This document shows positions 1 through 64,000 of a stretch of DNA of 64,000 nt, in pieces. The notes beneath the pieces are model-generated. The model searched no databases and was not told the origin of the DNA. It saw only the letters and a list, made by a program, of their open reading frames with translations. The DNA is taken from assembly GCF_004214935.1 (NCBI RefSeq), contig NZ_SFCC01000001.1, positions 310,001-374,000 on the forward strand. The letters run 5' to 3'. The position numbers and the translations under genes are program-made. The DNA comes from Amycolatopsis suaedae. GTDB lineage: Bacteria; Actinomycetota; Actinomycetes; Mycobacteriales; Pseudonocardiaceae. Within the stretch, counting starts at the first letter, position 1. Every line of letters begins with the position of its first letter.

Positions 1-2
1 TT

Positions 3-1208
3 TCACCGGCGGCGGCGCCTGCGGGTGATCAGCCAGGTGCCGCCGATGACCAGCAGCGCGAACAGCAGCAGGCCGGTGCCGAACGTAGCGATGATCAGCA
101 CCCGGTCACCGACCGACAATGTCCCGGCCAGCGTGACCTGCAGCGAGCCGACGGCGAAGGCGATGGCCGCGGTGAAGACCGTGACCAGCTCGATCGCCCG
201 CACCGTCGACGTCTGCAGGGTGCGGCGCAGGTCGTCGGTGCTCTCCTGCTGACGGGTCCACTGCCGTTTCTGCTCGGCGGTCCAGGTGGCCAGCTGCTGT
301 CCCTGCTGGATGGTGGCCCGTTCGACGAGGAACTGTTGCTGGAACTCGTTGTGGCTGCTGCGGGAACCGATGGCGGGCAGCAGCCGCAGCGCCGTGTCGA
401 TGCTGTCCAGCGCGGCGTCGAAGTCCTGGCACATCCGCTGCCCGGCAGCCAGCCGGAACCGGAAGATGGCGGATGTGGGATGCGCCGCGACGGCCTGCTC
501 GGCGCGGGACCGCAGCAGCTCGGGCTGCCCGTCGAACGGCGGACAGGCCGCGAGCGCGTGGAGGCAGAGGTCGATGACCGCGTAGCCGCGGCCGGGGGAG
601 TCCCAGGCGCGGTCGAGCAACGTGCGGGCGTGCTCGGCCCGCACCACCCGGCTGCCGAACGCGGCGAACGCCTCCAGCGCCACGAACAGCGGATCCTCCC
701 GATGCTGGTCGCACGCCAGAGCCAGCGGCGACGAGTCGAGGAACGTGCGCAGGTCGTCGAAGACGAAGTTCGCCCGGAGCTTGCCCGCGTGGTAGAGCGT
801 GGCGAAGTAGGCGATACCGGCGTCGCCGCGGTGCTCGCTCAGGATCGCCGCGACGGCCTCGGTCAGCTCACCGGCGGACTCCACGCTGTCCCTGGTGACG
901 AACGCGTACCCGAGCGCCCACTTCTGTTCGACCGCGTCGTGGTGGCCGGGATCGACGTGGCGGGTCATCCACTGGCGGCAGCGGACGGCGGTGTCGACGG
1001 TCGGGCGGTCCAGGAAACGTAGCCGCCAGTAGCGGTCGGCGCAGATCAGGAACGGGTCGGTGGCGAAGTCGGCCGACTCCACCCGGAACGGCGGCTCGAC
1101 GCCGGCGGCGATCAGATCCTTGGCCGCGGTCTCGCAGATCCGGTCCAGCTCCCGCGAACCCGTGGCGGCGGCGTGCCGCAGGGTCTCGGTCAGTGCGCGC
1201 TCGTCCAT
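3..1208 (-). CDS. TPR-like membrane protein of unknown function
   Basis: About 400 residues. The long helical soluble N-terminal part has alternating Ala/Leu/Arg helices, including a TPR-like stretch around FRFRLAAGQRMCQDFDAALDSI. Two hydrophobic segments near the C-terminus (about residues 335-357 and 368-392) are followed by a run of six arginines, which suggests a membrane anchor with a positively charged cytoplasmic tail. The ATG at 1208 is chosen because GAGGGGA lies just upstream of it. An upstream in-frame start at 1241 would add 11 residues but has no ribosome site. The adjoining glycosyltransferase is divergent. No family is recognised, and the TPR assignment is by eye only. Confidence 0.6.
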   Translation of the reverse strand: MDERALTETLRHAAATGSRELDRICETAAKDLIAAGVEPPFRVESADFATDPFLICADRYWRLRFLDRPTVDTAVRCRQWMTRHVDPGHHDAVEQKWALGYAFVTRDSVESAGELTEAVAAILSEHRGDAGIAYFATLYHAGKLRANFVFDDLRTFLDSSPLALACDQHREDPLFVALEAFAAFGSRVVRAEHARTLLDRAWDSPGRGYAVIDLCLHALAACPPFDGQPELLRSRAEQAVAAHPTSAIFRFRLAAGQRMCQDFDAALDSIDTALRLLPAIGSRSSHNEFQQQFLVERATIQQGQQLATWTAEQKRQWTRQQESTDDLRRTLQTSTVRAIELVTVFTAAIAFAVGSLQVTLAGTLSVGDRVLIIATFGTGLLLFALLVIGGTWLITRRRRRR

Positions 1209-1267
1209 GAGTCCCCTCAAGCCATGGGTGTGCTGTCCCACTACCTACCACAGTCGGGCGGTCACGG

Positions 1268-2047
1268 GTGGTAGACACTACGGCCGTGCGGGTTGACGTG
1301 GTGACCGCGGTACACGCGGACTATGCCTCCTTCCTGCCGGACGCCTACCGCTCCCTGCGGGACCAGACCCACCCGGACTGGCGGTGGTTCGTGCAGTTCG
1401 ACGGCTGGGACGACGCGGGGGTGACGGCGGCACTGGCCGTGACCGGCGCCCTGTCCGACGACCGGGTCTCGTTCGCGGGCAACGGCGAGAGCGCCGGGCC
1501 GGCCGTGACCCGCAACATCGCCCTCGCCCGCACCGGCGCGCCGTACGTGCAGAACCTCGACGCCGACGACGAACTGGAGCCGGCGGCGCTGACGACCCTG
1601 CTCGCCGCGCTGCGTGCCGCGCCGTCGGCAGGGTTCGCCGCGGGCCACGCCCGGGACCTGCTGCCCGGCGGCAGCCTGCGGGACCACCCGCTGCCGGTGA
1701 GCCCGGGGCCGCTGCCGAGGGGCAAGCTGGCCGAGGAATGGTTGCGTGACCCCACGCGGCCCCCGCCCATTCACCCCGCCGGGGTGCTGTGGCATCGCGA
1801 GCTGGTCGTCGAACTGGGCGGCTGGACGGCGTTGCACGGCATGGAGGACACCGGCCTGCTCATGGCCGCGTCCGCCGTGGCCGACGGCGTGCTGGCCGAC
1901 GCGGCGACCCTGCGCTACCGCAAGCATCCCCGCCAGCTGTCGCGGCGGAGGGAAACCTCGAAATTCGCCGGGGGGGGGGCGCATCGGACGCTGGTCCGGC
2001 AGCGCGTCGAGCTGCTGTCCCGCGGTCCGGCGTGGAACCATCGGTGA
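1268..2047 (+). CDS. Family 2 glycosyltransferase
   Basis: About 259 residues with a GT-A fold: an N-terminal VDVVTAVHADY strand, and a DADDE motif near residue 100 that would bind the nucleotide-sugar metal ion. These are hallmarks of inverting GT2 enzymes that transfer sugars to glycans, lipids or cell-wall polymers. No membrane segment is seen, so it is probably cytoplasmic or peripheral. The start is GTG, and another GTG at 1286 is possible. A run of ten G (1970-1979) lies in codons near the 3' end. The frame stays open to a TGA two bases before the next gene, so the gene reads as intact. The acceptor is unknown. Confidence 0.75.
   Translation: MVDTTAVRVDVVTAVHADYASFLPDAYRSLRDQTHPDWRWFVQFDGWDDAGVTAALAVTGALSDDRVSFAGNGESAGPAVTRNIALARTGAPYVQNLDADDELEPAALTTLLAALRAAPSAGFAAGHARDLLPGGSLRDHPLPVSPGPLPRGKLAEEWLRDPTRPPPIHPAGVLWHRELVVELGGWTALHGMEDTGLLMAASAVADGVLADAATLRYRKHPRQLSRRRETSKFAGGGAHRTLVRQRVELLSRGPAWNHR
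1970..1979 (+). repeat. Homopolymer of ten G inside the GT2 gene
   Basis: Ten consecutive G residues within the last 80 bases of the GT2 reading frame. Slippage of one base would replace the last roughly 20 residues. It could be a sequencing-sensitive site or a slippage site; nothing else distinguishes the two. Confidence 0.7.
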
Positions 2048-2048
2048 G

Positions 2049-2840
2049 ATGCGGATCCTCACGCTGAACCTGTGGGCCCGGTACGGCGACTGGACGGCAC
2101 GCCGGGTGGTCCTGGCCGAGCGGCTGCGTGAGCTGGCACCCGACGTGGTGGCGTTCCAGGAGTCGGTCCGGACCGGCGGCTACGACCAGGTGGCCGATCT
2201 GCTCGGTGACGACTACACGGTCGTGCACCAGGAGGATCCCGACGCGGACGGCAGGGGATCGGCGATCGCCAGCAGGCTGCCCATCGGGCAGGTACGCCAG
2301 TTCCGCATGCCCGCGACACAGCGGGTCGACCTCGCCGAGTTCGCGGCCTGGGTGGGCATGGTCGAGGTGCTGGGGCCGTCGCCGATCTGGTTCGTCAATC
2401 ACAAGCCGTCGTACCGCCTGGCACACGAGCACGAACGGGAGCTGCAGGCGGTGTTCGCCGCGCGGCTGATCGAGCGGACGGTGGCCGACCGGGACCTGCC
2501 GGTGGTGGTGGCCGGCGACTTCGACGCCACCCCGGACGCGGCCAGCATGCGGTTCTGGCGCGGCCTGCAGTCACTGTGCGGCACCAGCGTGCGCTACCGC
2601 GACGTGTGGGAGTGGCTGCATCCCGGCGAGCCGGGGCACACCTACAGCGCGGTGAACCCGCTCGTCGTGGGCGACGGCGGCCGCAGGCTGGACTACCTGC
2701 TCGTGCGGGAGACCGACGCCGGACCCGGGCTGCTGCCGTCGGACTGCCGGCTCGTGTTCGACGTGCCGCGTGGCAGGGTGTGGGCCAGCGACCACTTCGG
2801 CGTCACCGCGGACCTGCGCTCACAGGAACTCGTCGAGTAG
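2049..2840 (+). CDS. Endonuclease/exonuclease/phosphatase family protein
   Basis: 263 residues of the EEP (DNase I-like) fold. Motifs in order are the N-terminal TLNLW, the metal-binding glutamate in AFQES, GDFDATP in the middle, and the C-terminal catalytic SDHFGV. The family hydrolyses phosphodiester or phosphomonoester bonds in nucleic acids, phospholipids or inositol phosphates using a divalent metal. The substrate cannot be told here. No signal peptide is visible, so it is probably cytoplasmic. The ATG lies one base after the GT2 stop, implying co-transcription. The 3' end overlaps the convergent kinase gene by 21 bp. Confidence 0.8.
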   Translation: MRILTLNLWARYGDWTARRVVLAERLRELAPDVVAFQESVRTGGYDQVADLLGDDYTVVHQEDPDADGRGSAIASRLPIGQVRQFRMPATQRVDLAEFAAWVGMVEVLGPSPIWFVNHKPSYRLAHEHERELQAVFAARLIERTVADRDLPVVVAGDFDATPDAASMRFWRGLQSLCGTSVRYRDVWEWLHPGEPGHTYSAVNPLVVGDGGRRLDYLLVRETDAGPGLLPSDCRLVFDVPRGRVWASDHFGVTADLRSQELVE

Positions 2841-3542
2841 CCGGTACCAGTACAGCCGGGCGGGGTCCGGCCGGTCGATCAGGCCGTAGGCGGCGAGAAA
2901 CGAGCCGGCCTGGTCGCCGGTGAGGCCACGGCAGGCCAGCGCGATGTCCCGGTGGCGGTCGGCGACACCCAGCCGGGACACGTCGGTGAGCAGCGCCGAG
3001 CCGTCGGGACGCAGCAGGACGTTCTCGGCGGTGAAGTCGCCGTGGCTGACCACCAGGTCCTCGTCGGCGGGACACAACGCGACCAGCCGGTCCAGCAGCT
3101 CACCGGGGGTGGAACCGGCGTGGTCGTCGTCGAAGTCGTCCGCGTCGACGAGCCCGGCGGCGACGTTGTGCCTGGCCTGGCCGACGGTCACCGGTGTCCG
3201 GGCGTCGAACGGGCACCGCGCCACCGGGAGCAGGTGCAGGCGGCGCAGGATCGCGCCCATCGCCGCGCCGGGGTCGGCAGGCGGCTCGGTGGCCACGGAT
3301 ACGGCACGCGCGTCGGCGAGGACGAGCCAGTCGCCGGTGAACGCCGCGATCTCGGGCACCGGCACCCGGCCGGTGAGCCAGCGCAGCCGGTCGTGCTCGC
3401 GAGCGGCGTCCTCGCCGTGCTTGACGAAGAAGGTGCCGGCGGCGCCGGTGGTCTTCCAGACGCCGCCGCTTTGTCCCTCGTGATCCGCCGACCACTCGGC
3501 GCCGTCACCGACGACGGCGGTGACGGCGGGTGGGACCGGCAC
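2820..3542 (-). CDS. Aminoglycoside phosphotransferase (APH) family kinase
   Basis: 240 residues with a protein-kinase-like fold. The ATP-site lysine is in TFFVKHG, the catalytic loop reads SHGDFTAENVLL (HGD followed by the expected Asn), and the metal-binding Asp is in TDVSRLGVADRHRDIA. The last motif is very close to the APH(3') pattern. Members phosphorylate aminoglycosides such as kanamycin, but many chromosomal homologues in antibiotic-producing actinomycetes have unknown or weak activity. All visible catalytic residues are present. The gene stands alone, convergent with the EEP gene. Resistance is an inference only. Confidence 0.8.
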   Translation of the reverse strand: MPVPPAVTAVVGDGAEWSADHEGQSGGVWKTTGAAGTFFVKHGEDAAREHDRLRWLTGRVPVPEIAAFTGDWLVLADARAVSVATEPPADPGAAMGAILRRLHLLPVARCPFDARTPVTVGQARHNVAAGLVDADDFDDDHAGSTPGELLDRLVALCPADEDLVVSHGDFTAENVLLRPDGSALLTDVSRLGVADRHRDIALACRGLTGDQAGSFLAAYGLIDRPDPARLYWYRLLDEFL

Positions 3543-3545
3543 GGT

Positions 3546-3818
3546 CTACGTCCGGGCTCGGCGCTTGCGGCCGGTGACCTTGTTGTAGATCACCAGCACG
3601 ATGATCGCGCCGATGACCGACCCGATCCAGCCCGCGGGCTGGAAGCCACGCAGGCCCACGGTCAGCAGCCCGAACAGGAAACCGCCCACCACCGAGCCGA
3701 CGATGCCGATCACGATGGTCATCAGCAGGCCGATGTCGTCCTTGCCGGGAACCAGGGCCCGTGCGATGAAACCGGCGATGAGGCCGAACCCGATCCAGCC
3801 CACGATCGTCCAGAACAT
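3546..3818 (-). CDS. GlsB/YeaQ/YmgE-type small membrane protein
   Basis: 90 residues with three hydrophobic segments rich in glycine (FWTIVGWIGFGLIAGFIARAL, a central IVIGIVGSVVGG segment, and a C-terminal segment) and a short basic tail. This matches transglycosylase-associated or stress-response membrane proteins of the GlsB/YeaQ family by length and glycine spacing. Family members are induced by general or envelope stress, but their biochemical role is not established. The gene starts with ATG and precedes the kinase gene on the same strand with a 3-bp gap, so the two may be co-transcribed. Confidence 0.85.
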   Translation of the reverse strand: MFWTIVGWIGFGLIAGFIARALVPGKDDIGLLMTIVIGIVGSVVGGFLFGLLTVGLRGFQPAGWIGSVIGAIIVLVIYNKVTGRKRRART

Positions 3819-3882
3819 GTGTCACCCCGTAGTTGTGAGATCCTCCACCGTCACGCTACTGGAGATCCACAACGGCGGCACG

Positions 3883-4341
3883 TCACGACGCGGCGATCAG
3901 GGCCTGCGGTGCCGCCTGCTTGATCCGGGTGAGCAACCAGCCCAGCTGCCTGCTCGTCTCCTTCTCGCAGGAGTCGACGATCTCCAGCAGCTCGTGGTCG
4001 GCCAGCCCCTGCGCTGCCTGGCCGACCACCGTCCAGGTGATGTCGGCCAGCGACGCCAGCGTGTAGAGGTCCTGCAGGTCCCGCAGCAGGCCGACGGCAC
4101 CGCCGCGGACGTCGTCCATCCCGGCCGCGTGCAGCCGCTCCGGCTCGTCCTCCCGCTGCTCGCCGTAGCGCCGCACCACCGGCTCCAGCGCCTCGGCCTG
4201 TCGCTCGGTGCGGCCGGCGAGCAGGTGGCACAGCTGCTGCACGTCCGGCTCCTCGGCGTGGCCGTCACCGACCCGGCGAAACGCGTCGGCGAGCGTGCCC
4301 AGCGAGGTGTGCAGCAAGCCGACGTAGGTGGCCAGGTGCAT
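3883..4341 (-). CDS. All-helical hypothetical protein beside the molybdoenzyme
   Basis: 152 residues, strongly helical and without hydrophobic segments. It resembles a four-helix bundle: blocks such as LLHTSLGTLADAFRRV, TERQAEALEPVVRRY, LLRDLQDLYTLASL and CEKETSRQLGWLLTRI are separated by short turns. It begins 13 bp after the stop of the molybdopterin oxidoreductase gene, with a GGGAGA-like ribosome site at the end of that gap, so the two probably form an operon. A chaperone or ferritin-like accessory role is possible but only inferred from position. Confidence 0.7.
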   Translation of the reverse strand: MHLATYVGLLHTSLGTLADAFRRVGDGHAEEPDVQQLCHLLAGRTERQAEALEPVVRRYGEQREDEPERLHAAGMDDVRGGAVGLLRDLQDLYTLASLADITWTVVGQAAQGLADHELLEIVDSCEKETSRQLGWLLTRIKQAAPQALIAAS

Positions 4342-4354
4342 GGGCCGTCTCCCT

Positions 4355-6679
4355 TCAGGAAACCTTGGTGACGCGCACGGCGGACAGCTTGAACAGCGGC
4401 TGCTTCGACACCGGGTCCCACTCGGTGACCGTCAGCTCGTTGGCCGCGCGGCCATGGTCGGCCTCGACGTCCCAGGTGCCGTAGTGGAACGGCAGGAACA
4501 CCACCCCGGGCCGGGTGGTGCCGATCCGCGCGGGAACCTCCACCGCGCCCCTCGGCGACTCGACCCGCACCAGGTCGCCCTCTGCCACGCCCAGCTCGTC
4601 GGCGTCCTGTGTGGACAGTTCGACCCACGGCCGTGGCGCGGCGTCGTGGAGCCGGCGGGAGCGGCCGGTCTTGGTCCGGGTGTGGAAATGGTGGACGGTA
4701 CGGCCGGTGGTGGCACGCAGCGGATAGTCCGCGTCCGGCTGCTCGGGCCCCGGAACGTACTCGGCCGCCTTCAGGAACGCCCGCCCGTCCGGCCGCTGCG
4801 CCTGATACTTCTCCGGCGGGGTCGCCGCGCCGGTGAGCAGGTCGTGGCCGAAGTCCTCGCAGAAGCCGGGATCGGTGGGGAACACGCCGTCGGTGTAGAG
4901 CCGGTCGACGCCGTCCGGCTCCTTGTCCGTGCACGGCCAGGGAATGCCGCTGCCGCCACGCAACCGGTCGTAGGACAGTCCACTGTAGTCACACGGGCGG
5001 CCCCGGCTGCACTCCCGCCACGCGGCGAACGCGCCTTCCGGGCCGGACCAGCCGACCAGCGGTGCGCCGTCGCGGTCGCGGAAGTCCATGCGGCGGGCGT
5101 AGTCCAGGAAGATGTCCAGGTCGCTGCGGGCGTCACCGGGTGGTTCGACGGCCTTCTCCGACAGGTGCACGGTACGGCTGGCGTTGGTGAACGTGCCCTG
5201 CTTCTCGCCCCACAACGCCGCGGGCAGCACGACGTCGGCCAGTTCGGTGGTCTCGGTGCGGAAGCCGTCCTGGACCACGACGAACAGGTCCTCGGCACGC
5301 AGGATGTCGCGGATGCGGGGCAGCTGCGGCAGCGACACCGCCGGGTTGGTGCCGGAGATCCAGAGCAGCCGGATCGAGCCCTGCTCGGCGTAGCGCCAGA
5401 TCTGCATGGCGTGCGTGGGCGGGGACCAGTGCGGGATGGTGAGCGGGTCGACGTTCCACAGCCTGGCCAGCTCGTGGACGTGGTCGGTGTTGTTCCAGTT
5501 GCGGAATCCGGGCAGGTCGCCGTCGGCGCCGCACTCGCGGGTGTTCTCCGCGGTGGGCTGCCCGTTCATCTGCAGGACACCACAACCGGGCCTGCCGAGC
5601 ATGCCGCGCAGCAGGTGCAGGTTGTTGACCTGGCAGGACGCCGCCGTCGCCTGGTGGGACTGGTAGAACCCCTGCAGCACGGTGGACAGCACCCGGGGCG
5701 AGGTGCCGAAGATCTCCGCCGCGCGGCGCAGGTCGGCAGCGGGTACGCCGCAGATCTCGGCGGTGCGTTCCGGGGTGTAGGGCGCGACCGTCGCGGTCAG
5801 CTCGTCGAGCCCGACGGTGTGCACGGAGACGTAGTCGCGGTCGGTCCAGCCACGCTCCAGCAGCTCCCGCACCAGGCAGTTCATCAGCGCGAGGTTGGTG
5901 CCGGGCAGCGGGGCGAGGTGCACGCCGCCGGAGTCGGCGGCGGCCCGCGCGACGGCCGTGCGGCGCGGGTCGACGGCCACCAGCACCGGAGGGTCCGGGC
6001 CGTCGAGGCGGTCGAGCACCCGGGACCACAGCACCGTCTGCGTCTCGGCCATGTTGTGCCCGAACAGGAACAGCGCGTCGCAGTGCTCGATGTCGTTGTA
6101 GCTGCCCGGCTGGCCGTCGGCACCGAACGACTCCTTCAGTGCCGCCGCGGCGGTCGCGGTGCACAGCCGGGTGTTGCCGTCCATGTGCGGCGTGCCCAGC
6201 CCGGCCTTCCCGATCACCGCCAGCGTGTAGTACTCCTCGAGGAACAGCTGGCCGCTGGTGTAGAACCCGTGCGACAGCGCGCCGACCTCGTCGAGCAGCT
6301 CCCTGGACCGGCGCACGATGCGGTTCATGGCCTCGTCCCAGGTGGACTCGGCGAGCCGCCCGCCGTCGCGCACGAGCGGGCGGGTCAGGCGGTCGCGGTC
6401 CTGCCACTGCCACGACCCGTAGAGTCCCTTGGGGCCCAGCCTGCCGTGGTTCACGCGGTCCCCGGCCCGGCCGCGTATCCCGACCATCCGGCCGTCCCTG
6501 ACGGCGATGTCGCAGGCGCAGCCGTTGCTGCACAGCACGCAGGCCGAGCGTACCCAGCGCTCGACGTCGGACTCGGCGAGACCGTCGGCCAGGTGCAGGT
6601 CCACCCTGGCCGGCCACGGCGTGCCCCGGCCGTGCGGGGTGCGGGCGCCCCAGATGTCGGTTGTCCGGTCGGTCGTCAC
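4355..6679 (-). CDS. Molybdopterin oxidoreductase, nitrate reductase/formate dehydrogenase-like
   Basis: 774 residues of the DMSO-reductase superfamily with bis-MGD cofactor domains. An N-terminal iron-sulfur motif CVLCSNGC (residues about 46-53) is followed by NHGRLGPKGLYG, where the usual fourth cluster cysteine is glycine. Later motifs include SFGADGQPG, NHGRL, the cofactor region around FLFGHNMAETQ, GTNPAVSLPQL and the C-terminal molydopterin-dinucleotide-binding domain with HFHTRTKTGR. It resembles assimilatory nitrate reductase or FdhF-like catalytic subunits. No electron-transfer subunit lies next to it. The start is GTG, and it is divergent from the DUF885 gene with a 61-bp gap. The substrate is not assigned. 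Confidence 0.85.
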   Translation of the reverse strand: MTTDRTTDIWGARTPHGRGTPWPARVDLHLADGLAESDVERWVRSACVLCSNGCACDIAVRDGRMVGIRGRAGDRVNHGRLGPKGLYGSWQWQDRDRLTRPLVRDGGRLAESTWDEAMNRIVRRSRELLDEVGALSHGFYTSGQLFLEEYYTLAVIGKAGLGTPHMDGNTRLCTATAAAALKESFGADGQPGSYNDIEHCDALFLFGHNMAETQTVLWSRVLDRLDGPDPPVLVAVDPRRTAVARAAADSGGVHLAPLPGTNLALMNCLVRELLERGWTDRDYVSVHTVGLDELTATVAPYTPERTAEICGVPAADLRRAAEIFGTSPRVLSTVLQGFYQSHQATAASCQVNNLHLLRGMLGRPGCGVLQMNGQPTAENTRECGADGDLPGFRNWNNTDHVHELARLWNVDPLTIPHWSPPTHAMQIWRYAEQGSIRLLWISGTNPAVSLPQLPRIRDILRAEDLFVVVQDGFRTETTELADVVLPAALWGEKQGTFTNASRTVHLSEKAVEPPGDARSDLDIFLDYARRMDFRDRDGAPLVGWSGPEGAFAAWRECSRGRPCDYSGLSYDRLRGGSGIPWPCTDKEPDGVDRLYTDGVFPTDPGFCEDFGHDLLTGAATPPEKYQAQRPDGRAFLKAAEYVPGPEQPDADYPLRATTGRTVHHFHTRTKTGRSRRLHDAAPRPWVELSTQDADELGVAEGDLVRVESPRGAVEVPARIGTTRPGVVFLPFHYGTWDVEADHGRAANELTVTEWDPVSKQPLFKLSAVRVTKVS

Positions 6680-6740
6680 CTGGCAGCCCTACCCACTCGG
6701 ATGCCAGCGCAAACAGCGCCCGTGCTGGTACAACTCGGAC

Positions 6741-8369
6741 ATGGGCGACCAACCGACCGCGGCCGAGCTGGCCGACGACCTGCTCGACGCGCTGGCCACG
6801 GAGGCGCCGATCGTGGCGACCCTGGACAGCATCCCCGGGCACGACCACGAGCTACGCGACGTCTCCGAGGAGGGCGACGCCCGGTTGCGGGAGCGGGCGG
6901 CCCGGATCGCCGGGCAGGCCGCCGAATCGGCCGATCCGGACCGGATCACGCTGAGCGTCGTGACGCACCACGCCGAGGGGCTGCTGGCCCGGCTGGACGC
7001 GCGGCTCACCGAGTTCGTGGTAGCCGACCCGATGGAGGCCGAGGGCGCCCAGGTGCTGGCGTGGCTGCCGCAGCAGACCCCGGTGGGCGAGCGGGCGGAG
7101 GAGGACTTCCTGGCCAGGCTGGCCGCGGTGCCCGGCTTCTTCGCGGCGCTGGCCGCCCGGCAGCGGGCCGGTGCCGGGGCGGGCAGGACGCCGGTGGACC
7201 GCATGATCCGCAACGCCGTCGGCCACGTCGACCGGTTCCTGGCCACCGAACCCAGCCCACTGCTGACCCCGCCGCTGACCGGCGAACGGCCGGAACGCCG
7301 GGAACGGCTGGTGTCCGGCGTGGTGCGTCCCGCGCTGGTGGCCTACCGCGACGCGCTGACCGACCTCGCCGGGCGGGGCCGTCCGGACGAGCGCCCGGGA
7401 CTGTGCTGGCTGGACGGCGGTGAGCAGGCCTACGCGCGGCTGGTCCGCATGCACACCACCACCGACCGTACCCCGGAGGAGCTGCACCGCACCGGACTGG
7501 AGATCGGCAGGGCACTGGACGAGGAGTACCGCGCACTCGGCGGCGCGGAGCCCGCCGCGGTACGGCACCGGCTGCGGACCGATCCGGCACTGCGGTGGCG
7601 GGACGGCGAGGAGATGCTCGCCGTGGCCAAGGCGGCGGTGGAGCGGGCGACCGCGGCCGCTCCCGCCTGGTTCCGCCGCGTGCCCGCGGCCGAGTGCGTG
7701 GTGCGGCCGGTGCCGGAAGCCGACGCGCCGCTCGCCTCGCCCGCGTACTACACGACCCCGGCGCCGGACGGCAGCAGGCCGGGGATCTACTTCACCAACA
7801 CCCACCGGGTGAGCGACCGGTTCCGGTTCATCGCCGAGACCGTCGCCTTCCACGAAGCCGTGCCCGGCCACCACTTCCAGATCAGCCTCGCGCACGAGCT
7901 GCGCGGCCTGCCCCGGCTGCGGACGCAGGTGTCGCTGTCGGCCTACGACGAGGGCTGGGGCCTGTACACCGAGCGGCTGGCCGACGAGATGGGCCTGTAC
8001 TCCGACGACCTGATGCGGCTGGGCATGGTCGCCGAGGACTCGGTGCGCGCGGCGCGGCTCGTCGTCGACACCGGGCTGCACGCGCTGGGCTGGTCGCGGC
8101 AGCAGTGCGTGGACTACCTCAGCGAGCACTGCGTGCTCAGCGACGTCGAGGTGCAGTCGGAAACCGACCGCTACATCGAGTGCCCCGGGCAGGCGTTGTC
8201 GTACATGACCGGCAGGCTGGAGATCCAGCGCCTGCGGGCACTGGCCGAGCAGCAGCTCGGTGACGCGTTCGACGTGCGCGACTTCCACGACGTCGTGCTC
8301 GGCAGCGGCCTGGTGCCGCTGCCGGTCCTCGGTGACCTGGTGGCCGACTGGATCGCCGGGCGCGAGTGA
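6741..8369 (+). CDS. DUF885 family zinc-peptidase-like protein
   Basis: 542 residues. The family motif HEAVPGHH starts at residue 371. This is the HExxxGH-type metal motif of DUF885 proteins, which are distantly related to thermolysin-like or carboxypeptidase Taq-like gluzincins. The downstream SAYDEGWGLYTERLADEM supplies the conserved second-helix acidic residues, and the C-terminal half carries the typical ECPGQALSYMTG block. No signal peptide is visible, so it is probably a cytoplasmic peptidase with unknown substrate. The start is ATG at 6741. A TACAAC hexamer lies 6 nt before the start codon, so the transcript may be leaderless. It is divergent from the molybdoenzyme gene. Confidence 0.85.
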   Translation: MGDQPTAAELADDLLDALATEAPIVATLDSIPGHDHELRDVSEEGDARLRERAARIAGQAAESADPDRITLSVVTHHAEGLLARLDARLTEFVVADPMEAEGAQVLAWLPQQTPVGERAEEDFLARLAAVPGFFAALAARQRAGAGAGRTPVDRMIRNAVGHVDRFLATEPSPLLTPPLTGERPERRERLVSGVVRPALVAYRDALTDLAGRGRPDERPGLCWLDGGEQAYARLVRMHTTTDRTPEELHRTGLEIGRALDEEYRALGGAEPAAVRHRLRTDPALRWRDGEEMLAVAKAAVERATAAAPAWFRRVPAAECVVRPVPEADAPLASPAYYTTPAPDGSRPGIYFTNTHRVSDRFRFIAETVAFHEAVPGHHFQISLAHELRGLPRLRTQVSLSAYDEGWGLYTERLADEMGLYSDDLMRLGMVAEDSVRAARLVVDTGLHALGWSRQQCVDYLSEHCVLSDVEVQSETDRYIECPGQALSYMTGRLEIQRLRALAEQQLGDAFDVRDFHDVVLGSGLVPLPVLGDLVADWIAGRE

Positions 8370-8450
8370 GCCGGCTGAAAGCATTCTGACAGCGGTCGTG
8401 GGGCAGGGTGACGCGGACATGTGACAGCCGCTGGACAGGAGAACGCCGGG

Positions 8451-8969
8451 ATGCACCAATCACCACGCGGTCCGTGGCCACCCGGCAACTGGCCCCATGG
8501 TGCGTACGCCGGTGGTGTGCCGCGGCGCCGGGGGAACACGGCGGTGATCGTCGCGGTCGTCGGCGCCGGGCTCGTGTTTCTGCTGGGCACGCTCGCCGTA
8601 CTCGGCTTCGTCGCCCCCGGCTTCTTCCTCTCCGACGATCGGCGGGTGCGGGCGGCCGGGCCTGACCGCGCGGCCGCGACCCCGGTCCTGACGACGTTCC
8701 TGGACACGATCGGTGGCGGTCACGTTCAGGCCGCCACCGCCCAGCTGTGCAGCTCGGCCCAGCAGGGCACCCCCGCGGACGCGGTCGGCGAGGCTGTCCA
8801 GTCCGGCGCGCGACTGCGGCTGGACGGACCGCCGGACGAGCCGACCACGGAGGACCGCTACGTGATCGGCTATCTGACCGGCACCAGCACCCGCGGTACG
8901 GCGAACGGCCGCATACAGGCCACGTTCACCGAAGGTCGCTGGTGCGTCTCACACTTCTCCTGGTACTGA
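8451..8969 (+). CDS. Small single-pass membrane protein, hypothetical
   Basis: 172 residues. A Pro/Gly-rich cytoplasmic N-terminus (HQSPRGPWPPGNWPHGAY) leads to one transmembrane helix (TAVIVAVVGAGLVFLLGTLAVLGF) and an extracytoplasmic domain of about 110 residues with two cysteines, ending in GRWCVSHFSWY. The layout is typical of actinobacterial DUF4878-like lumazine/NTF2-fold exported proteins, but the family is not certain. The ATG at 8451 is preferred over an upstream GTG because AGGAG lies 9 nt before it. The 3' end overlaps the convergent PLP-enzyme gene by 44 bp. Confidence 0.65.
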   Translation: MHQSPRGPWPPGNWPHGAYAGGVPRRRGNTAVIVAVVGAGLVFLLGTLAVLGFVAPGFFLSDDRRVRAAGPDRAAATPVLTTFLDTIGGGHVQAATAQLCSSAQQGTPADAVGEAVQSGARLRLDGPPDEPTTEDRYVIGYLTGTSTRGTANGRIQATFTEGRWCVSHFSWY

Positions 8970-10032
8970 TAGCCAGGCGGTCGAGGATCAGGGCGATCTC
9001 GTCGCCGGTGAGCGACACCAGTTCCAGGACCAGCTCGCCGGGGCCGCCGGTCATCACGAACACCGGCGGGTCTCCCGCGGCCAGCTCCTCGGCGACCCGA
9101 GGGGCGTCGTCGAGTGTCAGAACGGCTCGGGTCACCGGGGCGCCTGCCGGGTCGGGCCAGGGCCGCGCCGTGATCCCGGGCAGCGCGGACGCGTCGCGCA
9201 CGAACCGCTCGGCCTTGGCGGCCTCGGCGGCGACCCAGTCCTCGCCGCGCCACGCCTCCAGCGCGGCGAGCACTCCGGCCAGTGACTCCTTCGTCGGCTT
9301 CATCCCCCGGCCGATGCCACGGTCCTGGTCGCGGACGGCCCGGACGAACTCCCGCGTCCCCAGCACCAGCCCGGCGGTCGGGGACGCGAGGTACTTCTGG
9401 CCGCTGATCAGCACCGCGTCGGCGCCCAGCGCGGTCAGCTCCCTGGCGCGGGGGAACTGGGCCGCGGCGTCGACGACGGCAGGCACGCCCCGCGCGTGTG
9501 CCGCCCGTACGGCTCCGGCCAGGTCGACCGGCTCGCCGGGACGCACCAGCCGCGACGACACCAGCAGCAGGCAGGCGACGCCGGGCGCGGCCAGCGCGGC
9601 GTCCAGGTCGGCGAGGTCGCAGCGCTGCTCGGTTCCGGCGAGGACCACGCGGGCACCGGCCAGGCGGATGGCCTGGAGGTTGCTCTGCCCGTAGTCGACG
9701 GCGTGCCCGGCCGGGACGACGACCGTGTGCGGCATCCCGGTGACGTCCGGCAGCGCGGCGATCCGGGCGGGGTCGCTGCCTGCCATGGCGGCGGCCACCG
9801 CGACGGTGGTCGCCGCCGAGGTGCAGTGCACCACGGCACCGGCGTCCGCCCCGGTCGCCGCCGCCAGCGCTTCGCCCGCCCGGTCGGCGAGCTGGTCGAT
9901 GACGAAGAACTCCTGGAGGGCGTCGGCGACGGCCGCGGCGACCGGCGCGGGGGTGCGCGACACCCCAAGCGGCGTATAGGTGCCGTGCGCGTTGACGACC
10001 CTGGACACTCCCCACCGCTCGTGCACACCCAT
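8926..10032 (-). CDS. SelA/DgaE-like PLP-dependent enzyme
   Basis: 368 residues of the fold-type I PLP family that includes selenocysteine synthase and D-glucosaminate-6-phosphate ammonia-lyase. The start VNAHGTYTPLGVSR matches the family N-terminus. The PLP lysine lies in SGQKYLASPTAG, with a preceding VVDAAAQFPR aspartate. The C-terminus is a small domain ending near ALILDRLAI. No selB, selD or tRNA-Sec lies in the window, so amino-acid or amino-sugar deamination is more likely than selenoprotein synthesis. The ATG at 10032 is chosen because the family signature begins right after it. Substrate unknown. Confidence 0.75.
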   Translation of the reverse strand: MGVHERWGVSRVVNAHGTYTPLGVSRTPAPVAAAVADALQEFFVIDQLADRAGEALAAATGADAGAVVHCTSAATTVAVAAAMAGSDPARIAALPDVTGMPHTVVVPAGHAVDYGQSNLQAIRLAGARVVLAGTEQRCDLADLDAALAAPGVACLLLVSSRLVRPGEPVDLAGAVRAAHARGVPAVVDAAAQFPRARELTALGADAVLISGQKYLASPTAGLVLGTREFVRAVRDQDRGIGRGMKPTKESLAGVLAALEAWRGEDWVAAEAAKAERFVRDASALPGITARPWPDPAGAPVTRAVLTLDDAPRVAEELAAGDPPVFVMTGGPGELVLELVSLTGDEIALILDRLAISTRRSVRRTSDLR

Positions 10033-10180
10033 GGCCCCGACCCTAGCCGGGAAACCGACCACCACGGCACCACCGCCACGAACGGCACCTTGGTAGCGCA
10101 ACACGCAACCAAGGTGCCCTTGGTAGCACTGCCGGGAACCCCGACCGCCCGGACTTTGCCGGGGCCTGGCGTCTCATGCC

Positions 10181-10228
10181 GTGAAGGCCGAGTTTCGGTC
10201 GTCTCGTGTGATGAAGGTGGCCTTCACG
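10181..10228. repeat. B-type intergenic repeat, copy 1
   Basis: A 48-bp element beginning GTGAAGGCCGAGTTTC and ending in the hairpin ATGAAGG-TGG-CCTTCAC. The same unit occurs at 20581-20627 and 30955-31001 in the opposite orientation. Like the A type it has a three-base TGG/CCA centre. Confidence 0.75.
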
Positions 10229-10312
10229 AACCCCCGCCCCGGGGGCGCGGCCTCATCAGTCACACCCGGCCCAACAAACCCAGCCGTCACCACGAAAGAG
10301 ACCCTGCAAACT

Positions 10313-10363
10313 CCCCCAATGTGGCATTGGGGAACTTCAAGTTCCCCAATGCCACATTGGGGG
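10313..10363. repeat. A-type double palindrome, copy 1 (perfect, 51 bp)
   Basis: Two 25-bp arms around a single C form a perfect palindrome. Each arm itself contains the small hairpin CCCCAATG-TGG-CATTGGGG, so either one long cruciform or two nested hairpins can form. It lies downstream of the DUF418 gene (minus strand) and upstream of the PLP-enzyme gene. Other copies are at 20422-20479, 55264-55284 and 63838-63888. Confidence 0.85.
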
Positions 10364-10421
10364 CACAGCACCCCGGCCTTGCCGGGGGCCCTGGCATCAG
10401 ACGCCGTGACGGCACACCGTC

Positions 10422-11630
10422 TCACGTGGTGACGGTGGCGTTCACGGGCCTCGGCCGGGACGGCACGACCGTGGTGATCACCGCGTGTACCAGCCACTCC
10501 AGCGGCCCGCGCCGCAGCCACCGGCGCCACAGCACCGACGTCACCAGCGTCACCGTGACCACGGCCAGCAGGTAGACGGCCGAGTAGGACTCCGGCTTGC
10601 CGGTGAGGCTCTGGTACACGATGTGCCCGGCGTACCAGGTCATGGTCATCCCGCCCGCCGCGGCCAGCGGCCACAGCGCCGTCCGCCAGCCCGGCCGCTC
10701 CGCCAGGTTCAGCAGCACGCCGAGCAGGAGCAACGCGACGCCGATCATGAACGTCACGCCCACCGCGCTGGTGGCGTACAGCGACCGCGGCCCGGGCATG
10801 GCGAGCAGGGCCTGCCACGGCATGGCCGGGGGCTGCGCGGCGTCGATCGTCTCGGCGGCTCCGAGCGGGTACAGCGCCACCCAGGACACCAGGCACGCCG
10901 CGACGGCGATCCCGGCACCGGTGACCGCCATCCGCAGCCGCACGGCCCGGTCGTACAGGTCCAGCCTGCCGATCGCCAGCCCGGCGAGGACGAGCGGCAC
11001 ACCGTAGACGGTCTGGAACCCGCCGCCGGCGAAGACCAGGCTGAACACGTACTCGCCCCACTGCGCCGGATGGGTCAGCACCGCCAGTCCCTCCGGGAGG
11101 TCGGCCATCATCCACTCCGGACGGTCGGTGAACACCCAGATCGGGTACAGCGTGGCGAGCGGCACGGACACCGCGGACAGGGCGAACAACGTCCGTGGCC
11201 GCAGCCGGGTGAACGGCAGCAGGAACACCAGCAGCACCGCGTAGAACTCCAGCACCGACGGGCCGAACTCGCCGATGCACAGGCTGATCAGCAGCAGCAC
11301 GACGGCACGCACGGCGACCCGCAGGCAGGCCGTGCCCCACCGCCGTCCCTGGTACGGCCGGGAGCCGCCGGTCATCAGCGCCACCGACACCCCGGCGAGC
11401 AGGACGAACAGGCTCATCGCCCGTGAGGACGTCTCGGCGTCCAGCCAGCGCAGGAACGCGGGCGTCTCACCGCGTGGCCCGGCGTGGAGCCAGCCGGTCA
11501 TGCTGAAGTGCATGACGAACACGCCGATGATCGCCAGCGCGCGTACGACGTCGACGCCGAGCAGCCTGCCCCGCGGCACCCGGTGCCCGACGCTGTCCGA
11601 TGTGGACTTTTCGATGTCCGATGTGGTCAT
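10422..11630 (-). CDS. DUF418/HGSNAT-like multi-pass membrane protein
   Basis: 402 residues with about ten hydrophobic segments. The N-terminal RLLGVDVVRALAIIGVFVMHF is the acyltransferase-like opening of DUF1624/heparan-alpha-glucosaminide N-acetyltransferase proteins, and the C-terminal RRGPLEWLVH is the DUF418 signature. Such proteins are thought to move acyl groups across the membrane or to modify surface sugars, but few have been tested. It starts with ATG at 11630, 64 bp downstream of the lipoprotein gene on the same strand, and may be the last gene of that cluster. An A-type palindrome follows its 3' end. Confidence 0.8.
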   Translation of the reverse strand: MTTSDIEKSTSDSVGHRVPRGRLLGVDVVRALAIIGVFVMHFSMTGWLHAGPRGETPAFLRWLDAETSSRAMSLFVLLAGVSVALMTGGSRPYQGRRWGTACLRVAVRAVVLLLISLCIGEFGPSVLEFYAVLLVFLLPFTRLRPRTLFALSAVSVPLATLYPIWVFTDRPEWMMADLPEGLAVLTHPAQWGEYVFSLVFAGGGFQTVYGVPLVLAGLAIGRLDLYDRAVRLRMAVTGAGIAVAACLVSWVALYPLGAAETIDAAQPPAMPWQALLAMPGPRSLYATSAVGVTFMIGVALLLLGVLLNLAERPGWRTALWPLAAAGGMTMTWYAGHIVYQSLTGKPESYSAVYLLAVVTVTLVTSVLWRRWLRRGPLEWLVHAVITTVVPSRPRPVNATVTT

Positions 11631-11694
11631 GCGGACAGAGTTCCCGGCCGGGGTCCGGGTGACGTGGCGGCCGTGTCCCGGTTTCGTCGCAGCC

Positions 11695-12156
11695 CTACCG
11701 CGGCGGGCAGGTGCGGGGGCCGCCGTCGCTGCCGTCGGTGAACGACACGACGACCGTCACCGGCTCCCGCGCGCCGGCCTGCCGCCGTACCCCGGCGGCC
11801 GTGCAGGTCACCTGGTCGACGCCGCGTGGACCCACCTCACCGGGGGCCAGCGGCAGGGCGACGGTGATCGTGTCACCGGCCACCGTCACCTTCGGGCCGA
11901 GTGAGCTGACCCGCCGCAGATCCGACCGCAGGCCGGGCGGGTCGCTGGTGCGCAGCAACAGGTCCAGGGCACCGGCGACGTCGCCGAGCTCGCCACTCTC
12001 GGTCAGGTTCGGCCGCAGCTCGCCCCGCCCGTCGACGAAGTAGAGCGTCACGCCGGGCGCCACGCCGGTGGGCGCCTCGCCGCCGTCGAGTACTCCGGTC
12101 GGCTGAATGCCGCACCCGGCGGTGACCAGTGCCGCGAGGATGATCAGCCGTCGCAC
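11695..12156 (-). CDS. GerMN-domain lipoprotein of a two-component cluster
   Basis: 153 residues. A signal peptide ends in the lipobox VTAGC, so the mature protein is probably lipid-anchored outside the membrane. The remaining residues resemble a GerMN/LpqB N-terminal domain (GVTLYFVDGRGELRP, TITVALPLAPGEV). Its start overlaps the end of the histidine kinase gene by 13 bp. In related actinobacterial clusters such a lipoprotein modulates the sensor kinase (compare CseA with CseBC and LpqB with MtrAB); a similar role is inferred here. Confidence 0.75.
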   Translation of the reverse strand: MRRLIILAALVTAGCGIQPTGVLDGGEAPTGVAPGVTLYFVDGRGELRPNLTESGELGDVAGALDLLLRTSDPPGLRSDLRRVSSLGPKVTVAGDTITVALPLAPGEVGPRGVDQVTCTAAGVRRQAGAREPVTVVVSFTDGSDGGPRTCPPR

Positions 12157-13535
12157 CGGTCCTCCTCACGCCGGGGCAGCCGGACGGTGAACCGCGCACC
12201 GGCGCCGGGTTCGTTGCCGGCCTCGATGTCTCCGCCGTGCAGCCGGGCGTTCTCCGCCGCGATCGCCAGCCCCAGCCCGCTGCCCTCGGAGCGGGTCCGG
12301 GCGGTGTCGGCCTTGTAGAACCGCTCGAACACGTGCTCGGCCACCTCGCCGGGCAGGCCAGGGCCGTGGTCGGCGACGACCACCTCGACGGTGTCCTCCG
12401 TGGCGCGCACCCGGATCCGGACCGGCGGGCTGCCGTGCCGCAGCGCGTTGCCGACCAGGTTGGCGATGATCACGTCGAGCCTGCGCCGGTCGAGCACCGC
12501 GGGGACGGCGACGGGGGAGTCCAGCTCGACCGAGCCGGACCAGCCACGCGAGCGCAGGCAGTCCTCGACCGCGCGGCGGACGTCGACGTCCTCCAGCCGC
12601 AGCCGCGCCGCCCCGGAGTCGAACCGGGACACCTCGATCAGGTCGGCGACCAGCCGGGTGAGCGCGCGGGTCTCGGCGACGGCCAGCAGCACCGGCTCCC
12701 TGGTGTCGGCCGGCAGCCTGCCCGCTTCCGCCTCCAGCACCTCGGCGACCGCGGTCAGCGTGGTCAGCGGGGTGCGCAGCTCGTGTGACACGTCCGCGGT
12801 GAACCGGCGCAGCTCGCCCACCGACGCCTGCAGCCGGCCGGCCATGTCGTTGAACGTGGCCGACAGCTCGGCCAGCTCGTCGGAGCCGCGGACCGGCAGC
12901 CGGGCGTCCAGGTCACCGGCGGCCAGCCGCCCGGCGGCGTGTCGCAGCCGCCGCACCGGGCGCAGCACCCCGCGCGCGGCCAGCAGCGCGAGCAGGACGG
13001 CCAGCGGCAACGCGAGCGCGCTGGTCGTGGTCGCCGCCTCGGCGGAGGCGTCGACCTGCTGCTCGGTGGCGGTCAGATCGCGCACGGCGTACACCTCGAT
13101 GCCCGACGGCCGCCGGGATCCGTCCACCGCGGTCGCCATGACCGGGGTCCCGACCAGCAGCCGCGGCCCCGCCACCCGCTGCAGCACCAGGCGGCCACGC
13201 TCACGCACGGCGGCACGCAGCTCGCCGGTGATCAGGGCGGTGTCCGGGCCACCGGCCGAGGTCAGCTCGCCCGCGGTGACCAGGGCCGGCCCGCCGACCG
13301 CCGCCCGCAGGCGGTCCAGCGCCGCCTGGTCGGGTGGGTAGCGCAGGTCCGGCGCCAGCTCGGTGACCCGGCGCTGGATGTCCTCGGTGATGCGCTGCTG
13401 TGCCTCGGTGACCAGGGAGCCGCGGGTCGCGCCGTACCCCGCCCATGCCGCCGCGGCCGCCCCGGCGACCGTGACCAGCGCGAACGTCAGCACCAACCGG
13501 ACCCGCAGGCCGGTCAGCCACCTCGGCCGGGTCAC
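12144..13535 (-). CDS. Sensor histidine kinase
   Basis: 463 residues. Transmembrane helix 1 (VRLVLTFALVTVAGAAAAAWAG) is followed by an extracytoplasmic sensor of about 130 residues, helix 2 (SALALPLAVLLALLAARGV) and a HAMP linker. The HisKA box is VSHELRTPLTTL with the phospho-accepting His251. The HATPase domain has the N box (LVGNALRHG), G1 (ADHGPGLP) and G2 (SGLGLAIA). It should autophosphorylate and transfer phosphate to the adjacent response regulator. The GTG start overlaps the regulator stop by 4 bp. The signal is unknown, but envelope stress is plausible given the downstream lipoprotein. Confidence 0.88.
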   Translation of the reverse strand: MTRPRWLTGLRVRLVLTFALVTVAGAAAAAWAGYGATRGSLVTEAQQRITEDIQRRVTELAPDLRYPPDQAALDRLRAAVGGPALVTAGELTSAGGPDTALITGELRAAVRERGRLVLQRVAGPRLLVGTPVMATAVDGSRRPSGIEVYAVRDLTATEQQVDASAEAATTTSALALPLAVLLALLAARGVLRPVRRLRHAAGRLAAGDLDARLPVRGSDELAELSATFNDMAGRLQASVGELRRFTADVSHELRTPLTTLTAVAEVLEAEAGRLPADTREPVLLAVAETRALTRLVADLIEVSRFDSGAARLRLEDVDVRRAVEDCLRSRGWSGSVELDSPVAVPAVLDRRRLDVIIANLVGNALRHGSPPVRIRVRATEDTVEVVVADHGPGLPGEVAEHVFERFYKADTARTRSEGSGLGLAIAAENARLHGGDIEAGNEPGAGARFTVRLPRREEDRCDG

Positions 13536-14203
13536 ACCGGCCCGAACCGGTAGCCGAACCCGCGCACGGTCTGCACGAACACCGGCGCCGCCGGGTCGGT
13601 CTCGATCTTGGCGCGCAGCCGCTGCACGCAGTTGTCCACCAGGCGTGAGTCGCCGAGGTAGTCGTGCTGCCACACCGACTCCAGCAGCTGCTGGCGGCTG
13701 AGCACCTGACCGGGGGAGCGGGACAGCTCCAGCAGGACCCGCAGCTCGGTCGGGGTCAGCGAGACGGGCTCGCCGTCGCGGCTGACCGCGGCCGCTCCCC
13801 GGTCGATGACCAGCCCGGCATACCGTTCCACCCGCCGCGGCTCCGGGGTGCCGCGCCGCAGCACCGCCCGGATCCGGGCGTCCAGGACGCGTGGCTCGAC
13901 CGGTTTGACGACGTAGTCGTCGGCCCCGGCCTCCAGCCCGCCGACGACGTCGAAGTCGTCACCCCGGGCGGTGAGCATGATGATCGGGACGCCTGAGCCC
14001 GCGCGCAGCCGCCGGCACACCTCGAACCCGTCGATGCCGGGCAGCATCAGATCGAGCACGACGACGTCGGGTGCCGTGCGGGCCTGGTCGAGCCCCTCCT
14101 CACCGGTGCGGGCGGCGCGGACGTCGTGTCCGTGCCTGCCCAGCGCGAGGCCGAGGCTGCGGCGGATGGACGGGTCGTCCTCGATCAGCAGAACCTGTGC
14201 CAC
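13532..14203 (-). CDS. OmpR/PhoB-family response regulator
   Basis: 223 residues. The receiver domain has the acidic pocket in LLIEDD, the phospho-acceptor Asp51 in VVLDLMLPG, the switch Thr in IIMLTARG and Lys in YVVKPVE. A C-terminal winged helix (LTPTELRVLLELSRSPG to VQTVRGFGYRFG) binds DNA. It is most like the CseB/AfsQ1/MtrA group, and the specific orthologue cannot be decided. It is the first gene of a four-gene minus-strand run with kinase, lipoprotein and perhaps the DUF418 gene. The start is GTG, and a GATAAT hexamer lies 7 nt upstream, so a leaderless transcript is likely. Confidence 0.88.
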   Translation of the reverse strand: MAQVLLIEDDPSIRRSLGLALGRHGHDVRAARTGEEGLDQARTAPDVVVLDLMLPGIDGFEVCRRLRAGSGVPIIMLTARGDDFDVVGGLEAGADDYVVKPVEPRVLDARIRAVLRRGTPEPRRVERYAGLVIDRGAAAVSRDGEPVSLTPTELRVLLELSRSPGQVLSRQQLLESVWQHDYLGDSRLVDNCVQRLRAKIETDPAAPVFVQTVRGFGYRFGPV

Positions 14204-14205
14204 AC

Positions 14206-14220
14206 CGCCGATTATCGGCG
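14206..14220 (-). promoter_or_regulatory. Palindromic -10 region of the response-regulator operon
   Basis: The palindrome CGCCGAT-T-ATCGGCG places GATAAT on the minus strand 7 nt before the GTG start. It could serve both as a leaderless -10 element and as a binding site for the regulator itself. A shorter version (GCGAT-T-ATCGC) lies near 16213 upstream of htpG. Confidence 0.4.
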
Positions 14221-14223
14221 CGG

Positions 14224-14252
14224 ACCGCCGTGCGCGCCCGGCGCACGGCGGT
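14224..14252 (-). terminator. Hairpin downstream of htpG
   Basis: A 12-bp perfect stem (ACCGCCGTGCGC and its complement) with a five-base loop, 40 bp after the htpG stop. There is no U-tract, as is usual for actinobacterial hairpin terminators. Confidence 0.6.
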
Positions 14253-14291
14253 TCTGCGACACGATCAGGACATTGCGCGGCTCCGCGGGGC

Positions 14292-16181
14292 TCACAGCCC
14301 CTTGGCCAGGCGGTCGGCGAGCAGGCGCGCGAACCTTGGCGGGTCGGCGACCTCGCCGCCCTCGGCGAGCAGCGTCGTCCCGTAGAGCAGCTCGGCGTCC
14401 TCGGCCAGCGCCGGGTCGTCGGCCCGCTGCTCGTGGGCCGCCTTCAGGCCGGTGATCAGCGGGTGCTTCGGGTTCAGCTCCAGGATCCGCTTGACGTCCG
14501 GCAGCGGCTGGCCCATCGCCCGGTACATGCGGGCCAGCTCCGGGGTGATGTCGTGCTCGTCGCCGACGATGCAGGCGGGCGACGTCGTCAGCCGCGACGA
14601 CAGCCGCACCTGCTTGACGTGGTCGGACAGCTTCTCGCCGAGCCAGCCCAGCAGTCCGCTGAACTCCTCGTCCTGCTTGTCGCCGGTCTCGGTCCCGGAG
14701 TCCAGGTCGACCTCGCCCTTGGCGATCGACTGGAACTTGCGGCCCTCGTACTCGCCGGCGGACTCGACCCACATCTCGTCGACCGCGTCGGTGAGGATCA
14801 GCACCTCCCAGCCCTTGGCGGCGAACGCCTCCATGTGCGGGGAGTTCTCCACGACGGCGCGGGAGCGGCCGGTCATGTAGTAGATGTGCTCCTGCCCCTC
14901 CGGCATCCGGTCGAGGTAGGCACGCAGCGTGGTCTGCTCCGCCTTGTCGTGGGTGGAGTCGAACGAGGCGATGCCGAGGATGGCGTCGCGGTTGTCCGGG
15001 TCGGTGACCAGGCCCTCCTTGACCGCGGTGCCGAACTCCGACCAGAACGTGCGGTACTTCTCGGTGTCGTTGTCCAGCAACGACTTCACCGTGGAGAGCA
15101 CCTTCTTGGCCAGGCGGCGGCGCATCAGGCTGATCTGGCGGTCCTGCTGCAGGATCTCCCGCGACACGTTCAGGGACAGGTCCTGCGCGTCCACCACACC
15201 CTTGACGAACCGCAGGTACTCCGGCATCAGGGACTCGCAGTCGTCCATGATGAACACGCGCTTGACGTAGAGCTGCACGCCGCGCTTGGCGTCGCGGGTG
15301 AACAGGTCGTAGGGCGCGCGCGAGGGCAGGAACAGCAGCGCCTGGTACTCGAAGGTGCCCTCGGCGCTGAGGCGGATGGTCTCCAGCGGGTCGACCCAGT
15401 CGTGGCTGATGTGCTTGTAGAACTCGTTGTACTCGGCGTCGGTCACCTCGCCGCGGGGCCGGGCCCACAGCGCCTTCATCGAGTTGAGCGTCTCCGTCTC
15501 GCGGACGGTCTCGCCGTCCTTGGTGCGCTCGACCTCCATCCGGATCGGGTGGCTGATGAAGTCGGAGTAACGCTGGACCAGCGACCGCAGGGTGCCGACG
15601 TCGGTGTAGTCGAAGAGCCGGTCCTCCTCGTCGGCCGGCTTGAGGTGCAGCGTCACCGACGTGCCCTGCGGGGCGTCGTCGACGGTCTCGACGGTGTAGG
15701 TGGCCTCACCGGAGGACTCCCAGCGGGTGCCCTCCTGCTGGCCTGCCCGCCGGGTCAGCACGGTGACCTTGTCGGCGACCATGAACGCCGAGTAGAAGCC
15801 GACACCGAACTGGCCGATCAGCTCGGCCTCCTGCCTGTCCTTGGACTCCTTCAGCTTCGCCAGCAGCTCGGCGGTGCCGGACTTGGCGATCGTGCCGATG
15901 AGGTTGACCACCTCGTCGCGGGACATCCCGATCCCGTTGTCGGTGATGGTCAGCGTGCGGGCGTCGGCGTCGGTGGCGAGCTGGATGTGCAGGTCGCTCG
16001 TGTCGACGTCGAGGTCCTTGTCCGCGTAGGACTCCAGGCGCAGCTTGTCCAGCGCGTCGGAGGCGTTGGACACCAGCTCGCGCAGGAACACGTTCTTGTC
16101 CGAGTAGATCGAGTGCACCATGAGCTGCAGCAGCTGGCGTGCCTCCGCCTGGAACTCCAGTGTCTCCATCTGTCCGGTCAA
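14292..16181 (-). CDS. htpG: Chaperone Hsp90 (HtpG)
   Basis: About 629 residues, the normal length. The N-terminal ATPase domain has [38 protein letters not shown] and [15 protein letters not shown]. The middle domain includes [19 protein letters not shown], and the C-terminal dimerisation domain lacks the eukaryotic MEEVD tail. It refolds client proteins by an ATP-driven clamp cycle in the cytoplasm. The TTG at 16181 is chosen because AAGGAGAGG lies 6 nt before it; an upstream GTG (16199) would lie inside that ribosome site. A GATAAT hexamer near 16216-16221 may be the -10, overlapping the stop of the MFS gene. Confidence 0.95.
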
Positions 16182-16216
16182 CGCAGTCCTCTCCTTCACG
16201 TGCGGTTACGCCGCGA

Positions 16217-17521
16217 TTATCGCTGATCGGGACTGACCGTTTCCGCAGTACCCAGGTCCGCGCCCCGGGTCTCGGCGCTGGCGGCGAGGGCGATCACGGT
16301 GATCACCGCCGTCAGCGCGAGGTAGCCGATCACCGCGCCGACGCCGACCGTCTCGACCAGCCACACGGCGATGAACGGCGCAGGCGCACCGGCGATGATC
16401 GACGACCCCTGGAACACCAGCGACGCGCCCGCGTAGCGGTACCGGGTGGGGAACAACTCGGCGATCCACGCCGCCTCCGGGCCGGCGAGCATCCCGTGCA
16501 GGAAGGCACCCACGCAGACGCCCACCCACAGCAGCGGCAGGCTGCCGAACCCGACCAGCCAGAAGAACACCGGCGCCCACACCAGCAGTGCCACGGTCGG
16601 CACCAGCATCGCGGGCCGCCGCCCGACCCGGTCCGACCACCAGCCGCCGCCGATCATGCCGGCGAACTGGAACACCGACGCCGCGGCCGCCGCGAGCACC
16701 ACGTCACCCCTGGCGAATCCGGCGTAGGTGGTGGCGTAGGCGATGACGAACACCGTGTACACGTAGAAGGCGACGTTCTCGCCCAGCCGCACCCCGAGCC
16801 CGAGCAGCACCGCGCGCGGCTTCGACAGTGCCTGCAGGATGCTGGACCGCGGCCGCTGCCCGGCGGCCTCGCGGGCCTGCCGGAACACCGGCGACTCCTC
16901 GATGCCGCTGCGTACCCAGAAGCCGACGGCCAGCAGCGGCAGCGCGAACAGGAACGCGATCCGCCAGCCCCAGTCGTCGAACGCCGTGCCGGGCAGCGCC
17001 GCGCCCAGAACGGTGATCACCACCGTCGCCAGCACGGTGCCCGCCGGGGCACCGGCCTGCGGCCAGGACGCCCAGAACCCGCGCCGCCGGGGCTCGCCGT
17101 ACTCGCTGACCAGCAGCACGGCAGCGCCGAACTCGCCACCGAGCGCGAAGCCCTGCACCATCCGCAGGACCACCAGCAGCACCGTCGCGGTGAGGCCGGC
17201 CTGCTCGTAGGTCGGCAGCACGCCGATCAGCGCCGTCGCGGTGCCCAGCAGCAGGAACGTGGTGACCAGCATGGGTTTGCGGCCGATCCGGTCACCGAGG
17301 TGGCCGAACACCACGCCGCCCAGCGGGCGGGCCACGAACCCCAGTCCCTGCGTCGCCAGCGCCGCCAGCAGTTTGGCGACCGGGTCGTCACCGGGGAAGA
17401 ACAGCGGGCCCAGCACGGTCGCCGCCAGTACGCCGTAGACGGCGAAGTCGTACCACTCCAGCACGGCGCCCGCCATGCTCGCGGCCAGTACCCGCCGGAA
17501 CCCGCGCCGGTCCCGCTCCAT
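16217..17521 (-). CDS. MHS-family MFS transporter
   Basis: About 434 residues with twelve predicted helices. The family signatures are AVLEWYDFAVYG in helix 1, the loop GHLGDRIGRKPML, and LVSEYGEPRRRGFWASWPQAGAPAG. These mark the metabolite:H+ symporter branch (ProP, ShiA, KgtP-like), which takes up compatible solutes, shikimate or organic acids. The substrate cannot be told. The ATG at 17521 is chosen because GGGGGA lies 5 nt upstream; a GTG at 17539 is the alternative. The gene is followed on the same strand by htpG, whose promoter may overlap its stop. Confidence 0.85.
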   Translation of the reverse strand: MERDRRGFRRVLAASMAGAVLEWYDFAVYGVLAATVLGPLFFPGDDPVAKLLAALATQGLGFVARPLGGVVFGHLGDRIGRKPMLVTTFLLLGTATALIGVLPTYEQAGLTATVLLVVLRMVQGFALGGEFGAAVLLVSEYGEPRRRGFWASWPQAGAPAGTVLATVVITVLGAALPGTAFDDWGWRIAFLFALPLLAVGFWVRSGIEESPVFRQAREAAGQRPRSSILQALSKPRAVLLGLGVRLGENVAFYVYTVFVIAYATTYAGFARGDVVLAAAAASVFQFAGMIGGGWWSDRVGRRPAMLVPTVALLVWAPVFFWLVGFGSLPLLWVGVCVGAFLHGMLAGPEAAWIAELFPTRYRYAGASLVFQGSSIIAGAPAPFIAVWLVETVGVGAVIGYLALTAVITVIALAASAETRGADLGTAETVSPDQR

Positions 17522-17570
17522 CGCGTCCCCCAGAGCCACCCGCCAATGCGGACTCTGTATACCGCAAAGG

Positions 17571-18491
17571 TCAGCCGACGGTCAGCACGATCTTGCCGCG
17601 GGTGCGGCCCTCCTGGCTGAGCTGCCACGCCCGGCCCGCCTCGGCCAGCGGCAGCGCATGGTCGACGTGCACCGTCAGCGCGCCCTCGTCGGCCAGCCGC
17701 GCCAGCTCGGTCAGTCCAGCCGCGTCGGGGCGTGCCCACAGCACGTGCCCGCCCAGCCCGGCGGCGTCGCCGTCGGCGATGGAGACGAGGCGGGACGCGT
17801 CGCGGTGCAACCCGGCCGAGGCGTGCACGGCACCGCCGCCGACGAAGTCCAGCACCACGTCCACCCCGTCGGCCAGCGCGCGGACCCGGTCGGCGAGGCC
17901 GTCGCCGTAGCTGACCGGTTCGGCGCCGAGGGACCGCAGGAAGTCGTGGTTGCGCTCGCTGGCCGTTCCGATCACCCGGGCACCGCGGGCGACGGCGATC
18001 TGCACGCCGAGCGAGCCGACCCCGCCGGACGCACCGTGGATCAGGACGGTGTCGTCCTTGGCCACGTGCACCCGGTCGATCGACTGCAGCGCGGTCAGCC
18101 CGGCCAGCGGGACACCGGCGGCCTGCTCCCAGCTCAGCGACGCGGGCTTGCGGGCCAGCATCCGCACGCTCGCCGCGACCCGCTCGGCGTAGGCGCCGAG
18201 CTGGGCGACGTCCTTGCGGATGTAGCCGTAGACCTCGTCACCGATGGCGAACTCGGGCACGTCCGGGCCCAGTGCCGTCACCACACCGGCGACGTCCCAG
18301 CCCGGGATGATCGGGAACACCGACTCCATGATCTCGTCCAGGTAGCCCGCGCCGAGCTTCCAGTCCACCGGGTTGACCCCGGCTGCCCGCACCTCGACGA
18401 GTACCTCGCTCGGGCCGACCTTCGGCTCCGGGTGCTCGGTCAGGGTCAGCGCTTCTGGGCCGCCGTATCCGGCCTGGGTGATTGCCTTCAT
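17571..18491 (-). CDS. MDR-family NADP-dependent quinone oxidoreductase
   Basis: 306 residues of the medium-chain dehydrogenase family lacking catalytic zinc ligands. Motifs are AAGVNPVDWKLGAG, PIIPGWDVAGVV, the Rossmann loop GASGGVGSLGVQIA and the C-terminal RTRGKIVLTV. It is close to quinone oxidoreductases and enoyl reductases that use NADPH (QOR/zeta-crystallin group). The ATG at 18491 begins the canonical MKAITQAGYGGPE. It is a cytoplasmic, stand-alone enzyme with unknown substrate, divergent from the LysE unit. Confidence 0.85.
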   Translation of the reverse strand: MKAITQAGYGGPEALTLTEHPEPKVGPSEVLVEVRAAGVNPVDWKLGAGYLDEIMESVFPIIPGWDVAGVVTALGPDVPEFAIGDEVYGYIRKDVAQLGAYAERVAASVRMLARKPASLSWEQAAGVPLAGLTALQSIDRVHVAKDDTVLIHGASGGVGSLGVQIAVARGARVIGTASERNHDFLRSLGAEPVSYGDGLADRVRALADGVDVVLDFVGGGAVHASAGLHRDASRLVSIADGDAAGLGGHVLWARPDAAGLTELARLADEGALTVHVDHALPLAEAGRAWQLSQEGRTRGKIVLTVG

Positions 18492-18575
18492 GCCGGCGGC
18501 AACGCGGCGGGCGGTGATCGCATTCCGCCGGCAAAACCGATTGCCCCCGAACGTGGCGGACGGCACGATCGCCGC

Positions 18576-18677
18576 ATGTTCCCGATCGCCGTGGTCCTGT
18601 CGTCCGCCGTCGCACGTCTCGTGCCGGCGCGACAGCAGCGCGGCCCCGAGCCGGGAGCGACCAGCCTCCGGACGTGA
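18576..18677 (+). CDS. Possible 33-codon upstream ORF coupled to the LysE gene
   Basis: ATG start with a CACGAT hexamer 6 nt upstream. It encodes a short peptide (MFPIAVVLSSAVARLV at the start) and stops in a GTGA overlap with the LysE-family start. This could be a translated leader that couples initiation of the exporter. Without conservation data it remains a weak call. Confidence 0.3.
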   Translation: MFPIAVVLSSAVARLVPARQQRGPEPGATSLRT

Positions 18678-19288
18678 TCGAGGCGCTGGCCGCGGGCCTC
18701 GCGGCCGGTTACGGCATCGCCGTTCCGGTCGGGGCCGTCGCGGTCTACCTGGTGTCGCTCACCGCCCGCACCTCCTTGCGCACCGGCGTGTCCGCGGCGC
18801 TCGGGGTGGCGACGGCGGACGGGCTGTACGCGGCGCTGGCCGTTGCCGGCGGCGCCGCCCTCGCCCCGCTGATCGAACCGGTCGCCGCCCAGCTGCGCTG
18901 GGGTTCGGCCGCCGTCCTCATCGGACTGGCCGGACACGGCGTGGTGAGCGGGATCCGGCGTTACCGGAGTCCCGCGGCGGAGGAGCCGCCGGTCCGCGCC
19001 GCGCGGGCGTACCTGGGGCTGTTCGGCGTCACGTTGCTCAACCCGCTCACCGTCGTGTACTTCACCGTGCTGGTGCTCGGCGGCCAGGCCGAGGTGGCGG
19101 CGGACGCGGGGGAGCGGACGGTGTTCGTGCTCGCCGCGTTCGCGGCCTCGGCGAGCTGGCAGTTGCTGCTGGCCTGTGGTGGAGCCCTGCTCGGCCGGGT
19201 GCTGACCGGGCGCCGCGGTCAGCTGGTGACCGCGGTCGCCGCCGGGCTGCTGGTCGCGGGCCTGGCGGTCGGGCTGGTCGTGCGGTAG
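18674..19288 (+). CDS. LysE/RhtB-family exporter
   Basis: 204 residues with about six hydrophobic helices. The N-terminal AGYGIAVPVGAVAVYLVSLTARTSLRTGVSAALGVATADG corresponds to the LysE GPxxxxv-type opening, and LLNPLTVVYFTVLVLG is the conserved NP motif of the third helix. Family members export amino acids or small metabolites. The substrate is unknown. The start is GTG. The 3' end overlaps the convergent GNAT gene by 70 bp, the longest overlap in the window. Confidence 0.85.
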   Translation: MIEALAAGLAAGYGIAVPVGAVAVYLVSLTARTSLRTGVSAALGVATADGLYAALAVAGGAALAPLIEPVAAQLRWGSAAVLIGLAGHGVVSGIRRYRSPAAEEPPVRAARAYLGLFGVTLLNPLTVVYFTVLVLGGQAEVAADAGERTVFVLAAFAASASWQLLLACGGALLGRVLTGRRGQLVTAVAAGLLVAGLAVGLVVR

Positions 19289-19992
19289 TGGTAGGCGCAG
19301 ATCTCGGTGAACCCGAGCCGGTCGTAGAGCCGTTCCGCGGCGGTGTTGCCGGGTTCGACCTGCAGGTACATCCGGTCCGCCGCGTGGTCACGGGCCCAGC
19401 CCGCCAGTGCGGCGAGCACCGCGCGGGCCGCGCCCCTTCCGCGAGCCTCGGGCAGGGTCGCCATCCCGAACACCCCGGCCCAGCCGGTGTCGGCGACCGC
19501 GCGGCCGACGGCGACCGGCGTCCCGCCGATGACGGCAGTGGCGTACGCGGCGGGCAGCCGGATACGGTCCAGCACCTCCCGTTCCGCCGGGCCCGCTCCG
19601 GCGACGTGCATCCAGTCCGGCGCCGGGTGGTCGTCCAGCCGGACGGCGTGCCGCGGCTCGCCGACGAGGGTCGCGGTGGTGGCGGTGCGCAGCGACATCG
19701 GGCTGCGCAGGACGTAGCCGCGAGCGGCCAGTGCGGCGTCCAGGGTGGCCGGGCACGCGCCGGGGCTGATCTGGAAGCAGGCGGTGGCGCCGTGGCCGGC
19801 GTAGAACCGTTCCGCGTGGGCGATCCGGCCGGGCAGTTCGGCCGGGGCGGCGTCGTGGTGCGGCAGTACCGATCCCGCCCACCACGAGCCGGCGGCGTCG
19901 TGCCGCAGCCACCACCCGCCGGCGCCGCTGACGTGCCGTGCCGGGACCGCGCGGGCGGTGCGTTCCTGGAGGCTCCTGACCAGTTCGGACAC
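19219..19992 (-). CDS. GNAT-family N-acetyltransferase
   Basis: 257 residues. The C-terminal GNAT domain has the acetyl-CoA loop in ATLPEARGRGAARAVL and the closing GNTAAERLYDRLGFTE. A less conserved N-terminal half may be a second, degenerate GNAT-like module. It transfers acetyl from acetyl-CoA to an amine of unknown identity. It starts with ATG at 19992. The last 23 codons are antisense to the LysE gene, so the two cannot be altered independently there. The reading frame has no competing earlier stop. Confidence 0.8.
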   Translation of the reverse strand: MSELVRSLQERTARAVPARHVSGAGGWWLRHDAAGSWWAGSVLPHHDAAPAELPGRIAHAERFYAGHGATACFQISPGACPATLDAALAARGYVLRSPMSLRTATTATLVGEPRHAVRLDDHPAPDWMHVAGAGPAEREVLDRIRLPAAYATAVIGGTPVAVGRAVADTGWAGVFGMATLPEARGRGAARAVLAALAGWARDHAADRMYLQVEPGNTAAERLYDRLGFTEICAYHYRTTSPTARPATSSPAATAVTS

Positions 19993-20016
19993 TCGCCGAT
20001 CCTGGCAGAAAACGGT

Positions 20017-20046
20017 TTGCCGGTACCGGGCCGGCCCGGTTACCGT
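20017..20046 (+). promoter_or_regulatory. rpmF: Candidate promoter of the leader-rpmF unit
   Basis: TTGCCG (20017-20022), an 18-bp spacer and TACCGT (20041-20046). The -10-like hexamer ends 6 nt before a GTG codon, which fits a leaderless transcript starting on the leader ORF. Confidence 0.45.
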
Positions 20047-20052
20047 CGCGCC

Positions 20053-20091
20053 GTGATCATCGAGCGCTCTGCGATGCCGAAGGCGTCCTAG
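20053..20091 (+). CDS. 12-residue leader ORF upstream of rpmF
   Basis: GTG start, peptide VIIERSAMPKAS, TAG stop. It sits directly behind a promoter-like pair of hexamers and ends 11 nt before a perfect hairpin (20103-20128), the layout of an attenuation leader. Translation is not proven. Confidence 0.35.
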   Translation: MIIERSAMPKAS

Positions 20092-20102
20092 CTACGGCAC
20101 CC

Positions 20103-20128
20103 AGCCCTGCCGGCCGACCGGCAGGGCT
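20103..20128 (+). promoter_or_regulatory. Perfect hairpin between the leader ORF and rpmF
   Basis: AGCCCTGCCGG, loop CCGA, then the exact complement: an 11-bp stem with a four-base loop. It could be an attenuator of rpmF, or a terminator of the short leader transcript. No U-tract follows. Confidence 0.55.
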
Positions 20129-20170
20129 GCTCAGCGTGCCCTGACTCGACTCACATTCCCAGGACGACTC

Positions 20171-20347
20171 ATGTCCAGTTCGATGTTCCGTAAGAAGTCG
20201 CGCTCGCGGGTCCGGCACCACCGGGCGCAGTGGAAGAAGATCACCGCGCCGGAGCTGATCCGCTGCCCCGCATGTGGTGAGCTGAAGCCGCCGCACGTGG
20301 TGTGCCCGGCCTGCGGCCGGTACAACGGCAGGCAGGTGACCGGCTGA
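20171..20347 (+). CDS. rpmF: 50S ribosomal protein L32, zinc-ribbon form
   Basis: 58 residues on the plus strand. A basic N-terminus (MSSSMFRKKSRSRVRHHRAQWKK) is followed by the zinc ribbon CPACGELKPPHVVCPACG with two CxxC pairs, and ends in GRYNGRQVTG. Length and ribbon match L32. The N-terminus is unlike the usual MAVPKRK opening, so this may be an accessory L32 paralogue rather than the principal copy. Having all four cysteines, it should need zinc, so it is not the zinc-free replacement form made under starvation. An ATG at 20183 is an alternative start. It is preceded by a possible leader peptide and hairpin. Confidence 0.85.
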   Translation: MSSSMFRKKSRSRVRHHRAQWKKITAPELIRCPACGELKPPHVVCPACGRYNGRQVTG

Positions 20348-20421
20348 CGGTGCCCCACCGGCGCGTGAAGGCCACCTTCATTGAGGGCCCCGGCGAAGTC
20401 GGTGTGGGTGGCTTGTCGCGT

Positions 20422-20479
20422 GTACCCCAATGTGGCATTGGGGTACTTGAACTCCCCCAATGCCACATTGGGGGAGTTC
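20422..20479. repeat. A-type palindrome pair, copy 2
   Basis: Left hairpin GTACCCCAATG with loop TGG (11-bp arms, 20422-20446). Right hairpin GAACTCCCCCAATG with loop CCA (14-bp arms, 20449-20479). The two share the core CCCCAATG. Base changes outside the core are compensated in both arms, which suggests the hairpin is maintained. Confidence 0.8.
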
Positions 20480-20580
20480 GCCGGTCGTGGGGTTGTCTCG
20501 TTCGTGGCGACCAGTGGGGCTGCCGAGCCTGCTGTGACCACTGAGACTGCCGGGCCGTGACACCAGGCGCCGCGAAGCAC

Positions 20581-20627
20581 GTGAAGGCCACCTTCATCAC
20601 GTGAGACGACAGGAACTCGGCCTTCAT
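20581..20627. repeat. B-type intergenic repeat, copy 2
   Basis: Begins with the hairpin GTGAAGG-CCA-CCTTCAT and ends CTCGGCCTTCAT. It is inverted relative to the copy at 10181. A lone hairpin of the same kind lies near 20366. Confidence 0.75.
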
Positions 20628-20687
20628 GCGGACCTACAGGTCCCAGCCGTCCCAGGCGTCACAACCGCATCACCGGTCACCCGTCAC

Positions 20688-20720
20688 CTCACGACACGAG
20701 AACCGGATCCATGTCGTGAG
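20688..20720. terminator. Hairpin beyond the pruC 3' end
   Basis: CTCACGACA and its exact complement, separated by 15 nt, 60 bp after the minus-strand pruC stop. The right arm runs into GTGAGTTCCGCCTTC, a word that recurs near 45043. Confidence 0.4.
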
Positions 20721-20779
20721 TTCCGCCTTCCGGCCCGCCTGCCAGACGCCAGCGCCGACTTTGCCGGGGCCCTGACGTC

Positions 20780-21925
20780 TCACGTGCGTTGAGCGTCCGG
20801 GGGCGGGGTCAGCAGCGGCGCCATGGACAGGCCCAGGTGCAGCAGCAGCCGGTGGTCGCCGCGGGACAGGTCCAGGCCGGTGACCCGCTCCACCTGCCGC
20901 AGCCGGTAGTACACCGTCTGCCGATGCACCGACAGGGCCGCCGCGGTGGCGGCCACGTTGCCCGCCTGGTCCAGGAACGTCAGCGCCGTGCCGGCCAGGC
21001 CGGGATCGCCGTGCTCGAGCAGGCGGCGCACCGCCGGGTCGAGCACGGCCGACGTCAGCGCGTCTTCCGGGCCGCAGGCCAGCAGCCGGTACACGCCGAG
21101 TTCGGCCCACGCCGCGACCGGCCGCAGCGCGGGCACCGACTCGGCGACCCTCGCCGCCAGCCGGGCCTCCCGCCAGCTGGCACCGGCCTCGGTCAGGTCC
21201 GGCCGCGGTGCGCCGATCCCGGCGAGCAGGCCGGTGCGCTGGCCGGGCAGGTCCAGTGCGCGCCGGGCGATGTCGTGGGCCGAGGCGGGCGCGGGCACCA
21301 GCAGCGTGGTGTGGTGCCTGCCGGACCAGGCCAGCACCGACCGTGGCAGTGTCCACAGGTTCACCGGCTCCAGCGCCGCACGCCCCGGCAGCCGCAGTTC
21401 GACGGCCGTCACCGCAACACCGCGGCGCACCAGGCCCTGGTCGTCCAGTTCGGTCGCGGCCCGCTCGACGGCCTCCCGGTCGGGGGAGAGCAGATCGCGC
21501 ACCGCGAACTCCAGCTGCTCGCGGGTCCGGCTCTGCTGCGCCATCAGCGCGCCCGCGCGCTCGGCCAGCGCCAGCGCGGCCGGAACCGCGTCGTCGTCGA
21601 CACCGGGCTCCTCGTCGAGCAGCCACAGGTAGCCGTGGGTCAGCCCCTTCCACCGGGCGGGCAGGCACAGCCGGGCCAGGACACCCTCGGCCGGCGCCGC
21701 CGGGATCCGCACCGCACCGTCGGCCGTCGCGATGCCGAACCGGCCGAACCACCGGCGTACGTCGGCGGAGGACCGGCGTTCCAGGATCGACCGCCGCCGG
21801 ATCTCGTCGATCTCGCTGCCGTGCGAGCAGAACGCCACCAGGTTCAGGTCCCGGTCCTCCAGCGTCGCCGGGCGGCCGAGCAGCCGCGAAACCTCGTCGA
21901 CGATGTCCTGCAACTCCGGCCGCAT
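20780..21925 (-). CDS. PucR-family activator, PruC/PutR-like
   Basis: 381 residues. The C-terminal helix-turn-helix (NVAATAAALSVHRQTVYYRLRQVERVTGLDL) is the PucR/CdaR type, and the N-terminal part is a GAF-like sensor region (LGRPATLEDRDLNLVAFCSHG). It faces the proline dehydrogenase gene across 85 bp, the arrangement of PruC with pruB in mycobacteria and PutR with its targets in Streptomyces, where the regulator activates proline catabolism. The ATG at 21925 has TATGCT 6 nt upstream on the minus strand, so the mRNA is probably leaderless. Confidence 0.82.
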   Translation of the reverse strand: MRPELQDIVDEVSRLLGRPATLEDRDLNLVAFCSHGSEIDEIRRRSILERRSSADVRRWFGRFGIATADGAVRIPAAPAEGVLARLCLPARWKGLTHGYLWLLDEEPGVDDDAVPAALALAERAGALMAQQSRTREQLEFAVRDLLSPDREAVERAATELDDQGLVRRGVAVTAVELRLPGRAALEPVNLWTLPRSVLAWSGRHHTTLLVPAPASAHDIARRALDLPGQRTGLLAGIGAPRPDLTEAGASWREARLAARVAESVPALRPVAAWAELGVYRLLACGPEDALTSAVLDPAVRRLLEHGDPGLAGTALTFLDQAGNVAATAAALSVHRQTVYYRLRQVERVTGLDLSRGDHRLLLHLGLSMAPLLTPPPDAQRT

Positions 21926-21926
21926 G

Positions 21927-21946
21927 TGTTGAGCATATGTCCAACA
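21927..21946. promoter_or_regulatory. Inverted repeat between pruC-like gene and proline dehydrogenase
   Basis: TGTTG and CAACA arms around a central CATATG (20 bp, 14 of 20 positions symmetric). It covers the likely -10 of the regulator gene, so binding would allow autoregulation and control of the divergent enzyme gene. A perfect GACAGCTGTC palindrome follows near 21964. Confidence 0.4.
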
Positions 21947-22010
21947 GATCACGGCATTGTCGTGACAGCTGTCCGGAGTCGTGACGGGCTCGCGGTCGTA
22001 CCGTGTGCCC

Positions 22011-22937
22011 ATGCTCGGTACCCCACTGCTGATGGCCTCGCGCAGCCCGCGCGTGCGCAAGCTCGTCACCACCACCCCGGCGTCGCGCCGCCTGGTGAAC
22101 CGCTTCGTCGCCGGTGAGACCACCGGCCAGGTGCTGGCCGCGACCGAGGCGCTGACCGGCGAGGGCGCGACGGTCACCATCGACCACCTCGGCGAGGACA
22201 CCACCAGCCGGGCCGAGGCCGAGGCCGTCCGCGACGCCTACGTCGCCCTGCTCGGCAGGCTCGGCGACCTCGGCCACGGCGAGCGGGCCGAGGTGTCGGT
22301 GAAACTGTCGGCCGTCGGCCAGGCACTGCCCGGCGACGGCCACCGGATCGCGCTGGACAACGCCAGGGTGATCTGCGAGGCCGCCCGGCGCGCGGGCACC
22401 ACGGTCACGCTCGACATGGAGGACCACAGCACGGTCGACTCCACCCTGGAGGTGCTGCGCGAGCTGCGGGCCGACTACCCGTGGCTGGGCGCCGTGCTGC
22501 AGTCCTGCCTGCACCGCACCGAGGACGACTGCCGGGCGCTGGCCTACGAGGGCTCACGGGTGCGGCTGGTCAAGGGCGCCTACGCGGAGCCGGCCTCGGT
22601 CGCCTACACCGCGAAGGCCGACGTCGACCGCGCCTACGTCCGGTGCCTGCGCATCCTGTTCGAGTCCGCTGCCTACCCGATGGTGGCCACGCACGACCCG
22701 AGGATGATCGCCATCGCCGGGCGGCTCGCCGAGGAGGCCGTGCGCACGTCGGCCAGCTTCGAGTACCAGATGCTCTACGGCATCCGCGTCGCCGAGCAGC
22801 GCAGGCTCGTGTCGGCCGGGTCGCGGGTGCGGGTCTACCTGCCCTACGGCGCCGACTGGTACGGCTACTTCATGCGCAGGCTCGCCGAGCGGCCGGCCAA
22901 CGTGGCGTTCTTCGTCCGGTCGGTGTTCACGCGCTAA
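22011..22937 (+). CDS. pruB: Proline dehydrogenase
   Basis: 308 residues, the length of monofunctional bacterial proline dehydrogenase with an FAD TIM-barrel. Signatures are SVKLSAVGQ, RLVKGAYAEP (FAD and substrate contact), FEYQMLYGIR and the C-terminal RVYLPYGADWYGYFMRRLAERPAN. It oxidises L-proline to pyrroline-5-carboxylate, passing electrons to the membrane quinone pool. The partner P5C dehydrogenase is not adjacent. Starts at ATG 22011, with TACCGT 6 nt upstream (probably leaderless). The divergent PucR activator presumably turns it on. Its stop overlaps the next convergent gene by 4 bp. Confidence 0.93.
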   Translation: MLGTPLLMASRSPRVRKLVTTTPASRRLVNRFVAGETTGQVLAATEALTGEGATVTIDHLGEDTTSRAEAEAVRDAYVALLGRLGDLGHGERAEVSVKLSAVGQALPGDGHRIALDNARVICEAARRAGTTVTLDMEDHSTVDSTLEVLRELRADYPWLGAVLQSCLHRTEDDCRALAYEGSRVRLVKGAYAEPASVAYTAKADVDRAYVRCLRILFESAAYPMVATHDPRMIAIAGRLAEEAVRTSASFEYQMLYGIRVAEQRRLVSAGSRVRVYLPYGADWYGYFMRRLAERPANVAFFVRSVFTR

Positions 22938-24130
22938 CGCGTCCGCAGCACCATTTCCGCCAGCAGGCGCTCGTCCGGGTCGGTGAGCCGGTCGCCGACC
23001 AGCTCGCTGATCTGGTTCATCCGGTACCGGACCGTCTGCGGGTGCAGGCCGAGCCTGCGGCCGACCTCGGTCACCCCGCCGCGGGTCTCCAGCCACACCC
23101 GCAGCGTGGTGACCAGCCGGTCGCGTTGCTTGGCGGGCAGCGTGTCGAACGGCGCCAGCACGTGCTTGGCCAGGTGCGCGGCGAGGAAGTCGTCGGCGAA
23201 CAGCACCAGCGTCGGCAGGTGGTCGGCGCAGCGGATGACCGGGTCGTCGGGCAGCAGGCCGCGTTGCGCCAGCGCGAGCGCGCGGCGGGCACGGGCCCGG
23301 GACCGGTGCGCGTCGGCGAGTGCGACGGTCGGTCCCACCGCCGCCCGCACCCCGCCGAGCCTGCGGGTGATCTCGTCCAGGTCGGCGTCCGGCTCGGGCG
23401 CCACCAGGCACGGCTCGGCGCTGTCCAGGTCGACCAGCACCCGGCCGCCGAGGGACAGCCCGGACGGCGGTTCGCCCTCGGGCTGCCGGAACGCGATCAC
23501 CGTGACCCTGGCGGGAAGGTCCCACTCCGCCGCCGAGGCCAGATCGGCGAGTGCCGGCGCCGAGACGCCCTGCTCGGCCAGGATCGCCGCGAGCAGCCGC
23601 CTGCGGTGCAGTTCGGTCGCGCCGGCGGCCTCGGCCTGTGCTTCCAGGTAGCCCTCGACCGCCGTCGTGCTGACCTCGTCGACCCAGGCGAAGATCGCCT
23701 CGGCCGTGGTGAACAGGATCTCCGGGTTGATCCCCATGTGCCTGCCGACGGTGTTGAGCCGTCGCCAGACCACCCTGGCGCCGATCCGGATCGCCGCCTG
23801 CATGGCGTCCATCGTGCGGCCCTCGTGGAACTCCACCCGCCCGCCGTAGCGGAACACCGATTTCCAGTCGGCCCGCAGCGAGTGCGGATCGCAGATCGCG
23901 TCGAAACAGGTCTCGATCGCCATCGTCGTGCAGCCCACCAGCACGTCGTGGAACTTGCCTTCCAACGGCTGATCGTAGGCGGGAACGGTACGCTGGATTT
24001 CCCGGACCGCGTCGTGGATCAATGCGCCGGTCAGCGGGCGCACCTTTTCCGCGAGCTGAGCGGGAATCCTGTTCCAGAGTTTCTGTGACGAACTCAGCGG
24101 GACAGCATTCTGCGGTTGCTGCCTGTTCAT
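22934..24130 (-). CDS. PucR-family regulator with RsbRD-like N-terminus
   Basis: 398 residues. An N-terminal helical domain (VREIQRTVPAYDQPLEGKF, VEFHEGRTMDAMQAAIRIGARVVWRR) is followed by a GGDEF-like central region (CdaR type) and the C-terminal HTH LGLHPQTVRYRMNQISELVGD. It is a close architectural match of the regulators at 27234 and 55314. The effector is unknown. The divergent secreted lipase is the obvious candidate target. An inverted repeat, TTGTC-N7-GACAA, lies in the shared upstream region. The start is ATG at 24130; no strong ribosome site is seen. Confidence 0.8.
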   Translation of the reverse strand: MNRQQPQNAVPLSSSQKLWNRIPAQLAEKVRPLTGALIHDAVREIQRTVPAYDQPLEGKFHDVLVGCTTMAIETCFDAICDPHSLRADWKSVFRYGGRVEFHEGRTMDAMQAAIRIGARVVWRRLNTVGRHMGINPEILFTTAEAIFAWVDEVSTTAVEGYLEAQAEAAGATELHRRRLLAAILAEQGVSAPALADLASAAEWDLPARVTVIAFRQPEGEPPSGLSLGGRVLVDLDSAEPCLVAPEPDADLDEITRRLGGVRAAVGPTVALADAHRSRARARRALALAQRGLLPDDPVIRCADHLPTLVLFADDFLAAHLAKHVLAPFDTLPAKQRDRLVTTLRVWLETRGGVTEVGRRLGLHPQTVRYRMNQISELVGDRLTDPDERLLAEMVLRTR

Positions 24131-24189
24131 CCACGGAAAATAACCCCCGTGATCGCGGCCGTCAAACGAACAAAACAGCAAGATCGCCA

Positions 24190-24206
24190 TTGTCCGGAAA
24201 TGACAA
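24190..24206. promoter_or_regulatory. Inverted repeat TTGTC-N7-GACAA, site 1
   Basis: TTGTCCGGAAATGACAA, lying 60 bp before the PucR gene and 76 bp before the divergent lipase. The same spacing and arms occur upstream of the paralogous PucR gene at 55314 (site 56670-56686). Candidate operator of these regulators. Confidence 0.5.
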
Positions 24207-24281
24207 AGCTGGCGTCGGCCCGGGTTTCCGTTTCGGGTCGTGATTGTTTCCAGTGCGGCCCCGCGGCTACTTTTCCGGCGC

Positions 24282-25478
24282 ATGAGGCGCAGGATTCTTT
24301 CGGTCGTGATCACCGCCCTGGTGGCGGGCTCCGTGCTGTGTGCGGTTCCGGCGCTGTCAGCGCAACCGCCGCCCGATCCGGCGCCACCGGGGGACAGTTT
24401 CTTCGTCCCGCCCAGCCCGCTGCCGGAGGGAAAGCCGGGCGACGTCATCCGGTGGCGGCCGTCGAAGTCCGGCCCGCTGGGCACGCCGCCGGCCGCCTGG
24501 CAGGTCATGTACCTGTCGACCAACGCGCTCGGCGAGCGCACCGCGATGACCGGCACGGTGATCGTGCCGCGCGGCGCCGACCCGGCGAAGGCCCCGCTCG
24601 TCGGCTTCGCCCCCGGCACGCAGGGACCGGCGTTCAAGTGCCGGCCGTCGAACATGATCGACCGGCACGCCTTCTACGAGCAGCCCGCCCTGAACGACCT
24701 GCTCAACAGCGGTTACGCCGTCGCGGTACCCGACTACGAGGGCTACCGGCCCGAGCCGAAGGCCACCTACGTCACCGGGCGCGCCGAAGGGCACGCCCTG
24801 CTCGACGTCGTACGGGCGGCGCAGCGGCTGCCGCAGTCCGGGATCTCGCCGTCGGCGAAGGTGATGCTGCGTGGTTACTCGCAGGGCGGCGGCGCGTCGA
24901 TGTGGGCGGGCCAGCTCCAGCCGGAGTACGCCGCCGAGCTGGACCTGATCGGCATCGTCGCGGGCGGCGTCCCCGCCGACCTGACCGAGGTGGCGCTGTA
25001 TCTGGAGGGCAAGCGCGGTTTCGGCCTGCTGCTGTTCGCGTTGCTGGGACTGGACAACGCCTACCCGGACCTGGATCTCGGGCCCAGCCTGAACGACGCC
25101 GGCCGCGCCGCCGTCAACGCGATGAACGCCGATGAATGCACGCTGGACCTGTTGCTGAAGTACGAGAACAAGCGGCTGCGCGACTACCTGACCAGCAGCC
25201 CGCTGGTCGACCCGGAGTGGCTGGCCAGGGTCGGGGAGAACAAGCTGGGCGGCACACCCCCGCGCGTCCCCGTCTACCAGTACCACGGTGAGCAGGACGA
25301 CCTGGTGCAGTTCGGGCAGGCGGCCGCACTGCGCTCGGCCTACTGCGCGCAGGGCGTGAAGCTGACCTGGAAGGCCTACCAGTCCGACCACATCACCCTG
25401 GTCTACACCGGCAACGCCGACGCGCTGGCGTTCATGCGCGACCGTGTCGCCGGTGTCCCCGCGGGCTCGAACTGCTGA
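24282..25478 (+). CDS. Secreted lipase of the LIP family
   Basis: 398 residues. A signal peptide (MRRRILSVVITALVAGSVLCAVPALSA) precedes an alpha/beta hydrolase of the secretory lipase family. The nucleophile is Ser200 in GYSQGG. A downstream Asp in YHGEQDDLV and His in SDHITL complete the triad. It probably hydrolyses triacylglycerols or other esters outside the cell. The ATG at 24282 begins the signal peptide; earlier in-frame starts would extend it without reason. It is divergent from a PucR regulator, followed after 7 bp by the DUF5819-HTTM pair. Confidence 0.85.
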   Translation: MRRRILSVVITALVAGSVLCAVPALSAQPPPDPAPPGDSFFVPPSPLPEGKPGDVIRWRPSKSGPLGTPPAAWQVMYLSTNALGERTAMTGTVIVPRGADPAKAPLVGFAPGTQGPAFKCRPSNMIDRHAFYEQPALNDLLNSGYAVAVPDYEGYRPEPKATYVTGRAEGHALLDVVRAAQRLPQSGISPSAKVMLRGYSQGGGASMWAGQLQPEYAAELDLIGIVAGGVPADLTEVALYLEGKRGFGLLLFALLGLDNAYPDLDLGPSLNDAGRAAVNAMNADECTLDLLLKYENKRLRDYLTSSPLVDPEWLARVGENKLGGTPPRVPVYQYHGEQDDLVQFGQAAALRSAYCAQGVKLTWKAYQSDHITLVYTGNADALAFMRDRVAGVPAGSNC

Positions 25479-25485
25479 GCACGCC

Positions 25486-26076
25486 GTGGAACGCATCGCG
25501 CGGGCCGTCGTGGGCGCCGCGGCGGCGGTGCTCGCCGCCGCCGCGGCTGTCCACATCGGACTGACCGCGCTCTACCTCGCGCCGGACAACGTGCTCAGCG
25601 ACCGGTACGGCGATGCCATCCACGAGTACATGTCGCCGGAGTTCGTGCAGAACTGGAACCTGTTCGCCCCCGAGCCGCCGCACGTCAACACCGCCGTGCA
25701 CGCCCGCGCGGAGGTCCCGGATGCCGGCGGCTCGACGCGGCGGACCGGCTGGACCGACCTGTCCGCCGTCGACCACGAGCGGACCAGGGGCAACCCGCTG
25801 CCCAGCGACACCCGCGACCAGTTGCGCAAGGCGTGGCGCCGCTACGTGCAGACCCACGACCGGCGGGAGGTGGCGCTGGGCGAGAACGGCCTGATCGCCG
25901 AGGCGCTGCTGCGGCGGATCGCGCTCACTCGGCTGGACCCGGCGGCGGTCCGGGTGCAGCTGAGGCTGGTCACCACGCCGGTGCCGGATCCGCCGTGGCG
26001 TTCGGCGGGCCAGGCGGCCGGGCCCACCCACCGGGAGCTGCCGTGGTGGCCCGTGACGCCTGCGGACCGGCCGTGA
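25486..26076 (+). CDS. DUF5819 family protein
   Basis: 196 residues. One N-terminal transmembrane helix (VVGAAAAVLAAAAAVHIGLTALYL) leads to an extracytoplasmic domain with the family hallmark FVQNWNLFAPEPP near residue 55. Its function is unknown. It is translationally coupled to an HTTM protein by a GTGA overlap, and this pairing is a recurring one. The start is GTG at 25486, just after the lipase gene, so lipase, DUF5819 and HTTM probably form one unit. Confidence 0.8.
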   Translation: MERIARAVVGAAAAVLAAAAAVHIGLTALYLAPDNVLSDRYGDAIHEYMSPEFVQNWNLFAPEPPHVNTAVHARAEVPDAGGSTRRTGWTDLSAVDHERTRGNPLPSDTRDQLRKAWRRYVQTHDRREVALGENGLIAEALLRRIALTRLDPAAVRVQLRLVTTPVPDPPWRSAGQAAGPTHRELPWWPVTPADRP

Positions 26077-27185
26077 GCCGCCTCGCCGGTCTCTACGACC
26101 GGGTCACCGGCACGGCGCTGGGCGCCTACCAGACGGCGGCCGTGCGGATCGGCGTCGCCGGCACCTGGCTGGCGTACCTGATCAGAGAATGGCCCAACCG
26201 CCACGAGCTGTTCGGCCCGGACGGGCCGTTCAGCTGGGAGCTGGCGCAGCGGGCCACCGCACGCTCCGGCGCGTTCAGCGTGCTGCTCTGGTCGGACGGC
26301 GCGGTCTGGTTCGAGGCCTGTTACCTGTTCGCCATCGCCGCCAGCGTGGCGCTGCTGCTGGGCTGGCGGACGCGGACCGCCGCGATCCTGTTCCTGATCG
26401 GAGTGCTGTCGCTGCAGAACCGCAACAGCCTGGTCAACAACGGCGGCGACAACATCCTGCACCTGGTGGCGATCTACCTGACGTTCACCCGCTGCGGGCA
26501 GGTTTGGTCGCTGGACGCGCGCCGGGGCCGCGACGGCGCGGCCGGGTACCCGCTGTGGGGTGCCACGGGGGCCGGACTGCTGGCGGCCACCGTCACCGGT
26601 CACCTCACGGCCGGCTGGGCGGTGGCGTTCTGGGGCGCCTGGCTGGTCCAGGCGCTGTGGTGGGCGAGCAGGCGCAGGCAGCGTGAGCGGGCCGTGCTGG
26701 ACGCGATCGCCAACCTGACCCACAACGCCGCGCTGCTGGTGATCATGGCGCAGATCTGCCTGCTGTACCTGACCGCCGGGCTGCTCAAGACCCAGGGCAC
26801 CCGCTGGGCCGACGGCACCGCCGTGTACTTCTCGCTGCGGATCGACGACTTCGCCGTGCTGCCAGCGGTGTCCGAGCTGCTGTCCGCTCACGCCGTCGTG
26901 GTGCTCGTGCTGACCTACGCCACCATGGCCGTCCAGCTGGCTTTCCCGTTCAGTCTGGTCAACCGCAGGGTGAAGAACGTGCTGCTGGTGTGCCTGATCG
27001 CCGAGCACCTCGGCATCGCGCTGCTGCTGGGCCTGCCGTTCTTCTCGCTCGCCGTGATCGCGGTCGACCTGGTGTTCGCGCCGACCAGCGTGCTGCGCCG
27101 GGCAGGGGAGACCGTGGCCAGGGTGGCGCGGCTCCCCCTACGTAGTGGCATACGTAGTTCTCCGGACGCGGGACCGGTTCCTTGA
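26073..27185 (+). CDS. HTTM-domain membrane protein
   Basis: 370 residues with roughly eight hydrophobic helices. The HTTM domain is the four-helix region shared with vitamin K-dependent gamma-glutamyl carboxylase. Features include RIGVAGTWLAYLIREWPNRHELFGP, QNRNSLVNNGGDNILHLVAIYLTF and LYLTAGLLKTQGTRWADGTAVYF. Bacterial members are proposed redox or carboxylase-like membrane enzymes, but none of this type is assigned. The GTG start overlaps the DUF5819 stop by 4 bp, which argues that the two act together. The 3' end carries a palindrome that may serve the next gene. Confidence 0.85.
   Translation: MSRLAGLYDRVTGTALGAYQTAAVRIGVAGTWLAYLIREWPNRHELFGPDGPFSWELAQRATARSGAFSVLLWSDGAVWFEACYLFAIAASVALLLGWRTRTAAILFLIGVLSLQNRNSLVNNGGDNILHLVAIYLTFTRCGQVWSLDARRGRDGAAGYPLWGATGAGLLAATVTGHLTAGWAVAFWGAWLVQALWWASRRRQRERAVLDAIANLTHNAALLVIMAQICLLYLTAGLLKTQGTRWADGTAVYFSLRIDDFAVLPAVSELLSAHAVVVLVLTYATMAVQLAFPFSLVNRRVKNVLLVCLIAEHLGIALLLGLPFFSLAVIAVDLVFAPTSVLRRAGETVARVARLPLRSGIRSSPDAGPVP
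27138..27157. promoter_or_regulatory. Palindrome upstream of the third PucR gene
   Basis: CTACGTA-GTGGCA-TACGTAG, with perfect 7-bp arms, 77 bp before the PucR start and inside the end of the HTTM gene. Candidate autoregulatory operator. It does not match the TTGTC-N7-GACAA sites. Confidence 0.35.
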
Positions 27186-27233
27186 TCGCCATGCTGGGTG
27201 GCCCTGGGTGGGTTTTCTGATCGGGAGCTGCAG

Positions 27234-28499
27234 ATGGTGGTTCGACAGTGGAGTCGGCTGAGCGAGGTCGTGGCGCCGGTGATGCCGGTGCCGCGGCCTC
27301 CCCGGCAGCGAACGGGTGACGGCACGGTGGGACTGCGTCCCGGGCACCGCGAGCTGGTGCTGGCTTTCCGCGGTCACGCCGACCAGGTGGCCGCCGAGGT
27401 CGTCGCCGGCGTGCGGCGGGCCGTCGCCGAGTACCGCGACGTGCTGGACGGCCCGTTCGGCAAGGTCGCGGCCGGGGCCGTCCGTGCCGTGCTGGAACAC
27501 GGGGTGGACGCCCTCGTCGACCCCACCGTCGCGCGGGAGGACTGGTCCGGCGTGGTCCGCGGGCTCGGCTCGGTGGAGTTCGCCGACGGCCGGTCGCTCG
27601 ACGCGGTGCAGGAGGCGTTCCGGATCGCGGGCGGGCTCGCCGGGCGGCGGCTGTGGGAGTTCCTGCGGTCGCGGGGCGCGTCGGCGGAGTGGACGCGGGG
27701 CTGCGCCGACACCGTCGCCGCGCGGTTCGACGAGCTGGCCCTGCACTGCGCGGAGGGGTACGCGGCGGCACGCGCCGAGGCCGCCGACGGCCTGGATGCC
27801 CGGCGTGCCCAGCTACTGCACCTGCTGACCGCGGAGGCACCGGCCGGTGGCCGCGCACTCGCCGACGCCGCGAGGCTGGCGAACTGGCCGCTGCCGGCGA
27901 CGGTCACCGTGGTCGCCCTGCGCGCACCGGACGACCGGGGGGCCGCCGCCGCGCTGCCGTCGGCGGTGCTGGCCGACCTGTCCGGGCAGGCGCCGTGCCT
28001 GGTGGCGCCGGGGGACCGGCTGGACGCCGCGGGCGTCGCCGCGAGCCTGCCGGGCTGGCGGGCCGCCGTCGGACCGGTGGTGCCCTTGGAGGAGTGCCCG
28101 TCGTCGCTGCGCGTGGCCCGCCGCGCGCTCGACCTGGCCGACCGCGGGGTGATCCCGGCGCTTCCGGTCGTCGACTGCGCCGATCACCAGCTCCCGCTCG
28201 CGCTGTTCGCCGACGAGATGCTGATCGACACGCTGGTGGACCGGCATCTGGCGCCGCTGGACACGCTCGCCGAGGCGCAGCAGGAACGGTTGCTGGTGAC
28301 GCTGCACGAGTGGCTGGCCAGCCGGGGCCGGGTGGCGGCGGTCGCCGACCGGCTCCAGGTGCACGCGCAGACCGTCCGGTACCGGATGCACAAGCTGGAG
28401 GAGGTGCTGGGCTCGTCGCTGGACGACCCGCAGCACCGGTTCGAGCTGGAGGTCGCCGTGCGTGCCCGGCTCATGCGGGCGGGGTGTGCCGATCGGTGA
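27234..28499 (+). CDS. PucR-family regulator with RsbRD-like N-terminus
   Basis: 421 residues. The N-terminal helical domain (VEFADGRSLDAVQEAFRIAGGLAGRRLWEFL) matches the same region of the regulators at 22934 and 55314. The central CdaR-like part is followed by the HTH LQVHAQTVRYRMHKLEEVLGSSL. It is a DNA-binding regulator whose signal is unknown. The ATG at 27234 is chosen because GGGAG lies 7 nt upstream; a GTG at 27198 is an alternative. The 3' end overlaps the convergent LuxR-type gene by 29 bp. Confidence 0.8.
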   Translation: MVVRQWSRLSEVVAPVMPVPRPPRQRTGDGTVGLRPGHRELVLAFRGHADQVAAEVVAGVRRAVAEYRDVLDGPFGKVAAGAVRAVLEHGVDALVDPTVAREDWSGVVRGLGSVEFADGRSLDAVQEAFRIAGGLAGRRLWEFLRSRGASAEWTRGCADTVAARFDELALHCAEGYAAARAEAADGLDARRAQLLHLLTAEAPAGGRALADAARLANWPLPATVTVVALRAPDDRGAAAALPSAVLADLSGQAPCLVAPGDRLDAAGVAASLPGWRAAVGPVVPLEECPSSLRVARRALDLADRGVIPALPVVDCADHQLPLALFADEMLIDTLVDRHLAPLDTLAEAQQERLLVTLHEWLASRGRVAAVADRLQVHAQTVRYRMHKLEEVLGSSLDDPQHRFELEVAVRARLMRAGCADR

Positions 28500-30810
28500 A
28501 CCAGGCCGCGATCTGGGCCCGGTTGGTGTAGCCGAGCTTGCCGAGGATGTGGTCGACGTGGGTCTCGGCCGTGCGCCGCGAGATGACCAGCCGCTCCGCG
28601 ATCTCCCGGTTGGTCATGCCCATCGCCACCAGTTCGGCGATCTGCGTCTCCCGCTTGGTCAGCGGGCTGCGGAACGGCACCGCGGCGTCCGGCTCGGCGG
28701 GCACCTCGCCGAGCGCGTAGGCGACGGCGTCCTCTGTGGACAGTCCGGTGCCTGCGAGGAACTCGGCGGCCGCGTCCTCGACCCCGAGCTGGCCGGTGAC
28801 GGTGTCGACGTCGCGGTTGCGTGGTTCGACGAACGCCGCGTAGTTGTTGGGCGTGGCCCCCAGCGTCTGCCAGACCGTCGTCGCCGCGCCCAGCAGCCGG
28901 GCCGCGCGGCGTGGCTCGTCGCTGCGGGTCGCGCAGCCGGCCAGCACGGTCAGGCCGAACGCCAGGATGACCTTGTCGTGGACCTGCCGTTGCAGGCGCA
29001 GCATCTCCAGTGCGTCGCCGGTGGCGTCGGCGATGTCGCCGTGCAGGTACTCCGCGGCGCTGAGCGACCACAGTGCCCACGACCGCCAGAACAGCTCCCC
29101 GTTGGCGGCGAGCGTGGCGATGCTGTCGCGCAGGATCCGGCGGCCCCGCTCGTAGTGGCCGGACAGGCTCAGCGCCAGCCCGTGGTTGAAGGTCGACCAC
29201 AGTTCGCCGGGACGGTCGCCCTGCTCGCGGAACGAGCGGATCGCCGTTTCGAACAACGTCGCCGCGGTGGCCATGTCGTTGCCGATGAGCGCCGCGTAGG
29301 CGCGCACGTGGTCGACGTAGGCCAGCGCGCTCTCGTCGCCGTCGCGGTCGGCGGTCTCCGTCGCCGCGGCCAGCGCGCGTTCCATGGCGGGCAGGTCACC
29401 CTGTACGAGGGCGTAGAACGCGTAGATCCACAGGACGTGGGCGCGGCTCGGGGTGTCCTCGCCGGTGACGCCGAGCAGCTTGTCCAGCCACAGCCGTCCC
29501 TCGGTGAGGCCGGTGATGATCCAGTACTCCTTGAACGGGGGCAGGCCCCGCAGGCCCACCGCGGCCTCGTCCGGCGCGGTGGCGCAGAACTCGAGTGCCA
29601 CCCGCAGGTTGGCGTGTTCCCGGCGCAGCCTGCTGATCCAGGTGACCTGGGCGGGGCTGATCCACTCCGCCTCGAACCGCCGGGTCAGCTCGAAGAACCA
29701 GTCGCGGTGCCGCCGCCGGTAGTGCTCGGTGTCGCCGGCGGCCCGCAGGCGCTGGGCGCCGTACTGCCGCATGGTCTCCAGCATCCGGTAGCGGGCCACG
29801 CCTTCGACGTCGTCGCGGTGCAGGATGGACTTGTCCAGCAGCCGGTCGATCACGTCGAGCACGGAGGCCGTGTCCAGGCCGTCGCCCGAGCAGACCGCCT
29901 CGGCGGCGTCGAGGTCGAACGTGCCGGAGAACACCGACGCGCGTGCCCACAGCAGCCGCTCCTGCTCGGTGCACAGCTCGTGGCTCCAGTCGACCAGCGA
30001 GCGCAGCGTCCCGTGCCTGCTCGGCCCGCGGGATCCGCCGGTGGTGAGCAGGGTGAATCGCTTGTCCAGCCGGTCGGCGAGCTGGCCGACCGACAGCGAC
30101 CGGAGCCGGACCGCCGCCAGCTCGATGGCCAGCGGGAGTCCGTCCAGGGCGCGGCAGAGCCGGGCGACGTCGGCGGTGTTGTCCTCGGTCAGTCGGAACG
30201 AGGGCACCACGGCGGTGGCCCGGTCGACGAACAGCCGCACGGCGTCGGACTGCGCCAGCAGTGCGGGCGAGCTGCCCTCGACGGTCAGTGGCGGCACCGG
30301 CAGGACGTGCTCACCGGCGACGGCCAGGGACTGGCGGCTGGTGGCGAGCACGACCAGGTCCGGGCACGAGGTGGTCAGCGTGCTGACGAACTGGGCGCAG
30401 GCGGCGACGAGATGCTCGCAGTTGTCGAGCACCAGCAGCAGCCGTCTGCCACGCAGGTGGTCGACGAGCACGTCGATACGCGGGCGGGCGGCCCGGTCGC
30501 CGAGGCCGAGCCGCTGCGCGACCGTGTCGACGAGGAGCTGGGGTTCGCGCAGGTCGGCGAGTTCGACGAAGGCGAGCCCGCCGGGGAACGCGGCCCGCAC
30601 GGCGGCGGCCGCGCGCTGCGCCAGCCGGGTCTTGCCCACGCCGCCCGGGCCGGTGAGGGTGACGACCGGCGAGACGCCGAGCAACCTGCGCAGCTCGGAC
30701 AGTTCCGCCCGCCGGCCGACGTAGGTCGTCACCTCGGCCGGTAACACGTCGTGTGTGGCCCCCGCTGCACGCACTCCGGCATCACCCACCTGTCCGAGTA
30801 GGGTGATCAT
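28471..30810 (-). CDS. ATPase-linked LuxR-family regulator
   Basis: 779 residues. The NB-ARC/STAND ATPase domain is N-terminal (YVGRRAELSELRRLL; Walker A TGPGGVGKTRLAQ; Walker B LLLVLDNCEHL). A helical winged part, a TPR-rich middle (about residues 380-690) and a C-terminal LuxR HTH follow (LTKRETQIAELVAMGMTNREIAERLVISRRTAETHVDHIL). Such regulators switch between ADP and ATP forms on ligand or protein binding and often govern secondary metabolism or stress pathways. The target is unknown, and the gene stands alone. The start is ATG at 30810. The 5' side adjoins a repeat-rich gap. Confidence 0.87.
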   Translation of the reverse strand: MITLLGQVGDAGVRAAGATHDVLPAEVTTYVGRRAELSELRRLLGVSPVVTLTGPGGVGKTRLAQRAAAAVRAAFPGGLAFVELADLREPQLLVDTVAQRLGLGDRAARPRIDVLVDHLRGRRLLLVLDNCEHLVAACAQFVSTLTTSCPDLVVLATSRQSLAVAGEHVLPVPPLTVEGSSPALLAQSDAVRLFVDRATAVVPSFRLTEDNTADVARLCRALDGLPLAIELAAVRLRSLSVGQLADRLDKRFTLLTTGGSRGPSRHGTLRSLVDWSHELCTEQERLLWARASVFSGTFDLDAAEAVCSGDGLDTASVLDVIDRLLDKSILHRDDVEGVARYRMLETMRQYGAQRLRAAGDTEHYRRRHRDWFFELTRRFEAEWISPAQVTWISRLRREHANLRVALEFCATAPDEAAVGLRGLPPFKEYWIITGLTEGRLWLDKLLGVTGEDTPSRAHVLWIYAFYALVQGDLPAMERALAAATETADRDGDESALAYVDHVRAYAALIGNDMATAATLFETAIRSFREQGDRPGELWSTFNHGLALSLSGHYERGRRILRDSIATLAANGELFWRSWALWSLSAAEYLHGDIADATGDALEMLRLQRQVHDKVILAFGLTVLAGCATRSDEPRRAARLLGAATTVWQTLGATPNNYAAFVEPRNRDVDTVTGQLGVEDAAAEFLAGTGLSTEDAVAYALGEVPAEPDAAVPFRSPLTKRETQIAELVAMGMTNREIAERLVISRRTAETHVDHILGKLGYTNRAQIAAWFTDRHTPPA

Positions 30811-30954
30811 TGTGGCGCAAACTGCGTACCACCGCTTGGACTAATCGGATCATGATTTCGTTAATTCGAGTGACGCTGTGTGCATTCCAGGCTAGATCGA
30901 GTGACGAGACTGGTCACGCTACGCCGTTCCCGTGCCGGTGAAGGCCCCAAGCAC

Positions 30955-31001
30955 GTGAAGGCCACCTTCACCACGTCTGGCGACAGGAACTCGGCCTTCA
31001 C
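30955..31001. repeat. B-type intergenic repeat, copy 3
   Basis: GTGAAGG-CCA-CCTTCAC hairpin at the left, GGAACTCGGCCTTCAC at the right. Same orientation as the copy at 20581. A partial copy (GGTGACGGTGGCCTTCACG) lies near 31157. Confidence 0.75.
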
Positions 31002-31199
31002 GCGCTCCCAGGTGTCCCGCTGGCATCGCGGGCCACGGCAGCCCCACCAGCCACACCCGTAAGGCAGCAAGGGAGCTTTACTACCCTTCTTCGCCCGTAA
31101 AGCCCCCTCGCTCACGCCCGGCGACCGACTTCGCCGGGGCCCTGACGCGAGACGTGGTGACGGTGGCCTTCACGTGCTTGGGCGCCCGTTCATGAGCAA

Positions 31200-31226
31200 G
31201 GGGCCCCATGGCGAGCATGGGGCCCC
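31200..31226 (-). terminator. Terminator of the first DUF6801 gene
   Basis: GGGGCCCCATG, loop GCGAG, then the exact complement: an 11-bp perfect stem ending 15 bp from the gene's stop codon. On the minus strand it is followed by TTGCTCATG. Confidence 0.75.
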
Positions 31227-31241
31227 TCCGGATGGAGCGGA

Positions 31242-32588
31242 TCAGCTGGTTGCCTTCTTCGGCGTCAGGTCGACGTCGACGGTGTTGCCGGGACCAGCGG
31301 TGAACATGCTGATCCAGTCGTTGAGGAAACCGCAGCCCTTCACGCCGGGCAGGTCGTACCCGCCGGTGAGCTTGCCACCGGCGAGCGGGTCGAAGCCGGG
31401 CTTCGAGGCGAGGCTGATCTTCGCGGGCTCGACCGTCCGGCACTCGGCGCCGCCGCCGATGGGGAAGCCGAACGCCTTCACCGACGTCAGCGTGATCCAC
31501 TCCGCGGAGGTGGACTTCAGCTGGCCGTCGATCAGGGTCCCGGTGGTCCTGCCCTCCGGGGTGAACTCGATGCTCGCGGTGGTCGGCAGGAAGTTCATGA
31601 TCTTGAACTCGCCGGTGGTCGGGTCGAGCTTCAGATCCGCGTCGAACTTGCCGGTCGCGAGGTCGTACTTGGCGTCGATTCCGCCGGTGAGCTTCACGGT
31701 GCCGTTCGGGGTCTTGATGAACGACGAGCCGGCCAGGTTGAACCCGTACTCGATCGGGTTACCCGGACCGCCCGCGGGGTCACCAGCCGGGTCACCCGCC
31801 GGGTCGCCAGCCGGATCACCGGCCGGGTCGCCAGCGGGGTCACCCGCGGGATCGCCTGCAGGGTCACCGGCCGGGTCGCCTGCCGGGTCGCCAGCGGGGT
31901 CGCCTGCCGGGTCGCCAGCGGGGTCACCGGCAGGATCGCCGGCCGGGTCACCTGCGGGGTCACCGCCGCCGTCGGTCACCTCGACCGTGCCCAGGACGTG
32001 GTTCTGGCCGTCGTGCTGCTTGCACGGGGCGTCGAACACGCCGAGGCCGGTGTCGGTCCCGTCGGCCTTCTTCGGGTGCAGTTCCTTCAGCTGGATGTCG
32101 TTGACCAGGATGGTCGCGGTCCCCGGCTGCGGGAACGACACCGCCGGAGCGGTGGCCGACGCCTTGAGCACCAGCGGCTGGTTCTGTGCCGGAACAGGCT
32201 GTTCCGGCACGGTGGCCTCGATCTCCAGCGGCAGGTCGAGGCCGGGCGCCTTCAGGTGCGCCTTGGCGATCGCCTTGCCGGAGATCTTCGCCGCCTGCAC
32301 GGCACGCAGGCCGTTGGTCGCCGTCGCACCCGCGTTCGCGACCGTGTCGATCTTGAACTCGGGAGTGAGCGTGTTGACCGGGATGGTGCTCGGGAAATCG
32401 GCGTTGATCTCGACGCTGACGGTCTGGGTCAGGATCAGCGGGAACTCGCAGTCCATCTTCAGTGTCAGCTTGTGCGGCTCGGCCGAACCGATGCCGCTGG
32501 TGAGCAACAGACCGGCCGCGACGACCCCGGCGGAGCCAGCCGCCATGAGCCCCCGGGCCAGTCTCTTGGAACCTCGTGGGTGTTTCAC
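31242..32588 (-). CDS. Secreted DUF6801-type protein with (GDPA)n linker
   Basis: 448 residues. A basic signal peptide (KRLARGLMAAGSAGVVAAGLLLTSGIGSAEP) precedes an N-terminal domain of about 170 residues starting MDCEFPLILTQTVSVEINADFP, typical of DUF6801. A hydrophilic linker of about 16 GDPA repeats then leads to a C-terminal domain ending YDLPGVKGCGFLNDWISMFTAGPGN. Both domains are matched in the protein at 45264, which opens the mce operon, so a role in envelope lipid handling is inferred. Exported and possibly wall-spanning through the linker. The GTG at 32588 is chosen because GGAAGG lies 6 nt upstream. Confidence 0.75.
   Translation of the reverse strand: MKHPRGSKRLARGLMAAGSAGVVAAGLLLTSGIGSAEPHKLTLKMDCEFPLILTQTVSVEINADFPSTIPVNTLTPEFKIDTVANAGATATNGLRAVQAAKISGKAIAKAHLKAPGLDLPLEIEATVPEQPVPAQNQPLVLKASATAPAVSFPQPGTATILVNDIQLKELHPKKADGTDTGLGVFDAPCKQHDGQNHVLGTVEVTDGGGDPAGDPAGDPAGDPAGDPAGDPAGDPAGDPAGDPAGDPAGDPAGDPAGDPAGDPAGDPAGDPAGGPGNPIEYGFNLAGSSFIKTPNGTVKLTGGIDAKYDLATGKFDADLKLDPTTGEFKIMNFLPTTASIEFTPEGRTTGTLIDGQLKSTSAEWITLTSVKAFGFPIGGGAECRTVEPAKISLASKPGFDPLAGGKLTGGYDLPGVKGCGFLNDWISMFTAGPGNTVDVDLTPKKATS
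31777..31966 (-). repeat. Tandem 12-bp repeat encoding GDPA units
   Basis: About 16 in-frame 12-bp units within the DUF6801 gene. The peptide is invariant, while synonymous positions differ widely between units (all four Ala and several Gly codons are used), so selection acts on the peptide rather than on DNA identity. Confidence 0.85.
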
Positions 32589-32978
32589 GATCATCCTTCC
32601 GTGGTATCAACGGTGATACGAATTCGCGGAACTTTCGAATGCGAATTCTCCGGATGGTAGGGAGCGTTGTTCAGAGTTTCGCTACCGCTCAGTAAGTTAG
32701 CCAGCGGGTACGCGGCCGGGCAAGTGGGCGCAAGGCCTGAAAGATATTCGCGTGAAAAGTTGTCACCGGTCTTCATTCAGCTGGCCCGCGCTTTGGCATC
32801 CAGGGCCGATGACCTGCTGTTCCATCGACATTGCTCGCGTTCGTACGACGCCGTGGCGCGAATTGTGTCACGCCCCGCGTAAGCGTCGGGGCATTCTTGA
32901 CTCTGCTGTGGATTCGTTACTAACTTCATCTGTTGATCGCCAGTTCGGCGGCGAATCTCTTCGTCGGTGAGGAGTCAC
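32589..32978. promoter_or_regulatory. Divergent control region of the DUF6801 gene and the lipid-synthase operon
   Basis: 390 bp, noticeably AT-richer than its surroundings and without a gene or A/B repeats. It must hold both divergent promoters. The symmetric element TACCGCTCAGTA (32683-32694; TAC.G..C.GTA) resembles a TetR-type half-site pair. A GCCCCG/CGGGGC hairpin lies near 32875-32895. The ribosome site GAGGAG precedes the SDR start. Confidence 0.5.
32683..32694. promoter_or_regulatory. TetR-like palindrome upstream of the DUF6801 gene
   Basis: TACCGCTCAGTA, with eight of twelve positions symmetric, about 95 bp before the DUF6801 start and 285 bp before the SDR gene. No TetR gene is in the window. 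Low-confidence operator. Confidence 0.3.
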
Positions 32979-33770
32979 GTGAAAATGCAGGACAAAGCGG
33001 TCCTGGTCACCGGGGCTGGTCGCGGAATAGGCGCGGCAATGGCATTGCGGTTCGCCGCTGAGCAGCCACGCGGAATCGTGGTGGCCGACATCGACGAGGT
33101 GGGGGTCCGGCGCACCGCCGCCGACGTCCGCGAACTCGGCGTCGAGGTCGTCGAGATGTGCACCGACGTCGCCGAACCCGACCAGGTACGCGAACTGGTC
33201 ACGGCCGCGGAGAACGCCTTCGGCCCGCTGGACCTGGTGTGCTCCAACGCCGGCGTGGCGACCGGGCAGGGCATCCACGCCCCCGCCCAGGTGTGGTCGC
33301 GCACCTGGGCGATCAACGTGCTCGCCCACGTCTACCTGGCGCAGGCCGTGCTGCCCCGCATGGTGCGTCGCCACGAGGGGTACCTGCTGATCACCGCCTC
33401 CGCCGCCGGCCTGCTCGGCCTGCCCGGCGACGCGCCCTACTCGGTGACCAAGCACGCCGCGGTCGGCGTCGCCGAGTGGCTGGCCGGTGCCTACCAGGCG
33501 GCCGGCGTGCGGGTGAGCGCGCTGTGCCCGCTGGGCGTGCGCACCGACCTGCTGATGGCCGGGGTCCGCACCGGGCATGTCGCCGCCCGGGTCGTCACCA
33601 GCACCGCCCCGCTGCTGGAACCGGGCGACGTCGCCGAGGCGGCGGTCGCCGGGCTGGAGGAGGAACGGTTCCTGATCCTGCCGCACCCGGAGGTGGCCGA
33701 GATGAGCATGCGGCGCGCGGCCGACCCCGACGCGTGGATCACCGAGCAGCAGCGGCGGGTGAACCGATGA
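32979..33770 (+). CDS. SDR-family oxidoreductase, first gene of the lipid-synthase operon
   Basis: 263 residues, classical short-chain dehydrogenase. The NAD(P) motif is TGAGRGIG, followed by Asp for cofactor choice (VVADIDEVG), the structural CSNAGVA, the catalytic Ser in ITASAAG and YSVTK. It could reduce a keto or aldehyde group on the polyketide lipid or make its alcohol head. The GTG at 32979 follows GAGGAG by 5 nt. Its stop overlaps the start of the megasynthase gene (ATGA), so the two are translationally coupled. Confidence 0.87.
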   Translation: MKMQDKAVLVTGAGRGIGAAMALRFAAEQPRGIVVADIDEVGVRRTAADVRELGVEVVEMCTDVAEPDQVRELVTAAENAFGPLDLVCSNAGVATGQGIHAPAQVWSRTWAINVLAHVYLAQAVLPRMVRRHEGYLLITASAAGLLGLPGDAPYSVTKHAAVGVAEWLAGAYQAAGVRVSALCPLGVRTDLLMAGVRTGHVAARVVTSTAPLLEPGDVAEAAVAGLEEERFLILPHPEVAEMSMRRAADPDAWITEQQRRVNR

Positions 33771-36700
33771 CCGGCCACGACGACGAGCGCCCCGAGCTGG
33801 TCCTCGGCGTGACCCCGTCCGCGGCGGCCGCGGTCGCGGTCAGCCTGTCCGGCGGAATCGGTGTGCTGGACCTCGGTTCCGGCGGCCCGGGGGCGCGTGG
33901 AGCGCTCGCCACGGCGGCCGAGCGCGCCCGCGGGAACGCGATCGGCGTCCGGGTTCCGGTCGACTGCGGACTGACCGCAGAGGAGGCACACGACCACGCC
34001 GGCCGGATCGATGTGGTGCTGCTGGACTGGGACGCGCCCTGGCAGATCGCCGATATCCCGAACCGCTGTTGCGTGCTGGTCGAGGTGACGTCGGCCCGGC
34101 AGGCCCGCCTGGCCATGGACCTCGGTGCCGACGGCGTGGTGGTGCGCGGCAACGAGGCGGGCGGGCGGGTCAGCGAGCTGGGCTCGTTCGTCCTCCTGCA
34201 GCAGGTGCTCGCCGACGCCGCCACCGCGGTCGAGCCGTACCCGGTCTGGGTGTGCGGCGGCATCGGCCCGCACACCGCGGCGGCCGCGGTCGCCGGGGGA
34301 GCGGCCGGCGTCGTGCTGGACACCCAGCTCGCCCTGCTTCCCGAATCGGGCCTGCCGGACGAGGTCAGGGAGACCATCGCCGGCAGTGACGGCACCGAGA
34401 GCACGGTCACCGGCGGCGTGCGGACGCTGACCCGGCACGGCCGCGCTCCGCTGCCCGTCGGCCAGGACACCTTCCTCGCCGGCCGGTTCACCCAGCGCTA
34501 CGCGACGGTGGCCCGCGCCGTCCGCGCGGTGCTCGCCGCCATCGCCGACCGGGGCAGCGAACCGGTACTGGACAAGGGAAACCGGCTCGCCAGGCGGTTC
34601 GGCACCGCGCTGCCGGTCGCGCAGGGACCGATGACCAGGGTGAGCGACCAGCCCGCGTTCGCGGCGTCGGTCGCCGAGTACGGCGGACTGCCGTTCGTCG
34701 CGCTGGCACTGGCCTCCGGCGAGCAGACCCGGCGGCTGCTCGACGACACCGCGGCCGCACTGGCCGGGCGGCCGTGGGGCGCGGGCCTGCTCGGGTTCGC
34801 GCCACCGGAGGTGCGGGCGGCGCAGTTCGACGCCATCAGGCAGGTCCGCCCGCCCGCGGCCCTCATCGCCGGTGGCCGCCCGGACCAGGCCAGGACACTG
34901 GAAGAGGCGGGGATCGCCACGTTCCTGCACGTCCCGTCGCCGGGCCTGCTCGGCCAGTTCCTCGCCGCTGGTGCCCGCAAGTTCGTCTTCGAGGGCTCCG
35001 AGTGCGGCGGGCACGTCGGCCCGCGGACCAGCTTCTCGCTGTGGGAGTGCCAGGTCGGTGTCCTGGAGGAGTTCCTCGCCGCCGGTGGCCGCGCCGACGA
35101 CGTGCACGTGCTGTTCGCGGGCGGCATCCACGACGCCCGCTCCGCCGCGATGGTCGCCGCGCTCGCCGAACCCCTGGCACGGCGAGGGGTCGGTGTCGGC
35201 GTGCTGATGGGCACGGCCTACCTGTGCACGGAGGAGGCGGTCGCGCACGGCGCGGTCGGCCCGGCGTTCCAGCGCCAGGTGCTGGCGGCCGAACGCACCG
35301 AGCTGCTGGAGACCGCGCCCGGCCACGCCACCCGCTGCGTGCCCAGCCCGTTCACCGAGACCTTCGCCGCCACCGCCGCCGCGCTGCGCGCCGACGGCCA
35401 TGCCGAGCGGGACGTCTGGCAGCGCCTGGAACAGCTCAACGTCGGCAGGCTGCGGGTGGCGAGCAAGGGCCTGCGCCGCGACGGTGACGAGCTGGTCGAG
35501 GTCGGCGAGCAGGCCCAGCTCGACGAGGGCCTGTTCATGGCCGGGCAGGCCGCGCTGCTGCGGGACGAGGTCACCACCATCCGGCAGTTGCACACCGAGG
35601 TCACCGAGGGCGCCGCCCGGTGGCGGGCGCCCCGGCGCCGTACCGAGCCAGCCGAGAACCCCGCGCGGCCACTGGACATCGCGGTGGTCGGCATGTCCTG
35701 CCTGTTCCCCGGCGCCACCGACCTGGCCGGCTACTGGGCCAACGTCCTGGGCAACGTCGACGCCATCCGCGAGGTGCCGCACACCCGGTGGGACCCGGGC
35801 CTGTACTTCGGCGACGACCCCGGTGACACCTCCCGGACACCGTCCAAATGGGGCGGTTTCCTGCCCGAGATCCCGTTCGACGCGCTGCGGTACGGCATTC
35901 CGCCGAACGCGCTCACCGCGATCGAGCCCGTCCAGCTGCTGGCACTGGAGACCGCGCGGCGGGCGCTGGCCGACGCCGGGTACGCCGACGGCGGCTTCGA
36001 CCGCGCGCGCACCGCGGTGGTGTTCGGCGCGGAGGCCTACAGCGACCTGGCCAACGCCACCAACCTGCGCATCACGCTGCCCGCCCACCTCGGCGAGCTG
36101 CCGCCCGAACTGGACGAGCGGCTGCCCCGGCTGACCGAGGACTCCTTCCCCGGCAGGCTGACCAACGTCATCGCCGGCCGCATCGCCAACCGGCTCGACC
36201 TGGGCGGCGCCAGCTACGCCATCGACGCCGCGTGCGGCTCGTCGCTGGCCGCACTGGACGCCGCCTGCAAGGAACTCGGGGCCGGCGCGGCCGACGTCGT
36301 GCTCTGCGGCGGCGCCGACCTGCACAACGGCATCGAGGACTACCTGCTGTTCGCCTCGGTCGGCGCGTTGTCGCCGACCGGGTCCTGCAAACCGTTCGAC
36401 GCCTCGGCCGACGGCATCGCGCTGGGCGAGGGCGTCGCCTGCGTGGTGCTCAAACGGCTCGCCGACGCCGAACGGGACGGTGACCGGATCTACGCCGTGC
36501 TCAAGGGTGTCGGCAGCGGCAGCGACGGGCGCGCGCTCGGGCTGACCGCCCCCAACGCGTCGGGCCAGCGCCGCGCGCTGGAACGGGCCTACCGCGTCGC
36601 CGGCCTGTCCCCGGCGCAGGTCGGGTTGCTGGAGGCACACGGCACCGGCACGGTCGTCGGCGACAGGACCGAGCTGGAAACGCTCACCACGCTGTTCACC

Positions 36701-39700
36701 GAGGCCGGAGCCGACCCCGGGGCCTGCGTGCTGGGGTCGGTGAAGTCGCAGATCGGGCACACCAAGTGCGCCGCGGGCATGGCCGGGCTGATCAAGTCCG
36801 CGCTCGCCGTGTACACCGGCACGCTGCCGCCGACGGCACACGTCAGCGAGCCCAACCCGGCCTGGCGCGACGGCGCGGACCCGTTCGTGTTCCGGTCGGC
36901 GCCCGCCCCGTGGCTGGCCGAACCCACCGCACGGGTAGCCGGGGTGAGCGCGTTCGGCTTCGGCGGCACCAACTTCCACGCCGTCCTCACCGGACACGAC
37001 TCCGCCGGCTGCGTCCGGCAGGGCCTGTCCGAATGGCCGGCCGAACTGTTCACCTTCCGCGGCGCGGCGGCGGCCCAGCGCGCGGGCGAACTGCTCGCCA
37101 AGCTCACCGAGGCCGCCGCGCAGGGACACCCGTGGCGGCTGCGCGACTACGCCAGGACCGCCGCCGCGCAGGCCGCCGCCGACACCGGACCGGTCCGGAT
37201 CGCGCTGGTGGCACGCGACCTGGACCAGCTCGCCGGGCAGCTGCGGGCCGCGGCCGCCGGGCAGGCCGACCCGGACGGCGGGGTGTACCTCGCGCGGGAC
37301 ACCGAGACCGCCCCGGTGGCGGTGCTGTTCCCCGGTCAGGGCAGCCAGCGGCCGGGCATGCTCGCCGAGCTGCTGGTCGCCTTCCCCGAACTCCACCGGT
37401 TCGCCGCCGCGGCCCCCTCGGCGGCGGCGATGTTCCCGCCCGACGCGTTCGACGAGCAGTCACGTGCCGGCCAGGCCGAGCGGCTGCGGGACACCACGAC
37501 GGCGCAGCCCGCGCTCGGCGTCACCGGGCTCGCCGTCCACCACCTGCTGGGCAGGCTCGGCGTGGTCGCCGACGCCTACGCCGGGCACAGCTACGGCGAA
37601 CTGGTGGCGCTGGCCGCCGCCGGGGTGCTCGACCCGCACCGGCTGCTGGAGCTGAGCAGCGCCAGGGCCGAAGCCATCCGCGCGGCCGCCGGAACCGACC
37701 CTGGTGGGATGGCGGCCGTGGCCGCCGCACCCGCGGCGGTCGAGCGGGAGCTGACCGCGGCGGGACTGGCCGGACGGGTGGTCGTGGCCAACCACAACGC
37801 GCCCAGCCAGGTGGTGATCTCCGGACCGGCGCAACCGCTGGCGGCCGCCGTCGCCGCGTTGCGCGCGGCCGGGCTGGCCGTGGTGCCGCTGCGGGTGGCG
37901 TGTGCCTTCCACAGCCCGGTGGTCAGCGGCGCGGGCGAGGCGTTCGCGCGGGCACTGGCCGGCACCCCGCTGCGCGCGCCCGATCGTCCGGTGTGGACGA
38001 ACCGGGCCGCCGGACGGTACCCGGTACGCCCGGACGAGATCCGGGCCGAGCTGGCCGCACAGATCGGTGCGCCGGTGCGGTTCGCCGACCAGATCGAGGC
38101 CATGTACGACAGCGGCGTCCGGGTGTTCGTCGAAGCGGGCCCCGGGCACGTGCTGACCGACCTGGTCGGCGCGATCCTGGACGGCAGACCGCACACCGCG
38201 ATCGCCGTCGAAGGGCGAGGCCGGGGCATTCCCGGGTTCCTGCACGCGGCGGCCGGGCTGGCCGTCGCCGGGGTGGAGCTGTCCACCGGCTGGCTGTTCG
38301 ACGGGCGCGACGCGGCCGACCTGCGCGGCGTGCCGGTGCCACGGCGTCCGGGTTGGACGGTCGACGGCCAGCTGGTGCGCACGGCCGACGGCCAACCCCT
38401 GCCCGGCGGCCTGCGCCCGGCCGGGCCGGTGGTGACGCTGGCCCGGCGGTCCACCCGCGACGAGCTGGTGGCCGACTTCCTGCGCGGCAGCAGGGAGTTC
38501 ATCCAGAACCAGCGTGAGATCATGCTCGGCTACCTCGGCGCCGTGGAGGTGGAACCCGCCACCGTCGCCGAACCCGTGGTGATCGAGCCGGAACCGGAGC
38601 CCGAACCCGAACCGGTACCGGCGACCACGCCGCTGGCCGCCGTCGTCGGCGTCATCGCGCGGCGCACCGGCTACCCGGAGGACATGATCGAGCCGGGCCT
38701 GGACCTGGAAGCCGGGCTCAGCGTCGACTCCATCAAGCGCACCGAGATCGCCGGGGAACTGGCCACGTTGCACCCCGGCGCCCGGGACCGGGTGGACGAC
38801 CTGGTGGCGGCCCGCACCGCGGCCGCGATGGCCGCCGTGCTCGACCCGGCCCCGGTGGCGACCTCCAGCGCCACCCGGTTCCTGGTCGAACCGGTCGAGG
38901 CCTCCGACGGCCTGTACGACCCGGTCGCCCTGGTCGGCGCGACCGTGCTGGTCGCAGGCGGCCCGGCCGAGCTGGCCGAGGAGGTCGCGGGACAGCTGTC
39001 GGCACGAGGCGCGCTCGCCGTCGTCGGCGACCGGGCGGACGGGCCGGTCCAGGGCCTGGTGTCGCTGCACGCCATGGCGGACCACGACGACCCGGTGCTG
39101 CCCGCGGCCTACCCGCTGTTCCGGGAGATCCTGGCCGGCGCGCCCCGCTGGTGTGCCGCCGTCGCGCCCCCGGCGGGCACCGCCGCGCTGGGCCTGCCCG
39201 GCTTCTTCCGGACGCTGGCCCACGAGTACCCGGACACGCAGACCCGGCTGATCCGGCTCGACCCGAACCAGCCGGCCGGGGAGATCGCCCACGCGGTGGC
39301 GACCGAGCTGCAGACCCGCGGCACCGAGCCGGTGATCACCGTCGCCGGCGACACCCGGCTGAGCACCCGGATCGTCCCGGCTCCGCTGGCCGGGACCGGA
39401 ACACCCGACGCCGCCGCACTGGGCCTGTCGCCCGAGTCCGTGGTGCTGCTGGTCGGCGGCGGCCGGGGCATCACCGCCCGGGTCGCGGTCGCACTGGCCC
39501 GCGCGAGCGGCTGCCGGATCGAGCTGGCCGGCCGCACACCGCTGCCCGACGGGCCCGAGCCACCGGACATCGCCCCGGCAGCGGACCTGCCCGCGCTGCG
39601 GTCGGCGCTGGCCGCCCGCGGCGGCCAGACGGCGGTACAGGTGGACCGCATGGCGCGGGAGGTGCTGGCCGCCAGGGAGGTGGCCGCGACCGTCGCGCGG

Positions 39701-40267
39701 CTACGGGAGCTGGGCGGGGTCGGCTACCAGTGCGTCGACGCCACCGACGGCGGCGCGGTACGCAGGCTGGTCAAGCAGGTCCACGCCGAGCACGGCCGGA
39801 TCGACGGCGTCGTGTTCGCCGCCGGGGTGATCGCCGACAAACTGGTGGCTGGCAAGGACCCGGCGACCTTCGCCAGGGTGTACGCCACCAAGGTGGAAGG
39901 TGCCCGGGCGCTGCTCGCAGAGCTGCCGGAAGCGCCCCGGTTCACCGTCTTCTTCGGCAGCATCGCCGCCACTCTGGGCAACGCAGGCCAGGCCGACTAC
40001 GCCGCGGCCAACGACGCACTCGACTCGCTGGGCACCGCGTGGGCGGAGGCCACCGGGGCCAGGGCACTGACCGTCCACTGGGGACCGTGGGCACCGGAGG
40101 GCGTGCACGGCGGGATGGTCAGCCCCGAACTGGCCCGGTCCTACGCCACCAGGGGCATCTCGCTGATCGACCCGGCCGACGGCGTCGATGCGCTGCTGCG
40201 CGAGCTGGCCTGGGGTGACCCGGCGGTGCGCTCGCTCGTCTACGCCGCACCGGGGTGGCCGCGATGA
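33767..40267 (+). CDS. PUFA-synthase-like type I polyketide synthase (NMO-NMO-KS-AT-ACP-KR)
   Basis: 2,166 residues. Two tandem flavin TIM-barrel domains of the nitronate monooxygenase/PfaD type come first (about 1-260, and 268-600 with VAQGPMTRVSD and GSECGGHVGP). Next are a ketosynthase (636-1070; DAACGSS Cys823, EAHGTG His958, GHT His998), an acyltransferase (1185-1480; GHSYGE Ser1275, AFHSP suggesting malonyl), one ACP (DSIKR, Ser1655) and a ketoreductase (1700-2160). The DSIKR ACP and KS type are typical of PUFA, heterocyst-glycolipid and enediyne iterative synthases. With the DH on the next protein, a full reductive cycle is possible. The product is unknown and probably a long acyl chain. 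Confidence 0.88.
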   Translation: MTGHDDERPELVLGVTPSAAAAVAVSLSGGIGVLDLGSGGPGARGALATAAERARGNAIGVRVPVDCGLTAEEAHDHAGRIDVVLLDWDAPWQIADIPNRCCVLVEVTSARQARLAMDLGADGVVVRGNEAGGRVSELGSFVLLQQVLADAATAVEPYPVWVCGGIGPHTAAAAVAGGAAGVVLDTQLALLPESGLPDEVRETIAGSDGTESTVTGGVRTLTRHGRAPLPVGQDTFLAGRFTQRYATVARAVRAVLAAIADRGSEPVLDKGNRLARRFGTALPVAQGPMTRVSDQPAFAASVAEYGGLPFVALALASGEQTRRLLDDTAAALAGRPWGAGLLGFAPPEVRAAQFDAIRQVRPPAALIAGGRPDQARTLEEAGIATFLHVPSPGLLGQFLAAGARKFVFEGSECGGHVGPRTSFSLWECQVGVLEEFLAAGGRADDVHVLFAGGIHDARSAAMVAALAEPLARRGVGVGVLMGTAYLCTEEAVAHGAVGPAFQRQVLAAERTELLETAPGHATRCVPSPFTETFAATAAALRADGHAERDVWQRLEQLNVGRLRVASKGLRRDGDELVEVGEQAQLDEGLFMAGQAALLRDEVTTIRQLHTEVTEGAARWRAPRRRTEPAENPARPLDIAVVGMSCLFPGATDLAGYWANVLGNVDAIREVPHTRWDPGLYFGDDPGDTSRTPSKWGGFLPEIPFDALRYGIPPNALTAIEPVQLLALETARRALADAGYADGGFDRARTAVVFGAEAYSDLANATNLRITLPAHLGELPPELDERLPRLTEDSFPGRLTNVIAGRIANRLDLGGASYAIDAACGSSLAALDAACKELGAGAADVVLCGGADLHNGIEDYLLFASVGALSPTGSCKPFDASADGIALGEGVACVVLKRLADAERDGDRIYAVLKGVGSGSDGRALGLTAPNASGQRRALERAYRVAGLSPAQVGLLEAHGTGTVVGDRTELETLTTLFTEAGADPGACVLGSVKSQIGHTKCAAGMAGLIKSALAVYTGTLPPTAHVSEPNPAWRDGADPFVFRSAPAPWLAEPTARVAGVSAFGFGGTNFHAVLTGHDSAGCVRQGLSEWPAELFTFRGAAAAQRAGELLAKLTEAAAQGHPWRLRDYARTAAAQAAADTGPVRIALVARDLDQLAGQLRAAAAGQADPDGGVYLARDTETAPVAVLFPGQGSQRPGMLAELLVAFPELHRFAAAAPSAAAMFPPDAFDEQSRAGQAERLRDTTTAQPALGVTGLAVHHLLGRLGVVADAYAGHSYGELVALAAAGVLDPHRLLELSSARAEAIRAAAGTDPGGMAAVAAAPAAVERELTAAGLAGRVVVANHNAPSQVVISGPAQPLAAAVAALRAAGLAVVPLRVACAFHSPVVSGAGEAFARALAGTPLRAPDRPVWTNRAAGRYPVRPDEIRAELAAQIGAPVRFADQIEAMYDSGVRVFVEAGPGHVLTDLVGAILDGRPHTAIAVEGRGRGIPGFLHAAAGLAVAGVELSTGWLFDGRDAADLRGVPVPRRPGWTVDGQLVRTADGQPLPGGLRPAGPVVTLARRSTRDELVADFLRGSREFIQNQREIMLGYLGAVEVEPATVAEPVVIEPEPEPEPEPVPATTPLAAVVGVIARRTGYPEDMIEPGLDLEAGLSVDSIKRTEIAGELATLHPGARDRVDDLVAARTAAAMAAVLDPAPVATSSATRFLVEPVEASDGLYDPVALVGATVLVAGGPAELAEEVAGQLSARGALAVVGDRADGPVQGLVSLHAMADHDDPVLPAAYPLFREILAGAPRWCAAVAPPAGTAALGLPGFFRTLAHEYPDTQTRLIRLDPNQPAGEIAHAVATELQTRGTEPVITVAGDTRLSTRIVPAPLAGTGTPDAAALGLSPESVVLLVGGGRGITARVAVALARASGCRIELAGRTPLPDGPEPPDIAPAADLPALRSALAARGGQTAVQVDRMAREVLAAREVAATVARLRELGGVGYQCVDATDGGAVRRLVKQVHAEHGRIDGVVFAAGVIADKLVAGKDPATFARVYATKVEGARALLAELPEAPRFTVFFGSIAATLGNAGQADYAAANDALDSLGTAWAEATGARALTVHWGPWAPEGVHGGMVSPELARSYATRGISLIDPADGVDALLRELAWGDPAVRSLVYAAPGWPR

Positions 40268-42633
40268 CCAGGGAGCTACGGCTGGCCGCCCCGGACACGG
40301 CGGCGCTGGGCGCGAGCCTGGCCGACCCGGCGGCCCGCGGCCGCACCGACGGGCCGGTCCGGCTGGGCATCGTCGACCCGACCCCGCGCAAGCTGGCGCT
40401 GGCCGAACGGGTGATCCGGCAGGGACGGCCGTGGCGGGGCCGTGACGACATCTGGTTCAGCCCGCGGCCGCTGCTGCCCGCCGGGCGGGTCGCGTTCCTG
40501 TTCCCCGGACTGGAAGCCGAGTTCGCGCCCCGGGTGGACGACGTGGCCGCCGTGCTCGGCGGCGAGGTGCCCGAGCTGTCGACCCGCGGCGTCGGCAGGC
40601 ACGCCGCCGCCGTCCTCGGTGTCGCCCGGCTGCTGGACCGCGCGGTGCGGGCGCTGGGGGTGCGGCCGGACGCTGTCGCCGGGCACAGCGTCGGCGAGTG
40701 GGCGGCCATGGTGGCCGGCGGGATCGTGGCCGCCGCCGACTTCGACGCCATGGTCGCCGGAGCAGACCTCGACGGCCTGCGGGTGCCCGGCATCGAGTTC
40801 GCGGTGCTGGGCTGCCCCGCGCAACGGGTCGGCCCGCTGCTCGCCGCCCGGCGCGACGTCGTGCTGTCCCACGACAACTCGCCCGGCCAGACCGTCGTCT
40901 GCGGCCCCGCCGAGGAGTTGCGGGCACTGGTCGACCAGCTGCGGGCGGAGCGGGTGATCTGCCAGCTGCTGCCGTTCCGGTCCGGCTTCCACACCCCGAT
41001 GCTGGCGCCCTACCTGGACGCGTTCGAGGCCGGTGTGCCGAGCCTGCCGATGCGGCCGGCGACCGTGCCGGTGTGGTCGGCCACCACCGCCGGGCCGTTC
41101 CCGGACGACCCGGCCGCGGTACGCGAACTGTGTGTGCGGCACCTGGTCGAACCGGTCCGGTTCCGCGAGCTGGTGCTGGCCATGTACGAGTCGGGAATCC
41201 GCGTGTTCGTCCAGATGGGACCGGGCCAGCTCGGCTCGCTCGTGGCGGACACCCTGCGCGGCCGCGACCACCTGGTGATCGCCGCCAACTCGCCGCACCG
41301 GCCGGGCCTGGCCACCCTGCGCAGGCTGACCACCGCGGTGTGGGCCGAGGGCGGCGGGATCTCCCCGGCCGTCACGGAGTTCACCGCGCTGCTCACCGAG
41401 ACGGCGGCGTCGGTCGCGGCCGTGCTGGAGGCGGTCCGCGAACCGGTGGTGACCGTCGACAGCGAGGAGTCGCTGGAGGTGTCCACCGAGGCCATGCCCT
41501 ACCTGCTCGACCACTGCCTGGCCGAGCAGCGGGCGTCCTGGCCCGACGAGGCCGACCGCAGGCCGGTGGTACCGGGAACGACGATGGTGGAACACCTCGC
41601 GGCCGCCGCCCTGCGCACGGCCCCGGGCAGGCTGGTCACCGAGGTCACCGACGTCCGGTTCCGGCAGTGGCTGGAGCCGGGCCCGGGCCGGCGCGTCCGG
41701 CTGTCGGTGCGGCAGCGGCTGGACCGGCGGCTGGCCGTGTCGCTGGGCGAGCACGCCGACGCGGTGGTGAGCCTGGGCGCTGCCTACCCGCGGCCGCCGG
41801 CCGCGTGGCCGCAGATGGTGGGGGAGCGGCCGCCGTCGATGCCCGCGGGCGAGCTGTACAGCCAGGGGTGGCTGTTCCACGGCCCGGCGTTCCGGGGCCT
41901 GACCCGGACGCACGCGGTGTCGGCACGCGGGATCCGCGGTGAGCTCACCGTGCTGGACGCGCCGGGTGCGCTGCTGGACAGTGTCGGGCACCTGCTCGGT
42001 CACTGGCTGGTCGAGTACCACGGTGAGCGCTACATCGCGTTCCCGGTGCGCATCGACCGGATCCGCTGGCACCACCCGGTACCCGCGCCGGGGTCCACTG
42101 TGGACTGCGAGATCCGGTTCGGCGAGGTGACCGACTCTCTGGTGCGGGCGGACGCGCGGCTGTCCCGGCGGGGCCGGACGCTGGTGACCATCGAGGGCTG
42201 GCACGACGTGCTGTTCCCGGCCGGGCCGCGGGTCCAGTCGGTGCACCGCGGCGCCGGACGCGGCACGCTGTCCACACGCGACGGTGCGGACTGGGTGCTG
42301 GCGGCCGACCTGCTCGCCACGGCCGCGGTGCGGGAGCTGTGCCTGCGCAAGTACCTCGGTACCGGTGAGCGGGAGTGGCTCGACGGATGTCCGCCCGCCG
42401 AGCGGGGCCGCGTGCTGCTGGAGCTGATCGCCGTCAAGGACGCGGTCCGCGGCCTGCTGTGGGACGGCGGTGCCGGGGAGGTGTTCCCCGCCGAGCTGCG
42501 TGCCGAGCGGTCCGGCGGCGGCTACCGGGTGACCGGCAGGCACGGCCGGGTGGTGCCGGACGTGGTGGTCGAGGTGACGAGCGGGCCGGGCCAGGTGGTG
42601 GCCAGGGTGCGCGGACAGGAGGAGACGTCGTGA
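40264..42633 (+). CDS. Acyltransferase-dehydratase subunit of the lipid synthase
   Basis: 789 residues. The N-terminal malonyl/acyltransferase has Ser142 in GHSVGE and His in GFHTP. A double-hotdog PS-DH domain follows (His417 in LLDHCL, VVPGTTMVEH, and Asp572 in LLDSVGH). The last roughly 140 residues (RGRVLLELIAVKDAVRGLLW) look like the C-terminal part of a phosphopantetheinyl transferase, as in enediyne synthases, but the first PPTase metal motif is not evident. It supplies dehydration and perhaps chain loading or transfer for the upstream synthase. Start and stop each overlap their neighbours by 4 bp. Confidence 0.8.
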   Translation: MTRELRLAAPDTAALGASLADPAARGRTDGPVRLGIVDPTPRKLALAERVIRQGRPWRGRDDIWFSPRPLLPAGRVAFLFPGLEAEFAPRVDDVAAVLGGEVPELSTRGVGRHAAAVLGVARLLDRAVRALGVRPDAVAGHSVGEWAAMVAGGIVAAADFDAMVAGADLDGLRVPGIEFAVLGCPAQRVGPLLAARRDVVLSHDNSPGQTVVCGPAEELRALVDQLRAERVICQLLPFRSGFHTPMLAPYLDAFEAGVPSLPMRPATVPVWSATTAGPFPDDPAAVRELCVRHLVEPVRFRELVLAMYESGIRVFVQMGPGQLGSLVADTLRGRDHLVIAANSPHRPGLATLRRLTTAVWAEGGGISPAVTEFTALLTETAASVAAVLEAVREPVVTVDSEESLEVSTEAMPYLLDHCLAEQRASWPDEADRRPVVPGTTMVEHLAAAALRTAPGRLVTEVTDVRFRQWLEPGPGRRVRLSVRQRLDRRLAVSLGEHADAVVSLGAAYPRPPAAWPQMVGERPPSMPAGELYSQGWLFHGPAFRGLTRTHAVSARGIRGELTVLDAPGALLDSVGHLLGHWLVEYHGERYIAFPVRIDRIRWHHPVPAPGSTVDCEIRFGEVTDSLVRADARLSRRGRTLVTIEGWHDVLFPAGPRVQSVHRGAGRGTLSTRDGADWVLAADLLATAAVRELCLRKYLGTGEREWLDGCPPAERGRVLLELIAVKDAVRGLLWDGGAGEVFPAELRAERSGGGYRVTGRHGRVVPDVVVEVTSGPGQVVARVRGQEETS

Positions 42634-42917
42634 CGGACACGGTGCTTGCGGAGATCAGCGCGATGGTGTCCTCGCTGCTGGAAACCTACGGGGTCGACCT
42701 GGACATCGGCAGGGACACCACGTTCCACGAGGACCTCGGCCTGGAGAGCATCGACCTGGTGACGCTCGCGTCGATGCTGGAGGACCGCTACGGGCCGGAG
42801 GTCAACCTGGCGGCGTTCCTGGCCGAGCTGGACATGGACGACGTGATCGGCCTGCGCATCGGCATGCTGGTGGACTTCGTGGCCAGCACCACGAGTGGGG
42901 TGCGGCAGTGGGCGTGA
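42630..42917 (+). CDS. Stand-alone acyl carrier protein
   Basis: 95 residues. The phosphopantetheine serine lies in EDLGLESIDLV, with the usual helix II acidic surface. The GTG start overlaps the upstream stop and follows AGGAGGAG. It differs from the DSIKR-type ACP inside the megasynthase and may receive the finished chain, or serve the hydrolase or transferase step. Acts in the cytoplasm after 4'-phosphopantetheinylation. Confidence 0.85.
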   Translation: MTDTVLAEISAMVSSLLETYGVDLDIGRDTTFHEDLGLESIDLVTLASMLEDRYGPEVNLAAFLAELDMDDVIGLRIGMLVDFVASTTSGVRQWA

Positions 42918-43702
42918 TGGTCGTCAACGGCATCCGCACGCACTACCAGCGGATGCCGGCGAAGAACCGGACCGCGCCGCCGGTCGCGGTCTTCGTGCAC
43001 GGGCTGGGCTACGACAGCCTGGCCAGCTTCTACCTGACGCTGGCCGCACCGGTGTCCGACGCCGGGATCGAGGTGCTCACCTACGACCTGCGGGCCCACG
43101 GCCGTACCGAGCGACCGGCGACGGGCTACCTGGTCAGCGACTTCGTCGCCGACCTCGCCGGGCTGCTCGACGGCGTCGGCATCGGCGGGCCGGTGCACCT
43201 GGTCGGCAACAGCTTCGGCGGGACGGTTGCGTTCGCGTTCGCCGCGGCCCACCCCGAGCGGGTGCGCAGCATCGTGTCGATCGAGTCGGAGCCGCCGACC
43301 GAGCCGTGGGCCGAAAACATGGCCCGCACGCTGGGCGGGGTGGTCGACGGCATGCTCAGCGAGGAGAACCTGGCCTGGCTGGAGGAGAACTACGGCAGCC
43401 ACCACGCCCGGCTGGCGCGGGCGGCCGGGATGATCATCCAGTCGACGAGCATCGTCACGGACGTGCCCCGCGGCCCGCTGCTCGACGTGGCCGGGTTGCG
43501 GCGGATCAGGTGCCCGGTGCTGTCCATCGTGGGCAGTGAGGGGTTCCAGAGCGGTGACCTGACGGCGTTGCAGGCCGCGCTTCCCGACTGCCGCACGGAG
43601 GTGGTGTCCGGCCAGAACCACTCGGTGCTGGTGGAGCGGCACCGCCTGGTGCGGCGCCTGGTCGTCGACTGGGTCAACGAGCAGGAGAGCCGGGCGAGGT
43701 GA
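42908..43702 (+). CDS. Alpha/beta hydrolase, likely chain-release or tailoring
   Basis: 264 residues. Nucleophile Ser102 in GNSFGG, oxyanion-hole region HGLGYDS, acid in IVGSEGF and His in GQNHSVLVE. Its place between the ACP and the glycosyltransferase suggests a thioesterase-like release of the acyl chain, or a later ester hydrolysis. No signal peptide. The GTG at 42908 lies within the end of the ACP gene, a 10-bp overlap; an ATG at 42917 is an alternative. Confidence 0.82.
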   Translation: MGVMVVNGIRTHYQRMPAKNRTAPPVAVFVHGLGYDSLASFYLTLAAPVSDAGIEVLTYDLRAHGRTERPATGYLVSDFVADLAGLLDGVGIGGPVHLVGNSFGGTVAFAFAAAHPERVRSIVSIESEPPTEPWAENMARTLGGVVDGMLSEENLAWLEENYGSHHARLARAAGMIIQSTSIVTDVPRGPLLDVAGLRRIRCPVLSIVGSEGFQSGDLTALQAALPDCRTEVVSGQNHSVLVERHRLVRRLVVDWVNEQESRAR

Positions 43703-44847
43703 CCGGGCGGGTGCTGTTCGTCGTGCCGCCGTTCGCCGGGCACGTCAACCCGACCCTCGGGGTGGGCGCCGAACTGCGGCGGCGCGGGTACACCGTCGCC
43801 TGGTGCGGTGATCCGCGGCTGGTGCCCGGCGCCTACCCGGCCGCGGTCCCCGGGCAGGCGCCCCGGCCGGACGGGCTGAGCGGCTTTCCCGCCCTGCGCC
43901 ACCTGTGGGAGCGGGTGCTGCTGCCGCTGGCCGAGGCGATGACGCCGGGGGTGCGGGCCGCCGTGGACCACTTCCGGCCGGACCTGCTCGTGGTCGACCA
44001 GCAGGCACTGGCCGGGGCCGTGGTCGCCACGTCCGCCGGGTTGCCGTGGGCGACGTCGGCCACTACCTCCGGTGAGCTGGCCGGTCCGCTGGCCGGGCTG
44101 CCCCGGGTCCGGGAGTGGCTGACCGGCCTGCTCGCCCCGCTCGGCGTCCCCGGCGACCCGAGGTTCTCGCCGCACCTGGTGCTGGCGTACACCACCCCCG
44201 AGCTGACCGGCAGCGACGCCGGTGTCCCGGTCCGCTACGTCGGGCCGGTGCCGAGGGAGGTGCAGGATGCCGGTTTCCCCTGGGAGCGGCTGGAACCGGG
44301 GTACCCGCTGGTGTACGTCACGCTCGGCACGGTCAGCGGTGGCGGTGCGCGGTTCCTCGGCGAGTGCGTCGCCGCGCTGGCGGCGCGCACGCACCTGCGG
44401 GCCGTCGTCGCCGACCCGCACGGTGTGGTGCGCGATCCGCCGGGCACGGTCCTGGTGTACCCGTGGGTGCCGCAGCCCGCGTTGCTGCGGCGGGCGGCGG
44501 CGGTGATCTGCCACGCCGGGCACAACACCACCTGCGAGGCGCTCGCGGCCGGGGTGCCGCTGGTGGTCGCGCCGATCACCGACGACCAGCCGGTGGTCGC
44601 CGAGCAGGTGGTGAACGCCGGCGCCGGTGTCCGGCTGCGGTTCCGGCACGCCACGACGGAGCGGATCGGCGGTGCCGTCGACGCCGTGCTCGCCGACCCG
44701 GGTTACCGGGAGGCGGCGCACCGGGTGCGCGTGTCGTTCGACCGGGCGGGCGGAGCCGTCGCGGCGGCGGATCACCTGGAGTGCCTGCTCCCGTCCCGCC
44801 GACGAGCTTGGCGCCAGGTCGGGTCCCGGCAAAGTCCGGGGCGGTGA
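43699..44847 (+). CDS. UGT/MGT-type glycosyltransferase
   Basis: 382 residues of the GT-B fold, GT1 family. The N-terminal acceptor domain opens VLFVVPPFAGHVNPTLGVGAELRRRGY. The C-terminal donor-binding motif WVPQPALLRRAAAVICHAGHNTTCEA continues to APITDDQP. It transfers a sugar from a nucleotide-sugar donor to a hydrophobic aglycone; the presumed acceptor is the lipid made by the synthase. GTG start in a 4-bp overlap. The last residues (QVGSRQSPGR) are encoded by a C-type intergenic repeat (CCCGGCAAAGTCCGGG), so the C-terminus may have been rewritten by repeat insertion. Confidence 0.87.
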   Translation: MTGRVLFVVPPFAGHVNPTLGVGAELRRRGYTVAWCGDPRLVPGAYPAAVPGQAPRPDGLSGFPALRHLWERVLLPLAEAMTPGVRAAVDHFRPDLLVVDQQALAGAVVATSAGLPWATSATTSGELAGPLAGLPRVREWLTGLLAPLGVPGDPRFSPHLVLAYTTPELTGSDAGVPVRYVGPVPREVQDAGFPWERLEPGYPLVYVTLGTVSGGGARFLGECVAALAARTHLRAVVADPHGVVRDPPGTVLVYPWVPQPALLRRAAAVICHAGHNTTCEALAAGVPLVVAPITDDQPVVAEQVVNAGAGVRLRFRHATTERIGGAVDAVLADPGYREAAHRVRVSFDRAGGAVAAADHLECLLPSRRRAWRQVGSRQSPGR

Positions 44848-44885
44848 TCGTGCGCGAGCGTGGAACTCGCGTACCGGAACGGAGA

Positions 44886-44971
44886 ACTCGCGTGCACGAG
44901 CGTTGATTTCATACCGTGGGACACGCCTCCCACACCGCGGCCCCGCGAGTCCCACCTTCGTGCACGCGAGT
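44886..44971. repeat. D-type inverted repeat
   Basis: ACTCGCGTGCACGA (44886-44899) and its exact complement (44958-44971), separated by 58 bp. Similar words recur on either side and once near 20715. Confidence 0.6.
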
Positions 44972-45222
44972 CCCACCCTCCCGCACTCGAACTCCACCTT
45001 CACGCACGCCACCGGCACTACGTGAGAACCGGCGTCCACATCGTGAGTTCTGCGTTCGGGTACGCGACTTCCGGGCTCGGCGCCACCCACGTCGCCGTGC
45101 CGGGCCCGTGCTTGGCGGCGGATGAGCAAGACCGCCGCCGCCGGGTTGGCGTGGCGGACAAGAAATCCGGTGCCCGCGGGCCCGGCGCCGGCAAGGTGTT
45201 GTTCCTCGGCGTACCCGTAAGT

Positions 45223-45239
45223 AACGTCCGAAAAACGTT
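45223..45239. promoter_or_regulatory. Inverted repeat upstream of the mce operon
   Basis: AACGT-N7-ACGTT, centred about 33 bp before the first start codon. Candidate operator or part of the promoter. It shares the N7 spacing but not the arms of the TTGTC-N7-GACAA sites. Confidence 0.3.
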
Positions 45240-45263
45240 GGCACAACGGCAGATTGGCGCATC

Positions 45264-46403
45264 ATGAAGGCAGCGTTGCCATACCGGCTGACGGCGTGTG
45301 TGGCCGTCGTCGTGGCGGTGCTCGCCGGTGCCCTGCTGGTGTCGCTGCCCGCCCACGGGGGCCCGGTGACCGAACCGAGGGTCGCCACCTGCGACCTGCC
45401 GGGCGGACCGGTCGAGGTACCCGCCGAGCTGACCGCCGTCTTCCCCGACGAGGCCGCCGGGCACTTCACCGCCCAGCTGCGCGTCACGCTGACCCTGCCC
45501 GCCCCGGCGATGGACACCCTGCGTCCCGGCGCGACAGTGGCGGCCGACGTCCGCGTCGCCGTCCGCCAGGGTGGGTCCACTCAGGACGTCGCGGCCACCG
45601 GGCTGTCCACAACGGACATCAGGCAACCGGACGTCACCCTCACCGGCGAGCTGCCCGCCGTCCCGATCCGCCCCGGCAGCGAGGCCGTCGTCGAACTCAC
45701 CGGCCTCACCCCGGTCCTGCCCGCCGGACCGTGCACCGCCGACGCACCCCGCCGCGAACTGGCCAGGATCGCCGCCAAACCCGAACCGCGAGTACAGGCC
45801 TGCCCGGGTGCCGTGTGCACCAGCCTCAAGGTCGAGGGCACCTCCCGCGTCGCCAAACTCGGCTCGGACATCGTCCTGGAACCGGGCCGCTTCGAGGCGG
45901 TGGCCTACTTCGACGGCCCGGAGCCCGGCTGGCCGCTCCGGCTGGAGGGCGAGCTGAACCTGCCGCCCGTCGACGCCTACTTCGTCGTCTTCCGCTTCAT
46001 GCCCTCCACCAGCCGCGTCGCCTTCTTGCCGCGGGGCAAGGCGACCGGCAAGGGCCGCATCGTCACGCCGCCCGGCGTTCAGTGCAATGGTCTGTGCGTC
46101 GAGGTCGACATGATCATCAAGCTCGACATCAAGCTCAGCGACGTCGAACAGGACGGGGTACCGCTGCGGGTGGGCGACAGGTGTGCCACCGCGACCCCCG
46201 CCGAGATCCCGATGCGTGGTGTCATCGCCGGGATCGGCGGGCCGCCGGGGACGAAGAGCGAGTTCCGCGCGCGCTACGCCATTCCGTCCTACGGCGGTTG
46301 CGGCACCGCGGAGAACCTCGACCGGCTGTTCACCGGCCTCGTCTCCGGGCCGGGCAACGAGCTGCACTCCATCCTCACCACCCTGCCGCCGGGGGCGCCG
46401 TGA
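45264..46403 (+). CDS. Secreted DUF6801-type protein, first gene of the mce operon
   Basis: 379 residues. A signal peptide or N-terminal anchor (ACVAVVVAVLAGALLVSLPAHG) precedes a domain with CDLPGGPVEVPAELTAVFPDEAAGHF, comparable to the DUF6801 domain of the protein at 31242. The C-terminal domain ends AIPSYGGCGTAENLDRLFTGLVSGPGN, again matching that paralogue, but the GDPA linker is absent. The stop overlaps the YrbE start by 4 bp, which strongly suggests it works with the Mce transporter in the cell envelope, perhaps as a periplasmic lipid-binding partner (inference). Confidence 0.75.
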   Translation: MKAALPYRLTACVAVVVAVLAGALLVSLPAHGGPVTEPRVATCDLPGGPVEVPAELTAVFPDEAAGHFTAQLRVTLTLPAPAMDTLRPGATVAADVRVAVRQGGSTQDVAATGLSTTDIRQPDVTLTGELPAVPIRPGSEAVVELTGLTPVLPAGPCTADAPRRELARIAAKPEPRVQACPGAVCTSLKVEGTSRVAKLGSDIVLEPGRFEAVAYFDGPEPGWPLRLEGELNLPPVDAYFVVFRFMPSTSRVAFLPRGKATGKGRIVTPPGVQCNGLCVEVDMIIKLDIKLSDVEQDGVPLRVGDRCATATPAEIPMRGVIAGIGGPPGTKSEFRARYAIPSYGGCGTAENLDRLFTGLVSGPGNELHSILTTLPPGAP

Positions 46404-47167
46404 ACGTGACGGCACCGGCCCGCGAGTTCGGCCGCCTGTTCTCACTCGGCCTCGACGTCACGGCCGGGATGTTCCGGCGCCCGTTCCAGCTACGCGAGTT
46501 CGTCCAGCAGTTCTGGTTCGTCGCCAGCGTCTCGATCCTGCCCGCCATGCTCGTGTCGATCCCGTTCGGCGCCGTGCTGACGTTGCAGCTCGGCTCGCTG
46601 ACCGCCCAGATCGGCGCCGAGTCGTTCAACGGCGCCGCCAGCGTCCTCGCCGTCATCCAGCAGGCCAGCCCGATCGTCACCACCCTCGTCGTGGCCGGCG
46701 CCGGTGGTTGCGCGATCTGCGCCGACCTCGGATCCCGCACCATCCGCGAGGAGATCGACGCGATGGAGGTGCTCGGCGTCTCCCCGGTGCACCGGCTGGT
46801 CGTGCCGAGGGTGCTCGCGTCCATGGCCGCGGCGGTGCTGCTCAACGGCCTGGTCAGCGTCGTCGGCGTGCTCGGCGGGTACGTCTTCAACGTCGTCCTG
46901 CAGGACGGCACGCCGGGCGCGTTCGTGGCCAGCTTCTCCGCGCTCGCCCAGCCGTCGGACCTGTGGGTGAGCGAACTCAAGGCGCTGATATTCGGCTTCA
47001 TCGCCGGGCTGGTCGCGTCCTACCGCGGCCTCAACCCGAAAGGCGGTCCCAAGGGCGTCGGTGACGTGGTGAACCAGTCGGTGGTGATCACGTTCCTGCT
47101 GCTGTTCTTCGTCAACCTCGTGATCACCGTGCTGTACCTGCGATTCGTGCCGCCGAAGGGAACCTGA
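46400..47167 (+). CDS. yrbEA: YrbE/MlaE-family ABC permease A of the mce operon
   Basis: 255 residues with about five hydrophobic helices. The permease signature includes FWFVASVSILPAMLVSIPFGAVLTLQ and the ATPase-coupling motif IREEIDAMEVLGVSPVHRLVVPR. It forms, with the next gene product, the membrane channel part of an MlaE-like importer for lipids. The cognate ATPase (MceG/Mkl type) is not in the window, as is normal for actinobacteria, where it is encoded elsewhere. GTG start in a 4-bp overlap with the DUF6801-type gene. Confidence 0.93.
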   Translation: MNVTAPAREFGRLFSLGLDVTAGMFRRPFQLREFVQQFWFVASVSILPAMLVSIPFGAVLTLQLGSLTAQIGAESFNGAASVLAVIQQASPIVTTLVVAGAGGCAICADLGSRTIREEIDAMEVLGVSPVHRLVVPRVLASMAAAVLLNGLVSVVGVLGGYVFNVVLQDGTPGAFVASFSALAQPSDLWVSELKALIFGFIAGLVASYRGLNPKGGPKGVGDVVNQSVVITFLLLFFVNLVITVLYLRFVPPKGT

Positions 47168-47168
47168 C

Positions 47169-47978
47169 GTGACCACGCGTGCCGGCGACTCGATGGCCAG
47201 GCTGGGCGACCAGCTCACCTTCTACCTGCGGGTGCTGGGCTGGGTGCCGTTCGCCGTGCGCCGCTACCTGCGCGAGGTGGTGCGCCTGCTCGGTGAGGTC
47301 AGCTTCGGCAGCGGCGCGCTCGCGGTCATCGGCGGCACCGTCGGCGTCATGGTGGGCCTGTGCGTGTTCACCGGCACGGTCGTGGGCCTGTCCGGCTACT
47401 CGGCACTGGACCAGATCGGCACGGCCGCCCTGTCCGGGTTCGTCTCCGCGTACTTCAACACCAGGGAGATCGCGCCCCTGGTGGCGGCGCTGGCGCTGTC
47501 GTCGACGGTGGGATCCGGCTTCACCGCGCAGCTGGGCGCGATGCGGATCAACGAGGAGATCGACGCGCTGGAGGTGATGGCGATCCGCAGCGTGCCCTAC
47601 CTGGTGACCACCAGGGTCGTCGCCGGATTCGTGGCCATCGTGCCGCTCTACGTCATCGGCCTGCTGACCTCCTACCTGGCCTCCCGCACGGTCACCGTGG
47701 TGTTCAACGGCCAGTCCGGCGGCACCTACGACCACTACTTCAGCCTGTTCCTGCCGCCGGAGGACGTGTTGTACTCCTTCGCCAAGGTGCTGGTGTTCAG
47801 CGTCGGCATCATCCTGACCCACTGCTACTACGGCTTCCGCGCCGCCGGCGGGCCCGCAGGCGTGGGCGTCGCCGTCGGCCGGTCGGTGCGGACGTCCATC
47901 GTGCTCGTGGCCGTACTGGACTTCTTCCTCAGCCTCGCGCTCTGGGGCGCGACGACCACGGTGCGGGTCGCGGGATGA
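47169..47978 (+). CDS. yrbEB: YrbE/MlaE-family ABC permease B of the mce operon
   Basis: 269 residues, second permease half. It has the coupling motif INEEIDALEVMAIRSVPYLVTTRV, hydrophobic helices (FGSGALAVIGGTVGVMVGLCVF; VAGFVAIVPLYVIGLLTSYL) and DHYFSLFLPPEDVLYSFAKVLVF. Pairs with YrbEA. It starts at GTG one base after the preceding stop, and its own stop overlaps the MceA start by 4 bp. Confidence 0.93.
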   Translation: MTTRAGDSMARLGDQLTFYLRVLGWVPFAVRRYLREVVRLLGEVSFGSGALAVIGGTVGVMVGLCVFTGTVVGLSGYSALDQIGTAALSGFVSAYFNTREIAPLVAALALSSTVGSGFTAQLGAMRINEEIDALEVMAIRSVPYLVTTRVVAGFVAIVPLYVIGLLTSYLASRTVTVVFNGQSGGTYDHYFSLFLPPEDVLYSFAKVLVFSVGIILTHCYYGFRAAGGPAGVGVAVGRSVRTSIVLVAVLDFFLSLALWGATTTVRVAG

Positions 47979-49120
47979 GCGCCCGGCTGCGCGCGCAGGC
48001 ACTCGGCGTCGCCTTCGTCGTCCTGTTGGGACTGCTGGGCTGGTTCGCCGTCGCCGTCTACGACAAGGCGTTCACCGACACGGCCACCGTCACCCTGCGC
48101 ACCGACCGGGTCGGCACCCAGCTGCGGCCGGGCGCCGACGTGAAGGCACGCGGGGTCGTCGTCGGCTCGGTCGGCGCCGTCGAGCCGACCGCGCAAGGTG
48201 TCGACGTCACACTCGACCTGCGGCCGGAGTCGCTGGACTCGTTGCCGGCCAACGTGTCGGCCCGGCTGCTGCCCAAGACGTTGTTCGGGCAGCGGTTCGT
48301 CGACCTCGTCCTGCCCGAACGGGAAACCGGGCGGCTGGACGCCGGTGCGGTCATCGACCAGGACCGCACCAGCAGGGCCATCGAGCTGGAGAAGGCGCTG
48401 CGCGACCTGATGCCGCTGCTACAGGCCGTCCAGCCGCACAAGCTCGCCGGCACTCTCGGCGCGGTGTCCAGCTCGCTGGACGGCAGGGGCGGGCAGCTCG
48501 GCGAGACGCTGACCGGGCTCAACGCCTACCTGAGCAAGCTGACCCCGGCGATGCCGCAGATCCAGGACGACATCACCGCACTGGCCGACACGCTGGCCGT
48601 CTACCAGGACGTCGCGCCGGACATCGTCGCCGCACTGGCCGAGCTGACCACGACCAGCCGCACCATCGAACAGCAACGCACCGGCCTCGCCGACCTGCTC
48701 GGCACGCTCACCACGGCGGCGTCCGATCTGGACGGTTTCCTGCGCGCCAACCAGGGCAGCATCATCGGGCTGTCCGCGAGCAGCCGTCCCACCCTGGAAC
48801 TGCTCGCCCGGCACAGCGCCGAGTTCCCGTGCCTGTTCGCCGCGCTCACCGAACTCAAGCCCCGCGCCGACGCGGCTCTCGGCGCCGGGACCGACCGGCC
48901 GGGGCTGCACATTCAGCTCACCGTCAAGCCCCCAGTGCCGGGCCCCCGACCGGCGCCGCCTGCGGGCGGCTGCCCGGCCGTAGGCGGCGCTTCCACCTCG
49001 TCCGGCCTGGTCACCGAGCTGATCGCCCAGGCACAGGGCATGTCCCCGGCCGACGTTCCCACCTGGGGCGACCTCCTGGTCGGCCCGCTCTACCGCGGCG
49101 CGGAGGTGACGTTGCGATGA
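47975..49120 (+). CDS. mceA: Mce family protein A
   Basis: 381 residues. An N-terminal membrane anchor (LGVAFVVLLGLLGWFAVAVYDKAF) precedes the MCE/MlaD domain (about 36-115; GTQLRPGADVKARGVVVGSV), followed by a long helical region (LNAYLSKLTPAMPQIQDDITALADTLAVYQ) and a C-terminal domain ending GPLYRGAEVTLR, typical of MceA. It forms one of six rings or tubes that carry hydrophobic substrates across the envelope. ATG overlaps the YrbEB stop. Confidence 0.9.
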   Translation: MSARLRAQALGVAFVVLLGLLGWFAVAVYDKAFTDTATVTLRTDRVGTQLRPGADVKARGVVVGSVGAVEPTAQGVDVTLDLRPESLDSLPANVSARLLPKTLFGQRFVDLVLPERETGRLDAGAVIDQDRTSRAIELEKALRDLMPLLQAVQPHKLAGTLGAVSSSLDGRGGQLGETLTGLNAYLSKLTPAMPQIQDDITALADTLAVYQDVAPDIVAALAELTTTSRTIEQQRTGLADLLGTLTTAASDLDGFLRANQGSIIGLSASSRPTLELLARHSAEFPCLFAALTELKPRADAALGAGTDRPGLHIQLTVKPPVPGPRPAPPAGGCPAVGGASTSSGLVTELIAQAQGMSPADVPTWGDLLVGPLYRGAEVTLR

Positions 49121-50142
49121 GGCGCATGCTCGGCCCGATGCTCAAAGGGCTGGTGTTCACAGTGGTCACCGGCCTGGCGACCATCCTGCTGGGACTGGCC
49201 ATCATGAGCGGCGGCGGTGGTGGCGCGACCGGCACCGCCTACGTCGCCCGGTTCACCGACGTCACCTCGCTCAACCCCGGCGACGACGTCCGCATGGCCG
49301 GCGTGCGGGTCGGCAGCGTCGTCGAGGTGCGGGTGGCCGACCGCAGGGTCGCGGAGGTCGAGTTCGCCCTCGACGGGGACCGCCGGATCCCGGCGACGAC
49401 GACCGCCACCATCAAGTTCCGCAACCTGGTCGGGCAGCGCTACATCGCGTTGGACTCCGACCCCGGCGTTCCGGCCGGGCTGCTGCCACCAGGCGGGCTC
49501 ATCCCACTGGAACGCACCCGCCCGGCGCTGGACCTGACGGCGATGCTGAACGGGTTCAAGCCACTGTTCCGGGCGCTGAACCCGGACCAGGTCAACGCGC
49601 TGGCCCAGCAGGTGGTCCAGGTGCTGCAGGGGGAGGGCGGCACCGTGGAGAGCCTCGTCCGGCACACCGCGTCGCTGACCAGCACACTGGCCGACCGCGA
49701 TCGCGTGATCGGGCAGGTGATCATCAACCTGGACACCGTGCTGTCCGACGTGGCCGCCCGGGACGAACGGCTGTCCGGCCTGGTCGGCACCACGCAGGAG
49801 CTGGTGTCCGGCCTGGCCCGCGACGCCGGGCCGATCGGCGAGGCGATCTCCGGGCTGTCCGCGCTGACCACCAGCACCGCCGACCTGCTCGGCCGGGGCA
49901 GGCAACCGCTCAAGGCCGACATCGCCGCGCTGGGGGAGCTGGCCACCACACTCGCCGACAACACCCCGGTGTTCGAGGAGTTCATCCGCGCACTGCCGCT
50001 GAAGTACGAGGCCATCGGCCGCGTCGCCTCCTACGGCGGCTGGACCAACCTGTTCCTGTGCCTGGCGTCCTCCGACGCGCCACCCGCTCCCGGCGGCCCG
50101 CCGGTCGGCATCCCGCTGACCGAGGCGAGGTGCCTGCGATGA
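49117..50142 (+). CDS. mceB: Mce family protein B
   Basis: 341 residues. N-terminal anchor (GLVFTVVTGLATILLGLAIM), MCE domain (FTDVTSLNPGDDVRMAGVRVGSV), helical middle, and a short C-terminus ending GWTNLFLCLASSD with a conserved cysteine. Part of the hexameric Mce assembly predicted for lipid transport. ATG in a 4-bp overlap with mceA. Confidence 0.9.
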   Translation: MRRMLGPMLKGLVFTVVTGLATILLGLAIMSGGGGGATGTAYVARFTDVTSLNPGDDVRMAGVRVGSVVEVRVADRRVAEVEFALDGDRRIPATTTATIKFRNLVGQRYIALDSDPGVPAGLLPPGGLIPLERTRPALDLTAMLNGFKPLFRALNPDQVNALAQQVVQVLQGEGGTVESLVRHTASLTSTLADRDRVIGQVIINLDTVLSDVAARDERLSGLVGTTQELVSGLARDAGPIGEAISGLSALTTSTADLLGRGRQPLKADIAALGELATTLADNTPVFEEFIRALPLKYEAIGRVASYGGWTNLFLCLASSDAPPAPGGPPVGIPLTEARCLR

Positions 50143-51116
50143 AACGGTTCAGCGAGCGCAACCCGGTCCGCGTCGGCGTCGTCGGCGGGGTGCTGATGCT
50201 GGCCGCCGGCCTGCTGACGTTCTACGCCGGGGAACTGCCGGGCGTCGGCGGCACCACCTACACCGCCCAGTTCCGCGAGGCCGCCGGGCTCAAGGCGGGC
50301 GACGAGGTGCGGGTGGCCGGGGTGAAGGTCGGCGAGGTGGACGACGTCGAGCTGACCGGCCGCCACGTCACCGTCACCTTCGAGTCGCAGGTGTGGCTGG
50401 GCGACCGGACGTCGGCCGCCATCAAGATCAAGACCTTGCTGGGTCAGAAGAACCTCGTGCTCGACCCGCTCGGCACCGGCGAGCTGACCGACGCGATCCC
50501 GCTGGACCGCACGATGACGCCCTACGACGTCAACGACGCGTTCGGCGAACTCGCCACCACGGTCGGCAAGCTCGACACCAACCAGCTCGCGGAGAGTTTC
50601 CGGGTGCTGTCCGGGACGTTCTCCGCGGCGAGCCCGGAGGACGTCCGGGCCACGCTGCGGGGGCTGGCCGAGCTGTCCACCGTGATTTCGTCACGTGACG
50701 CCGAACTGAAGTCGCTGCTGGGCAACCTCGGCACGGTGAGCCGGACGGTCGCCGAGCGCACGGGCGAGTTCCAGCGGCTGATCACCGACGGGGGAGTGCT
50801 GCTCGACGAGCTGAACCGGCGGCGGCAGGCGATCGCGTCGCTGCTCACCGGCACCCAGGAGCTGTCGCGGCAGATATCCGGCCTGGTGGCCGACAACCGG
50901 GCCCAGCTCGGCCCGGCGCTGGAGCAGCTGGACCGGGTGACCGAGGTGCTGCGGCGCAACCAGTCCGAACTGGACCGCAGCCTGCGGCTGGCCGGGCCGT
51001 TCTACCGCCTGCTCGGCAACGTCGTGCGGACCGGCCCGTGGCTGGACACCTACCTCTGCGGACTCGTCCCCGCCCCGGGCGGGGGCTGCGTCCCACCGAA
51101 ACCGGGAGGCCGCTGA
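50139..51116 (+). CDS. mceC: Mce family protein C
   Basis: 325 residues. Anchor (RVGVVGGVLMLAAGLLTFYAG), MCE domain (FREAAGLKAGDEVRVAGVKVGEVDDV) and a long helical part (VISSRDAELKSLLGNLGTVSRTVAERTGEF), ending PWLDTYLCGLVPAPGGGCVPP. Same organisation and coupling as its neighbours. The stop TGA overlaps the mceD ATG by one base. Confidence 0.9.
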   Translation: MKRFSERNPVRVGVVGGVLMLAAGLLTFYAGELPGVGGTTYTAQFREAAGLKAGDEVRVAGVKVGEVDDVELTGRHVTVTFESQVWLGDRTSAAIKIKTLLGQKNLVLDPLGTGELTDAIPLDRTMTPYDVNDAFGELATTVGKLDTNQLAESFRVLSGTFSAASPEDVRATLRGLAELSTVISSRDAELKSLLGNLGTVSRTVAERTGEFQRLITDGGVLLDELNRRRQAIASLLTGTQELSRQISGLVADNRAQLGPALEQLDRVTEVLRRNQSELDRSLRLAGPFYRLLGNVVRTGPWLDTYLCGLVPAPGGGCVPPKPGGR

Positions 51117-52117
51117 TGCGAGCGACACGGTGGGTGGCGCTGGCCGCCACCGCGGTGGTGCTGGCCGCCGCGGGTGGCTGGGCCCTGCTGACCGGCGGCT
51201 CGACCACGGTGACGGCCTACTTCACCGCCGCGGTCGGCCTCTACCCGGGCTCGGACGTGCGGGTGCTGGGCGTCGCGGTGGGCACGGTCGACGCCGTCGA
51301 ACCGGAGGGACAGCGCGTCCGGGTCACCATGTCGCTGGACCCCGGCGTCGCCGTCCCGGCCGACGCCGGGGCGCTGGTGGTCACGCCCAGCCTGGTCAGC
51401 GACCGCTACGTGCAACTCGCGCCGGTCTACGAGACCGGCCCGCGGCTGGCCGGCGGTGCGGTCATTCCCGAGTCCCGCACCGTCGTGCCGGTCGAACTGG
51501 ACCAGCTGTTCACCAGCCTGGAGAAGCTGACCGTCGCGCTCGGGCCGGACGGTGCCAACCGCGACGGCGCGCTGAGCGAACTGCTCGACAGCGGCGCGCA
51601 GGTGCTCGGCGGAACCGGGCGCGACCTCAACCGGACGATCGCCGAGCTGGGCAAGGCGACCCGGACCCTGTCCGGCTCCGAGGAGGACCTGTTCTCCACT
51701 GTGGACAGCCTGCAGCGGTTCACCGGCATGCTGGCCGCCTACGACCAGCAGGTCCGCACGTTCGACAACCTGCTCGGCACCGTCACCCGCTTCCTCGCCG
51801 ACGACCGCGACGACTTCGCCGCCGCACTGAGCGAGCTGGCCGGCGCGCTGGGCACGATCAGCGGGTTCATCAACGACAACCGCGCCCGCATCAAGTCCAA
51901 TGTGGACAAACTAGCCGGGACGACGACGTTGCTGGCCCAGCAACGCGAGTCGCTGGCCGAGGCGCTCGACCGCGCGCCGGGTGCGCTGACCGGCCTGCTC
52001 GGCGCCTACGACCCGGAGCGGGGAACCGTCGACGTGCGGACCAACCTCGCCGAGTTCGCCTACGGCCAGGGTGCTCCCGCGCTGCCGCTGCCGTCGGCCG
52101 AGGGAGGTGGCCGGTGA
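51116..52117 (+). CDS. mceD: Mce family protein D
   Basis: 333 residues. Anchor (VALAATAVVLAAAGGWALLT), MCE domain (FTAAVGLYPGSDVRVLGVAVGTVDAV) and a helical region through about residue 300. The Pro-rich tail seen in some MceD proteins is absent. Coupled to mceC by a TGATG overlap and to mceE by a GTGA overlap. Confidence 0.9.
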   Translation: MRATRWVALAATAVVLAAAGGWALLTGGSTTVTAYFTAAVGLYPGSDVRVLGVAVGTVDAVEPEGQRVRVTMSLDPGVAVPADAGALVVTPSLVSDRYVQLAPVYETGPRLAGGAVIPESRTVVPVELDQLFTSLEKLTVALGPDGANRDGALSELLDSGAQVLGGTGRDLNRTIAELGKATRTLSGSEEDLFSTVDSLQRFTGMLAAYDQQVRTFDNLLGTVTRFLADDRDDFAAALSELAGALGTISGFINDNRARIKSNVDKLAGTTTLLAQQRESLAEALDRAPGALTGLLGAYDPERGTVDVRTNLAEFAYGQGAPALPLPSAEGGGR

Positions 52118-53079
52118 AACGCCTGCTCGCGCTGTCCGCGGTGGTCCTGGTGGCGGGCTGCTCGTTCGGGGTCTACGACGTGCCGCTGCCCGGCGGCGCC
52201 GATCTCGGCGACCGTCCGTACCGGGTGACCGTCGAGTTCGCCGACGTGCTCGACCTCGTGCCGCAGTCCGGTGTCAAGGTCGGCGACGTGCCGGTCGGCA
52301 GGGTGGACCGGGTCGAGCTGGCCGACGACGGCCGGACGGCCAGGGTGACGTTGCTGGTCAACGGGAACACCCCGCTGCCAGCCAACGCCGTCGCCCGGCT
52401 GCGGCAGTCCAGCGTGCTCGGCGAGAAGTTCGTCGAACTGGACGCACCGGCCCAGCCCGCGCAGGCCAGGCTCGCCGACGGCGCGGTGATCCCGCTGGCC
52501 CGCACCAACCGCAACCCCGAGGTCGAGGAGGTGCTCGGCGCGCTGTCGCTGCTGCTGACCGGCGGGGGAGTGGCCCAGCTGGAGAACATCTCCCGGGAGC
52601 TGAACGCCGCCTTCCACGGCAACGAACCGGAGATCCGGTCCCTGCTGGCCACGATGAACACGTTCGTCAGCGGGCTCGACGCGCGGCGCGGCGAGATCAC
52701 CAGGGTGCTGGAGAAGGCCGACGCGTTCGCGGCCCGGCTGGCCGGGCGGCGCGGCGACATCGCCAACCTCATCGACAACCTCGGCGGCGGCATCGCCGTG
52801 CTCGCGCAGCAGCGGGAGGCGTTCGTGCGGATGCTGACGTCGCTGGGGTCGCTGGCCGAGGTGGGCACCACCACGGTGAACCGGGCGAAGGAGGACCTGC
52901 TGGCCGACCTGCGGGCACTGGAGCCCACGCTGCGCAAGCTCACCGAGTCCGGGCAGAACCTGCCGCAGGCCATGGAGATCCTGCTGACGTTCCCGTTCAC
53001 CGACCCGGTGCTGGATGGCATCAAGGGCGACTACCTGAACCTCTACCTGACCCTCGACACGGCGACGGGTGGCCGCTGA
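52114..53079 (+). CDS. mceE: Mce family protein E, lipoprotein
   Basis: 321 residues. The signal peptide ends in the lipobox VLVAGC, so unlike the other five this member is lipid-anchored (LprN-like), the hallmark of MceE. The MCE domain is FADVLDLVPQSGVKVGDVPVGRV. The long helical region ends FPFTDPVLDGIKGDYLNLYLTLD, the conserved MceE C-terminus. GTG start after GAGGGAGG. Confidence 0.92.
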   Translation: MKRLLALSAVVLVAGCSFGVYDVPLPGGADLGDRPYRVTVEFADVLDLVPQSGVKVGDVPVGRVDRVELADDGRTARVTLLVNGNTPLPANAVARLRQSSVLGEKFVELDAPAQPAQARLADGAVIPLARTNRNPEVEEVLGALSLLLTGGGVAQLENISRELNAAFHGNEPEIRSLLATMNTFVSGLDARRGEITRVLEKADAFAARLAGRRGDIANLIDNLGGGIAVLAQQREAFVRMLTSLGSLAEVGTTTVNRAKEDLLADLRALEPTLRKLTESGQNLPQAMEILLTFPFTDPVLDGIKGDYLNLYLTLDTATGGR

Positions 53080-54131
53080 TGCTGACCAGGTTCGTCCGGA
53101 TCCAGGTGATCGTGTTCCTCGTGCTGGCACTGGCCGGTGTCGCCTACGTCGGCGCCCGCTACGCCCGGCTGGACGCGTTGTTCGGCGGCGCGGGCTACCA
53201 GGTCCGGCTCCAGCTGCCCGACTCCGGCGGCGTGTTCACCAACGCCGAGGTCACCTACCGCGGGGTGGGCATCGGCAGGGTGGGCGAGCTGCGGCTGGTG
53301 GACGGCGGCGTGGAGGTCGACCTGCACATCGACGACGACGCCCCCGCCGTACCGGCCGACCTCGACGTGGCCGTCGCCAACCGGTCGGCGGTCGGCGAGC
53401 AGTACCTGGACCTGCGGCCGCGGCGGGCGGGTGAGCCGTTCCTCGCCGGCGGCGCGGTGATCCGCCCGGCCGCGCCGGTGCTGCCGCCGCCGGTGGACAG
53501 CGTGCTGCTCAACCTGGACCGGCTGGTCGAGTCCGTGCCGAAGGACGAGCTGCGCACGGTCGTCGACGAGCTGTACGACGCGACCGAGGGCGCCGGTCCG
53601 CACCTGCAGACGCTGCTGGACACGACGGCGTCGGTCACCCGCGCCGCCACCGAGCACCTGCCGCAGACGCTGAGCCTGATCGCCGACGCCGGCCCGGTGC
53701 TGCGGACGCAGGCGGACATGGCGGGCGCGCTGTCGTCGTTCGGCACCAACGCGAAGCTTGTCGCCGAGCAGCTGACCCGGTCCGACGGCGACATCCGGGC
53801 GCTGATCTCGTCGGCGCCCGCCACGGCGCGGCAGGTGAGCGCGCTGCTCGCGGAGAGCGGCCCCGGACTGGGCACGGTACTGGCGAACCTGCTGACGACG
53901 TCGAACGTGCTGCTCACCCGGCAGGAAGGGGTGGAGCGGCTGCTGGTGGTCACGCCCGCCGCCGTCGACGCCGCCGGGCGGATCCTGCGGCCGGAGGGCA
54001 CCAGCGCCGGCCTGCAGACGACGTTCTTCACCCCGCCGCCGTGCACCCGCGGCTACGAGGGAACGCCGTACCGCAACGGCCTGGACGTGTCGCCGGCGCC
54101 GCTGAACACCGCGGCTCGGTGTACCGGATGA
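53079..54131 (+). CDS. mceF: Mce family protein F
   Basis: 350 residues. Anchor (RIQVIVFLVLALAGVAYVGARY), MCE domain (LPDSGGVFTNAEVTYRGVGIGRVGEL), helical region, and the C-terminal FTPPPCTRGYEGTPYRNG typical of MceF. Last member of the six-protein set. Coupled to mceE by a TGATG overlap. Confidence 0.92.
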   Translation: MLTRFVRIQVIVFLVLALAGVAYVGARYARLDALFGGAGYQVRLQLPDSGGVFTNAEVTYRGVGIGRVGELRLVDGGVEVDLHIDDDAPAVPADLDVAVANRSAVGEQYLDLRPRRAGEPFLAGGAVIRPAAPVLPPPVDSVLLNLDRLVESVPKDELRTVVDELYDATEGAGPHLQTLLDTTASVTRAATEHLPQTLSLIADAGPVLRTQADMAGALSSFGTNAKLVAEQLTRSDGDIRALISSAPATARQVSALLAESGPGLGTVLANLLTTSNVLLTRQEGVERLLVVTPAAVDAAGRILRPEGTSAGLQTTFFTPPPCTRGYEGTPYRNGLDVSPAPLNTAARCTG

Positions 54132-54145
54132 GGAAGGTGGCCCCG

Positions 54146-54649
54146 ATGCGAGGACTCGTCCTGATCGCGGTGGTGTGCGTGGCGCTGGCAGGCGGGTTCG
54201 CCGGCTGGAGTGGCTGGCGGTGGTGGCAGGCCGAGTACGGCGGCACGGCGGTCGCCGCGCGGGCCCGCGACGACGCGATGGACGCGGGCAGGCAGGCGGT
54301 CGCGCTGCTCAACACGCTCGACCACCGGGCCGTCGACGACGGCCTGCGGCGCTGGCTGGAGGTGTCGGCGGGCGCGTTGCACGAGGAGCTGTCCCGCGCG
54401 CAGCGGGACGGCCGCGAGCGGCTGGCCGGGGCCCGCACGGTCACCGTCGGCACGGTCGTCGACGCCGCCGTCACCGAGCTGGACGCCGCCGCGGGCACGG
54501 CCAGGATGATCGCGTCGGTCGACATCCAGGTCACCCCCGACGGCGGCCAGCCGACCACGAAACGTGCCCGCCAGCAGGCCGACCTGGTCCGGGTCGGCGA
54601 CACCTGGAAGCTCGGCGCGCTCGGCCAGGTGCCGACGAGCCCGGTCTAG
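54146..54649 (+). CDS. Mce-associated membrane protein 1
   Basis: 167 residues. One transmembrane helix near the N-terminus (MRGLVLIAVVCVALAGGFAGW), then an alpha/beta exported domain with ARDDAMDAGRQAVALLNTLDHR, the pattern of Mce-associated (Mas) proteins. These stabilise or assist Mce complexes in mycobacteria. Start ambiguous: ATG 54146 has GGAAGGTGG just upstream, while ATG 54128 overlaps the mceF stop by 4 bp and would add six residues. Confidence 0.85.
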   Translation: MRGLVLIAVVCVALAGGFAGWSGWRWWQAEYGGTAVAARARDDAMDAGRQAVALLNTLDHRAVDDGLRRWLEVSAGALHEELSRAQRDGRERLAGARTVTVGTVVDAAVTELDAAAGTARMIASVDIQVTPDGGQPTTKRARQQADLVRVGDTWKLGALGQVPTSPV

Positions 54650-54660
54650 GAGGAAGTGTC

Positions 54661-55248
54661 ATGGTGCGTGTCCACGTCGCCGCCCGGCCGCCGACGCAGC
54701 GGGCCCGGGTGGTCGCCGGAACCCGCCGCCGGGTCCCGGTTCCGCCCCCGCCTCCGGCGAAGCCGGTGCGACGGTCGCCGCTGATCCTGTTCGCCGTCGC
54801 CGTGATCCTGGCCGCCGCCGGGGTCTGCTTCACCGTCGCCCGCACCACGGTGGCGAACACCGCCGTTGTCGACGCCGGTGCCACCGCCGAGGTCGGCGGG
54901 CAGGTCGGGCAGGGGCTGGAACGGGTCTTCACGTTCCGCTTCGACAACCCCGAGCCGACCCGGCAGGCCGCCGCCGAGCTGTTCACCGGCGACGCCACCG
55001 GGCAGTACGCCGGGCTGTTCGACCCGGCCGTGGCCGACGCGGCCAAGCAGCGGCTGGAACTACGGTCGAAGGTGGCCGTCGCCGGGGTCACCATGCTCAG
55101 TGGCGACCGGGCGGGCCTGCTGGTGTTCCTGGACCAGAGCATCACCAGGGGCGACACCGGCGCGACCCGCTCCGGCGGCGCGCAGCTGAGCGTCACCGCC
55201 GTGCGGGCCGACGGCCGCTGGCGCGTCGACACCCTGCAGGCCCGCTGA
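54661..55248 (+). CDS. Mce-associated membrane protein 2
   Basis: 195 residues. A basic and Pro-rich cytoplasmic N-terminus (RRRVPVPPPPPAKPVRRS), one transmembrane helix (PLILFAVAVILAAAGVCFTVA) and a C-terminal NTF2-like exported domain with AAAELFTGDATGQYAGLFDP. Likely partner of the Mce complex. The ATG follows AGGAGGAAG, which overlaps the preceding stop codon. Last gene of the operon; an A-type palindrome follows. Confidence 0.85.
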   Translation: MVRVHVAARPPTQRARVVAGTRRRVPVPPPPPAKPVRRSPLILFAVAVILAAAGVCFTVARTTVANTAVVDAGATAEVGGQVGQGLERVFTFRFDNPEPTRQAAAELFTGDATGQYAGLFDPAVADAAKQRLELRSKVAVAGVTMLSGDRAGLLVFLDQSITRGDTGATRSGGAQLSVTAVRADGRWRVDTLQAR

Positions 55249-55263
55249 GCCCGTGCCTAAAGT

Positions 55264-55284
55264 CCCCCAATGCCACATTGGGGG
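55264..55284. repeat. A-type palindrome, copy 3, between convergent units
   Basis: CCCCCAATG-CCA-CATTGGGGG, a single hairpin 16 bp after the mce operon and 30 bp before the PucR stop. Its place between two convergent 3' ends makes it a candidate bidirectional terminator. Confidence 0.8.
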
Positions 55285-55313
55285 CGCAACAGAAGCCGCA
55301 TCGGCGGCGGAGT

Positions 55314-56519
55314 TCACGCGCTCGCGGTAGTGGGCGTCAGCATCTGCCGGGCGCGCAGGGCGATCTCCAGCTCCAGGCGGGCGTGCGGGTCACGCAGCTG
55401 CGCGCCGAACAGCTTGTCGACCTGGCGCATCCGGTAGCGCACCGTCTGCGGGTGGATGCCCAGCCGCTCGGCGATGTCCGGCGCTCCGCCGGTGGAGTGC
55501 AGCCAGGTGAGCATCGTGGTGGCAATGCGGTCCTGCTGCTTGGCCGTCAGCCCGGCCATCGGCGCCAGGTTGCGGGCGAGCACCTCCGACAGCAGGAACT
55601 CGTCGGCGAACAACCACAGCGTCGGCAGGTGGTCCTGGCACCAGACGACCGGCTCGGCCGGGATGATGCCGCGCCGCACCAGGCTGACCGCCCGCCGGGC
55701 CAGGCTCAGCGACGTCGCGGCCGCCGACAGCGCCACGGCCGGACCGACGCAGGCGACCCGTCCGTCCAGTTCGGACTCCAGTCTTCGCATGTGCCGCTTG
55801 GGATCGGCGACGATCAGGCACGGTGTGTCGCCGTCGAGGTCGGCGAGCACGTCGTCGTGCGGGGCGGGCCGCGGCGCCTCCAGATCGTCGGGCATGGGGT
55901 CCAGCGCCACCACCGCCACCCGCTTCGGGACCGGCCACCGAGCCAGCGCGGCGAGCCGGCTGAGCCCGCTGCGGGTGACCGACGGGTCGGTCAGCAGCGT
56001 CTCGACCAGCCGCTTGCGATGGCGGTCGAGCACCTGCGTCGACTGGGCCTGCGCCTGGGTGTACCCGGCGACCGACTGGCTGGAGATCTCCTCGACGTAG
56101 GCGAAGATGCCCTCCGCGAGGACGCTGAACAACGGCACCGGAAGATGGTTGGCCTCGGCCCACGCGGCCACGTGCCGCCACGCCACCCGTCCGCCGATGC
56201 GGTAGGCGGTCTGCAGCGAGTCGAGGTTGCGGCCCGCGCGGAACTCCGCGCGGCCGAGCTGGCGGAACAGATCTCCCCAGCTGTCCTCCAGCGCGCTGCC
56301 GGTGCCGATCATGTCGAGCACCCGCAGCACGGACTGCTCGACGGCCGCGGTCATGATCGCGCCGAAGGAACCGTCGAGCGGACGGGCGTAGGCGGGGACG
56401 GACTCCTGGATCTCGGTGATCATGTCCCGGGTGAGCGCGCCGACCGCGGGGCGGAAGCGAGCGGCGAGGTCCCGGGGCACCGAGGCCCAGAGGGGGCGGA
56501 CTCCCAGTTCTGTGGACAT
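55314..56519 (-). CDS. PucR-family regulator beside the mce operon
   Basis: 401 residues. The N-terminal domain (ITEIQESVPAYARPLDGSFGAIM; AEFRAGRNLDSLQTAYRIGGRVAWR) is closest to that of the regulator at 22934. The HTH is LGIHPQTVRYRMRQVDKLFGAQL. It could control the mce operon, the divergent lipoprotein gene, or itself. A TTGTC-N7-GACAA site lies 150 bp upstream. ATG at 56519. Confidence 0.82.
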   Translation of the reverse strand: MSTELGVRPLWASVPRDLAARFRPAVGALTRDMITEIQESVPAYARPLDGSFGAIMTAAVEQSVLRVLDMIGTGSALEDSWGDLFRQLGRAEFRAGRNLDSLQTAYRIGGRVAWRHVAAWAEANHLPVPLFSVLAEGIFAYVEEISSQSVAGYTQAQAQSTQVLDRHRKRLVETLLTDPSVTRSGLSRLAALARWPVPKRVAVVALDPMPDDLEAPRPAPHDDVLADLDGDTPCLIVADPKRHMRRLESELDGRVACVGPAVALSAAATSLSLARRAVSLVRRGIIPAEPVVWCQDHLPTLWLFADEFLLSEVLARNLAPMAGLTAKQQDRIATTMLTWLHSTGGAPDIAERLGIHPQTVRYRMRQVDKLFGAQLRDPHARLELEIALRARQMLTPTTASA

Positions 56520-56835
56520 GGGTTTTCCCTCGCAACATCGGAAAAGAACCTGAACGCGGACGATAGGTTCGCCGTCGATCTTGGGTCAATCGGCTGCGGA
56601 GTTCGCCGTGTCATTCACTCGATCGAGCGTACGAGTTTCCGTGAAACGCACGAGGTCGGGCCGGATTCGTTGTCAGAAGCCGACAAACGCCGGTTGCGCG
56701 TCGTTCCGCAACGCCGCTTTGTGCGGGCCTGACAACAATTCCCCGCGAACCCGGCGGCTTCGCGCCGGTGTCTTGTCGCCTGTCCGGGCCGCTCAGTAGC
56801 TTCGCCGCATCGCCCTCACTGACGAAGGAGTCGCC
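56520..56835. promoter_or_regulatory. Divergent control region of PucR and lipoprotein genes
   Basis: 316 bp without a gene, AT-richer near 56520-56660. It holds the inverted repeat at 56670-56686, a further TGACAAC word near 56731, and AAGGAG at 56825 as the lipoprotein ribosome site. Confidence 0.5.
56670..56686. promoter_or_regulatory. Inverted repeat TTGTC-N7-GACAA, site 2
   Basis: TTGTCAGAAGCCGACAA. Arms and spacing are identical to the site at 24190-24206, while the seven central bases differ, as expected for a dimer operator. Both sites lie upstream of paralogous PucR genes. Confidence 0.5.
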
Positions 56836-57360
56836 ATGTTCGGACGCGTGCTGGCCGGTGTCGCGGTGCTGGCGGCGGTCGCCGGTTGCGGGGAGGCGGC
56901 GCCGGAGGGCAACGCGGCCGCGGTCGGCTGGGCCGAGCAGGTCTGCCGGTCCGTCGGCGAGGGCGCGGCCACACTGGCGCAGCCGCCGCGGCTGGATCCC
57001 GCCAACCCGGCACAGGTCCGCGACGGCATGGTCGGCTATCTCGGGCAGCTCGCCCGCGCGCTGGACACAGTCTCGCGTGGCCTCGGGACGGCAGGCGTGC
57101 CACCGGTGGCCGACGGCGCGGCCGCCGCGGCCGCGGCCACCACGACGATCGGGCAGACGCGGGCCGCGCTGGAACAGGCGCGGGCCAAGCTCGGTCAGGC
57201 CCCGGTGAGCGACCCGGCCGCGTTCCAGCGCGCGGTGGGCGAGGTCGGCAAGGACCTCGCCGCGCTGACCAACGTCGAAGGGCCGGTCAAGGACCTGCGT
57301 GCCAACCCGGAGCTTAACCAGGCGTTCGCCGCCGCGGGCTCCTGCAAGGCACTCGGCTAA
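56836..57360 (+). CDS. Small lipoprotein, hypothetical
   Basis: 174 residues. The signal peptide ends in lipobox VAGC, and the mature part is Ala-rich and helical (LGQLARALDTVSRGL; TTIGQTRAALEQARAKL) with two cysteines, resembling an extracytoplasmic helical bundle. The family is unknown. AAGGAG precedes the ATG. It is divergent from the PucR gene, which may regulate it. The stop overlaps the convergent ABC permease gene by 4 bp. Confidence 0.75.
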   Translation: MFGRVLAGVAVLAAVAGCGEAAPEGNAAAVGWAEQVCRSVGEGAATLAQPPRLDPANPAQVRDGMVGYLGQLARALDTVSRGLGTAGVPPVADGAAAAAAATTTIGQTRAALEQARAKLGQAPVSDPAAFQRAVGEVGKDLAALTNVEGPVKDLRANPELNQAFAAAGSCKALG

Positions 57361-58148
57361 CGACGGCGCAGATTGCGGGCCGCCACGGCGAATCCGAGGA
57401 CGGCGACGGCACCGACGAGTGCCAGCGCGACCCCGAGCGAGGAACCGGACGCCCGCCCGAGCGACAGATCCCGGGCGGCGTCGATGGCGTGGGTCAGCGG
57501 GTTGACCGTGGCGACGATCCGCAGCCAGCCCGGCATCAGCTCCACCGGCAGGTACGCGCTCGACGCGAACATCATCGGGAACAACACGAGAAACGACGTC
57601 AGCTGCATGACGTCGGGCCGCTGCTGCCAGGTGGCCAGCGCCACGAACAGCCAGCCCAGCCCCCAGCCGACGAACACCGCGAAACCGAGCAGCGCCAGGG
57701 TGGCGAGCACACCGGCCGGCCGGTAGCCGAACACCGCGAGCGCGGTCAGCACCGCGACGACCAGCTGCGCCGCCGACCGCACGGTGTCGGTGACCGTCCG
57801 GGCGATCAGCAGCGCGGGCAGGTCGACCGGCAGGGTACGCAGCCGTCCCACGAATCCGCTGTAGGTCTCCGCGAGGTGCCCGCTGCCCGACGCCAGCGCG
57901 CCGGCCAGCGCGATGTTGATCAGCGTCGCCGGGATGAGGAAGTTGACGTACCCGGCGTAGCGCACCATCCCCGGCAGCGTGCCGACCGCCTGGAACACCT
58001 GGCTGAACAGCAGCAGGATGACGATCGGCTGCAGCAACCCGGCGACCAGCAGCCTGCGGTCGCCGAGGCCGCCGCGCAGGGACCGCGCCGCCAGGATGCG
58101 TACCTGCGCGGCGAAGCCCGGCGGCCGCCACCGTTGCGTCGCGCTCAC
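57357..58148 (-). CDS. DrrB-like ABC-2 permease
   Basis: 263 residues with six hydrophobic helices. The ABC-2 family features LLVAGLLQPIVILLLFSQVFQAVG, the conserved loop VNFLIPATLINIALAGALASG, and LVLFPMMFASSAYLPVELMPGWL place it in the daunorubicin-resistance DrrB branch. With the ATPase it would export a lipophilic drug or lipid. GTG start overlaps the ATPase stop by 4 bp. Confidence 0.88.
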   Translation of the reverse strand: MSATQRWRPPGFAAQVRILAARSLRGGLGDRRLLVAGLLQPIVILLLFSQVFQAVGTLPGMVRYAGYVNFLIPATLINIALAGALASGSGHLAETYSGFVGRLRTLPVDLPALLIARTVTDTVRSAAQLVVAVLTALAVFGYRPAGVLATLALLGFAVFVGWGLGWLFVALATWQQRPDVMQLTSFLVLFPMMFASSAYLPVELMPGWLRIVATVNPLTHAIDAARDLSLGRASGSSLGVALALVGAVAVLGFAVAARNLRRR

Positions 58149-59071
58149 CGGACGCCCTGCTCGCGGTGCAGTGCCAGGTAGACGTCGGTCAGAGTCGGCT
58201 CGGCGACGGTGAGGTCGGCCGGTTCGATGCCGACCGTGTCCAGTGCCCGCACCACGGTCGTGACGTCGGCCGCCGCCGCGAGCGACACGGTGACCTGCCG
58301 CTCCAGCGGCGCCGCGGTCAGGCCGACCCGGCTGAACAGGCCTGCGGCGGAGACCGCCGTGCGGTCGTCGGCGAAGCGGACGGTCGCGGTGCGGGTGCCG
58401 ATGGCCGACTTCAGCTGCGCGGGAGTGCCGGAGGCCACCACCCGGCCCGCGCCGAGTACGACCACGTCGGTGGCCAGTTCGTCGGCCTCGTCGAGATACT
58501 GGGTGGTCAGCACGACCGTCGTGCCGTCCGCGGCGAGGTCGCCGACGAGGCGCCAGAGTTCGGTGCGGCCGACCGGGTCCAGTCCGGTGGACGGTTCGTC
58601 GAGGAACAACACGACCGGCCGGCCGACCAGGCTCATCGCCAGGTCGAGCCTGCGCAGCAGGCCGCCCGAGTAGGTCGCGGCCGGCCGCCCGGCGACGTCG
58701 CCGAGCCCGAAGGCCTCGATCAGTTCCTCGGCGCGGTCACCGGCCTGCCGCGGGTTCGCGCCGAGCAGCCGGGCGACCAGCACCAGGTTGTCCCGCCCGG
58801 GCAACGCCCCGTCGACGGCGGTTGCCTGCCCGGTCACGCCGATGACCCGGCGCACCTGCCGCGGGTTGCGTACCACGTCGAACCCGCACACCCGTGCCGT
58901 TCCCGCCGTCGGCAGGGTGCGGGTGGCGAGGATGTCGACGAGGGTGGTCTTGCCCGCGCCGTTGTGGCCGAGCACGCCGAGCACCCGGCCGGGCCCGGCC
59001 CGCAGCGTCACGTCGGCGAGTGCCTCGACCTGGCCGTAGCACTTGCGCAGGCCCACGACGTCGATCCGCAT
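58145..59071 (-). CDS. DrrA-like ABC transporter ATPase
   Basis: 308 residues. Walker A GHNGAGKTT, Q-loop around GVTGQATAVDGALPGRDNL, signature YSGGLLRRLDLAMSL, Walker B VLFLDEPSTGLDP and switch TTQYLDEAD. The C-terminal extension (LTDVYLALHRE) is typical of DrrA proteins. It energises the permease encoded next to it. ATG at 59071 after AGGAG. Divergent from a methyltransferase gene across a large inverted repeat. Confidence 0.9.
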   Translation of the reverse strand: MRIDVVGLRKCYGQVEALADVTLRAGPGRVLGVLGHNGAGKTTLVDILATRTLPTAGTARVCGFDVVRNPRQVRRVIGVTGQATAVDGALPGRDNLVLVARLLGANPRQAGDRAEELIEAFGLGDVAGRPAATYSGGLLRRLDLAMSLVGRPVVLFLDEPSTGLDPVGRTELWRLVGDLAADGTTVVLTTQYLDEADELATDVVVLGAGRVVASGTPAQLKSAIGTRTATVRFADDRTAVSAAGLFSRVGLTAAPLERQVTVSLAAAADVTTVVRALDTVGIEPADLTVAEPTLTDVYLALHREQGVR

Positions 59072-59104
59072 CCGCGCTCCTGCCGAATTGGGGAAATCCA
59101 GCCG

Positions 59105-59138
59105 ACAATACCGCCGGACAATGGTCCGCCGGTATTGT
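59105..59138. promoter_or_regulatory. Large inverted repeat between DrrAB-like genes and methyltransferase
   Basis: 15-bp arms (ACAATACCGCCGGAC and its complement with one mismatch) and a four-base loop. TATTGT hexamers at both edges could be -10 elements of the two divergent promoters, so one bound regulator would control both. No regulator gene is adjacent. Confidence 0.55.
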
Positions 59139-59239
59139 GGAGCACAATTCGTCCCGGCATTGTTGGTGAGATGACAAGTTTCCCGCGGCGTCGTGTCCGG
59201 GTTCTCCTCGGGCCGGGTTCCGCGGGCTATGCTCGGACG

Positions 59240-59878
59240 ATGTATCCCGCGCAGGACATCGAGATGAGCCGGATCGAGCGCCTCATGTGGGACGTGTACG
59301 GTCATGTGCGCGACCGCGGTGTTCCCGTTTACGAGGGCGGCGCGAGTGTCGCCGAGGCGACCTACCTGCGTGATCTCGCCCGGTCGTCGGAATCGGCGGT
59401 CGTCGCCGAAATCGGGTTCAATGTCGGCTTTTCCGCTATCGCATTTCTGGAGAGTTCCGCCGAGGTGCGGGTGGTGTCGTTCGAACTGGACCTGCGGCGC
59501 TCGGTGGAGCTGGCGAAGGATTTCGTCGACGAGCGGTATCCGGGCAGGCACGAGCTGATCGTCGGCGACTCGGCGCGGACCGTCCCCGGCTACTCGGGCC
59601 AATCGTGTGACCTGCTGTTCGTCGACGGCGGGCACGACTACGACATCGCCTATGCCGACATCGTCAACGGCCGCGGTATCACCCGTCCCGGCGGGCTGGT
59701 CGTCGTCGACGACCTCGTTCCCTGGTATCCCTGGGGAACCGGGCCGTACCAGGCGTGGCAGGAGGCGGTGGCGCGCGGTTACGTGGAACCGGTGGAGCGC
59801 TTCGTCGACGGCCGTCCGGTCGAGGTGATCGAGCCGCCGGGTGACCGTGCCTGGGCGACCGGCCGCTACGTGCCGTAG
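59240..59878 (+). CDS. Class I SAM-dependent methyltransferase
   Basis: About 212 residues of the Methyltransf_24 type. SAM-binding motif VVAEIGFNVGFSAIAFL, acidic residue in VVSFELD, DLLFVDGGHDYDIAY and VVVDDLVPW. Resembles O-methyltransferases or the small CmcI-like group. The ATG at 59240 is chosen because TATGCT lies 5 nt upstream (leaderless pattern). An upstream ATG at 59171 would add 23 residues rich in Arg. The 3' end overlaps the next convergent gene by 13 bp. Substrate unknown; co-regulation with the divergent exporter is possible. Confidence 0.75.
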   Translation: MYPAQDIEMSRIERLMWDVYGHVRDRGVPVYEGGASVAEATYLRDLARSSESAVVAEIGFNVGFSAIAFLESSAEVRVVSFELDLRRSVELAKDFVDERYPGRHELIVGDSARTVPGYSGQSCDLLFVDGGHDYDIAYADIVNGRGITRPGGLVVVDDLVPWYPWGTGPYQAWQEAVARGYVEPVERFVDGRPVEVIEPPGDRAWATGRYVP

Positions 59879-60669
59879 TGCCCCGCGGGCAGTGGCCGGT
59901 GCCGTTGCCGGAGCCAGCCGATGGCGAACAGTCCCATGGCCAGCGCGGCGTGCCCGGCCATCGGCCAGGTGTAGGGCGCAGGCTGGTCCCGCTGCAGGAA
60001 GTCGGTGAGGGGAATCAGTACACACACGGCCGGGCACAGGTCGTAGAGATCGGACCGGCGAAGGCGGGTGTCGATCGCCAGCGAGGTGGTGTCGTCGGCG
60101 AGCGTGGGTGCCCGCAGGATGCTGACGACGAGGAACGCGGCGACGGCGCCGGCGACGCCGAGTAGCAACAGCCAGGTCCAGGCGTAGTGGCCGTACTGCG
60201 GTGTCGCGACGAACATCGTGGTGGCCAGTGCGATGCCGCCACCGAACGCCACCGTCGTCGACGCGACATACCAGCCGTCGAGCGGAGCCAGCCGGGACTG
60301 GCTCACCGAGGCGACCCGGTGCGGCAGCCGCGCGGCGGCCTCCCGGTCGCGGGCGCGCCGAGTCGCCCACTCGGCGAGCTGAATCGCGCAGATGATGACC
60401 GTGCCGGTGTGCCCGGTGACCATCTGCTCTTCGGGAATCCTCAACGCGAACAGGAGGCTGAAGAGGCCGGTGCTGAGCAGTACCCCCGCGATCCAGTAGC
60501 GGAACTGCCGCTGCTTGTGCCCGGAAGGCTGTCTGAGCTGCCGTGTGCCGAGGCGCACCGCCAGCAGCGGGGTCGGGGTCGCCACCTCGACCCCGCGTTT
60601 GCGGAGCCAGATCCGGGCGGCCTGGGTCTCGAACAACGACGCGGTGGGGTGGCTGAGCACGGGAATCAT
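59866..60669 (-). CDS. Multi-pass membrane protein, hypothetical
   Basis: 267 residues with about six hydrophobic helices (YWIAGVLLSTGLFSLLFALRI; VAFGGGIALATTMFVA; YAWTWLLLLGVAGAVAAFLVVSIL; and others) and a basic region between the second and third. Not recognised. The ATG at 60669 overlaps the stop of a 12-residue ORF that carries the strong GGGGAGGGG ribosome site, so translation is probably coupled to it. Confidence 0.6.
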   Translation of the reverse strand: MIPVLSHPTASLFETQAARIWLRKRGVEVATPTPLLAVRLGTRQLRQPSGHKQRQFRYWIAGVLLSTGLFSLLFALRIPEEQMVTGHTGTVIICAIQLAEWATRRARDREAAARLPHRVASVSQSRLAPLDGWYVASTTVAFGGGIALATTMFVATPQYGHYAWTWLLLLGVAGAVAAFLVVSILRAPTLADDTTSLAIDTRLRRSDLYDLCPAVCVLIPLTDFLQRDQPAPYTWPMAGHAALAMGLFAIGWLRQRHRPLPAGHYGT

Positions 60670-60704
60670 CGCGCCGGCCCAGGTGCGCTCGTGTAGGTGG
60701 TCAT
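60666..60704 (-). CDS. 12-residue leader ORF coupled to the membrane protein
   Basis: ATG preceded by GGGGAGGGG; peptide MTTYTSAPGPAR. Its TGA overlaps the downstream ATG (ATGA). The only good ribosome site in the region serves this ORF, not the main gene. Confidence 0.45.
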   Translation of the reverse strand: MTTYTSAPGPAR

Positions 60705-60797
60705 CGCCCCTCCCCAGGTACGGCGCAAGTACAGCACAACGGTTGGTACAAATCAAATGGGACGACAGCCCGGATCGGCCGTGGCATCGTGCTCCGC

Positions 60798-60857
60798 ATG
60801 GAGGATCTGAACGGTTTGCTGAACGAGGCCACCGTTCGAAGGACCGTAGCGGCATGA
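60798..60857 (+). CDS. 19-residue ORF coupled to a methyltransferase
   Basis: ATG start, peptide MEDLNGLLNEATVRRTVAA, stop overlapping the methyltransferase ATG by 4 bp. A CATCGT hexamer lies 7 nt before the ATG, so it could be read from a leaderless mRNA. Possibly a leader that sets translation of the enzyme; conservation unknown. Confidence 0.4.
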   Translation: MEDLNGLLNEATVRRTVAA

Positions 60858-61606
60858 CCCGATCCGACTGGTACGTGGACTTCTTCACCGAGCTGCCGAA
60901 CGAGTTCTGGCGCCGGATCATCCCCGCGGAGTCCACAGTGGACGAGGTGGATTTCGTCGAACGGCGGCTCGGACTGTCGCCCGGCGACCGGGTCGTCGAC
61001 GTTCCGTGCGGCAGCGGCCGCCATGCCGTCGAGCTGGCCGCCCGCGGTTACCGGGTGACCGGCGTCGACATCTCCGCGGAGGCGATCGAGCACGCCCGCG
61101 GCGCCGCGCGCGCCGCCGGGGTCGAGGCCGACCTGCTCGTCGGCGACATGCGGGACATTCCCCGCGACGGCGGCTTCGACGCCGCCGTCTGCCTGGGCAA
61201 CAGCTTCGGCTACCTCGACCTCGCCGGGACGCGGGAGCTGGCGTCGGCACTCGCCGGTGCGGTCCGGCCCGGTGGCGGGCTGGTCGTCGACTACGGTGCC
61301 GCCGCCGAGTCGGTGCTTCCGGGGTTCGCCGCGGAGGCACGCACCATGGAGGCGGGGGACATCGTCGCGGACGTGACCACCGAGTACGAGGTCGCGGCGA
61401 GCAGGCTGCTCAGCACCTACCGGTTCCGGCGCGGCGACGATGAGCTGACCGCGGTCGCGCCTCACCACGTCTACACGTGTGCGCAGGTGGGGGCGGTGCT
61501 GTCGGACGCGGGGTTCACCGCGATCGACCTCTACGGCTCGACCGGCGCGACCCCGTTCCGTGTCGGCGACCGGCGCCTGCTGCTGACCGCGCGCCGGTCA
61601 GGGTGA
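60854..61606 (+). CDS. Class I SAM-dependent methyltransferase
   Basis: 250 residues. SAM motif I VVDVPCGSGRHAVELA, then GVDISAEAIEHAR, LLVGDMRDIP, and AVCLGNSFGYL with the motif IV-like block. It resembles small-molecule methyltransferases (Methyltransf_25 type). The N-terminal WYVDFFTELPNEFWRRIIP is an extra helical lid. ATG in a 4-bp overlap with a short upstream ORF; no ribosome site of its own is seen. Convergent with a small gene (9-bp overlap). Substrate unknown. Confidence 0.83.
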   Translation: MTRSDWYVDFFTELPNEFWRRIIPAESTVDEVDFVERRLGLSPGDRVVDVPCGSGRHAVELAARGYRVTGVDISAEAIEHARGAARAAGVEADLLVGDMRDIPRDGGFDAAVCLGNSFGYLDLAGTRELASALAGAVRPGGGLVVDYGAAAESVLPGFAAEARTMEAGDIVADVTTEYEVAASRLLSTYRFRRGDDELTAVAPHHVYTCAQVGAVLSDAGFTAIDLYGSTGATPFRVGDRRLLLTARRSG

Positions 61607-61762
61607 GCCGTCCTCGTCGCGGGCACGGCTGCCCTCCGGCGTGGGCTGGCGCTCGGCCGGGTCGGACCGCCGCGCGTCACGTGCGGCGTCCTTCGCCTCC
61701 CGCAGGTGCTGCTTGCTGCGGGCGAGCAGATCCTCGGCCCGTTCCTCCTGCTCCTCGGCCAT
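61598..61762 (-). CDS. Small charged hypothetical protein
   Basis: 54 residues, strongly charged and helical at the start (MAEEQEERAEDLLARSKQHLREAKDAARDARR) and disordered at the end. GGGAGG lies 6 nt before the ATG. Small Glu/Arg-rich proteins of this kind are common in actinobacteria; function unknown. The tail is antisense to the last nine bases of the methyltransferase gene. Confidence 0.55.
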   Translation of the reverse strand: MAEEQEERAEDLLARSKQHLREAKDAARDARRSDPAERQPTPEGSRARDEDGSP

Positions 61763-61841
61763 GCCGTCCTCCCGCTGTGGGTCTCCCGGGGGACTACCAC
61801 CGTGCGCCGGCCGCAAACCTCGTCGCTCCCGGCCGGAGTGG

Positions 61842-61870
61842 TTGACTTTTCACCGGTGTGCTGATGGTCT
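61842..61870 (+). promoter_or_regulatory. Candidate promoter of the GH84 gene
   Basis: TTGACT (61842-61847), 17-bp spacer, TGGTCT (61865-61870). The -10 hexamer is part of the dre site, so repressor binding would block it. Confidence 0.4.
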
Positions 61871-61878
61871 GGACCAGA
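61863..61878. promoter_or_regulatory. DasR-type operator (dre site)
   Basis: GATGGTCTGGACCAGA. It matches the dre pattern TGGTCTAGACCA with one change in the core. DasR represses chitin and N-acetylglucosamine genes in Streptomyces and relatives and is released by phosphorylated amino sugars. The site ends 17 bp before the start of an N-acetylglucosaminidase gene, an expected target. Confidence 0.7.
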
Positions 61879-61895
61879 ATCCACGAGGAGGCCCG

Positions 61896-63761
61896 GTGCT
61901 GCTGCGTGTCGTCCGAACCGTCGTCGTGGCGGGGCTGTTCCTGGCCTCCGCGCCCGCCGCCACCGCCGCGGCACCTGAACCGCCGGTGGTGACCCCGGCG
62001 CCGCAGTCCATGGAGTCCAACGGCCGGGCCGTACGGGTTCCGCATCAGGTCGGGCTGGTGCTCGGAAGCGGCGTGGACGAGTCGAGCAGCGAGTTGCTGC
62101 GGGCCACCCTGAGCCGCGCCGGTGCCAGGGAGATCGTGGACCGGCCTGCCGGGCTGACCGTGGTGGCCGGGCTGATCACCGACGAGCGGGTGCGCGGGTC
62201 GCTGCGTGCCGTGGGCGGCGAGGTGCCCGCGCAACCGCGGCCGGAGGGGTACTCACTGGCCGCCCGGGGTGGCCTGGTGGTGCTGGCGGGCAACGACGGC
62301 GACGGCGTCTACTACGCCGCGCAGACGCTGCGGCAGCTCGCGTCGCCCGGCCGGATCGCCGCGGTGAAGGTGGTCGATCACCCGGCGATGGCGCTGCGGG
62401 GCAGCATCGAGGGCTTCTACGGCGCGCCGTGGTCGCACGCGGACCGGCTCGACCAGCTCGCGTTCTACGGCGACGTCAAGGCCAACACCTACATCTACAC
62501 CCCCAAGGACGACGTCTACCTGCGGGAGCGGTGGCGCGAGCCGTACCCGCCCGGGGATCTGGCCCGGCTCAGGGAGCTGGTGACGGCGGCGGCGCGGCAC
62601 CACGTCGAGTTCACCTACGCGGTGTCGCCGGGCCTGTCCATCTGTTACAGCGACCCGGCCGACCTGCGCAGCCTGCGGGACAAGCTGGCCTCGCTGTACG
62701 CGCAGGGCACGCGCAGCTTCTACGTCGCGCTCGACGACATCAGCTACACCAGGTGGAACTGCGCCGGTGACCAGGACAAGTACGGCCCACCGGGGCGGGA
62801 GGCCGCCGGGCGGGCGCAGGCCGAGCTGCTGAACGCCGTGCAGCGTGGCTACCTCGACACCGTCGAGGGCGCGAAGCCGCTGCAGATGGTGCCGACCGAG
62901 TACTCCGACGTCGCCGACTCCGCGTACAAGCGGGTGCTGCGCGAGACGCTGGACGAGCGGATCGTCGTCCAGTGGACCGGCACCGACGTGGTACCGCCGT
63001 CGATCAGCGTCGCCGACGCGCGCAAGGCCGCCGAGGTGTGGGGACGCAAGGTCTTCCTCTGGGACAACTACCCGGTCAACGACTTCGGCCAGACCACCGG
63101 ACGGCTGCTGCTCGCGCCCTACGACAAGCGTGAGGCCGGCCTGCACGCGGCGCTGAGCGGGATCGTGCTCAACCCGATGAACCAGGCCGCGCCGAGCAAG
63201 GTCGCGTTGTTCGGCGGTGCCGCGTTCGCCTGGAACGACACCGGCTACGACGCCGCGCGCACCTGGCGGGCGGCCGCGAGCTACCTCGCCGCCGGTGACC
63301 CGCGCGTCACCGAGGCGCTGCTGGCCTTCTTCGACACCCAGCACCTCGCGCCCACGTTCGGCGAGGTGCCCTGGCAGCCGCAGGCTCCGGTGCTGAAGGC
63401 CAAAGTGGACGCCGTACGCGCGCAGCCGGGTGGCAGGCCGCTGCGCGACCTTGCCGCTTACGCCGACCTGCTCGCCGCCGCGCCCGAGCGCATCCGCGCC
63501 GGGGTGCCGGACCCGGCGTTCTCCGCGCAGGCCAAGCCGTGGCTGGACGCGCTCGACCTGTGGGGTGCCGCGCTGCAATCCACTGTGGAAGGCCTGCGGA
63601 CCGGCGACCAGGGTGCGTTCGCGCGGGCGAAGGAGCTGGCCGCCGAGGCCGCGAAGATCCGCACCATTCCCGGCACCACCCGGCCGCAGGGCCCGGTGCG
63701 GGTCGCCGACGGCGTGCTGGACACGTTCATCGCCGAGGCCCCGAACCTGCCGCGCGCTTGA
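61896..63761 (+). CDS. Secreted GH84 beta-N-acetylglucosaminidase
   Basis: 621 residues. Signal peptide (VVRTVVVAGLFLASAPAATAAAPE), an N-terminal GH20b-like alpha/beta domain (about 35-160), then the GH84 TIM barrel (GSIEGFYGAPWSHADRLDQL; the paired catalytic Asp280-Asp281 in FYVALDDIS; NDFGQTTGRLLLAPY) and a helical C-terminus. It removes terminal beta-linked GlcNAc from polysaccharide or glycoconjugates by substrate-assisted catalysis outside the cell. GTG start after GAGGAG. Likely under DasR control through the overlapping operator. Confidence 0.9.
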   Translation: MLLRVVRTVVVAGLFLASAPAATAAAPEPPVVTPAPQSMESNGRAVRVPHQVGLVLGSGVDESSSELLRATLSRAGAREIVDRPAGLTVVAGLITDERVRGSLRAVGGEVPAQPRPEGYSLAARGGLVVLAGNDGDGVYYAAQTLRQLASPGRIAAVKVVDHPAMALRGSIEGFYGAPWSHADRLDQLAFYGDVKANTYIYTPKDDVYLRERWREPYPPGDLARLRELVTAAARHHVEFTYAVSPGLSICYSDPADLRSLRDKLASLYAQGTRSFYVALDDISYTRWNCAGDQDKYGPPGREAAGRAQAELLNAVQRGYLDTVEGAKPLQMVPTEYSDVADSAYKRVLRETLDERIVVQWTGTDVVPPSISVADARKAAEVWGRKVFLWDNYPVNDFGQTTGRLLLAPYDKREAGLHAALSGIVLNPMNQAAPSKVALFGGAAFAWNDTGYDAARTWRAAASYLAAGDPRVTEALLAFFDTQHLAPTFGEVPWQPQAPVLKAKVDAVRAQPGGRPLRDLAAYADLLAAAPERIRAGVPDPAFSAQAKPWLDALDLWGAALQSTVEGLRTGDQGAFARAKELAAEAAKIRTIPGTTRPQGPVRVADGVLDTFIAEAPNLPRA

Positions 63762-64000
63762 CCGTCCCGTGCAGATGCCGTGAAGGGTGCACTCACGGCA
63801 TCTGATGCCAGGGCCGGCAAAGTCCGGGTGCTGTGTGCCCCCAATGTGGCATTGGGGGAGTTCAAGTTCCCCAATGCCACATTGGGGGACGTTGCTGGGT
63901 CTCTTTCGTGGTGGCGGCTGGGGTGGTTGTGCCTGCCGGTGCCGATGTGGCGGGTGTGTCCCATCGGTGGGTCTGGCCGGGGTGGTGAAGGTCCCCTTCA
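63762..64000. other. Repeat-containing end of the window
   Basis: No gene. It holds a C-type word (CCGGCAAAGTCCGG near 63816), the fourth A-type palindrome, and the beginning of another B-type unit (GTGAAGGTCCCCTTCA) at the right edge. Confidence 0.6.
63838..63888. repeat. A-type double palindrome, copy 4
   Basis: 51 bp. CCCCCAATG-TGG-CATTGGGGG on the left, AGTTCAAGTT in the middle, CCCCAATG-CCA-CATTGGGG on the right. Same length and order as the copy at 10313, with changes only at the inner edge. Confidence 0.85.

Follow-up and report, generated by a model that had tools for sequence, protein, structure and literature searches.

We analysed a window of 64,000 nucleotides (the whole stretch of DNA, C11:310001-374000 of a 7.54-Mb genome), in which an intact synthase operon (32967-44847) encodes, in this order, an SDR, an NMO-NMO-KS-AT-ACP-KR protein, an AT-DH protein, an ACP, a hydrolase and a GT1 glycosyltransferase (GT). 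From the SDR to the GT each gene overlaps the next by 4-10 bp, consistent with a single operon. The synthase side of the locus comprises the following features.

31242-32594, minus strand: DA, DUF6801 secreted protein (Pfam PF20611, E 4.4e-25, 89.1 bits, above the curated cut-off)
32967-33770, plus strand: SDR reductase, first gene of the operon (Pfam adh_short, E 1.3e-40; 4-bp overlap with the next gene)
33767-40267, plus strand: iterative lipid synthase, NMO-NMO-KS-AT-ACP-KR (Pfam NMO in two stretches, KS, AT and KR; NCBIfam; motifs)
40264-42633, plus strand: AT-DH subunit without KS-CLF (Pfam AT and DH, the DH below cut-off)
42630-42917, plus strand: free acyl carrier protein (PP-binding, E 7.2e-9, in the longer ORF 42375-42917; motif DLGLESID)
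42908-43702, plus strand: alpha/beta hydrolase (Abhydrolase_1, E 9.9e-22; GNSFG motif)
43699-44847, plus strand: GT1 glycosyltransferase, macrolide/EryCIII-like (Pfam and NCBIfam)
44849-45008, no strand assigned: 21-nt-unit repeats, in inverted arrangement, immediately behind the GT stop codon; they belong to a repeat family found across the genome

The catalytic motifs scored, which we take from general knowledge of these enzymes, are intact in the KS (C, H, H), both ATs, the ACPs, the KR, the hydrolase, the GT and the SDR. Within the large protein (33767-40267) the ACP is recognised by a single DSIKR motif, Pfam giving no match there, and the best NCBIfam model is PfaA (TIGR02813), at 807.9 bits, below its cut-off of 1010.1. 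For the DH half of 40264-42633, no domain match to solved structures was seen among the best 60 of 73 matches. The hydrolase would act in chain release or transfer. A second synthase of the same kind lies elsewhere in the genome (C5), with no mce nearby.

The synthase operon is followed after 416 bp, on the same strand, by a complete mce operon (45264-54131) with two MlaE and six MlaD domains, as the initial annotation had proposed; its gene list, order and strand were likewise all recovered by Pfam, NCBIfam and motif analysis. That annotation did not include the gene heading the mce operon (45264-46403) or a pair of ABC-2 exporter genes, and it began, at 31242, on the opposite-strand DUF6801 gene.

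45264-46403, plus strand: DB, secreted two-domain beta protein, first gene of the mce operon (predicted to end in an eight-stranded barrel)
46400-47167, plus strand: YrbEA, MlaE permease (MlaE, E 6.4e-66)
47169-47978, plus strand: YrbEB, MlaE permease (MlaE, E 1.2e-61)
47975-54131, plus strand: MceA-MceF, six MlaD-domain genes (six PF02470 matches, C11 358080-363420; TIGR00996 on MceA)
54146-55248, plus strand: two small genes (~54146-54649 and ~54661-55248) that, from their position, we take to be mce-associated (Mas-like)
55314-56519, minus strand: PucR-type regulator at the end of the mce block (HTH_30, E 4.5e-16; similar genes beside several relatives' blocks)

From 45264 to MceF the genes form a second tight series, with 4-bp overlaps and one 1-bp gap; the start codons of MceD and MceF are uncertain. 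The first Mas-like gene has counterparts behind mce in three other loci (L099, L100 and L130), at 49-51% identity. The genome holds five mce operons (ten MlaE and thirty MlaD matches). No MceG/Mkl ATPase was found in the window, where the only match, at 32%, was to the ABC-2 ATPase. Scanned for promoters and terminators, the 416-bp gap yielded no more than a weak promoter-like site at the start codon and a terminator-like site on the minus strand; it is possible that the repeats mark the end of the synthase transcription unit. An open reading frame at 44860-45267 was rejected as a gene, having no family match and a low-complexity translation over repeat DNA.

DA consists of an N-terminal DUF6801 domain, a DPAG-repeat linker and a C-terminal domain in common with DB, to which the relation is confined (BLASTP E 6e-12 over 147 aa). 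DB had no Pfam match at 0.001 and hence is not a DUF6801 (PF20611) protein. It is predicted to be an Ig-like domain followed by an eight-stranded barrel, and is plausibly a lipid carrier; if so, it would be a first candidate lipid carrier feeding an Mce complex. Its fold matches DynF/YceI-like lipid-binding barrels weakly, OmpA scoring level with DynF. Foldseek gave no match at E 0.001 or better, a profile search against the sequences of solved structures gave four matches, all at chance level, and no Mce- or Mla-associated protein was among the best 50 fold matches listed, which is not an exclusion. DUF6801 is absent from the literature searched.

Linkage of the synthase to mce

Of 60 relative genomes (the window genome included), 47 had KS-AT matches with E values of 1e-30 or lower, many of the matches being ordinary polyketide synthases. 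In a KS-AT tree of 47 close rows, four (Herbihabitans, G002, G011 and G021) are undecided for linkage because of contig ends. Clade A holds the window, Actinokineospora, Haloechinothrix, Kutzneria, Herbihabitans and G017; clade B is mostly Amycolatopsis; clade C is a third clade. Among decidable rows, mce is linked in 7/8 of clade A and 10/11 of clade B, as against 0/18 of clade C and 0/6 of the others, that is, in 17/19 versus 0/24. Holding A and B together as one group was rejected (p-AU 0.005, in a quick tree with long branches present). The second subunit lacks KS-CLF in all eight clade A loci where the start of AT-DH is seen, the window included, while KS-CLF is present in clades B and C; the clade A product is thus predicted to differ from theirs. 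Every Amycolatopsis clade B locus with enough sequence is linked to mce (20/20, ten of them placed in the tree and ten assigned by similarity only). In G013 mce starts ~13 kb after the GT, the A. spheciospongiae linkage is inferred across a contig break, and one synthase region (NBRC 105648 C38, L172) has no mce. The linkage of synthase and mce is not a matter of chance.

Across the class, synthase homologues occur in 45 other genomes of 393 sampled. All ten loci from five other families retain the synthase, AT-DH, ACP, hydrolase and GT, and none of the ten has mce, indicating that the synthase with its GT is an old unit and that the mce link is special to Pseudonocardiaceae. A general link between such synthases and mce is therefore rejected (0/24 rows outside clades A and B, 0/10 class-wide loci): homologous synthases in close relatives lie apart from mce, the outcome that the initial annotation had itself named as refuting the idea. 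The survey of co-occurrence suggested by the initial annotation did show the arrangement recurring in Actinokineospora, Haloechinothrix, Kutzneria and many Amycolatopsis.

We also surveyed the linkage from the mce side. A scan of the named genomes, seeded with five aligned YrbEA sequences, found 61 loci; the synthase lies upstream on the same strand in 29, is absent from 25 (three of which have just 6-8 kb of upstream sequence) and is cut off in seven, so that 29 of 54 decidable loci are linked (23 in Amycolatopsis, three in Actinokineospora, two in Haloechinothrix and one in Kutzneria). A DUF6801/barrel homologue lies near 57 of the 61 loci, three of the other four being cut off.

The linkage might be an inherited neighbourhood with no function, as a single genus supplies many of the linked loci, which are not independent. 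We regard this as very improbable: most window genes outside the block have no counterpart next to the blocks of relatives (only regulators, a Mas-like gene and an HTTM gene do), four genera are linked, and in clade A the linkage holds at ~60% mean identity on both sides.

mce loci without the synthase

The same type of mce operon persists where there is no synthase (e.g. L101, L103, L147, L155 and L157). Amycolatopsis thermalba, A. tucumanensis, A. deserti, A. acidicola and Actinokineospora pegani have the ligase, DB and mce and no synthase genes; the first four also keep a divergent DUF6801 gene upstream. At the mce locus of Actinokineospora bangkokensis (L143) there is a decayed synthase relic whose KS cysteine is gone, and in Haloechinothrix aidingensis (L112) only the GT of the synthase operon is left beside mce. 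Having been found via mce, these synthase-free loci demonstrate that mce is able to persist but not that it does so in every case. Gains and losses were not dated from the YrbEA tree, few branches of which are supported. As mce persists without the synthase, its cargo cannot be the synthase product alone.

The ligase of these loci, FadD-like with an SRPBCC domain, stands before mce in clade A relatives, also where the synthase is gone, and an MceG/Mkl ATPase precedes YrbEA in 5/6 linked clade A relatives. The ligase is absent from the window and from all 23 named clade B loci; in the window it was lost or never present.

An ABC-2 exporter pair beside the island

By testing relatives' genes against the window, we found an exporter pair adjoining the island.

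57357-58148, minus strand: ABC-2 exporter permease (PF01061, E 5.6e-26; 55% identical to the clade B permease)
58145-59071, minus strand: ABC exporter ATPase, DrrA-like (PF00005, E 8e-24; DrrA1-3_C 22.4 bits, below cut-off; 62% identical to the clade B ATPase; Walker motifs)

With an ABC2_membrane permease together with an ABC ATPase, the pair (57357-59071) belongs to the ABC-2 class. It lies on the opposite strand, outside both operons. The same pair is found between the GT and mce in 23/23 named clade B loci and past mce in A. xionganensis, H. halophila and H. alba; in A. fastidiosa the permease was also seen, at the edge of the stretch examined, and in the stretch examined in Kutzneria there was no pair. 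Two clade A/B loci without mce, G017a (same strand) and L172, keep the pair beside the GT.

Genome-wide, a permease of at least 48% identity accompanies a clade A/B or B-sister synthase in 12/13 genomes and occurs in 0/15 genomes that lack such a synthase, the 48% line having been set after the matches were seen; with the two weak matches, in Kutzneria (44%, distant and unlinked) and Saccharopolyspora hirsuta (45%), counted as present, the figures are 13/13 versus 1/15. The 28 genomes are hand-chosen, related and not independent, so p-values for this co-occurrence overstate it; within each of Amycolatopsis, Actinokineospora and Haloechinothrix, however, the contrast points the same way, the exporter going with the synthase.

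The initial annotation took the Mce complex to be dedicated to exporting or inserting what the synthase makes. Two operons on one strand 416 bp apart, and linkage in two synthase clades, are consistent with this, as is the parallel divergence of synthase and mce (r 0.99 for 23 clade B loci, 0.56 for seven clade A loci), for which shared descent alone suffices. We nevertheless consider it unlikely. mce stays where the synthase is gone, while the exporter tracks clade A/B synthases far better and stays with them where mce is absent; moreover, mycobacterial Mce1 is described as importing and the tested mycobacterial Mce systems import, as far as the available part of the source goes (PMC9882608). 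Mce as the sole mover is rejected by the exporter distribution and by mce without synthase. For moving the product the ABC-2 pair is a stronger candidate than Mce, since relatives that lost the synthase lack the exporter and yet have this mce. Since an exporter is already present, it is more economical to take Mce as a retrieval system; on these distributions Mce is separable from the synthase and more likely retrieves lipid.

Discussion

We favour, at a probability of roughly 45%, a conserved three-part envelope-lipid island that makes a lipid, exports it through the ABC-2 pair and retrieves it through Mce. Judging from gene content, the iterative PUFA/hgl-type synthase, with ketoreductase, dehydratase and NMO-type enoylreductase, would build a largely reduced long acyl chain, which the SDR, hydrolase and free ACP may finish or release and to which the GT1 would add a sugar, giving a putative glycolipid. 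The ABC-2 pair would carry the product out. The barrel proteins (45264-46403 and probably also 31242-32594) would ferry lipid to the Mce complex for uptake, and the retrieved cargo may be the island's lipid, or acyl chains freed from that lipid and other envelope lipids. The core would be the factory with its ABC-2 exporter, Mce being a separable and probably retrieving partner. Several observations weigh against the three-part island: Kutzneria has a linked synthase and mce and yet a distant permease, the ligase is missing in the window and the clade B loci, mce is retained in loci that have no synthase, the exporter genes are on the opposite strand and part of neither operon, and the barrel fold match is weak.

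It is also possible, if somewhat doubtful, that the two operons share only regulation, Mce having its own cargo (e.g. environmental fatty acids) and both serving a common growth phase or stress under PucR-type regulators. In its favour, mce is retained together with its ligase and DUF6801-type genes in synthase-free loci, the block is bordered by PucR genes in the window as in several relatives, and 416 bp and a repeat element part the operons. Regulation alone, however, does not need adjacency, and the link is to one mce type in two synthase clades, though the genome has five mce operons.

Taken further, the three-part island would be a complete lipid cycle of its own in bacteria that lack mycolic acids, in which a dedicated glycolipid would be synthesised, exported by ABC-2 and retrieved by Mce, a barrel protein handing over the cargo. 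We put this forward tentatively; were it true, the adjacent genes would name the physiological cargo of an Mce transporter. Most actinobacterial Mce cargoes are unknown, and the adjacent synthase offers a concrete candidate substrate to make, label and test. As exporter and Mce separate in evolution, export and retrieval should be distinguishable by deletions. The island also gives a hint of function for a synthase family spread across the class.

Comparison with known systems

DrrAB-type ABC-2 exporters handle daunorubicin, and DrrABC mycobacterial PDIM. The pair described here resembles DrrAB in having an ATPase and an ABC2_membrane permease beside a polyketide locus, with DrrA1-3_C below cut-off. 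To our knowledge, no lipid synthase operon lies in front of mycobacterial mce1, and, unlike mce1, the mce operon here has a secreted barrel protein as its first gene. Clade A relatives carry an acyl-CoA ligase in the locus, like fadD5, which belongs to mce1 in the portion of the source at hand (PMC1810536).

Pfa-like secondary lipid synthases have at least one KS, ACP and KR domain in an FAS/PKS cluster, according to the accessible text of Shulse and Allen 2011 (PMC3098273), and the synthase operon has all three in such a cluster. The KS, AT, ACP, KR, DH and ER content is common to Type M, which is listed there for Frankia, Actinosynnema, Streptomyces avermitilis and Renibacterium and of which the synthase is, from that listing, a putative member. 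Unlike Type M, the synthase described here has NMO domains fused in front, one DSIKR ACP and, in clade A, no KS-CLF, and is linked to a GT, an ABC-2 exporter and mce. It differs from the PUFA (omega-3) synthases, which have tandem ACPs (4-6 in Type A) and a KS-CLF in the second subunit, by its one DSIKR motif and by the lack of KS-CLF in the window and seven other clade A loci. In the same bacterial family, kal28 of Kutzneria albida is reported as genes similar to omega-3 PUFA synthases; the part of that description available mentions no transporter (PMC4210621).

The closest parallel in idea is the cyanobacterial heterocyst glycolipid (hgl) island, a make-and-move arrangement of synthase and glycosyltransferase (here 43699-44847). 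Its hgd genes encode a DevBCA-type exporter, we know of no Mce there, and the heterocyst glycolipid system uses a thioester reductase for chain release; the domain scan gave no such domain among the operon genes of the window. The claim that no system of this combination had been described holds in the literature searched, with the qualification that the hgl island, in the text available, already joins Pfa-type synthase genes and hglT to hgd for deposition (PMC11804610). In that literature (most subscription journals lying outside its scope) we found neither such a synthase linked to mce nor a three-part island. Synthase and Mce are each of a known kind.

Synthase remnants and the second ketosynthase

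In Actinokineospora bangkokensis, a decayed relic of the synthase (L143:1153-4131), comprising an open reading frame of 992 aa that has lost the KS cysteine, is placed between the block formed by the FadD-like ligase gene, the barrel-domain protein gene and mce, and an unrelated gene. At the Haloechinothrix aidingensis locus, the glycosyltransferase (L112:5386-6510) is the sole gene of the synthase operon that is kept, and lies ahead of the ligase gene and mce. The second KS between KR and AT is also absent from loci L239/L240 of a small-genome relative outside the order (G265), apparently independently of the same absence in clade A, the synthase-tree clade that includes the window.

Neighbouring genes and repeats

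The 21-nt-unit repeats following the glycosyltransferase gene (window 44849-45008) are part of an interspersed family found genome-wide. A pattern search allowing ≤3 mismatches gave 118 forward and 115 reverse matches in the window's genome, and the reversed control pattern gave 0 under the same search.

The DUF6801 protein (window 31242-32594, minus strand) contains a linker with a long DPAG tandem repeat. DUF6801 and barrel-domain genes also adjoin a second mce operon of the window's genome (G000:C26:339885-350769), and a single 4.2 Mb genome from another family of the same order (G036) contains 19 DUF6801 matches. Two Haloechinothrix species (L162, L163) carry relatives (48-55%) of the HTTM-domain protein (window 25833-27185) in the vicinity of their islands. 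At two clade C loci (synthases without linked mce; genomes G025 and G030), with translations judged by eye, an MFS-like multidrug-type gene seems to come after the glycosyltransferase gene.
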